25,989 nucleotides of DNA from a virus. Shown here one piece after another: positions 1 to 25,989 of the stretch. The translations under genes were made by a program, and so were the position numbers. The DNA is taken from positions 1 through 25,989 of the IMG/VR virus record IMGVR_UViG_3300046457_000168; one strand, written 5' to 3'. A model generated the notes under the pieces. The model saw only the letters and a list, made by a program, of their open reading frames with translations. It had not been told where the DNA came from and made no database searches. How positions within the stretch are numbered: position 1 is the stretch's first letter; every line of letters starts with the position of its first letter.

Positions 1-940
1 TGGGAGTTGTTACGCCGTTGACCAGTTCTCCGGTGGTCGTATCAACTGTGCCCCCCTGCGTTTGAGAGAAAGCGGAGAGTATCCCTGAAGCGGAAGTAGT
101 AACTGGATCGGCCTCGGGCGCACGGTGTTGCTCGATGGAGGCCGCGAGTTGCTGCCACGACCAGATGGTGAAGCGCAGTACCTCGTTGTTGTCGCCGTCC
201 TCGATCTTGTCCGGGTCGAAGCCTGCTTCCTGGAAAAGAGTGCGGTGCCGCTTTCGGGCCTGGTCCTTGTATTTCTTCGGGTACCGCTTCAATTCCCGGC
301 CGGTCCACACGATGGTGTCACCGTACTGCGAGGGGGAAATCCAGGAGGTGGACGCGACGGAATCCCAGGTGACCGCCGCCATTTCCGCAGGCTTCGTCAT
401 TGCGACGCCGTGGAGAAGGGTTCCGTATTTCCGGGTGATCTCGTTTAGAACGGGAGCGAGATTCCGTCCGTCCAAATCCGTCTGAGTAATTCCGACACGC
501 TTGTAGCGTTGCGCGAGGCGGTCGAGTTCATCGACGCCCCATTCCGCGTGCCAGATAGGAAGGAACTTGTCCTCCGGCAGGTCCTCCCAGAAATCCTCGC
601 GCCGGGCCTCTATCCATTCCCGTCCGAGAACGACCGCGTCGAACTCGGACACCATATTAAGCGAGTCGATGTTCTGCTGGACGAAGGCTTCGTAGTGCGC
701 GGCGATTTCCTTGAGTTCACCTATCGAGTACTTGTCGTCCTCGGCCTTGTTCACGGTGTAGGCACCGGAGTCGAGGAAAACCTTCTGGCCCTCCAGGTAG
801 TGGTCCTCGATGAGCCACGGCCGGGAGAACTTGGTGCGCCTCCGCAGCCCCATGTAGGACAGGGAGACGTTCTCGACGCCTTCCTCGGCCAGCATCTTGC
901 GCCAGCCGGGGATCTCGGATCCGCCGAAGTACAGTTCCAC
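1..940 (-). CDS. TGT/DpdA-like TIM-barrel protein, 3' end outside window
   Basis: GTG 940 with GGAG about 9 nt upstream; the frame is open to position 1. The product, beginning MELYFGGSEIPGWRKMLAEE, has KVFLDSGAYTVNK (D57), FLPIWHAEWGVDELDRLAQR and YGTLLHGVAMTKPAEMAAVT with WDSVASTSWIS. D-S-G-A at the end of a strand, then P-x-W-H and a late H-G-V and D-S segment recall the tRNA-guanine transglycosylase superfamily, which includes phage DpdA enzymes that insert 7-deazaguanines into DNA. No preQ0 synthesis gene is visible in the window. Family call is a pattern reading, moderate confidence; other TIM barrels cannot be excluded. A variant word CTTAATATG (LNM) is at 653-661. Confidence 0.55.
   Translation of the reverse strand, partial: MELYFGGSEIPGWRKMLAEEGVENVSLSYMGLRRRTKFSRPWLIEDHYLEGQKVFLDSGAYTVNKAEDDKYSIGELKEIAAHYEAFVQQNIDSLNMVSEFDAVVLGREWIEARREDFWEDLPEDKFLPIWHAEWGVDELDRLAQRYKRVGITQTDLDGRNLAPVLNEITRKYGTLLHGVAMTKPAEMAAVTWDSVASTSWISPSQYGDTIVWTGRELKRYPKKYKDQARKRHRTLFQEAGFDPDKIEDGDNNEVLRFTIWSWQQLAASIEQHRAPEADPVTTSASGILSAFSQTQGGTVDTTTGELVNGVTTP
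653..661 (-). repeat. near copy of the repeated word (CTTAATATG)
   Basis: Two-base variant of CTTAATACC; in-frame as Leu-Asn-Met in the TGT-like gene. Confidence 0.5.
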
Positions 941-970
941 GGGTTGTTTCTCCGAATCTGAATTGGTGGT

Positions 971-1945
971 CTAGAAGAGCGAGCCCTGGCCGGGGGCCGG
1001 GGGCTTCTTCGACTTCTTGCGCTCATTGACGGAGTCGGTGAGCATCGAGTGCCACTCACTCGCCGAAGGAGCCTTGGGAGCGGCCTTCTTACGCGCCGCG
1101 CTCGGCTTGGGCGTCAGGTCGTCGAACGACATCTGGCCCTTGCCAGGCCCCGGCTGGACCGGCTTGTCCTCCCGCTGCCGGACGGCCTTGACCTTCGGCC
1201 CGGACTCGCCGGGAGGAAACAGGCCGCGCTGTACGCCCTTGCCGACACCACCGGCAGAAGGCTGGGGGGCCGCCTGCACCACAGGGGTGGAATTCGTACG
1301 CGCCGGGCGGGGAGCAGCCTTGGCGGCCGGAGCGAAGTTGCCCTGGCTGAACTGCTGCGGGCTCTGGACCGGGGACACCTCGGCGGGCGAGGCACCTCCC
1401 GGCTTGGGCCGGATACCGATCTTGCGGGCGCCGCGCGAGCCGTCGGGGTTGTAGGTCGGGTAGGTGCGGATCTGGTGACCCTGGCCGTGGTCTCGCCACT
1501 CCGCCTGGCCGCCGGGCGCCGGGGACGGGCTGGCGGTCGACTTGGCACCCGCGCCGAAGGTGTCGTTGTAGGCGGCCCAGCCACCGGACTCCGACGGCTT
1601 CTTCTGCGCCTGGATGGCGTCCATGCGCTGGTTGAAGGTGTGCAGCAGGTCGGTCCCAGCGGTGGAGTGCTGCGCGTGCCAGCCGTAGGAGTCCGAGACG
1701 TGGTCCTCGCCGACGCGCTTGATCTCCTCGCGGGCGGCCGGAGACGCCTGCGGGGCGGGCGCCTGGCTCTTCTGGCCCTTGACGCGGATCTTGATGCGGG
1801 AGTTGGCGGGCTGCTGGCCCTGCTTGGCGTTCTCCAGGTCGTCCAGGCGCTGCTCGACGGAGCGGTGGGCGCCGGGGAACTGGAGCGGGCTCAGCCAGCG
1901 CTCCTTGAACTTGCTGGTGATCGCGTGTATGCCATCGACGCTCAT
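971..1945 (-). CDS. disordered Pro/Ala/Lys-rich protein, 324 aa
   Basis: ATG 1945 (MSVDGIHAITSKFKERWLSP) overlaps the previous stop. The first 60 residues are likely helical (SVEQRLDDLENAKQG); most of the rest is low complexity, with SPSPAPGGQAEWRDHGQGHQ, PVQSPQQFSQGNFAPAAKAA and KPSAARKKAAPKAPSA. A short C-terminal piece ASEWHSMLTDSVNERKKSKK ends PAPGQGSLF. MSFDDLTPK inside may be a short binding motif. No enzymatic domain. It is probably a virion scaffold-type or internal protein, by composition only. Confidence 0.7.
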   Translation of the reverse strand: MSVDGIHAITSKFKERWLSPLQFPGAHRSVEQRLDDLENAKQGQQPANSRIKIRVKGQKSQAPAPQASPAAREEIKRVGEDHVSDSYGWHAQHSTAGTDLLHTFNQRMDAIQAQKKPSESGGWAAYNDTFGAGAKSTASPSPAPGGQAEWRDHGQGHQIRTYPTYNPDGSRGARKIGIRPKPGGASPAEVSPVQSPQQFSQGNFAPAAKAAPRPARTNSTPVVQAAPQPSAGGVGKGVQRGLFPPGESGPKVKAVRQREDKPVQPGPGKGQMSFDDLTPKPSAARKKAAPKAPSASEWHSMLTDSVNERKKSKKPPAPGQGSLF

Positions 1946-2232
1946 GGTCGTGTGTCCCTTCGGACGAAGTAGAGGTAGCGGTGCGCGGCGAGGAGGGAGA
2001 GGAGGAAGCCGACGTTGATCCAGGACCGGCCGGAGGAGGGCGAGGTCCAGAAGACGGCGCAGAAGACGGCGACGTTGGCGCTGTAGAGGAACAGGGCGGC
2101 GGACAGCCACTTCTCTGCGGCGCCGAGCTGGCGCCAGACGGGGATGGAGGCCCGCAGCAGCAGGGCCGAGAACGCGGCGCCGACGGCCGCGTTGAGGATG
2201 CGGGTAATGGTGATCACCAGGGCGACGGTCAC
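1942..2232 (-). CDS. three-helix membrane protein, 96 aa
   Basis: GTG 2232 overlaps the previous stop and has GGAG 5 nt upstream. Three hydrophobic segments: VALVITITRILNAAVGAAFS, WLSAALFLYSANVAVFCAVF and WINVGFLLSLLAAHRYLYFV, each about 20 residues, separated by short polar loops. The tail VRRDTRP is basic. Size and topology would suit a holin, and the endolysin is about 3.4 kb upstream in the same orientation, but no holin family signature is recognised. The stop overlaps the next ATG by four bases. Confidence 0.75.
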   Translation of the reverse strand: MTVALVITITRILNAAVGAAFSALLLRASIPVWRQLGAAEKWLSAALFLYSANVAVFCAVFWTSPSSGRSWINVGFLLSLLAAHRYLYFVRRDTRP

Positions 2233-2723
2233 AGGATCTCCATGTGTGGTCTCGGGTCTTCTTCGCGTAGTGCTCGTTGCCGCTCGACCTCGCCGACCAG
2301 TTCGGACCAGGGCGTGACGGTGTCGCGGTAGTCCGGCCGGAAGCGCGGGGAGGAGTAGTTGGGGTGCAGGTAATTGAGGACCCCGACGCCCTGGGACATG
2401 ACGTGCGCGGCGATCTGCGGATTGGGTTCGACCAGCAGCTCGACGTTGCATCCGGCCTGCCGAAGGCGTCCGATCTGCCGCATGCGGCGCTCGGCGGGGT
2501 CCTCGGGGTCCAGGGGGTTGGCGGGGATCAGGTAGGGGTGCTTGTTGAAGCCGTTGACCTTCAGCCAGTACTGGACCGGCTCGATGTCCTCGCGGTCGCT
2601 GATGAGGGCGACCTTGTAGGACTCCATCAGGCCCCAGTACAGGCGCTGGCCCTGGTGGATGACGGCTTCTCCGACCTCGCGGGAGAGCACACCTTCGATG
2701 ACGATGGCGACGGTTGCAGACAT
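2229..2723 (-). CDS. HAD-fold-like protein lacking the catalytic aspartates
   Basis: 164-aa protein with the layout of a small HAD-type fold: strand VAIVIEGVLS where D-x-D is expected, helix, YKVALISDREDIEPVQYWLK in the place of motif II (S/T after a strand), and VELLVEPNPQIAAHVMSQGV in the place of the D-D-N-P motif IV segment. The nucleophile position is Ile-Glu and the motif IV acids are replaced by Glu-Pro, so phosphatase activity seems unlikely. It may be a binding protein derived from a HAD enzyme. This is my reading of the pattern, not a known family. The stop overlaps the next GTG (GTGA). Confidence 0.5.
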   Translation of the reverse strand: MSATVAIVIEGVLSREVGEAVIHQGQRLYWGLMESYKVALISDREDIEPVQYWLKVNGFNKHPYLIPANPLDPEDPAERRMRQIGRLRQAGCNVELLVEPNPQIAAHVMSQGVGVLNYLHPNYSSPRFRPDYRDTVTPWSELVGEVERQRALREEDPRPHMEIL

Positions 2724-2730
2724 GGCGCCG

Positions 2731-3561
2731 TCACCCGTGCTCGTGCTCGTGGAGGCCGGTACGGTGCTCGGTCTCGTGCGTCTGGAAGGCGTTCTTGGCG
2801 TTCATGTTCGGGCTGTAGCCGTGGTGCTTGACCAGGTGCTCGACGACGTCCTCGGGTGCCGACTTCTTCTTGATCTTCGGCAGTTGCTCGGCCTTGAACT
2901 GGTCGAGGTTGAGCACCTGGGCGCCGACGTGGGTGTCTCCCCGGCCGCGCGCTTCAGCGAGCCGGTGGTGCGCGTCCGCGACGTACGGTGTGCCGCCCTG
3001 GACGACCACCTTGACGTGCGGGTGGTCGGGGTCGAGCGGGCCGGTGATGTAGGAGTGGGAGCCGGTCTCGAACGCGGTCTGGCCGGTGTGCAGCACCGAG
3101 CTGGTGCTGATGCTCTGGAACTTGGCGTGCTTGTTCCAGAACGCCTCGTTGCCGTGGCTCATCTGCGGGCCGTGCTTCTCGTACCAGCGGTCACCGATCT
3201 TGGGGTCGACGACGTTGCCGTGGCCGTCCAGGTGCCCGAACTGCTGCGGGTTGTGCGGCGGGCCCATGACCATCTGCCCCTCGGACTGGGGGTAGTTGGT
3301 GCGCTCCTCGTCGTGGATCAGGTCGTGGTCGCGCGGGGAGCCGATGGCGGTGACCTTGGTGTGCATCCCGCCCGGGTTGGGGGTGGGATGCGGGATATTA
3401 AGCGCGCCGGGTTTGTAGTGCGTTTGAAGGTGCAGCGGGGTGTCGCGCGTCAGGTGGTACTGGGCGCGCAGTGCGTTCTGCTTCTTCGCCTGCGGGGACT
3501 TGGTGTCCAGCGGGACCGGCAGTGCGGTCTGCTCGAACTGCGGCCCGAGGGGGTTGGCCAT
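2731..3561 (-). CDS. unknown protein with ParB-like H-H-R segment, 276 aa
   Basis: ATG 3561 is preferred (GGAGG 5 nt upstream, TGATG overlap) over the ATG at 3588. The protein is His/Pro-rich (ALNIPHPTPNPGGMHTKV). Residues 184-215 read VKVVVQGGTPYVADAHHRLA then EARGRGDTHVGAQVLNL, close to the V-x-D-G-H-H-R-x-x-A-A...G pattern of ParB/sulfiredoxin-like domains, with D196 and R200 retained but Ala in place of Gly. The C-terminus is His/Glu-rich and ends HEHEHG. It may be a nuclease- or NTPase-like virion protein; I am not sure. A near copy of the repeated word, CTTAATATC, encodes LNI at 3394-3402. Confidence 0.6.
   Translation of the reverse strand: MANPLGPQFEQTALPVPLDTKSPQAKKQNALRAQYHLTRDTPLHLQTHYKPGALNIPHPTPNPGGMHTKVTAIGSPRDHDLIHDEERTNYPQSEGQMVMGPPHNPQQFGHLDGHGNVVDPKIGDRWYEKHGPQMSHGNEAFWNKHAKFQSISTSSVLHTGQTAFETGSHSYITGPLDPDHPHVKVVVQGGTPYVADAHHRLAEARGRGDTHVGAQVLNLDQFKAEQLPKIKKKSAPEDVVEHLVKHHGYSPNMNAKNAFQTHETEHRTGLHEHEHG
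3394..3402 (-). repeat. near copy of the repeated word (CTTAATATC)
   Basis: One-base variant of CTTAATACC; in-frame as Leu-Asn-Ile in the ParB-like gene. Confidence 0.6.
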
Positions 3562-4553
3562 CACGACCTCCGGTAGGGGGTGTTCCAAAGAGCCGCCTTC
3601 GCGAGCGCGGTGGCGGCGTCATCGAGCGGAGCCCCGTAGAGGTCGGTCTCCTGCGCCTTGTGGGCCTCGACGTCCGCTGTGGCCAGGGAGTTCAGGGCCT
3701 GGACCGTGCCTGCCTGCTTGTGTGCCTGCCAGCGGAAGTTGTAGTAGTCGCCGTAGCCGGATCCCCCTGGGCCGAAGGCTTGCTTGCGGCCGATGTGGAT
3801 GTCGTCGAAGAGGGCCTTGGCCTGCTCGACGACGATCTTCTGGGAGGCCAGGGAGTTGTGCCACGTGGCCGAGTTCGGGGAGGCGCTGGAGGCCGTCGAG
3901 CGCAGGTGGCTGTAGCGCTCGATCAGCGTGCGGGCGTGGGCCTCTTCCGTCTGCACGGCGTCCCACCAGTGCTTCGGGTACAGGCTGTGGGGGTCGGTGG
4001 GCAGGGACGGCGGCCGGATGTCCCAGCGGTCACGGGTGAGGTTGTAGGCGGCGTACGGGTTGATGGCCGCGATGGAATTCGACGTGGTTCCGGGGTTCAG
4101 GTAGTACGTGACCTCGTAGACCTGGCCATGAAAATCGGTGGTCGCGGTGTGCGGCCACAGGTTCTTCTTCAGATCCGAGTTCATCAGGTCGGAGAATTCG
4201 GCTTCGGAGATTCCCTGGTAGGTGGGGTTCATCTCGTAGAACTTCGGGAAGTCGATTCCGAAGAGGACGTCGAGGTCGCCGTTTCCACGGTCTCCGGCCC
4301 ACTGGAAGGAGATGCCGGATCCGGCCAGCCAGGCGGCCAGCCAGGTGCGTACGCCCTGGTAGTGGCCGTCGAGGTAGGTATTAAGCACGCCGAGGATGTG
4401 GTCGCGGACGTCCGGCTTGATGTGGTCGCCGTCGAAGATGTGCGGGTCGAGCCCTGCCTGGGGCGTGCTGAAATACCCGGAGGCGCCCGTGTGAATGTCG
4501 GGCTGCTGTCCCTGGGTGATTGCGCGATTGAGGTAGAACTCGTATCCGGCCAT
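3561..4553 (-). CDS. putative nucleotidyltransferase-fold protein, 330 aa
   Basis: Residues 62-100, DGHYQGVRTWLAAWLAGSGI then SFQWAGDRGNGDLDVLFGID, fit the polymerase-beta-type nucleotidyltransferase signature: a helix, G-(D/S), and D-h-D (D93, D95), which would bind metal. The rest is not a recognised domain: YEMNPTYQGISEAEFSDLMN, an aromatic stretch KHWWDAVQTEEAHARTLIER, and a helical end ALNSLATADVEAHKAQETDL. The target could be a nucleic acid, protein or antibiotic-like molecule; nothing here decides. One CTTAATACC word precedes the motif (VLNTYLDGH). ATG 4553 has GAAGG upstream. The stop overlaps the next ATG by one base. Confidence 0.6.
   Translation of the reverse strand: MAGYEFYLNRAITQGQQPDIHTGASGYFSTPQAGLDPHIFDGDHIKPDVRDHILGVLNTYLDGHYQGVRTWLAAWLAGSGISFQWAGDRGNGDLDVLFGIDFPKFYEMNPTYQGISEAEFSDLMNSDLKKNLWPHTATTDFHGQVYEVTYYLNPGTTSNSIAAINPYAAYNLTRDRWDIRPPSLPTDPHSLYPKHWWDAVQTEEAHARTLIERYSHLRSTASSASPNSATWHNSLASQKIVVEQAKALFDDIHIGRKQAFGPGGSGYGDYYNFRWQAHKQAGTVQALNSLATADVEAHKAQETDLYGAPLDDAATALAKAALWNTPYRRS
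4377..4385 (-). repeat. CTTAATACC word, copy 1
   Basis: In-frame Leu-Asn-Thr in the nucleotidyltransferase-like gene (VLNTYL), about 35 codons before its G-D...D-L-D motif. Confidence 0.9.
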
Positions 4554-4577
4554 GCCTTCGATTCTAGCTGGAATAGG

Positions 4578-4625
4578 GAAAGCCCCCAGAATCCAATCCG
4601 ATATGGAGGGAGACTGGGGGCTTTC
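4578..4625 (-). terminator. strong hairpin terminator
   Basis: GAAAGCCCCCAG (4578-4589) and CTGGGGGCTTTC (4614-4625) are perfect 12-bp arms with a 24-nt loop, between the Gln-rich protein stop and the next start. On either strand the GC core ends in CTTTC, so it could stop transcription both ways. Perfect pairing and position make it the clearest terminator here. Confidence 0.85.
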
Positions 4626-4640
4626 TAGTTGCTATTTCGT

Positions 4641-5030
4641 TCAGAGTTTCAGGCGGGAGCGCAGCGCGGCTTCCTGCTGCTGTTGCTGCATGGCCTGGCC
4701 CATCATCATCATCGCCTGCTGGGTCCTGGAGGCGGTCTCCATGACCTCAAGGTCCTTCAGCACGACGGAGGCCGCACCGTAGATGTCGTCGGGGGTGGCG
4801 CCGCGCCGGGGGACGAACTGCTGGGTGAGGTCGGAGGTGGCCACGACCGCACCGTCCAGGCCGACAGCGACGAGGAACGCCGTGGTGACGGGGGTGCCGA
4901 TCTCGTCCTCGGAGGGCGGGTTCTCCTCGGCCATCCTGGCCAGGGTCTCGCGCTGCTCGGGGGTGAGGTCGTCGGTATTAAGCGGCTTGTCGGCGCTGCT
5001 GGTCTGGCCGAGGATCGGGATGTTGGGCAT
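4641..5030 (-). CDS. small Gln/Met-rich unknown protein, 129 aa
   Basis: ATG 5030 has GGAG 7 nt upstream. N-terminus MPNIPILGQTSSADKPLNTD with a CTTAATACC word, then an acidic helical part (DDLTPEQRETLARMAEENPP), a strand-rich domain (TTAFLVAVGLDGAVVATSDL) and a helical tail AMMMMGQAMQQQQQEAALRS that may form a coiled coil. Layout resembles many phage proteins of unknown role; no domain recognised. A terminator follows. Confidence 0.75.
   Translation of the reverse strand: MPNIPILGQTSSADKPLNTDDLTPEQRETLARMAEENPPSEDEIGTPVTTAFLVAVGLDGAVVATSDLTQQFVPRRGATPDDIYGAASVVLKDLEVMETASRTQQAMMMMGQAMQQQQQEAALRSRLKL
4974..4982 (-). repeat. CTTAATACC word, copy 2
   Basis: In-frame in the Gln-rich protein gene (KPLNTDD), near its N-terminus. 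Confidence 0.9.
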
Positions 5031-5059
5031 GTAGTGCTCCAGATGTGGTTCGGGTGGGG

Positions 5060-5545
5060 TTACTTGTACATTCCGGCCTTGCGGCGCGCGGCAGTTACGA
5101 CCAGGGAGTGCACGGGGCAGAACTCGCAGAGGTAGCGGTCCTGGGCGCTGTTGTACTTCGGCATACCTGCCGCCTTGCGCTCTGCGGCGGTGTCCGGCGT
5201 GAGCCGCTTGGAGGCGGTCTTGTAGTCGTTGCAGCCGGGGTTGCGCAGGTGCTTCTGCCAGCAGGCGTGGGCGTCTTCCTGGAAGGTGTTCTTGGCGTTG
5301 TAGAACGCCGGGTCGAAGCCGGTGTGTCCCGTGTTCTCGCGGATCTTGGCGATGATCGTGTCGCGGGTGGAGGGACTGTCCCAGTGCTTCTTCTCCACGC
5401 GCAGCAGCGGGTGGGCGATGTGGTCGGGGTGCTTCTGGACCAGGGCTTCGAGGAGGAAGTCCCTGCGCGGGTCGCCCTCGTAGTCGGGCAGTTCTTCGAG
5501 GCTGCCGCAGGTCTTACAGAGCAGGAGCCGTACGTGCTCGGCCAT
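5060..5545 (-). CDS. cysteine-rich metal-binding protein, unknown function
   Basis: 161-aa protein. C10-X2-C13 (LLCKTCGSLEEL) near the start, C95 and C105 in the middle, and C140-X2-C143-P-V-H146 (YLCEFCPVH) near the end suggest a zinc or Fe-S site, possibly two. The last 20 residues are basic (VVTAARRKAGMYK). ATG 5545 is chosen because AGGAAGGA lies directly upstream; the TTG start at 5560 would include that site. I do not recognise a family. It is the first gene after the endolysin terminator. Confidence 0.75.
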   Translation of the reverse strand: MAEHVRLLLCKTCGSLEELPDYEGDPRRDFLLEALVQKHPDHIAHPLLRVEKKHWDSPSTRDTIIAKIRENTGHTGFDPAFYNAKNTFQEDAHACWQKHLRNPGCNDYKTASKRLTPDTAAERKAAGMPKYNSAQDRYLCEFCPVHSLVVTAARRKAGMYK

Positions 5546-5584
5546 GGTGTCCTTCCTCAAGGGGCTGTTCAGGGACCAAACATA

Positions 5585-5623
5585 GCATCCCCACTACGCC
5601 TTTGGAAGACGTAATGGGGATGC
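5585..5623 (-). terminator. hairpin terminator after the endolysin gene
   Basis: GCATCCCCACTACG (5585-5598) pairs with CGTAATGGGGATGC (5610-5623) over 14 bp with one G-U wobble, loop 11 nt, 15 bases after the endolysin stop. TATGTTTGG follows on the minus strand. The arm and loop contain an inverse copy of ATTACGTCTTC (5605-5615), which also flanks the promoter at 23714-23742. Confidence 0.75.
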
Positions 5624-5637
5624 CGTAACGAAGTGGG

Positions 5638-6615
5638 TTACTTGCCGGTCGCCAGGTAGCGGCCGAGCAGCACGTAGGAGTCACCGGCCGTGGCGCCCTG
5701 GACGGACACCTTCTTGCCGGAGACGGCCACCGTGCCGGACTTCGCGTGCGCGTAGCCGAGGGCTGCATTGGCCGGACCGCCGACCGCGACGACGACGTCA
5801 CCGGCAGCCAGAGCGGCCTTGGCCACGTCCAGACGGCCAGTGGCGACGGCACCCTTGGGCTGGAACGCGTCAGTGGCCGCCGCAGCGGTCATGGAGTCGA
5901 TGTTCTCGCCGAAGATCACCATCGTGTACGCCTTCGCAGGGGTTGGAGCAGGAGGAGGAGTTGGCTTGGACGGAGCCGGAGGCGCGGGCGGCGCGGGCGG
6001 CTTGACGACCTTGGCCGGGATGGCCAGGGCCTTCCAGGTATTAAGGTCCCCGTTCAGCAGGTTCTGGTCGAGGCCGCCGACGATGCCGTACTGGTGCACG
6101 GTCCACGTCGCCCAGCCCTCGGTCAGCGGGTGCCCGGCCGGGTTGTTCGGGTCGGCTACCCACAGCGGGTAGGACCGCAGTTCCTTCTTCTGCGCGTCCG
6201 AAGCCACACCGAGCAGGCCGGTGAGGTAGGAGGTGTAGGTGTACAGGAGAGGGGACGCCTTCGTCTGCGCCTTCACGTACGCCAGGAACTTCAGGGCGTA
6301 GTTCAGACGCTGGCTCCAGGAGCCCTCGGACGCCTCCAGGTCGAGCGCCAGGACCTCGCCCGCCTGGGCGCCCGCAGCGGACAGGAAGTGCTTGGCCTCG
6401 GTCACCGCGTCCTGGGTCGGGTGAGCGAAGTGGTAGTGGCCCAGGGGCTTCTTCGCGGCCCGGGTGGCCTTCACGATGCTGGCGTGCCGCGTGTCGCCCG
6501 TGTGCTCGCCCTCGGACGCCTTGGCGATGATGAAGGCGTTGTTCTTGCTGGCGATGGCCGACGCGATGTGCGCGGCGTCGTTGTTGTTGGAGAGGTCGAC
6601 TCCGTGGAGGGACAT
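5638..6615 (-). CDS. endolysin, GH25 lysozyme with CWB2-like wall-binding domain
   Basis: 325-aa lysin. Residues 1-210 are a GH25 (Chalaropsis-type) N-acetylmuramidase: GVDLSNNN with D7, AKASEG, LGHYHFAHP, and LALDLE with D92 and E94 as catalytic acids, then LLYTYTSYL, PLWVADPN and TVHQYG. A Pro/Ala linker (PPAPPAPPAPSKPTPPPAP) leads to residues 235-325, where VVVAVGGPANAALGYA and SYVLLGRYLATG resemble cell-wall-binding repeat 2 (CWB2). No signal peptide, so a holin would be needed for release. It cleaves host peptidoglycan at the end of infection. ATG 6615 is chosen at the conserved family start; SD is weak (AGGA). One CTTAATACC word is at DLNTWKALA. Confidence 0.93.
   Translation of the reverse strand: MSLHGVDLSNNNDAAHIASAIASKNNAFIIAKASEGEHTGDTRHASIVKATRAAKKPLGHYHFAHPTQDAVTEAKHFLSAAGAQAGEVLALDLEASEGSWSQRLNYALKFLAYVKAQTKASPLLYTYTSYLTGLLGVASDAQKKELRSYPLWVADPNNPAGHPLTEGWATWTVHQYGIVGGLDQNLLNGDLNTWKALAIPAKVVKPPAPPAPPAPSKPTPPPAPTPAKAYTMVIFGENIDSMTAAAATDAFQPKGAVATGRLDVAKAALAAGDVVVAVGGPANAALGYAHAKSGTVAVSGKKVSVQGATAGDSYVLLGRYLATGK
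6037..6045 (-). repeat. CTTAATACC word, copy 3
   Basis: In-frame in the endolysin gene (GDLNTWK), at the end of the GH25 domain. Confidence 0.9.
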
Positions 6616-6620
6616 CAGAC

Positions 6621-6869
6621 TCAGAATCCTGCCTGGCTCGGTGGGGTCTGGACGTAGTTGGGGGTGTGCACGGCCTTGCCGTCGGGGCGGACCTTGACCT
6701 CGTCCTCGTGGCGGCCGTACCAGACGTCGTTGAGGTCGACGCGGTGGCGCACGGTGGCCGAGTTGGCAACACCCAGGCCGCCACGGTCGACGACGATCTT
6801 CTTGTACTTGCCGTCGGTGGCGCCCTCGTTCAGTTCCGCGTTCATCGAACGCGAGGGTGCGTACGCCAT
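6621..6869 (-). CDS. small unknown protein, 82 aa
   Basis: ATG 6869 overlaps the stop of the 54-aa gene. The product MAYAPSRSMNAELNEGATDG has a central stretch YKKIVVDRGGLGVANSATVR and VWYGRHEDEVKVRPDGKAVH, strand-rich in appearance, ending TPPSQAGF. Not recognised. It ends five bases before the endolysin start, so the two are probably co-translated. Confidence 0.65.
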   Translation of the reverse strand: MAYAPSRSMNAELNEGATDGKYKKIVVDRGGLGVANSATVRHRVDLNDVWYGRHEDEVKVRPDGKAVHTPNYVQTPPSQAGF

Positions 6870-7033
6870 TACTTCGCTCGCTTTCCGTTGCCGTTAGCGC
6901 CACGGCGGTCGTTGAAGATTGCCAGCGGCTTCGCGGCGCCGGTAGAACCGTCCGAAACCGTGCGCTTGCTGTTGTCGGACATACCCGGACGCCGCTTGTC
7001 GTCAGCGCGATGCGGCTTTCTGTGCTTGGACAT
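6869..7033 (-). CDS. very small basic protein, 54 aa
   Basis: A short frame exactly filling the gap between two neighbours, with TAATG overlaps at both ends and GGGGG upstream of ATG 7033. The product MSKHRKPHRADDKRRPGMSD continues NSKRTVSDGSTGAAKPLAI and ends NGNGKRAK. It is strongly basic and probably disordered, suggesting nucleic-acid binding or virion packaging. No family recognised. Confidence 0.7.
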   Translation of the reverse strand: MSKHRKPHRADDKRRPGMSDNSKRTVSDGSTGAAKPLAIFNDRRGANGNGKRAK

Positions 7034-7329
7034 TAAAAGCCCCCGATGGTTGGCCTTGAACTACCAGAGTATCCGCCTTGAGTTCCCGTGTAGGAGTTCG
7101 CCGAGGGCGAGGGATACACCTTGTCTACCTGGAGCACGTCCTGAATTCCCAGGGCCGTCTCTCTGTATCCGAACCTCGGAGGGAAAAGAGGCCGGACGAC
7201 CGGGGGCGGTGCGCTCTGGAGTGCGAGCACATCGCCCGGAATGTTCGCGACGGAAAGCGCATCCGTGAGAATCCGCTCAGGGAGGGAGTCCCACGGATGC
7301 GTCCTGTCGTAGACGGAATCCGCTTGCAC
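7033..7329 (-). CDS. small unknown protein, 98 aa
   Basis: GTG 7329 follows the previous stop by one base, with GGAG 8 nt upstream. Product starts MQADSVYDRTHPWDSLPERI, is Pro-rich in the middle (SAPPPVVRPLFPPRFGY) and ends in a Ser/Gly-rich tail (NSYTGTQGGYSGSSRPTIGG). Not recognised. The stop overlaps the next ATG by one base. Confidence 0.65.
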   Translation of the reverse strand: MQADSVYDRTHPWDSLPERILTDALSVANIPGDVLALQSAPPPVVRPLFPPRFGYRETALGIQDVLQVDKVYPSPSANSYTGTQGGYSGSSRPTIGGF

Positions 7330-7330
7330 C

Positions 7331-8686
7331 TCAGTGCTCCGGCAGCGTGAACTGGGTGGCGTTCAACTTGTTCGGGTACGGCTTTCCCCGATCCGCCTTC
7401 GGACGGTCGTACCAGCCGCCCTTCGGGGCTTCGTGATCCGGATCCGGGTGTCCGACACCCTGGGTATTAAGCCCGCTGCCCTTGCCGTAGGTATTAAGCG
7501 ACGCGTCGTGCTTGTCGCCCCGTCGCCGCTTCTCCTCCGACCACTGCGCGGACTGCATGTTCGTGAGGCTGTTGAGACCCCGCTCGGACATGACGTTCCG
7601 GGCGACGTGGTCGTGGAACGCGTGGATGCCCTTGATGCCCATGTAGGCCTGCTGACTCCCGGGACCCTTCTTGGCCTCCAGGTGCGGAGCGAAGGCACCA
7701 CCACCGCTGTGCGTGTCCGACACCCAGAACTGCGAGGAGCCATGGGGGTCGACCCACGAGTTGTGATAGGCCGAGACCTTCTCACCGGCCGTCGGCTTCC
7801 ACGCGTTCGACAACTGCTTGCCGTTGAGCACCTGGTGCGTCACGTCGATGGCGAGCGCGTGGTTACGCGGGTAGCCGTTGACCGGGTAGGCGCGGTTGTC
7901 GCCTTCCTTCTTCACCAGTTCCGTGGACTTCTGGCCCGTCTTCGAGGTGACGGTCTTCTCGACCTTGTCCTCGCGTGGCACGTGGTAGTCCGGGTGGTAG
8001 TGGTAGTCGTCGCCGGTCTTGCCGGACTTCGCCCACTGGATCGCGTGGCTGGCCGCCTCGTCGTTGGGGTAGACGGCCTTGCCGGTCTCCTTGTCCGGCC
8101 GCACGAAGACGTTCTGCGGGGACGTGATCGCGTTCGCAGCGGCCTGGACGCCGAAGGGGACGCCGTTCTCCTTGGCCGACACCTTCAGGCGCGCACGCGG
8201 GCTCAGGGAACCATCGCGGGTGTGGTCCTCGGCCGGGCTGTAGAACGAGTCGTGGTGCCCGCCCTCGTGGGCGTAGGCGCGGTCGACCTGGGCACCCAGC
8301 GCGCGGTGCGCCGAGTCGGGGGTGACGCCGAACTTCGCGGCCGAGCGCAGCACGCGGGCCTGCTCGTGCGGGGAGTGGTCCTCCCAGCGCCGGTTGACCG
8401 GCATCATGTCCTTGACCGGGGCCATGGTGTGCTGCCCGTGCCAGACGTCGGATCCCTCGGGGCCCGCGAGTTCCATCTGGCCGTGCAGGTTCGGCGCCTT
8501 GTCGGTGTTCCCCATCAGGGAGTACGACTGCCGTGGCGTGCGACCGGCACCGGGCTGGTCCTGGATGGTCTTGAACCGCTCGGGGTTGGACGCCTCGAAC
8601 GTCTCACGCTTGGTGGTGGCGGCCTTCACTTCGCTGTTGTACTTGCGCGTGTCCGCGCCCTTCTGGGCCGGAGTCTTTCCTGCCAT
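7331..8686 (-). CDS. large unknown phage protein, 451 aa, possibly DUF7178-like
   Basis: The largest protein of the unknown block. N-terminus polar (MAGKTPAQKGADTRKYNSEV); middle ENGVPFGVQAAANAITSPQN, then YPNDEAASHAIQWAKSGK, NHALAIDVTHQVLNGKQLSN and VSAYHNSWVDPHG with QFWVSDTHSGGGA. This order (an A-I-T-S-P-Q-N helix, a K-A-x-x-I-L-x-G type helix, then S-x-Y-x-N and D-T-H) loosely recalls phage DUF7178-type proteins; I offer that only as a weak comparison. The C-terminal 60 residues are Lys/Gly/Pro-rich and contain two CTTAATACC words only 27 bases apart. ATG 8686 overlaps the preceding stop. Confidence 0.8.
   Translation of the reverse strand: MAGKTPAQKGADTRKYNSEVKAATTKRETFEASNPERFKTIQDQPGAGRTPRQSYSLMGNTDKAPNLHGQMELAGPEGSDVWHGQHTMAPVKDMMPVNRRWEDHSPHEQARVLRSAAKFGVTPDSAHRALGAQVDRAYAHEGGHHDSFYSPAEDHTRDGSLSPRARLKVSAKENGVPFGVQAAANAITSPQNVFVRPDKETGKAVYPNDEAASHAIQWAKSGKTGDDYHYHPDYHVPREDKVEKTVTSKTGQKSTELVKKEGDNRAYPVNGYPRNHALAIDVTHQVLNGKQLSNAWKPTAGEKVSAYHNSWVDPHGSSQFWVSDTHSGGGAFAPHLEAKKGPGSQQAYMGIKGIHAFHDHVARNVMSERGLNSLTNMQSAQWSEEKRRRGDKHDASLNTYGKGSGLNTQGVGHPDPDHEAPKGGWYDRPKADRGKPYPNKLNATQFTLPEH
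7463..7471 (-). repeat. CTTAATACC word, copy 4
   Basis: In-frame in the 451-aa gene (SGLNTQG), near its C-terminus, 27 bp from copy 5. Confidence 0.9.
7490..7498 (-). repeat. CTTAATACC word, copy 5
   Basis: In-frame in the 451-aa gene (ASLNTYG); copies 4 and 5 start 27 bp apart, the closest pair. Confidence 0.9.
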
Positions 8687-8799
8687 TACGACGAACCTGC
8701 TCCCTGGGTCTTCTGCGCGTCGCGTTCGGACTGCGCCGGGCTCTTGGGGGTGGCCTTCTTGATCGCCTGGATCTGGCCCCGGAACTCCTGAGTGCGCAC
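8686..8799 (-). CDS. very small protein, 37 aa
   Basis: A short frame in the gap between two larger genes: GTG 8799 with GGAGG five bases upstream (GTG 8805, overlapping the previous stop, is the alternative). It stops in a TAATG overlap with the next start. Product MRTQEFRGQIQAIKKATPKS and a polar tail QKTQGAGSS. The tight fit at both ends is the main support. No family recognised. Confidence 0.55.
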   Translation of the reverse strand: MRTQEFRGQIQAIKKATPKSPAQSERDAQKTQGAGSS

Positions 8800-8801
8800 A
8801 C

Positions 8802-9359
8802 TCACCTCCACTGGTCGGGCGAGTTGTACGGCGACGCGGACGGCAGCAGCTTCTTCAGCCGCTCGCTGCGGACCGGGTCGATGTCGGCCATGACCTCGGA
8901 GATGCCGTACTTCTGCTGAAGGGCGCCCATCTCGGCCGGGGAGAGCGCCTGGTTCTTGCCCATGTGGGCCAGCCGCTCGGTGACGTCGCCCTTCTGCGTC
9001 CACTTCAGGCCCTGGGCCTCGTAGACGAGACCGGCCTGCGGGTTGACCCCGCCCACGTCCGGCCAGAAGTAGTCGGAGCGGTCGATGACGTCGCCCTTGT
9101 GGACACCGCGCTGATAGCTGCGGTCGGTCAGGCGCTTCTGAACGCCCTCCATGACGCGGTCGCGTCGTCTGTCGTTGATCGTGCCGAGGTAGCCGTCGGG
9201 GTAGTCCGCTGAAGGCGTGCGAGCGCCCATAGCAGCGCGCCGGGCGTCCAGTCCGTCGCGGAAGGAGAGAGCATCTGTTCCTGCTCCACCATTCGCGCGC
9301 ACTGGAGCGCCCGGCTGTCCGATGGCGTACGGCGTGTTGTACGACCAGTTGCTGGACAT
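8802..9359 (-). CDS. unknown phage protein, 185 aa
   Basis: Starts MSSNWSYNTPYAIGQPGAPV with an extended Gly/Ala-rich N-terminus, then a charged helical part (DRRRDRVMEGVQKRLTD), DYFWPDVGGVNPQAG and a C-terminal helix RSERLKKLLPS. No known domain recognised. The stop TGA shares its context with the GTG of the following short gene (GGTGAGTG). Likely a structural or virion-associated protein judging by neighbours, but unproven. Confidence 0.7.
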   Translation of the reverse strand: MSSNWSYNTPYAIGQPGAPVRANGGAGTDALSFRDGLDARRAAMGARTPSADYPDGYLGTINDRRRDRVMEGVQKRLTDRSYQRGVHKGDVIDRSDYFWPDVGGVNPQAGLVYEAQGLKWTQKGDVTERLAHMGKNQALSPAEMGALQQKYGISEVMADIDPVRSERLKKLLPSASPYNSPDQWR

Positions 9360-9370
9360 GGCTGCCTACG

Positions 9371-9709
9371 TCACGCGCCCTGTCGGTACTGGCGCCGGAG
9401 ATAAAAGTCCCGGTTGCCGACGGCGCTCGGGACGGTCACGACGTTGCGCTGGACGACCCCGGACTCAGCCGCGTTGGCCTGGTACAGGATCGCGGTCGGC
9501 CGCAGCGAGGCGCCGTTGCGCTCCATGATGTTGGGACGGTGCGAGGCCGTCGCCGACTCCAGGAAGCCGCCCTTGGACTGGTTCTTCTTCGGGACGGACC
9601 GGCCCTTGATCGGCTTGGCCACGTTGCCGAGACGGGAGGCGTCGGTGCCCATGGTCGGACGCAGCGACGGGTTGTCCGTCGTCACGATGTTGTCCTTCTT
9701 CTTCGCCAC
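9371..9709 (-). CDS. small basic unknown protein, 112 aa
   Basis: GTG 9709 is chosen over the longer frame from 9763 because AAGGAG lies 6 nt upstream and the longer version overlaps the preceding gene. The product starts MAKKKDNIVTTDNPSLRPTM, is rich in Lys/Arg/Asn (KPIKGRSVPKKNQSKGG) and ends YLRRQYRQGA. It may bind nucleic acid or be a minor virion component. Not recognised. Confidence 0.7.
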   Translation of the reverse strand: MAKKKDNIVTTDNPSLRPTMGTDASRLGNVAKPIKGRSVPKKNQSKGGFLESATASHRPNIMERNGASLRPTAILYQANAAESGVVQRNVVTVPSAVGNRDFYLRRQYRQGA

Positions 9710-9723
9710 TGCTGGCTCCTTGG

Positions 9724-10002
9724 TTAGCCGCCGAGGGTGCGGTACGGGTTCTTGTCGATCCACAACCGGCTGTCGTAGGTCTGCGACGAAGCGCCGTTGA
9801 GCGAAGGAGCGAAACCGCCGCCGATGCGCTTTCGGTCGTAGTCCTCAGAGCCCAGACCGTTTGCGGAGCCGCGCACCTGCTTCTCGTCGAAGACAGACGT
9901 CGGGGTAAAGCGCTGCGTACGGATCGGCTGTGCGGACGGGAACTTTGTTTCCATTGCGCCCGTCGAAAACGAGCCGTTGCGCCCGTCCGAAACACCATTC
10001 AT
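9724..10002 (-). CDS. small unknown protein, 92 aa
   Basis: ATG 10002 has an excellent GGAGG SD four bases upstream. The product, starting MNGVSDGRNGSFSTGAMETK, is Gly/Ser/Asn-rich and probably extended or disordered, ending YDSRLWIDKNPYRTLGG. No cysteines or membrane segment. I do not recognise a family. It leads a run of small basic genes (10002-6621), possibly virion-associated. The 10003-10058 gap holds a small CACTGG/CCAGTG hairpin and no gene. Confidence 0.7.
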   Translation of the reverse strand: MNGVSDGRNGSFSTGAMETKFPSAQPIRTQRFTPTSVFDEKQVRGSANGLGSEDYDRKRIGGGFAPSLNGASSQTYDSRLWIDKNPYRTLGG

Positions 10003-10058
10003 TTCGCCTCCACTGGATCAAACCCAGTGTAAAGACGGAAAGGCAGCAGATTAGAACT

Positions 10059-10358
10059 TCAGTGGACCAAGATCCGCAGCAGGATCGCGCTGATTTCCCC
10101 GGCATCGGGGGTGTTCACCGTAGTGAACCCAGGCCGAGTATCGAGAACGATTCCCCGGGGCGCGACGAAACTGTTGGCGATGGCGATTGCCTTGACGCCC
10201 TGATTTACGGCTCCGGCGCCGATGGCCCGTAGAGTGACACGCTTGCCGTCGTAGACGGCGTGCGAGATGGCGCTGGCCACACTGGCGGCGGACGACGAAC
10301 TCTTGACCCGGAGGATGACCTCGTTACTGGCCTCCTCGCCGTCGTACTGAACTCCCAT
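10059..10358 (-). CDS. spoVS: SpoVS-family protein
   Basis: 99-aa protein strongly matching the stage V sporulation protein S family: VILRVKSSSSAASVASAI, then VTLRAIGAGAVNQGVKAIAI and NSFVAPRG, ending ISAILLRIL. The Gly-Ala-Gly-Ala-Val-Asn-Gln core is the hallmark. SpoVS is a small nucleic-acid-binding-type protein acting in Bacillus sporulation and is also found in Streptomyces and other bacteria. In a phage it could modulate host development or bind phage RNA or DNA. It stands alone between a terminator and a new gene group, has a dyad upstream and AGGAG 6 nt before ATG 10358, so it may be expressed separately. The family call is by motif; its role in the phage is inference. Confidence 0.9.
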   Translation of the reverse strand: MGVQYDGEEASNEVILRVKSSSSAASVASAISHAVYDGKRVTLRAIGAGAVNQGVKAIAIANSFVAPRGIVLDTRPGFTTVNTPDAGEISAILLRILVH

Positions 10359-10378
10359 TGGTGACTCCTATGTGTCCG

Positions 10379-10400
10379 ATTCTCGTCACAATTCGAGAAT
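10379..10400. promoter_or_regulatory. ATTCTCG/CGAGAAT dyad upstream of the SpoVS-like gene
   Basis: A 22-bp dyad with 7-bp arms (10379-10385 and 10394-10400) and an 8-nt spacer lies just before the SD of the SpoVS-like gene. A weak TTAACA-N19-TATTCT promoter candidate overlaps it. Position and symmetry suggest an operator or a leader hairpin. Confidence 0.45.
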
Positions 10401-10432
10401 ACGGAGACGCAGGAATCTTGTGTTAATGACAA

Positions 10433-10466
10433 CAGGCCCAGGGGCGTCGTCCTCACCCTGGGCCTG
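10433..10466 (-). terminator. intrinsic terminator after the nucleotide/nuclease operon
   Basis: CAGGCCCAGGG (10433-10443) and CCCTGGGCCTG (10456-10466) form a perfect 11-bp GC-rich stem with a 12-nt loop, 16 bases after the nuclease stop. On the minus strand TTGTCATTAAC follows. It probably ends the thyX-dNMP kinase-nuclease transcript before the SpoVS gene. Confidence 0.8.
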
Positions 10467-10481
10467 CCGCGTGCGGAGTTG

Positions 10482-10820
10482 CTACTCTTTGGGATAGACG
10501 AGGTCAAGGAACGCGCCGACGGTCATCGTCGCGTACTGCTCTCTGGGGTCCGTAGTACCCCTCTTCTTGTGGAAGACGACTCCGTGCGGGACTCCCGCAT
10601 TGGTGGCCTCGGTGGCGGCTTCCTTCAGCCAGCCGGATAGGCCCATCTCCTTGTGGTTCTTCGCCTCGATGACGAAGCGGTCCTCACCGGGGATGTAGAA
10701 GTCGCCCTTGTCCTGCTTGCCTTCCAGGGCGCGGCGCTCGGCCAGCGGCTGCTTTTCCTTGATGGCCGGGAGGACGGAGGACTCGAAACTCGTCCCCTTC
10801 TGCTTCGACCGGTTCGTCAT
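10482..10820 (-). CDS. small PD-(D/E)XK nuclease, resolvase-like
   Basis: 112-aa protein with the catalytic layout E13 (TSFESSV), D40 (KGDFYIP) and E52-A-K54 (RFVIEAKNH), typical of Holliday-junction-resolvase-like PD-(D/E)XK nucleases. Helix and strand follow (GWLKEAATEATNAG, HGVVFHKKRG), with a final YATMTVGAFLDLV. It is the second such small nuclease in the window (the other at 14902-15246); identity between the two is low by eye, so they may act on different structures. ATG 10820 overlaps the dNMP kinase stop (ATGA). A terminator follows the stop. Confidence 0.7.
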   Translation of the reverse strand: MTNRSKQKGTSFESSVLPAIKEKQPLAERRALEGKQDKGDFYIPGEDRFVIEAKNHKEMGLSGWLKEAATEATNAGVPHGVVFHKKRGTTDPREQYATMTVGAFLDLVYPKE

Positions 10821-11419
10821 GCGAGCCTCAGGATCTCGCGGACCTTGGTATTAAGGTCCTCGATCGTGCCGTCGTTGACGATCGAGGCGTCGAACCACTG
10901 GTCCGGCAGTCCCTTGTCGCTCTTGTGGTCGTTGACGGGGCCGACGCCGGGCCGGTCTATCTTGACCAGCAGGCCGAGGCGGCTGTCGATGGCCTGGTGC
11001 TCGTTGACGAAGCGAACGTCGGTGAAGACGTACTTCTTGTCCTCTTCGAGGGCCTTGAAGACGGAGTTGACCCACACGTTCTGGTCGATCATCTCCCGGC
11101 CGACCTCGGTGCCCAGGACCTGGAGCAGCCTGCGAACCTCGGGGGAGTTCCGCTTGACGGAGTCCCACCCGTACTTGTCCACGAGGTACTGGACGCGGTA
11201 CTCGACGCCGCCGTATCCCTCCTCGACGAGGGGGTTGAGGACGTACAGGGCCTCGCGCAACTTGTCGCCGAACGCGACGCGGGTGTAGCCGTACTTCTCC
11301 AGGATCTTGGCGACGGTGTCCTTACCGGCCCCGGCGAAGCCATGGAGGCCGATGTACTGCGGGAGCCAGGATTCGACGATCTCGGTGTCGTCGTCAACGG
11401 GGGCGGTGGTGGTGTTCAC
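10817..11419 (-). CDS. deoxynucleoside monophosphate kinase
   Basis: 200-aa P-loop kinase of the phage dNMP kinase type (T4 gp1-like), phosphorylating dNMPs to dNDPs with ATP. Walker A is GFAGAGKDTVAKIL; FGDKLREAL follows as in the family, and YVFTDVRFVNEHQAI is the typical D-V-R segment that binds the monophosphate. The end has WFDASIVNDGTIEDL, the usual N-D-G-T closing motif. GTG 11419 overlaps the previous stop and has GGAGATACCAA upstream. A CTTAATACC word sits 10 codons before the stop (EDLNTKVREIL). It completes the nucleotide pathway with RNR and ThyX. The stop overlaps the next ATG by four bases. Confidence 0.93.
   Translation of the reverse strand: MNTTTAPVDDDTEIVESWLPQYIGLHGFAGAGKDTVAKILEKYGYTRVAFGDKLREALYVLNPLVEEGYGGVEYRVQYLVDKYGWDSVKRNSPEVRRLLQVLGTEVGREMIDQNVWVNSVFKALEEDKKYVFTDVRFVNEHQAIDSRLGLLVKIDRPGVGPVNDHKSDKGLPDQWFDASIVNDGTIEDLNTKVREILRLA
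10847..10855 (-). repeat. CTTAATACC word, copy 6
   Basis: In-frame in the dNMP kinase gene (EDLNTKV), about 30 bases before its stop. Confidence 0.9.
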
Positions 11420-11775
11420 TTGGTATCTCCGGAGAAGTTGGTGTGGGTGGCTATGTGGTCGCGGACGAGGGGGATGTCCCACAGGGCCCGGCGGGCCTCG
11501 ACGACCTTGACGTTGCGGTTGGCCTCCAGGCGCTGGAGGGTGTTGAACTGGCCATGCCAGCGGCCGGTCATCCAGTCGGTCTGCTCGATCAGCGGGGTGA
11601 CCTTCTCGACGAGCGCGAGGGCCTGCTTCTCGGTCCTGCGGCGCCGCTCGCGCTCCATGGCGAGTTCGTCGATCTTGCGGTCGAGTTGGGTGCGGAGGTT
11701 GATCAGGGCCCAGGCCATGAACATCATGAGGCCGACCCAGACCACGATGATCGCGAGGACGAGGGCTGTGTTCAT
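11416..11775 (-). CDS. single-pass membrane protein with coiled coil, 119 aa
   Basis: ATG 11775 overlaps the preceding stop (ATGA). An N-terminal transmembrane segment MNTALVLAIIVVWVGLMMFM is followed by an amphipathic, charged helix (LRTQLDRKIDELAMERERRR) typical of a coiled coil, then a soluble tail ending HTNFSGDTK. A longer frame from 11850 is a shadow of the 53-aa gene. The pair of small membrane genes between thyX and the dNMP kinase could form a membrane complex; a holin or spanin role is possible but neither lipobox nor holin signature is seen. The stop overlaps the next GTG (GTGA). Confidence 0.7.
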   Translation of the reverse strand: MNTALVLAIIVVWVGLMMFMAWALINLRTQLDRKIDELAMERERRRRTEKQALALVEKVTPLIEQTDWMTGRWHGQFNTLQRLEANRNVKVVEARRALWDIPLVRDHIATHTNFSGDTK

Positions 11776-11933
11776 CGGTGCATCAGGCACCGCGCGGGCG
11801 CCTCTCCGGCCGTAGCGAACTTCCAGAGGCCGCAGGGAGCGGATGTCCATGACCAGAAGGACAGGCTGATCAGCAGGGCCAGGAGGGTGAGGGCCACGAT
11901 CGTCGTGGGCCGGTCATCGTTGCGTCTGGTCAC
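11772..11933 (-). CDS. small single-pass membrane protein, 53 aa
   Basis: A small frame starting GTG (11933) in a GTGA overlap with the thyX stop and ending in an ATGA overlap with the next gene. The product MTRRNDDRPTTIVALTLLAL continues LISLSFWSW as one transmembrane helix, with a basic cytoplasmic N-terminus. Two later cysteines (SAPCGLW, ARCLMHR) would lie on the outer side. The exact fit between two overlapping stop/start pairs is the main support. I do not recognise a family. Confidence 0.7.
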   Translation of the reverse strand: MTRRNDDRPTTIVALTLLALLISLSFWSWTSAPCGLWKFATAGEAPARCLMHR

Positions 11934-12664
11934 GGGGCGACCCTTCCGTTGTCGAGGAACGCTTCCCAGGTGAGCGGAAAGTGCTCGGCGAAAGCGGCTT
12001 CCATGTACATGGCCACCCGCTCGATCTCCTCCTGGGGGAAGGAGGGGAACGTGGCGAACTCGCTCTGTGTGCGCAGGCCCAGGAAGTGCATCAGGGACCG
12101 GGGGTTGCAGGTGGCGTAGAACGAGGTGTACATGCCGACCGGAAGGACGCTGCGGGCGACCTCGCGGGCGACTCCGTCCTTCAGCATCTGCTGGTAGTGG
12201 CTGTAGGCGGCGCGGTAGATGACGCCGAAGGAGTGCTCGACGGACAGGTACTGCTCCTGGGTGCCGTGCTCGAAGCGATAACGACCCGGCTTGCCTGTCT
12301 GAGTCAGCGGGCGGTGCGCCGAAGGCATGTAGAAGACCGGCTCCAACTCCCTGTACCTGCCACTGGTTTCGTTATAAGACCAGCCGACCCTGTGGCGCAT
12401 GAACTCGCGGGCGACGAAGATCGGGGCCTCCACGAGGAAGGACAACTGCCCGTGCTCGAAGGGGCTGCCGTGGCGGTCCCGCATCAGGTAGTTGATCAGG
12501 CCCTTGGCCTCCTTGGTTTCCGCCGCAGCCGTCCCGACGGTGGAGACGCGGGCTGCCTGGCAGATCTTCGCGTCGGACCCGGCGAGGTTGTCCACGTCGA
12601 GCGTCGCGGTGATCTCGGAGCGGAGGGTGACGTCCGTGATGGTCGCCTCGGTATTAAGCGTCAT
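11930..12664 (-). CDS. thyX: flavin-dependent thymidylate synthase ThyX
   Basis: 244-aa enzyme making dTMP from dUMP with methylenetetrahydrofolate, FAD and NADPH. The ThyX signature RHRVGWSYNETSGRY (R90-Y104) is intact, and the C-terminal half has FLGLRTQSEFATFPSFPQEE with the conserved R..Q substrate region. Length matches the family (220-270 aa). It acts with RNR and the downstream dNMP kinase to supply dTTP. ATG 12664 is chosen; the codons right after are CTT AAT ACC (MTLNTEA), a copy of the repeated word. The stop overlaps the next gene's GTG by four bases. No replacement by 5-hydroxymethyl or other modified pyrimidine synthase is seen. Confidence 0.97.
   Translation of the reverse strand: MTLNTEATITDVTLRSEITATLDVDNLAGSDAKICQAARVSTVGTAAAETKEAKGLINYLMRDRHGSPFEHGQLSFLVEAPIFVAREFMRHRVGWSYNETSGRYRELEPVFYMPSAHRPLTQTGKPGRYRFEHGTQEQYLSVEHSFGVIYRAAYSHYQQMLKDGVAREVARSVLPVGMYTSFYATCNPRSLMHFLGLRTQSEFATFPSFPQEEIERVAMYMEAAFAEHFPLTWEAFLDNGRVAP
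12650..12658 (-). repeat. CTTAATACC word, copy 7
   Basis: Codons 3-5 of thyX (MTLNTEA); followed by GAGG. Confidence 0.9.
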
Positions 12665-12672
12665 GGTGGTGG

Positions 12673-13068
12673 TCAGTCCCCTTCGTAGGACGAGTAAGCG
12701 CTGAGTGGGATTCCGAAGCGGGGGCCGTCGGGGGTATCAACCTCTCCTCCGGCCGCCAGCGCTTCCTTCTTGGAGATACGAAACACCATCTCTCGATGGT
12801 TGTCAACGTACTCAATCCAATCCGTTGACAACCTGATTAGGGGTATCTCGTAATCCAGGTCATACAGGACGTAGCCATCCCACCGGACGGACTTCTCCGA
12901 GACGCCGACGTGCTGGTACAGCCTCAGCATCCAGTCGAACTGGCCGACCTTGAAGACGTGCTCACCGCTGCGGATGTAGACCGGGTCCCGGTAGGAAGAC
13001 AGGCACGTGCGGGGCGCCCCGGCCCGGAAGGAGGGTCGCCACTCCCACGGCGGCCGGGGCTGCTCCAT
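12673..13068 (-). CDS. unknown protein with Trp/Tyr-rich core, 131 aa
   Basis: Starts MEQPRPPWEWRPSFRAGAPR; ATG 13068 has AAGGTGA 5 nt upstream. GTG 13098, overlapping the previous stop by four bases, would add 10 residues and is the alternative. The core is strand-rich and aromatic (FKVGQFDWMLRLYQ, WDGYVLYDLDYEIPLIRL), ending FGIPLSAYSSYEGD. No family recognised, no cysteine cluster, no membrane segment. The gene contains a 36-bp dyad (12798-12833). It precedes thyX by a few bases and is probably co-transcribed. Confidence 0.7.
   Translation of the reverse strand: MEQPRPPWEWRPSFRAGAPRTCLSSYRDPVYIRSGEHVFKVGQFDWMLRLYQHVGVSEKSVRWDGYVLYDLDYEIPLIRLSTDWIEYVDNHREMVFRISKKEALAAGGEVDTPDGPRFGIPLSAYSSYEGD
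12798..12833. repeat. intragenic 11-bp inverted repeat of GTTGWCAAC boxes
   Basis: GGTTGTCAACG (12798-12808) and CGTTGACAACC (12823-12833) are perfect inverted copies separated by 14 nt, inside a coding region. Each arm itself holds a near-palindrome GTTGWCAAC, starting 25 bp apart. This could be a paired operator or an mRNA hairpin; coding constraint alone (residues STDWIEYVDN) would not demand it. Confidence 0.6.
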
Positions 13069-13094
13069 GCGCGTCACCTTGCGGCGTACGGTCC

Positions 13095-13604
13095 TCACGC
13101 GCTCATCCGTCCGGCACGGGCCTCGCGGTCACCACGACCGACCCGGCGGGTCAGTTCACGGCTCAGCAGGGTGTTGCGCAGTTCGGCGGAGGAGTGCAGG
13201 GCCTGGACCATCTTGCGGTAGGCGTAGGCGGCCGTCTTGGCCTCCTGGGCCTCGATGTACTCCGGGTCCTCGTACGCCTTCGCCTTGGCCTGCGTCACTG
13301 TCTTCTGGCCCGCATTGCGGACGGCGGATAGGGCCTTATGTGCTTCGAGTGTGTCGACGCACGACTTTTCGTCCACCTCCGCCGCTGCCAGTCGGCTGCC
13401 CGTGTACTCCACCCACGCCGTTGTCCTGGCGAACAAACTCATCAGTTCGCTGTCGTCGAGTTCGGTGGGATCCGCTGGCAGTTCGGGCGCGTCGCCCTCC
13501 GGCTTCGGAGGCAGGTACAGGTCGTCCCGCTCCAGCCGTCGTACTGCCTTCTGGCTCGGGGTCTGGACTGCTTCCCAGCCCCTCCGTGCTACCGCTCTGC
13601 TCAT
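13095..13604 (-). CDS. unknown coiled-coil-like phage protein, 169 aa
   Basis: I do not recognise this. The N-terminus contains a Pro/Asp-rich segment (DLYLPPKPEGDAPELPADP), and the rest is helical and charged, e.g. QAKAKAYEDPEYIEAQEAKT and YRKMVQALHSSAELRNTLLS, ending in a basic tail RVGRGDREARAGRMSA. ATG 13604 has GGGAG about 10 nt upstream. Its first 269 bases overlap the apparent C-terminus of the Cas4-like frame. Because the nuclease precedes it directly, it could be a partner in end-processing, but nothing in the sequence shows this. The stop overlaps a possible GTG start of the next gene. Confidence 0.7.
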   Translation of the reverse strand: MSRAVARRGWEAVQTPSQKAVRRLERDDLYLPPKPEGDAPELPADPTELDDSELMSLFARTTAWVEYTGSRLAAAEVDEKSCVDTLEAHKALSAVRNAGQKTVTQAKAKAYEDPEYIEAQEAKTAAYAYRKMVQALHSSAELRNTLLSRELTRRVGRGDREARAGRMSA

Positions 13605-14514
13605 CGGTGGTGGTCTCCCAGCAGGTGTTGAAGAAGGGACACTCTTTACAGGTCTTCTTGTCCTGGCCGCAGAATTCCGGCCGGGGTGGTGGCTTGCCCT
13701 TCTTCAGGGCGTATTTGATGTCGAGCGCGGTCTCGAACAGCGGCTCGGCGATCTCCGGGTTGTACTTGACGACGAATTCCTTGTGGGCCTGCGTCGCCTT
13801 GTACTCGTAGAGGAAGATGACCTTGTCGAACGGCAGGCCCATCTCCTGGCAGAGCCGCAGGTATATCTGGGTCTGCCGGATGTGGCTGCCGAACGGGCGC
13901 CGGAGCCCCTTCCACAGGCCGTCCAGGTCGATGACTGTCTTGCCGTCCAGGGTCTTCACCGTGTATTCGCGCAGCAGCTCGGGCTGATCGAAACGCACGG
14001 TGCCGATGCCGATGGACTTGATCTCCACCAGGGCGCTCAGGTCCTCGATGGCGCCGTCCTCGTGCCCGGCGATCAGGAACTCGGACTCGGCGTGCACCGG
14101 CACCTCGGCGTACTCCAGGTAGACCGGGTAGCCCGCGCTGTCGGTGCGGTTGCGGCAGGACTGGCAGGTCTTGCGTCCGCCCGTGCCCATCTCCCAGTAG
14201 TCGCACACCGGGCACTTCCACTTGCCCCACAGCCGGTCCATGTCCTGGAGCCACTTCTGCCACTTCGCGTGGATCATGTGGCCCTCGGCGAAGACGCCCT
14301 CCAGTTGGGCGGAGAACGAGCGGCCCTTCTCGGGGGAAGCCCCCGCCAGCCTGTAGTAGGTCTGACGGGGGCACCAGTCGCTCTTGGCCATCTCGCTGGG
14401 GTGGATGATGTCCTGCCGCCGGTCGGTCGGCTTGTCGTGCTGGTCGAGCAGGTGCTTGTGGATGTCGCCGAGGAGGACGGACTTACTCTTCTTCGCCTCC
14501 GCCAGCGCTGCCAT
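13336..14514 (-). CDS. Cas4/RecB-like exonuclease with Fe-S cysteines and zinc ribbon
   Basis: Up to 392 aa. Signatures: C48 in HPSEMAKSDWCPRQ, then G79-X2-H82, D153 and E164-I-K166 (the PD-(D/E)XK active site, GHEDGAIEDLSALVEIKSIG), Q-X3-Y in QTQIYL, and C282, C289, C292, C298 near the end of the domain. First and last cysteines resemble the Fe-S cluster of Cas4/AddB-type nucleases. An inserted zinc ribbon (CPVC at 101-104, CQSC at 117-120) lies between. It would resect DNA ends to feed recombination. The recognisable domain ends near 13605; the remaining 90 residues overlap the next gene in another frame and look compositionally unlike a real domain. No cas1 or CRISPR is nearby. The start within the whiB end is tentative. 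Confidence 0.8.
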   Translation of the reverse strand: MAALAEAKKSKSVLLGDIHKHLLDQHDKPTDRRQDIIHPSEMAKSDWCPRQTYYRLAGASPEKGRSFSAQLEGVFAEGHMIHAKWQKWLQDMDRLWGKWKCPVCDYWEMGTGGRKTCQSCRNRTDSAGYPVYLEYAEVPVHAESEFLIAGHEDGAIEDLSALVEIKSIGIGTVRFDQPELLREYTVKTLDGKTVIDLDGLWKGLRRPFGSHIRQTQIYLRLCQEMGLPFDKVIFLYEYKATQAHKEFVVKYNPEIAEPLFETALDIKYALKKGKPPPRPEFCGQDKKTCKECPFFNTCWETTTDEQSGSTEGLGSSPDPEPEGSTTAGAGRPVPASEAGGRRARTASGSHRTRRQRTDEFVRQDNGVGGVHGQPTGSGGGGRKVVRRHTRST

Positions 14515-14908
14515 CTTCCCCGTCGTCTTCGTCGTCGAGGTCTTCCGGCGCGACCCGGTCCGGCCAGACGCGGAGGAGGTCTTCGCGGGTCGGGGCATTC
14601 TCGAAACTCCAGTCTTCCTTGGGGACGAACCTCCTGATGTAGGCCCGCTCCAGGACGGTGAGTCCGCCCCAGACGCCGTAGTGCTCGTTGTTGACCAGAG
14701 CGAATTGGAGACACTGTTCTCGCAGCGGGCACACCTGGTCGGTATAGGTGCCGTTGCATATGTGCTTCGCCTCGGACTCCTCTCCGGTGCCGTCTCCGAA
14801 GAAGTCGTCATGTTCTCTGGTCGGCCGGAACTTCCGGCAGGAGGCTTCCTTGTCCGGATTCCCTCCGCCGTCCCATTCGGGGGCGTTGATCCGCAGGTGC
14901 ATTACCAC
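14483..14908 (-). CDS. whiB: WhiB-like (Wbl) iron-sulfur transcription factor with unusual cysteine spacing
   Basis: 141-aa Wbl-family protein. Four cysteines (C24, C51, C60, C66) would bind a [4Fe-4S] cluster, and CPLREQCLQFAL followed by EHYGVWGGLT is the classic Wbl segment that contacts the primary sigma factor. After it come RAYIRRFVPKE, a basic region, and a long acidic tail ending GGGEEE. The second and third cysteines are separated by eight residues (CNGTYTDQVC), where Wbl proteins normally have CXXC. GTG 14908 has GAGGTG 5 nt upstream; ATG 14902, overlapping the previous stop, is the alternative. Phage Wbl proteins are known to alter host transcription. The gene overlaps the next by 32 bases. 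Confidence 0.88.
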   Translation of the reverse strand: MVMHLRINAPEWDGGGNPDKEASCRKFRPTREHDDFFGDGTGEESEAKHICNGTYTDQVCPLREQCLQFALVNNEHYGVWGGLTVLERAYIRRFVPKEDWSFENAPTREDLLRVWPDRVAPEDLDDEDDGEDGSAGGGEEE

Positions 14909-15246
14909 GACAGCACCTCGTCGGGGTCGACCTCCGGGAACGCCTTGGTATTAAGCGTGAGGAAAGTCTCCTCGGACATCACGATCCAGGTCCTTCCGCT
15001 GTCCATCTGGATCCCGAAGAGCATTTCCCTGCCGTCGAGGAGGGCCTGTTTCTCTGCGGTCTGGAGTTCTGCGTCTTTGAGGGCGTACTGCTTCTTGCCG
15101 GTGACCTTGTATTCGACGGAGTACTCCGGGGTCCGTACGTCGTTCTTCCGGACCCAGCCGTTTCCGCTACCCGCGTTCACCGTCCCGCCGAGGAGTTCCG
15201 CCCCCCGCCTCTCCTGCTTCTGGGACTTCTTCAGCATGTCCGCCAT
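14902..15246 (-). CDS. small PD-(D/E)XK nuclease, Holliday-junction-resolvase-like
   Basis: 114-aa protein. An N-terminal helix contains E17; then RKNDVRTPEYSVEYKVT provides D36, E45 and K47, the D...E-X-K layout of the PD-(D/E)XK fold. A helix with lysines (KKQYALKDAELQTAEKQAL) and a last strand RTWIVMS follow, as in archaeal-type and phage resolvase-like nucleases. It would cut branched or damaged DNA during recombination, fitting its position between recA and whiB/Cas4-like genes. The upstream part of its frame overlaps the membrane peptide gene. A CTTAATACC word is in the C-terminal part (LTLNTKAFPE). The exact substrate is not predictable. Confidence 0.6.
   Translation of the reverse strand: MADMLKKSQKQERRGAELLGGTVNAGSGNGWVRKNDVRTPEYSVEYKVTGKKQYALKDAELQTAEKQALLDGREMLFGIQMDSGRTWIVMSEETFLTLNTKAFPEVDPDEVLSW
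14947..14955 (-). repeat. CTTAATACC word, copy 8
   Basis: In-frame in the small nuclease gene (LTLNTKA), near its C-terminus. Confidence 0.9.
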
Positions 15247-15379
15247 AGGACTTCTCCAGGAGGTAGGTGAGGACGAGGAACTTGCGGTGGGCGCGGCCCT
15301 GGCGCCGGGAGTACCGGGCGCCGAGGACCACGATGTAGAGGGCTGCTACAGCCAGGAGCGTCGAGAGCAGGGCCACCAT
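15167..15379 (-). CDS. small membrane protein, 70 aa
   Basis: One clear N-terminal transmembrane helix, MVALLSTLLAVAALYIVVLG, followed by a basic stretch (RYSRRQGRAHRK). It starts in a TGATG overlap with recA, with SD GAGG inside the recA 3' end. The last 27 residues overlap the next gene's first 80 bases in another frame and look low in information (EAGEAGGGTPRRD), so the C-terminus may simply be a long read-through tail. No family recognised; topology N-out with a cytoplasmic basic tail is likely. Confidence 0.65.
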   Translation of the reverse strand: MVALLSTLLAVAALYIVVLGARYSRRQGRAHRKFLVLTYLLEKSYGGHAEEVPEAGEAGGGTPRRDGERG

Positions 15380-16581
15380 CAGGCGGCCTCGGTATTAAGC
15401 GCCTCGTCCTCGGCCTTGGGCCGTCGGCTGACCTTCTTGGTCCCGGCCGTCTCGGCGGCCTCCAGGTCCTCTTCGGAGATGGACCGCTCGTCGACCTTCT
15501 TGGAGGCGATGAGGATCTTCTCGTACAGGGACTCCTGGAGGTCCAGGTCCTGTCGGACGTGGTCGAGCATGGGGTCCTTGCCCTGCCAGCGCAGGACCGG
15601 CTTGCCCTTGTCGTCGTACTCCCCGTTGTCGATCTGGAAGTAGGCGCCCTTGCGCTGGATGACGTCGAAGAGGATCCCCATGATCATGATCTCCTTCACG
15701 GTGTCGAAGTCACCGCGAGCGAAGTTCAGGAACGGGGCGGAGCGGAAGTAGAAGTCGATGGTGGCGGTCTGCTGCGGGGCGGCCGACTTGTTCTTGATGG
15801 TCTTGACCTTGATGACCTGGCCGACGTTGACCTTGCCCTTGCCGGGCCGGGCCTCCTGGATCCACTCGTCGCGCCGGACCTCGACGCGGGTGTAGAACGC
15901 GTAGTTCTTGGCGTTGCCGCCCGGGGTCGTGGTCGGGGTGCCGTGCGGGGAGAACTTGCCGATGGCGTCGCGGTACTGGTTGATCACGATGCCGAGCAGC
16001 GGCCGGTCGTCGGTGTCCGTCATGGATCGCTTGGTGGCCGCCCCGCTCTTGCGGAAGAACTTGCCGGTGAGGCGGGCACCGAGCGCCATGACGGCCTCGT
16101 CCATGTCCTTCTCCGACTCCTCGTCGGCGATGAGCGCCGGGTAGGAGTCGAGGACGATCATGTCGACGGACCGGCTGGCGGCGAAGTCGAGCATGGTCTG
16201 GTAGGCGAACTCCATGGCCTGGGTGGGGACGACCAGGACGCGCTCGTTGTCGACGCCGAGGGCTTCTGCCTGGTCGACGTCGTAGTGCTCTGCGGCGATC
16301 CACAGGCAGGTGAAGTTCGGGTCCTTCTTCTGGTTGGCCGAGAGGGTCTTGTAGACGATGGCGGTCTTGCCGTGGGACTCGCGGCCGATGACCTCGACCC
16401 ACTGGTTGCCCGGCCAGCCGCCGCCGAGGGCGATGTCCAGGCTCAGGGAGCCGGAGGTGAACCGCTTGGGGATGCGCATCTCGGAGGCGAAACAGACTGC
16501 GCCCGGGTGTTCCTTGTTGATCTTTGCGATGAGCGCGAGGGCTTCCTTGTCGGGGCCGCCCGCGCAGGTATTAAGTGCCAT
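15379..16581 (-). CDS. recA: RecA/UvsX-like recombinase
   Basis: 400-aa RecA-family strand-exchange ATPase. The Walker A box is GRESHGKTAIVYK (RecA has GPESSGKT), Walker B is DMIVLDSYPALI, and the DNA-binding loop region reads VINQYRDAIGKF with TTTPGGNAKNYAFYTRVEV, as in the RecA L2 segment. It would form filaments on ssDNA for recombination-dependent replication and repair, cooperating with the SSB-like and Cas4-like proteins. ATG 16581 (MALNT) is chosen because the longer frame runs through the terminator. CTTAATACC occurs twice, right after the start codon and just before the stop (ALNTEAA). The second copy overlaps the GAGG SD of the next gene. The stop overlaps the next start as TGATG. 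Confidence 0.93.
   Translation of the reverse strand: MALNTCAGGPDKEALALIAKINKEHPGAVCFASEMRIPKRFTSGSLSLDIALGGGWPGNQWVEVIGRESHGKTAIVYKTLSANQKKDPNFTCLWIAAEHYDVDQAEALGVDNERVLVVPTQAMEFAYQTMLDFAASRSVDMIVLDSYPALIADEESEKDMDEAVMALGARLTGKFFRKSGAATKRSMTDTDDRPLLGIVINQYRDAIGKFSPHGTPTTTPGGNAKNYAFYTRVEVRRDEWIQEARPGKGKVNVGQVIKVKTIKNKSAAPQQTATIDFYFRSAPFLNFARGDFDTVKEIMIMGILFDVIQRKGAYFQIDNGEYDDKGKPVLRWQGKDPMLDHVRQDLDLQESLYEKILIASKKVDERSISEEDLEAAETAGTKKVSRRPKAEDEALNTEAA
15391..15399 (-). repeat. CTTAATACC word, copy 9
   Basis: Near the end of the RecA-like gene (ALNTEAA); the following GAGG is the SD of the next gene. Confidence 0.9.
16567..16575 (-). repeat. CTTAATACC word, copy 10
   Basis: Codons 3-5 of the RecA-like gene (MALNTCA). 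Confidence 0.9.
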
Positions 16582-16627
16582 GTGTGGTGTGTCTTCCAAT
16601 CCCGTAATGCCGAAGCCGTAAAGCAGA

Positions 16628-16668
16628 ACCGGTAGTCCCCATACCGTAATCGGTGAGGAACTACCGGT
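16628..16668 (-). terminator. hairpin terminator between RNR and recA-like genes
   Basis: ACCGGTAGT (16628-16636) and ACTACCGGT (16660-16668) form a perfect 9-bp stem, extendable with mismatches. It lies 45 bases after the RNR stop and about 45 bases before the RecA-like start. It is followed on the minus strand by TTCTGCTTTACGG, a modest T tract. It may separate expression of the two genes. The 16582-16712 gap holds no other gene. Confidence 0.6.
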
Positions 16669-16712
16669 CCAGCTACGTATCAACTAGTCAGAGCAAGATC
16701 TTTTGATGAATT

Positions 16713-18671
16713 TCAGGTGGTCACGAGGTCGACGACCTCACACACCCCTGCGACGCAGGCCAGTTCCTGCGACCCCACGGTCTGGTCGTAGGTCTCGTAG
16801 AACGCCAGGTCCGACCACTCCACGCGGTGCTCCTTGGACGCCAGCGCCTCGTACTCCTCCTGCGTGATCTCCTCGTACGGCGCCTGGACGTACGTGTGCT
16901 CGCTGAAGGGCAGGAAGGAGACACCAGAGATCTCGGCCAGGTGCTCCCACACCCACTCGCCGACCTGCTCCCACTCGTGCTCGCGGACGCTGATGGTCAC
17001 CGACGGCTTGTGCTCGCACCAGTGCCTCTGGAAGGCCAACCACAATTCCAGGTGCTCGATGGCGCTCACGTCGTCACGTACCAGGGCGTCCTCGCCTGCC
17101 TTCTGCGGGAAGGTGAACACCCACGCGGCGGCGTTGTAGGAGTCCTCCTCGTACGGCAGGCCCGAGTCGATGAGCACGAACGCGATCGGGTCCTTCTTGT
17201 CCACCCGCACCCGCCGCTTGTAGAACTTCGCGTGCTTCTGGTGCAGGCCGGACTCACAGTCGACCAACTGGGAGACCGTGCCGGACGGCTTGACGCAGGT
17301 GGTCGCAGCCGACGCCTGGATGCCGATGCGTGCAGCCTCGGCCGCGTTGGCCTCCACCACACTCCCGCGCAGGTCTGCCAGCAGCACCTCGGTCGTCTTC
17401 AGGTTGACCGTGCCGTTGGTCCAGCGGTTGCCGTAGACCCCGGTGAGGGAGACACCCAGCAGGCGCTCCTCTTCCGCGTTCTTACGCCACTCCTCGCGCA
17501 GGTAGGGATAGTCGGTCAGCGTGCTCTGCCAGGTGCCCAGGACGGACGCCAGGCGCACCTTGCGGTACAAGTCCTCGGGGGTGTCCTCCGGCCGCACGAC
17601 GACCTCGGAGAGATTGCAGAACGAGAACGGCCGCAGAATGATCTCGCTACAGGGGTTGGTCCCGTAGTCGGTGTCCTCCTCCCGGCGCCCGAACTTCGCG
17701 GCCTGCCTCTGCGCCGCCCCACGGTGGAAGATGCCGCGCTCGCCCGAGCCGCTGGCTACGAGGGAGTCCCACTCGGTGTGGAAGTCCTCGTAGCGCATGC
17801 CGTCGGTGTAGACGGCCGAGTTGTTCGCCAGGGCGCGGTAGGGGTGCTCGACCCACCACTCCCCGCTCTTGGCCTCGGCCATCTCGCGGTCGTCCAGGTC
17901 GGACAGGGAGATCATCGCCGACCGGCGGACACCACCGACGACCACTACGGACGCGATCTTGCAGGCGATGTCGTGGACCTCGATCGGCCGGAAGTTGCGA
18001 CCGGCGGCCTCGTGGAACTTCTGCACGGTGAAGGTGAACAGGTCGTCCAGCGGACCCGGGCCGGAGGCTCGCCCTCCGAAGGTATTAAGACGTGCGCCCG
18101 CCGGTCGCACCTGGGACAGGTCCCAGTGACGCACCTCGCCCTGCCACAGGCCCTCCAGCAGGGACCGGAACGCGTAACCCCAGCCCTCCTTGGAGTCCTC
18201 GACCACGATCACGTCAGCAGCCGCACGCAGGACGGCCGGAACGGCAGGCAACTGGTCGGTGTACTGCTTCTCGACCGAGTAACCCACGCCCGTGCCGTTC
18301 ATGAGGACGTACAGCAGCTCGTCCAGAGCGCGGGCGTCCTTCAGCGGGAGGTACGAACAGTTGAAGCCCGCGATGTTCGAGCGGTCCAGGGCGGGCCCGG
18401 CCGTCATAACGGCGCGCATGGACGGCATGACCTCGTGGTTGAGGATGGCCGCGTGGATCTCGTCGACCACGGCACGGTCGGGGGTGTAGTCGTGCTTGTC
18501 CTTCAACTGGCCGAGCATGAACGTCACGTATCGGGCGACGGTCTCGGACCAGGTCTCGCGCCGGTTGTCCTCCTCGATCCACCTGGAGTATCGGCTTTTC
18601 GCGATGAAGGAGCGGTAAGGGTCGGCAAGGTCACCGGCGGGGGTGAGCAGGGAGGTCACCAGTAATTCCAT
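16713..18671 (-). CDS. nrdJ: adenosylcobalamin-dependent ribonucleotide reductase, class II monomeric type
   Basis: 652-aa class II RNR, converting ribonucleotides to deoxyribonucleotides with coenzyme B12. Visible signatures: C105 in FNCSYLPL (one redox cysteine), NPCSEIIL with radical C341 and catalytic E343, the Gly-rich FGGRASGPGPL, and C-terminal C639-X4-C644 (ACVAGVCEV), the pair that passes electrons from thioredoxin. The C-X4-C tail and single-chain layout fit the Lactobacillus leichmannii RTPR type (about 740 aa there); this copy is shorter. No separate radical subunit gene is nearby, as expected for class II. It supplies dNTPs alongside thyX and the dNMP kinase. No clear SD precedes ATG 18671; GTG six codons in is an alternative. 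A CTTAATACC word lies in the conserved ARLNTFGGRA segment. Confidence 0.95.
   Translation of the reverse strand: MELLVTSLLTPAGDLADPYRSFIAKSRYSRWIEEDNRRETWSETVARYVTFMLGQLKDKHDYTPDRAVVDEIHAAILNHEVMPSMRAVMTAGPALDRSNIAGFNCSYLPLKDARALDELLYVLMNGTGVGYSVEKQYTDQLPAVPAVLRAAADVIVVEDSKEGWGYAFRSLLEGLWQGEVRHWDLSQVRPAGARLNTFGGRASGPGPLDDLFTFTVQKFHEAAGRNFRPIEVHDIACKIASVVVVGGVRRSAMISLSDLDDREMAEAKSGEWWVEHPYRALANNSAVYTDGMRYEDFHTEWDSLVASGSGERGIFHRGAAQRQAAKFGRREEDTDYGTNPCSEIILRPFSFCNLSEVVVRPEDTPEDLYRKVRLASVLGTWQSTLTDYPYLREEWRKNAEEERLLGVSLTGVYGNRWTNGTVNLKTTEVLLADLRGSVVEANAAEAARIGIQASAATTCVKPSGTVSQLVDCESGLHQKHAKFYKRRVRVDKKDPIAFVLIDSGLPYEEDSYNAAAWVFTFPQKAGEDALVRDDVSAIEHLELWLAFQRHWCEHKPSVTISVREHEWEQVGEWVWEHLAEISGVSFLPFSEHTYVQAPYEEITQEEYEALASKEHRVEWSDLAFYETYDQTVGSQELACVAGVCEVVDLVTT
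18081..18089 (-). repeat. CTTAATACC word, copy 11
   Basis: Inside the conserved core of the RNR gene (ARLNTFG). Confidence 0.9.
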
Positions 18672-18702
18672 TCAGTAGTGATGCGTCAGGGAGGAGTGGG
18701 CG

Positions 18703-19149
18703 CTAGACCGAGCCGTCGGCCCTGATGATGGCGCCCGGGTTGTAGTTGCTCCGGCCTCCCAGACCGCCGGACGCGATCTGCTTGGCTGGGGTGGCGGGAC
18801 CGTCTCCTCCGCTGCCGGACGGCAGTCCAGCGGTGCTCTGCTGGAAGCGCGGGTTGTAGCCGCACTCGTAGCACTGAGCCATCGCGTTCATCATTCCCAC
18901 GGGGCGGAAGTAGTTCGTGCCTTGGCACTCCGGGCAGTGGGTGTCCTGCTTGGCCACCATCGCGCGGGCCGGAGCCTTCTGCTGTGGTTCTGGCACTGTC
19001 TGCTGGACTACCTGCTGCGGGGGGTAGGGCTGCTGTTGCGGGGTGGCCCACCACGGGCCGCCGACCTGCTGCTGCTGGACCGGCGCCGGGGCCGGGGCCG
19101 GGGCGGCCGGTCGGGCCGCCCCCAGTTTGTTAGCCCAGAAGTTGGTCAC
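18703..19149 (-). CDS. Pro/Gln-rich zinc-ribbon protein, unknown function
   Basis: 148-aa protein. Residues 10-65 are low complexity (APAPAPAPVQQQQ and PYPPQQVVQQ). Then comes a zinc ribbon with C72-X2-C75 (HCPECQ) and C93-X2-C96 (CYECGYNP). The C-terminus is Gly/Ser/Asn-rich and ends ADGSV. GTG 19149 is preferred because GGAG lies about 10 nt upstream and it allows a short overlap with the preceding stop; the upstream ATG at 19164 lacks such a site. The ribbon suggests binding to nucleic acid or protein. It lies between the polymerase and RNR genes. Function not recognised. Confidence 0.75.
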   Translation of the reverse strand: MTNFWANKLGAARPAAPAPAPAPVQQQQVGGPWWATPQQQPYPPQQVVQQTVPEPQQKAPARAMVAKQDTHCPECQGTNYFRPVGMMNAMAQCYECGYNPRFQQSTAGLPSGSGGDGPATPAKQIASGGLGGRSNYNPGAIIRADGSV

Positions 19150-19597
19150 CGAACTGCACTCCATCCGCGTAACTGATGATTCCCATATCGAGGAGATTGG
19201 CGAGGACCGCCACTACTCCGGCGCGGACGACTACGGAATGATGCCGCTGGAGAACTGCTGCGGTTTCCTCGTCCATGGAATTGCCAGAGTTAACCAGCAT
19301 AGCCGAGGCAGTAATGCCAGAAACTAGCGGGATGAGCAGCGCTAGCATTTCCCTCAGCGGTGTGAGTTGGTCGATTCGGTCGTGACTGGCCTGGTGCTCC
19401 ATTTCGGAGACGTCCTGGCTGTCCGGGGTGAGGTTCATGAGCGGGATCAGTGCCTCGACCTGGCTGCACGGGACGATGTCCCAGAGCAGCCGCTTGGTCA
19501 GCATTTGCGGGGTGTAGAGGTCGACCTGGAGGTCTTCCTCCTCGGTATTAAGCCCGTCGGGCACTTCGTCGTCCTTCTTCCAACTGAAGAGTCCCAT
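19130..19597 (-). CDS. putative single-pass membrane protein, 155 aa
   Basis: Starts at ATG 19597, overlapping the polymerase stop (TAATG), with GGAGG 7 nt upstream. The N-terminal 75 residues are soluble and acidic (MGLFSWKKDDEVPDGLNTEE) and include one CTTAATACC word. A hydrophobic stretch at about residues 91-115, MLALLIPLVSGITASAMLV, can span the membrane. The tail VVVRAGVVAVLANLLDMGII is also hydrophobic and may pack against the membrane. I do not recognise a family. Coupling to the polymerase hints at a role in membrane-associated replication or host takeover, which is only inference. Confidence 0.75.
   Translation of the reverse strand: MGLFSWKKDDEVPDGLNTEEEDLQVDLYTPQMLTKRLLWDIVPCSQVEALIPLMNLTPDSQDVSEMEHQASHDRIDQLTPLREMLALLIPLVSGITASAMLVNSGNSMDEETAAVLQRHHSVVVRAGVVAVLANLLDMGIISYADGVQFGDQLLG
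19544..19552 (-). repeat. CTTAATACC word, copy 12
   Basis: In-frame in the 155-aa membrane protein gene (DGLNTEE), followed by GAGG. Confidence 0.9.
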
Positions 19598-21576
19598 TAC
19601 TTTGCCTCCGACCAGCGGTCCACGATCTTCACGTCCGAAGAGAGCGGAACCTTGAGCAGTTTCTGGATTCCTTCGCCCAGCATGGCTTCCTTCACCAGCG
19701 CGGCACATTCCTCGGCCCGGTCCTCCGGCGCGAGCGTCACGAGTTCGTCGTGCACGGAGAGGATCAGGCGCATATCGTCCGGCAGGGCGTTGTTCAGCCG
19801 GATCATCGCCAACTTGATCAGGTCGGCCGCGCTCCCCTGGATCAGGGAGTTCACCGCCTGGCGCTCGGCACCCATCCGCAGGCCGTTGTTCTGGCTGAGG
19901 ATGAGCGGCAGGCGCCGCTTGCGGCCGAGCAGGGTGCGGATGTGCGGAGGCCGACGCGACCGGCAGACCCGTACCACTTCCTCCTTGAAGCGGTAGACCT
20001 CCGGGAACATCTTCTGGTGCATCTCCATGAAGCGCTTGGCTTCCTTCACGGTGATGCCTGCCATCGAGGCGACCTTGTCCGGGCCCGCGCCGTACACGAC
20101 GGCGAAGTTGATGCCCTTGGCGACCTGGCGGAAGTCGATACAGGTGCGGTCGCCTTCCTTGACCCGCCGCATGAACTCCTGCGGGTCCACGCCCATGAGC
20201 GCGGCGGCCGTCGCCGAGTGCGGGTCGACTCCGTTGTGGAACCCCTTGTAGAGGTCACCACGACCGATGAAGTGCGCGAGCACGACGAGTTCGATCTGCC
20301 CGTAGTCCGCGACGACCAGCTTGTAGCCGGGCGGCGCGACGAACAGGCCACGGATCCGCTTACCGAGGTCGGTGTCGGGTCGGGGGATGTTCTGGAGGTT
20401 GGGTTCGCGGCAGGAGAACCGGCCGGTCACCGTTCCGTACTGGACGAAGTCGGCGTGGATCCGGCCGTCGAAGATCCGGCACGGCTTCTTCGGGTCGCCC
20501 TCCACACCGAGGTACGCGATGGGGTAGTCGAGCAGCTTGCTGACTTCCGCGTACTCCAGCAGCTTCTTGACGACCGCGTTGTTCTCGTGCTTCTCCAGGC
20601 TGTCGGAGTCGGTGCTGAAGTCCTTCCACTCCAGCGCCTGGCCCGTGTCCCGCTTCTTCTTCCCACCGTCGGTGGGCTTCATCGGCTTGAGGCCCTGACC
20701 GCCCTCGCTCTTGGGGGCGTACAGCACCTCGGCCTTCTGCGCCGGGGCGTTGAGGTTGAACTGCTTGCCTGCGGCCCGGTAGATGTCCGCCTCGATGTCG
20801 ACCAGCCGGGCGGACATGTCCGTGACCAGCTCGCGCATCGCGGCCTCGTCGACCGGCGCCCCGGTGATGCCCATGTCGAGCAGCACCCCCAGGACGTCCT
20901 CCTCCAGCCGCCGGACGTGGGTCAGGCCCTGCTCCTGGATCTGCCGCTGGAACCGCTTCCACAGCAGCCAGGTGTACTTGGCGTCCATGTAGGCGTAGTG
21001 CGCGACCTTGGAGAACGGGTGGGCCTCGACCTGCTTGCCGACGTTCTCGGTGTCGTAGTCGACCTTGTAGTAGCGCTTGACGAGTTCCTTGAGGCCCTTC
21101 TGCTTCATGTTCTCGTCGCACAACCACTGAAGGACGATCGTGTCGGAGTACTCCGGCGGTGCGATCTCGCCCCAGTACTTCGCCGTGGAGATCAGGTCGA
21201 ATGTGGCGTTGTGCGCGATCTTGATCTTGTCTTCGGCGAAGAACAGCGGCTTGAGGATGCTGAACACTTCGGACGGGAGCATCTGCTCCGGCGGGGCGTC
21301 GTAGACGGCCGGGATGGCGTCGAACTTGCCTGTCAGCCGGTTCTTCTTGCGGGTGGCCTTGCTCACCAGGACGTCGCCGTTGGGGTGGCCGAAGGGGATG
21401 GCGTAGGCCATGCCGTCGGCGGCCAGGGAGATCCAGTTGGCGACGTTCTGCGTCGGGACGTTCCGGAAGGCGCCGAACGTCTCGATGTCGAAGGTGAAGG
21501 CCGGGCGCTCCATGAAGCGCTCGACCACGGTATTAAGCCGGTCGGGGGTGAGGATGACGGAGTTGCGGATCTGCAC
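19597..21576 (-). CDS. family A DNA polymerase with 3'-5' exonuclease domain
   Basis: 659-aa replicative polymerase of the PolI/T7 type. The exonuclease domain opens with FTFDIETFGAF (D30, E32) and HNATFDLISTAKYW. The polymerase domain carries motif A DYGQIELVVLAH, motif B RQVAKGINFAVVYG and motif C LSVHDELV. The residue equivalent to E. coli F762 is Phe in NFAVVYG, the usual dideoxy-discriminating form. Length fits phage enzymes lacking the 5'-3' exonuclease domain. Start is GTG 21576 with GGAG about 8 nt upstream. The stop overlaps the next ATG (TAATG). The gene has a CTTAATACC word at codons 14-16 (RLNTVV), ahead of the catalytic domain. It copies the phage genome together with the helicase and SSB. 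No intein or intron interrupts it. Confidence 0.97.
   Translation of the reverse strand: MQIRNSVILTPDRLNTVVERFMERPAFTFDIETFGAFRNVPTQNVANWISLAADGMAYAIPFGHPNGDVLVSKATRKKNRLTGKFDAIPAVYDAPPEQMLPSEVFSILKPLFFAEDKIKIAHNATFDLISTAKYWGEIAPPEYSDTIVLQWLCDENMKQKGLKELVKRYYKVDYDTENVGKQVEAHPFSKVAHYAYMDAKYTWLLWKRFQRQIQEQGLTHVRRLEEDVLGVLLDMGITGAPVDEAAMRELVTDMSARLVDIEADIYRAAGKQFNLNAPAQKAEVLYAPKSEGGQGLKPMKPTDGGKKKRDTGQALEWKDFSTDSDSLEKHENNAVVKKLLEYAEVSKLLDYPIAYLGVEGDPKKPCRIFDGRIHADFVQYGTVTGRFSCREPNLQNIPRPDTDLGKRIRGLFVAPPGYKLVVADYGQIELVVLAHFIGRGDLYKGFHNGVDPHSATAAALMGVDPQEFMRRVKEGDRTCIDFRQVAKGINFAVVYGAGPDKVASMAGITVKEAKRFMEMHQKMFPEVYRFKEEVVRVCRSRRPPHIRTLLGRKRRLPLILSQNNGLRMGAERQAVNSLIQGSAADLIKLAMIRLNNALPDDMRLILSVHDELVTLAPEDRAEECAALVKEAMLGEGIQKLLKVPLSSDVKIVDRWSEAK
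21529..21537 (-). repeat. CTTAATACC word, copy 13
   Basis: Codons 14-16 of the DNA polymerase gene (DRLNTVV). Confidence 0.9.
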
Positions 21577-21610
21577 GGCGGGCTCCGGTGGTGGTGGATG
21601 GGAAAGCTGA

Positions 21611-21643
21611 GGGGAGGCCCCAGCGCGGTGCTGGAACCTCCCC
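21611..21643 (-). terminator. hairpin terminator after the SSB-like gene
   Basis: GGGGAGG (21611-21617) pairs with CCTCCCC (21637-21643), with further pairing of CCAGC and GCTGG inside. It lies 12 bases after the SSB-like gene stop and before the polymerase start on the minus strand. The downstream T content is weak (CAGCTTTCCC), so termination may be partial. Confidence 0.65.
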
Positions 21644-21655
21644 GTGGGAGGCAGG

Positions 21656-22468
21656 TCAGTCGTTCAGGATTTCCCGGACGATGGTCTTGAGTTCGCTGCG
21701 ACGGGTGACCTGGAGGATGTCCGCGTCGTACGCCTTGGCGTCGAACGTCTCCAGGTCCTCCTCGGTCAGGGGCTCGATGTCCCAGTCGTCGAGGAGGTCA
21801 CGTTCCTTGACCGGCGTGATGTAGTAGTTGGTCTTCTTGTTCTTGGTCTCCTTGCGGACGGAGAAGTAGAGGTCGTCCCGGTTGATCGGGGCGGTCTTCT
21901 TGTCCTTGGAGTAGTTCTTCAGGATGTCCGCGACCATCGGGCCGACCTGCCAGACCTTGACCTGCGGGTCCTCGGGGTCGGTGAAGTCGATGACGTTGAA
22001 GGAGATCTGCTGGCTGGGCTTGTCACCCGCGTCGTCGCACAGCGGGCACTTGCTCTCCAGGCAGGTGAAGGACTTCTTGCCCGAGCGCTCGATCCAGTGC
22101 TGGAGGAAGACCAGGAACGGTTCCTCGTCCAGGATCTTCACGATCACGGACTCGCTGCCCGCCTTGAAGTTGTCCGGGAAGCCGGAGGACGCCTGCTTGG
22201 TCTTCTCGTACGAGCCCCAGCCACGGCCGCCGACCTTCGGCGCGGGCTCGTCGTCCTCGTCGTCGTCCTCGTCACGCGAGGCACGGCGCGAGCGTCGGGA
22301 GGTGTCGGCCTCCTCGGTATTAAGCGACCGGCGCGAGCCACGGCGGGAGCCACGGGCCGGAGCCTCGTCCTCTTCCTCCGCGTAGCCCTTCTCGTCCTCC
22401 GGCTCGTCGGCCGGGGAGTACGCCTCGGTGTCGCGGGCGGTGCGGCGGCGGGTAAGGGTGCGGGGCAT
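21656..22468 (-). CDS. zinc-containing single-stranded DNA-binding protein, gp32-like
   Basis: 270-aa protein. Residues 1-80 are disordered, with alternating acidic and Ser/Arg-rich blocks. The core (about 85-230) carries H124, C136, C141 and C144 in FLQHWIERSGKKSFTCLESK followed by CPLCDD, spacing closely like the zinc site of T4 gp32 (His-X12-Cys-X9-Cys-X2-Cys). A strand-rich part follows with VIDFTDPEDPQVKVWQVGP. The end is acidic and helical, as in SSBs that recruit partners through an acidic tail. It would coat ssDNA during replication and recombination, next to polymerase and RecA. One CTTAATACC word lies in the disordered N-terminus. Assignment rests on motif layout and context; a divergent OB-fold is not proven. 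Confidence 0.65.
   Translation of the reverse strand: MPRTLTRRRTARDTEAYSPADEPEDEKGYAEEEDEAPARGSRRGSRRSLNTEEADTSRRSRRASRDEDDDEDDEPAPKVGGRGWGSYEKTKQASSGFPDNFKAGSESVIVKILDEEPFLVFLQHWIERSGKKSFTCLESKCPLCDDAGDKPSQQISFNVIDFTDPEDPQVKVWQVGPMVADILKNYSKDKKTAPINRDDLYFSVRKETKNKKTNYYITPVKERDLLDDWDIEPLTEEDLETFDAKAYDADILQVTRRSELKTIVREILND
22316..22324 (-). repeat. CTTAATACC word, copy 14
   Basis: In the disordered N-terminus of the SSB-like gene (RSLNTEE), followed by GAGG. Confidence 0.9.
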
Positions 22469-22705
22469 TCAGTTCTCCTGCTGGTAGAGATGGACGTACG
22501 AGGATGCTTCGCCCGTGTTCAGCCGGGCTTCCTCGATGTCGGCCGCGAGGGCCTTGGTGATCTGGTCGGTGGCGACCTTGTCCAGGTCGTCGAGGGTGCG
22601 TGCCTTGGGGAAGTCGTCGGTGGAGATGTCGACCTCGTAGCCGAACTCCACCCACTCGAAGTTCCCCATGGACACGTGGTGCTTCTGGCTCTTGACGATC
22701 CTCAC
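22469..22705 (-). CDS. small unknown protein, 78 aa
   Basis: Begins with GTG (22705) in a GTGA overlap with the stop of the MerR-type gene, indicating coupled translation. The product starts MRIVKSQKHHVSMGNFEWVE, followed by an acidic helical part (LDDLDKVATDQITKALAADI) and the tail SSYVHLYQQEN. I do not recognise a family. It sits between a DNA-binding regulator and the single-strand-binding protein, so an accessory role in DNA metabolism is possible but unproven. It contains the amino acids Leu-Asn-Thr encoded as CTG AAC ACG, not with the repeated nucleotide word. ATG at codon 13 is a less likely start. Confidence 0.75.
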   Translation of the reverse strand: MRIVKSQKHHVSMGNFEWVEFGYEVDISTDDFPKARTLDDLDKVATDQITKALAADIEEARLNTGEASSYVHLYQQEN

Positions 22706-23172
22706 TCGTCGCCCGCCAGGACCTTGAAGAGGTCGACGATGCGCTCGGTGAAGCGGGTGCCCTTGATCGGCTTCTGGTGGGAGACGAGGACGCCTTCCTC
22801 GTAGGCGATGCGGACCATGCCCTCGACCTGCTGGCGGGTGTACAGGCGGCGTCGGCCGCGTACGTCTCCGTCCTTGCCCGGCGACTGGTAGGTGGACTTG
22901 GGGATGACCCCTTCCCGCTCCCACTTCCGGATCGTCACGGGCTGCCGTCCCAGCGCCTTGGCGAGGTCGCCGACGGTGAAGAACTCCGTCTCGACTCCGG
23001 CCACGACGTACTTACGGGGCTTGGCATCCCATGATCCGGGATCGGCCGCCGACGGGGCGGCCTCGGTATTAAGCCGGTTGCGGTGACGTACCAGGGGGCG
23101 CGTCGATCCGGGGTAGAACTGCTCACCGATCTCGGCGAAGGCCTTGTCGATGGTGTCGGCGATGGTGTTCAT
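22702..23172 (-). CDS. MerR-type helix-turn-helix DNA-binding protein
   Basis: 156-aa protein with a winged HTH of the MerR/excisionase type at about residues 64-120: FFTVGDLAKALGRQPVTIRK, then WEREGVIPKS and the wing GRRRLYTRQQVEGM. That is the typical order of a recognition helix ending in R-K-W-E, then a wing with R-R-Y. The first 60 residues are a linker carrying one Leu-Asn-Thr motif copy (23065-23073). It probably binds DNA to regulate phage genes or to mark a replication site. The start ATG 23172 has AGGAG at 9 nt. The stop overlaps the next gene's GTG by four bases. No effector domain is seen, and no integrase is present that would support an excisionase role. Confidence 0.8.
   Translation of the reverse strand: MNTIADTIDKAFAEIGEQFYPGSTRPLVRHRNRLNTEAAPSAADPGSWDAKPRKYVVAGVETEFFTVGDLAKALGRQPVTIRKWEREGVIPKSTYQSPGKDGDVRGRRRLYTRQQVEGMVRIAYEEGVLVSHQKPIKGTRFTERIVDLFKVLAGDE
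23065..23073 (-). repeat. CTTAATACC word, copy 15
   Basis: In the N-terminal linker of the MerR-type gene (NRLNTEA), followed by GAGG. Confidence 0.9.
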
Positions 23173-23187
23173 GTGGTGGTGCTCCTA

Positions 23188-23664
23188 TCAGCCACGGATG
23201 GGCTTGAACGCGAAGGACTCGGTCTCGACGAACAGGCCGTCCAGTTCCTCGTCGCTGAGGACGCCTTCCTGGTTGAGGACGTACAACTCGTCCTGGTCCA
23301 GGACCTCGGTGGTGACTTCCTTGAAGACCCGGTCGCGGATGCCCTTGGCGACGGCCAGTTCCTCGGCCTTCTCGGCGTCCAGGCTCACGCTGACGCGGCG
23401 CTCGCGCTTGACCTCGGTGAACTTCTGGCCGTTGACCTCGATGGGAGGGTCCAACTTCCAGAACTTGCTGCCCTTCTCGTCGATGTCGCCGTTGGCGTCC
23501 ACGTGGACGCTGACCTCGTCGCGCAACTTGTTCTTGCGGGTGACGATCTCGGTCTCCTGGAACTTCAGGGCCAGGAACTGGCGGGTCTTCTCCCAGGGCG
23601 CGGACTGGGTGAGGGAGATGGGGCGCTCGATGCGCTGGGTTGCTCGTCTCTGCACGGTAGCCAT
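23188..23664 (-). CDS. conserved-looking phage protein, unknown function, 158 aa
   Basis: I do not recognise this protein. It is soluble, mixed alpha/beta by appearance and charged, with no cysteine cluster, signal peptide or membrane segment. The N-terminus MATVQRRATQRIERPISLTQ is basic; the centre has a strand-rich stretch around EVSVHVDANGDIDEKG, and the C-terminus is acidic before FAFKPIRG. The start is ATG 23664, preceded by a purine-rich AGAGAG. It has its own promoter (23714-23742) and is followed after 15 bases by the MerR-type HTH gene, so it heads the transcript carrying the SSB-like gene. Its position suggests a role in early DNA metabolism; nothing in the sequence proves that. Confidence 0.75.
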   Translation of the reverse strand: MATVQRRATQRIERPISLTQSAPWEKTRQFLALKFQETEIVTRKNKLRDEVSVHVDANGDIDEKGSKFWKLDPPIEVNGQKFTEVKRERRVSVSLDAEKAEELAVAKGIRDRVFKEVTTEVLDQDELYVLNQEGVLSDEELDGLFVETESFAFKPIRG

Positions 23665-23713
23665 AGAGCGGGGCTCTCTTTCTACGGAGTAGTAGGTCGG
23701 TTGAGCAGGTCCG

Positions 23714-23742
23714 ACTCTACATTACGTCTTCGAGATTGTCCA
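23714..23742 (-). promoter_or_regulatory. sigma70-type promoter, TGGACA-N17-TAGAGT
   Basis: The -35 box TGGACA (23742-23737) and -10 box TAGAGT (23719-23714) are separated by 17 nt on the minus strand, about 50 bases before the gene at 23188-23664. Sequence and geometry match the promoter at 24172-24200. Two direct copies of ATTACGTCTTC lie at 23721-23731, within the spacer, and 23749-23759, just upstream of the -35 box, suggesting an operator. Confidence 0.75.
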
Positions 23743-23759
23743 TATTGGATTACGTCTTC
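23721..23759. repeat. direct repeat pair ATTACGTCTTC around the -35 box
   Basis: Two identical 11-mers on the plus strand, at 23721-23731 and 23749-23759, start 28 bp apart and flank the -35 element of the promoter at 23714-23742. A third exact copy in inverse orientation lies at 5605-5615, inside the terminator hairpin after the endolysin gene. The promoter position suggests a regulator binding site. Confidence 0.5.
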
Positions 23760-23768
23760 TTGAAGCCG

Positions 23769-24116
23769 TTACTTGCAGCCGAGACCGGAGTGGCCCTTGG
23801 CGTAGCGCTGCGCGTCGGCGTCGGTCTGGTCGGTGCGGAGAGTGGTCTCGGCGACGTCCTGGTAGACGGTGATGACGCGGTGGTCGGCCGGGTCGACGAC
23901 GGCGACGATGTCGCCTCGGACGTGGCGCCACTGGCCGGGGAACCGGCTGGACGGGGAGGTGTGCTGCGGCCGGTCGGCGGCCTCCAGGACCTGCGCGCTG
24001 CTCCAGCCCTTCAGGGCGGCCTGCTTCTGCGCGTGGTAGGTCAGCCGGTACTCCGGGGAGTCGGTGGCTCTGTTGCTCCCCCAGGTGATGCCGAGCGCTT
24101 CCGCGATGGTGGTCAC
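23769..24116 (-). CDS. DUF4258-like protein
   Basis: 115-aa protein. Its middle, YRLTYHAQKQAALKGW followed by GQWRHVRGDIVAVVDPADHR and VITVYQD, matches the DUF4258 pattern: an N-terminal His-Ala helix, then a Gly-rich strand and a terminal valine-rich strand (VITVY). The fold has been linked to RelE/BrnT-type RNases, but I see no antitoxin partner, so a toxin role is not claimed. It starts at GTG 24116 with a strong AGGAGGA Shine-Dalgarno sequence 5 nt upstream. It is the first gene after the TTGACA-N17-TAGAGT promoter, so it is probably expressed early. The N-terminal 20 residues and the last 25 are not conserved-looking. Confidence 0.7.
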   Translation of the reverse strand: MTTIAEALGITWGSNRATDSPEYRLTYHAQKQAALKGWSSAQVLEAADRPQHTSPSSRFPGQWRHVRGDIVAVVDPADHRVITVYQDVAETTLRTDQTDADAQRYAKGHSGLGCK

Positions 24117-24171
24117 GATGTCCTCCTGCGAGCTGTTCGATCCTTCGTTCGATTAACGCTTCGTGAGGACG

Positions 24172-24200
24172 ACTCTACGTTTGGCATATGCGGATGTCAA
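24172..24200 (-). promoter_or_regulatory. sigma70-type promoter, TTGACA-N17-TAGAGT
   Basis: On the minus strand a perfect -35 box TTGACA (24200-24195) is followed after exactly 17 nt by TAGAGT (24177-24172). It lies about 55 bases upstream of the DUF4258-like gene start. The -10 is embedded in GTAGAGTCG, which recurs in the promoter at 23714-23742. This is the classical arrangement for the host housekeeping sigma factor, so an early transcript probably starts near 24165. Confidence 0.8.
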
Positions 24201-24227
24201 CAGATTCCACCGAACTGCTTTACAAGG

Positions 24228-24362
24228 TCACCAGCGGTCGGCTGGGGCACCTCGGAGCGCCAGGCGGACGGGGGTCAGATCCCAGTCCTCTCGCTCCTCG
24301 GGTGGGCTTATGACGTCCCCAATCCCCTCACGGAGCAGGACGTCGAGTGGTTCTTCTCGCAT
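24228..24362 (-). CDS. possible small protein, 44 aa
   Basis: A short frame beginning MREEPLDVLLREGIGD and ending GAPADRW, too short for a family match. The ATG (24362-24360) has an AAGG motif just upstream. Most codons end in G or C, as in neighbouring real genes, and the frame fills the otherwise empty 24230-24427 gap between the helicase and the DUF4258-like gene. The frame is also open upstream into the helicase gene, so part could be chance. The start sits inside the large hairpin at 24338-24409. I do not recognise the product; this may be non-coding leader. Confidence 0.35.
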   Translation of the reverse strand: MREEPLDVLLREGIGDVISPPEEREDWDLTPVRLALRGAPADRW

Positions 24363-24409
24363 GCCTTGATGGTGCCATGCGATTACGGCTTTAGAACCAC
24401 TCGACGTCC
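24338..24409 (-). other. 17-bp perfect inverted repeat with nested hairpin
   Basis: The arms at 24338-24354 and 24393-24409 are perfectly complementary over 17 bp. Inside the 38-nt loop a second 6-bp stem pairs 24358-24363 with 24376-24381. The element lies directly after the helicase stop on the transcribed strand. No T-run follows, so it does not look like a simple intrinsic terminator. The start codon and a purine-rich SD candidate of the possible 44-aa ORF at 24228-24362 lie inside the loop and nested stem, so the fold could block translation. It could equally be a 3'-end stabiliser or processing site. Confidence 0.75.
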
Positions 24410-24427
24410 GTCGTGCGATCCTGGAAG

Positions 24428-25989
24428 TTACGCCTCCAGGCACTGCGTCAGGGTCTGGACGTCGTTCTCGATCCGACCCTTCTCGTCGGCCCCGCGCCCG
24501 TCTGTGATGGCGCTGCCCACCCTCCGCTTGTGCGCCAGCATCGCTAGCTTGCGCGGCTCGGTGGTGCCCTGGGTGACGGCGTTCAGGATGTAGATGTCCT
24601 TGAACTGGCTGCTCGCGCGGTTGTGCCGGGCGTTGATCTGGTCCTGCTTCCCGGCCGACCAGGCGAGGTCGTAGTTGATCAAGTAATTGGCCATGTACAG
24701 GTCGGTGCCGAACGCCCCCGCGTGGGAGGACAGGAACACCTGACACTGTCCGTCGGTCTCGAACCGCTGGGCGGCATAGGCCTTGGCTGCCGAGGACATC
24801 CGGCCGGTGTAGGTGACGAACGAGCCCTCCGGCAGCCGGTCACCGAGCAGGTCCAGCATGTCGGGGTTGACGCTGAACACGATGATCTTGTTGCCGGGCA
24901 CCGCCATGATGTCCTCGACCGCTGCCGCCACGGCGTCCAGTTTCGGGGCCGTGGTGACGTCATCGAGCAGGCCGGACTGCCACACCTCGTACGCGTACTT
25001 CGAGCCCGGCCACACCTTCTTCTCGGCGCCGCGCGATCGTGCCTCCTGGCTCTCCTCGTAACTCTGCCCGGACATGACGATCAGGTCCGGGTGGTTCAGC
25101 AGCATGTCGAGCGCCTGCATGCGGCTCATGATCTTGCCCTGCTGGCTGTTCTCGTTGGCCGCCTCTCCCCCGTGGTAGTGCGCGAACAGATCGAAGTCAC
25201 CCATCGTCGGCCCGGCTGCCCGCAGCTCGGCGAGCAGGTCGGCCGCGATGGCCCGGTACGCCTTCTTCGTCTTCGCGTCCAGGACGACCGGGATGACGGA
25301 CTCCTGCACCTCGGGCAGGTACGGCCGGACGTCTTCGTCCAGCCGCGTCTTGCGGACCATGACGTCGGCCAGCTTGGCGTGCAGCACCGGCAGGTTCCTG
25401 TAGTTCTGCACCCCGCCGAAGCGGTTGCGCACGATGTACGTCTTGTCGAACAGGTCGAACCGGCCCAGGACCTGGTCGTCGACCCACTGCATGATCGAGA
25501 ACAGTTCCTCGGGCTTCCCGTTCTCGACCGGGGTGCCGGTCATGCCGAAGCGGAACGGCGCCGTGAGCCTCTTGATCTTCCGCGTGCGCTGGGCCCGGAA
25601 GGTCTTGATGGCCGTGCACTCGTCCAGGACGATGCACTCCGGCTTGATCCTCCTGACGTAGTTCCAGTCGTTGACGACGTTCTCGTAGCCGAGGATCACG
25701 TAGTCCGGCCGGAGCGTCTTGACCTTGGCGTACAGCCCGGCTCGCTTCTTCGCGTCGCCGTCGATCAGGACGCAGTACTCCTCCGTCGGGACGGTGATCT
25801 CCTGCTTCAGCCCGTCCTCGCGCACCGTGACCACGCGGGTCGGCACGTCGGTGAGGCGGGCGATGGACTTGGCCCACTGGTACTTCAGGTTGGCCGGGAC
25901 CACGATGACGGCGGTCTCGACCTCCCCCTTCTCCAGCAGCTCCTCAATGGCGGCCAGGGCGATGACGGTCTTGCCCAGGCCCATCTCGT
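24428..25989 (-). CDS. SNF2/DEAD-like superfamily 2 helicase, 5' end outside window
   Basis: Partial superfamily 2 DNA helicase/translocase; the start lies beyond the right edge and the frame enters with D-E-M-G-L-G-K-T, the SNF2-type Walker A box. Next come motif II as LDECTA (a DEAH-box variant), motif III as MTGTPVEN and a C-terminal helicase lobe with YLINYDLAWSAGKQDQINAR, corresponding to motifs V and VI, where SNF2 proteins have a conserved Gln and Arg. About 520 residues are present and the N-terminus before Walker A is missing. It would use ATP to move on duplex DNA, probably in replication, recombination or repair, consistent with the replication genes downstream. Family is well supported; the specific role is inference. 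A 17-bp hairpin follows 18 bases after the stop. Confidence 0.9.
   Translation of the reverse strand, partial: EMGLGKTVIALAAIEELLEKGEVETAVIVVPANLKYQWAKSIARLTDVPTRVVTVREDGLKQEITVPTEEYCVLIDGDAKKRAGLYAKVKTLRPDYVILGYENVVNDWNYVRRIKPECIVLDECTAIKTFRAQRTRKIKRLTAPFRFGMTGTPVENGKPEELFSIMQWVDDQVLGRFDLFDKTYIVRNRFGGVQNYRNLPVLHAKLADVMVRKTRLDEDVRPYLPEVQESVIPVVLDAKTKKAYRAIAADLLAELRAAGPTMGDFDLFAHYHGGEAANENSQQGKIMSRMQALDMLLNHPDLIVMSGQSYEESQEARSRGAEKKVWPGSKYAYEVWQSGLLDDVTTAPKLDAVAAAVEDIMAVPGNKIIVFSVNPDMLDLLGDRLPEGSFVTYTGRMSSAAKAYAAQRFETDGQCQVFLSSHAGAFGTDLYMANYLINYDLAWSAGKQDQINARHNRASSQFKDIYILNAVTQGTTEPRKLAMLAHKRRVGSAITDGRGADEKGRIENDVQTLTQCLEA

Follow-up and report, generated by a model that had tools for sequence, protein, structure and literature searches.

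A frame-locked nine-nucleotide word in phage genes, a possible ribosome-read mRNA signal

Phages with genome-wide recognition words are already known, and so are translated leader ORFs with translational coupling, in which the stop of a short Shine-Dalgarno (SD)-led ORF overlaps the start of the following gene. We know of no phage with a genome-wide word that both follows the reading frame and occurs in short leader ORFs. A search of open-access papers yielded no such frame-tied, leader-ORF phage word, the closest entries being the repeats of known phage systems, and searches with the word strings themselves returned one unrelated paper. According to the available parts of the respective reports (PMC6550527, PMC3029335, PMC9283540), Cluster A-type stoperators comprise about 20-36 asymmetric sites per genome which lie mainly intergenically or at gene ends, keep a single orientation relative to transcription and vary in consensus between related groups; an operator copy is found at the early lytic promoter and an HTH immunity repressor binds. 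For the repeats of Cluster O mycobacteriophages, the available text places about a third of the sites in coding regions (PMC4351075).

Here, a 9-nt word, CTTAATACC, is described from a stretch of viral DNA of 25,989 nucleotides, the whole of which is referred to as the window. Judged from its relatives, the window is suggested to be a fragment of a ~105 kb temperate Streptomyces-type phage. It belongs to a group of soil phages in which dozens of genes bear the word, almost always in forward orientation and in frame.

Copies of the word in the window

The window contains 15 exact copies of CTTAATACC, all of them on the minus strand, which is the sense strand of the carrier genes; the plus strand reads GGTATTAAG at these sites. 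The initial annotation had reported these 15 copies together with two near copies, CTTAATATC and CTTAATATG, and all of them were recovered at the following positions (exact copies first):

23065..23073, minus, CTTAATACC in ORF 22702-23172 with weak HTH/regulator PHROG matches
22316..22324, minus, CTTAATACC in ORF 21656-22468, the G009 counterpart of which resembles Alone3 SSB 142
21529..21537, minus, CTTAATACC in the DNA polymerase (19597-21576), codons 14-16
19544..19552, minus, CTTAATACC near the start of a frame-0 ORF (19130-20254, stop to stop)
18081..18089, minus, CTTAATACC in the ribonucleotide reductase (16713-18659)
16567..16575, minus, CTTAATACC in a RecA/UvsX-like gene (15379-16581), codons 3-5
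15391..15399, minus, CTTAATACC in the same RecA/UvsX-like gene (15379-16581), near the last codons
14947..14955, minus, CTTAATACC in a Holliday junction resolvase gene (14902-15246)
12650..12658, minus, CTTAATACC in thyX (11930-12664), codons 3-5
10847..10855, minus, CTTAATACC in a dNMP kinase gene (10817-11419), near the 3' end
7490..7498, minus, CTTAATACC in ORF 7331-8686, first member of a pair
7463..7471, minus, CTTAATACC in ORF 7331-8686, second member of the pair
6037..6045, minus, CTTAATACC in the endolysin gene (5638-6615)
4974..4982, minus, CTTAATACC in ORF 4641-5030, codons 17-19
4377..4385, minus, CTTAATACC in ORF 3561-4553
3394..3402, minus, variant CTTAATATC in ORF 2731-3561
653..661, minus, variant CTTAATATG in a queuine tRNA-ribosyltransferase-like ORF (2-940)

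The assumption that such a word is expected well under once is supported by a first-order Markov model, which predicts 0.007 copies of CTTAATACC in the window, and by 100 dinucleotide shuffles of the window, which contained none; chance or low complexity as source of the word is thereby ruled out. CTTAATACC is also the top over-represented 9-mer on the minus strand of the window. The reported one-sidedness was reproduced, with all 15 exact copies on the sense strand and no reversed copy, where none was expected either. All 17 sites are read in frame 0, and the encoded tripeptides are LNT at 15 sites, LNI at one and LNM at one, the Leu-Asn-Thr reading holding for each of the 15 exact copies.

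Concerted change of the word between sister clades

Related sequences were available as 15 contigs, some of them fragments, with 16-38 word copies per contig. One-sidedness persists on these larger contigs, as CTTAATACC (the A word) is present in seven A-type contigs with 182 forward and 3 reversed copies and CTTCATACC (the B word) in eight B-type contigs with 202 forward and 3 reversed copies, these counts not being independent because several contigs are near-identical. No enrichment of the word was observed in BRock (no A word, one reversed B word) and Alone3 (one A word, one reversed B word), where both words are at chance level. Nor did L083, L084, Nonomuraea L159, G028, G029 or the part of Patelgo examined (45 kb) show a k-mer or codon triple of similar prominence; the ORF picking of the codon-triple scan was crude, with 16 of the A words in G009 and 9 of the B words in G011 being all that it retrieved, and could therefore miss a weak word.

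At most aligned positions, the sister clade (B) bears CTTCATACC where the A clade has CTTAATACC. Within the B clade, 158 of the 207 aligned cells start with CTTCAT and none with CTTAAT, while 142 of the 155 A-clade cells start with CTTAAT and none with CTTCAT, and the A word is exchanged for the B word at 29 of 36 alignable sites. A change from Asn to His between the clades was found at 17/24 word-like positions and at 9/785 positions elsewhere; the third residue encoded by the word can also be Ile or Ala. The wobble bases are thus retained in close relatives (the 142/155 cells), and the proposal that the constraint acts on nucleotides rather than on the peptide is borne out by the concerted switch from Asn to His and by the varying third residue, both of which rule out a peptide constraint in the form of an LNT motif. 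Since one base and the corresponding amino acid were altered in concert, a co-evolving partner is implied, and the word behaves as the recognition site that the initial annotation had considered.

With regard to single positions, the first three (CTT) are among the strictest, whereas changes tolerated at positions 7-9 are mostly G-U compatible. The variant CTTAATATC is also retained at further aligned sites in both clades. A weak flank preference, roughly SR-CTTMATAYC-KRGG, was derived from 103 sites with dissimilar flanks, a set in which A and B orthologs can both count.

Reading frame, polarity and leader ORFs

Across the relatives, 378 of 478 copies lie within genes called by a simple, non-standard codon-score caller that misses small genes, and 377 of these 378 are in sense orientation and in frame 0. 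The statement that all copies are inside genes holds within the window, but not for the relatives, where the remaining 100 copies are outside called genes. Copies within 60 nt of gene boundaries are enriched only about 2-fold, and 30 of 464 copies are found at codons 3-5 behind an SD-like start. Words born within genes in one clade only are in frame 0 in all cases (13/13 B-only, 9/9 A-only), with the same tripeptide present in the other clade at only 3/13 and 3/9 of these births, respectively. From codon use, frame 1 would be the preferred frame of the B word (2.8-fold). Sequences in A genomes that are synonymous precursors of this word are themselves biased towards frame 0 (9 to 2 to 1), so that part of the frame bias could be due to mutational supply.

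The frame lock is what would be expected if slow Leu-Asn or Leu-His codons, decoded by a phage-encoded tRNA-Asn or tRNA-His, set the pace of translation. In line with this, tRNA-Asn is present in 10/10 A and B contigs in which tRNAs were found, and tRNA-His in 4/5 tRNA-bearing B contigs and 0/5 A contigs. Nevertheless, such pacing appears improbable, as standard decoding does not distinguish CTC from CTT, or AAC from AAT, at the level of the tRNA, and the third bases are nevertheless fixed. Furthermore, AAT and CAT are used similarly outside the word in both clades, and the B-type contig G015 lacks tRNA-His, which was for this reason also rejected as the determinant.

Word polarity tracks transcription, as observed at one locus: the only copy whose reversed orientation is conserved belongs to the integrase operon, which is itself reversed (8 contigs). 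This finding bears on strand-polar DNA sites as used for single-strand nicking in Pseudomonas phage tf, priming, packaging, partition or Chi-like recombination. The described part of the tf system offers a close precedent, with a 9-nt nick site that occurs 14 times, always on the same strand, and that its relatives LUZ24 and PaP3 carry at similar positions with one base changed (PMC3517423). However, tf sites are described to hold one strand despite convergent genes (PMC3517423), whereas the word is reversed in the reversed gene, and neither the frame lock nor the in-frame starts would be expected from a DNA site of this type, which makes this explanation similarly improbable.

Among copies outside called genes, 39/75 have an in-frame SD-like start within 14 codons, compared with 2693 of 37293 control positions (7.2%) and with 1/75 and 0/75 in the two shifted frames; of the 36 copies that failed this test, several lie in longer ORFs missed by the caller. 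Several non-genic copies represent short leader ORFs coupled to the next gene, with the stop overlapping the called start of that gene at 6/8 aligned leader loci. The sequences of these leader ORFs diverge between the clades, while start, word and stop are retained.

One structured leader, near G009 87633, contains an anti-word (GGUAUU or GGUAUG) that covaries with the word in 11 contigs, the helix being part of the minimum-energy fold of 5/11 sequences only. One measure of covariation in this leader, the number of further pair types, did not exceed its control (9 observed, 10.2 shuffled), and an Rfam gathering search of G009 gave no match at this position. Word and anti-word are also readable as a DNA inverted repeat. 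The leader might supply an antisense RNA that pairs with the words in trans, since no other element was found that both complements part of the word and changes together with the switched base, and since the changes tolerated at positions 7-9 would mostly preserve G-U pairing. This is nonetheless very improbable, as the match spans positions 4-9 only and omits the strict CTT, and as the frame lock would be left unexplained. The words in general were no more unpaired than random implants (p 0.96).

Repressor site, mRNA signal and known repeat systems

If a phage repressor occupied the asymmetric word on double-stranded DNA, acted as a roadblock to RNA polymerase in one orientation and thereby silenced the prophage, the A and B clades would be heteroimmune. 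Such a stoperator would agree with the published description for Cluster A mycobacteriophages, as far as this was accessible, and with an asymmetric word that is present in tens of copies oriented with transcription, differs in consensus between sister clades and forms part of an extended motif of about 14 bp. Also consistent with it is the presence of integrases in word-bearing phages, with none found in BRock and Alone3. We still regard it as a rather unlikely explanation, since the copies are mostly within ORFs instead of intergenic and hold frame 0, since non-genic copies preferentially follow in-frame starts, a feature not needed for DNA binding, and since the likely early promoter is not overlapped by the word and the early-type block is without exact words. 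A conserved word considered as a candidate operator at the early promoter is located within a small gene, and the promoter-like sequence, which was picked by eye, lies downstream of this word and is not covered by it; a promoter-like element with a shared downstream -10 was not seen by eye either. In addition, the HTH of the conserved XRE protein is shared by both clades and the protein has no clade-separating column, and the XRE/DUF5753-DUF397 pair was accordingly dismissed as specificity factor.

We favour, with a probability of about 0.5, a ribosome-read mRNA signal matched by a putative sequence-specific factor over the DNA stoperator, because orientation follows the gene, 377/378 copies are in frame 0, copies occur in SD-led ORFs and the leader covaries. 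Of the DNA and mRNA roles that the initial annotation had left open, RNA read by ribosomes is therefore strengthened, and strand-fixed DNA roles such as nicking, packaging and priming fit less well. The word (about SR-CUUMAUAYC-KRGG) would be a cis signal in phage mRNA, maintained in the translated frame 0, read by the ribosome and recognised on ribosome-engaged mRNA by one sequence-specific partner of phage or host origin. At some loci, a short SD-led leader ORF coupled to the next gene would carry it. Its likeliest job would be to control replication, structural, lysis and integrase genes post-transcriptionally; a ribosome-dependent binder or endoribonuclease might, for instance, silence or time them, and the system might represent an RNA counterpart of stoperators. 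For most copies, an effect on translation initiation would not be expected, given their location far inside genes. A stricter version, a frame-dependent mRNA password recognised on the ribosome by a single factor whose specificity shifted by one base at ~29 places, is put forward tentatively.

The partner was not found among the XRE/DUF5753-DUF397 pair, tRNA-His and a DUF4258/BrnT-like protein (G009 45547-45895). The latter, with homologs in 33 Streptomyces phage records, was not accepted as a ribosome-dependent nuclease on its sub-threshold Pfam match (E 0.035); for its model (pLDDT 71.7) the best PDB match was RelE1 (E 0.017), followed by CdiA-type toxins, none reaching E <= 0.001. One clade difference of this protein is the B word itself, and it is a weak partner candidate.

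If the ribosome-read model holds, a temperate phage would have a novel means of acting on a large set of its own transcripts simultaneously, and the two clades would be a natural specificity swap (A versus C at one base) that makes the partner findable. Under the password version, phage groups that differ in immunity or timing could be based on RNA and ribosome and not solely on operator DNA. Even as a DNA repressor site, ~29 sites rewritten in concert against the protein sequence would bear on the divergence of immunity groups.

As far as the available parts of the reports describe them, the stoperators of Cluster A phages such as L5 and Bxb1 (PMC6550527, PMC3029335, PMC9283540) resemble the word in being asymmetric, present in tens of copies in temperate phages, oriented with transcription and different in consensus between related groups, and the same likenesses apply to the R4-type system of Streptomyces phages (PMC10276819). 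In contrast to both, the word is mostly within ORFs (378/478 copies in called genes, as opposed to a chiefly intergenic or gene-end location), locked to frame 0 and placed in leader ORFs, with no repressor found and no copy at the likely early promoter. The tf-type nick sites (PMC3517423, in the part available) share the length of 9 nt, the one-sidedness, similar positions in relatives and a set-wide one-base switch, but hold one genome strand whatever the gene direction, whereas the word is reversed together with its gene at the conserved locus (8 contigs) and is subject to the reading frame. Start-Associated Sequences of Cluster K mycobacteriophages (PMC3203893, likewise in part) are also asymmetric, translation-linked repeats in one orientation, and some genomes have one site in the opposite strand; they directly precede start codons, at the ribosome binding site, while the word is within ORFs and often far from the start. 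The 17-bp repeats of Cluster O mycobacteriophages (PMC4351075) and the 18-bp motif of Microbacterium Cluster EC phages (PMC7302621) are further genome-wide motifs of actinobacterial phages, from which the word differs in that, in the available text, the former are palindromic, the latter intergenic and a frame lock is described for neither.

The word-bearing leaders have the same layout as translated leader ORFs with coupling, given the SD-like starts of 39/75 non-genic copies and the overlapping stops at 6/8 leader loci. What they share here, in distinction from such leaders, is one genome-wide nucleotide word that is also found within full genes.

Two clade-specific forms of the word

The initial annotation had placed 15 exact copies of the word CTTAATACC in unrelated genes of the window, and this description held: all 15 coordinates are correct, all copies lie on the minus strand, the sense strand of the carrier genes, and no reversed copy is present, with none expected by chance. 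All 15 copies and both near copies occupy frame 0 of an ORF. The assigned functions of the carriers (among them DNA polymerase, RNR, RecA/UvsX-like with two copies, resolvase, ThyX, dNMP kinase and endolysin) confirm that these genes are unrelated. The window also holds a queuine tRNA-ribosyltransferase-like gene (2-940; phrog_887, E 4.9e-36); a phage protein of this type may modify DNA.

The window is an entire virus record of 25,989 bases, itself a fragment. Searches of viral contigs yielded 42 loci with its RNR and 43 with its polymerase, five of which lie on fetched contigs of 104.9-110.2 kb. Since the nearest annotated phages by polymerase are BRock, Alone3, LuckySocke, GiJojo and pSt2308 (50.9-51.9% identity), we infer a Streptomyces host. 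The word occurs in 16 of 33 records searched, two with a single copy and 14 with 8 to 38 copies, nearly every one of the latter on one strand.

Scanning the fetched loci for k-mers revealed a sister group (B) in which CTTCATACC, with His in place of Asn, replaces the word of the window's clade (A) and is equally one-sided. The A word was counted 182 times forward and three times reversed in seven A contigs, the B word 202 and three times in eight B contigs; these counts are not independent, as several contigs are near-identical. The other clade's word occurred once in total across these contigs (in G007), and two shorter B-group contigs (G025, G026) contain one A word each. When the 39 sites of the A contig G009 were mapped by blastn, 142 of 155 aligned cells in A contigs began with CTTAAT and none with CTTCAT; in B contigs, 158 of 207 began with CTTCAT and none with CTTAAT. 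Of 36 sites alignable to B, 29 carry the switch in one or more B contigs and 27 in most of them. Between G009 and the B contig G022, Asn was changed to His at 17/24 word-like positions vs 9/785 other Asn. Position 8 tolerates T for C, position 9 T or G for C and, rarely, position 7 G for A. Copy number, orientation and clade switch would all be accounted for by stoperators, the asymmetric repressor-bound DNA sites of temperate phages.

Two blocks of small genes that lack named homologs, 72.3-87.6 kb in G009 and 83.7-101.9 kb in the B contig G011, contain no exact word; we presume these genes to be early. Gene boundaries (60 nt or less from a start or end) show an about 2-fold enrichment of copies (p ≤ 0.011 in all of 11 contigs but G016, where p is 0.077). 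For the first 20 codons, the enrichment reaches 2- to 3-fold (six contigs, p 0.0045 to 0.081); for the last 20, it is not significant (p 0.058 to 0.22). Relaxed protein constraint at the termini may contribute to this.

Reading frame and new copies

Including tolerated variants, 478 copies were found across 15 contigs: 377 in called genes, in sense and in frame 0, 100 outside called genes, and a single one antisense to a called gene, which is of relaxed form and perhaps due to chance. No copy occupied frame 1 or 2 of called genes. For the A word, these frames are blocked by a stop codon or depend on TTA, which is absent from called genes. (TTA was counted in 0 of 93,917 A and 0 of 114,715 B codons of eight contigs.) For the B word, codon use prefers frame 1 to frame 0 by 2.8-fold, while synonymous precursors in three A genomes favor frame 0 (9 to 2 to 1); judged by codon use, new B sites are therefore strongly biased to frame 0, whereas the precursor counts make this bias no more than suggestive.

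Called genes contain 13 of the 15 distinct B-only loci, all 13 in frame 0. Three of them already encode Leu-His-Thr in the A clade, written in the usual codons (CTGCACACC), and two synonymous changes sufficed there; the remaining ones needed amino-acid changes. The two loci outside called genes may not be births, since one A contig has the B word there too. The nine A-only loci all occupy frame 0, and three of them have an identical tripeptide in B. As most of these births needed amino-acid changes and the polymerase site reads Leu-Glu-Glu in the outgroup loci L083 and L086, the word is imposed on the proteins.

Leader ORFs and RNA elements

An in-frame start (ATG or GTG with an SD-like stretch, at most 14 codons upstream, no stop between) precedes 39 of 75 non-genic copies in ten contigs. 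Of intergenic control positions, 2,693/37,293 (7.2%) passed this test, as did 1/75 and 0/75 of the same sites when shifted by one or two bases. Several of the 36 failing copies lie in longer ORFs missed by our gene caller.

Aligned leader ORF peptides (asterisk, stop)
MTRLNTCPRKGDHR*
MPSRLNINGGFGAAE*
MRLHTYGGPC* (B clade, before recA)
MRLHTRAVA*
VKRLHTYAASVEQGGQR*

In the A clade, recA itself starts with MPLNTC. At six of eight aligned loci, the leader's stop and the next gene's called start overlap; at one of the other two the stop overlaps an uncalled GTG, and at the last there is no overlap. At two leader loci, a longer ORF carries the word instead in some contigs. Separately, CCCCACACCAG occurs nine times forward and never reversed in the whole B contig G015 (0.05 expected), apparently running into AGGAG, and is perhaps a start-associated motif.

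One word, in 11 contigs, abuts an in-frame stop, beyond which comes its partial complement (A clade, AATACC..GGTATT; B clade, CATACC..GGTATG); in predicted folds, further hairpins mask both the start of a membrane/HTH gene and an SD-like stretch. Across nine distinct sequences, 96.3% of cells were paired (shuffled 91.7%), 11 were changed on both sides (shuffled 3.6) and covariation was 0.170 (shuffled 0.092; slid at most 0.056); the nine further pair types showed no excess over shuffled (10.2). The minimum-energy fold contains the word/anti-word helix in 5 of 11 sequences, and Rfam gave no match to this leader in G009. The element could alternatively be a DNA inverted repeat.

Additionally, G009 carries a c-di-AMP (ydaO) riboswitch (95912-96051, L092:15912-16051; 59.6 bits vs gathering score 38) between tRNA genes, shortly ahead of ORF 96141-96678. 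An 86-nt tRNA-His(GTG), with a variable arm long by eye, lies at 5259-5344 of G011 (orientation as analyzed); this tRNA was present in four of five B contigs with tRNAs (G011, G022, G012, G021) and not found in five A contigs nor in G015.

Orientation, lysogeny genes and a putative partner

Reversed-strand genes make up 0-5% of the contigs. The only conserved reversed word lies in a small ORF heading a reversed operon whose last gene encodes a large serine integrase; it is present in each of the eight contigs with a detected resolvase domain. These small ORFs comprise several unrelated sequences; constant in position are the start, the word, in the clade's own type, and a promoter-like box of TAGTAC type. 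This argues that word polarity would follow transcription, on the basis of one locus and with G021 and G022 nearly identical; strand-fixed DNA sites fail at this reversed locus. Near the integrases, G009 encodes a 71-residue protein (L088:4662-4877) with a C-terminal helix-turn-helix that, by eye, looks like sigma region 4; a Pfam search with it gave no match.

G009 possesses integrases of the tyrosine (PF00589, E 4.7e-16) and serine type (PF00239, E 1.1e-29). Among 13 records searched, a resolvase domain was found in eight, namely all word-bearing contigs except the fragment G014, and not in BRock, Alone3, G028 and G029; the word and lysogeny genes thus co-occur, phylogenetically a single event. 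This lifestyle, too, is accounted for by stoperators. Tyrosine integrase was found in none of nine records (BRock, Alone3, G028, G029, G031 and four short word-bearing fragments). BRock is virulent and without lysogeny genes according to its description. The large serine integrase adjoins the tyrosine integrase in G009 (1-3519) and at orthologous loci; resolvase match strength there ranges from 3e-32 to 9e-14, which suggests that different serine integrases occupy one locus in different contigs. A 51% polymerase relative in Nonomuraea typhae (L159; NZ_VRLV01000004.1, 116784-138733) is probably a prophage, since it sits on a 735 kb bacterial scaffold; no comparable word was found in the 22 kb examined, and its tyrosine integrase differs, that of G009 having no match in this genome.

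No specificity factor stood out among 108 families common to at least three A and at least three B contigs. Because 39 of them, including XRE/DUF5753, the serine integrase and a DUF2637-HTH protein, lack a residue strictly separating A from B, they are unlikely to set word specificity. A DUF4258/BrnT-like protein could be such a factor as a ribosome-dependent nuclease, though the candidate is weak; the partner could also be a host factor.

Stoperators, as known from Cluster A mycobacteriophages, leave the frame lock, the in-frame leader ORFs and the preference for ORFs unexplained, and we regard them as a rather doubtful interpretation. Reading of the word on mRNA with the ribosome, by a putative partner, would explain these three features and the reversed locus; with a probability of about 0.5, we rank it above the stoperators.
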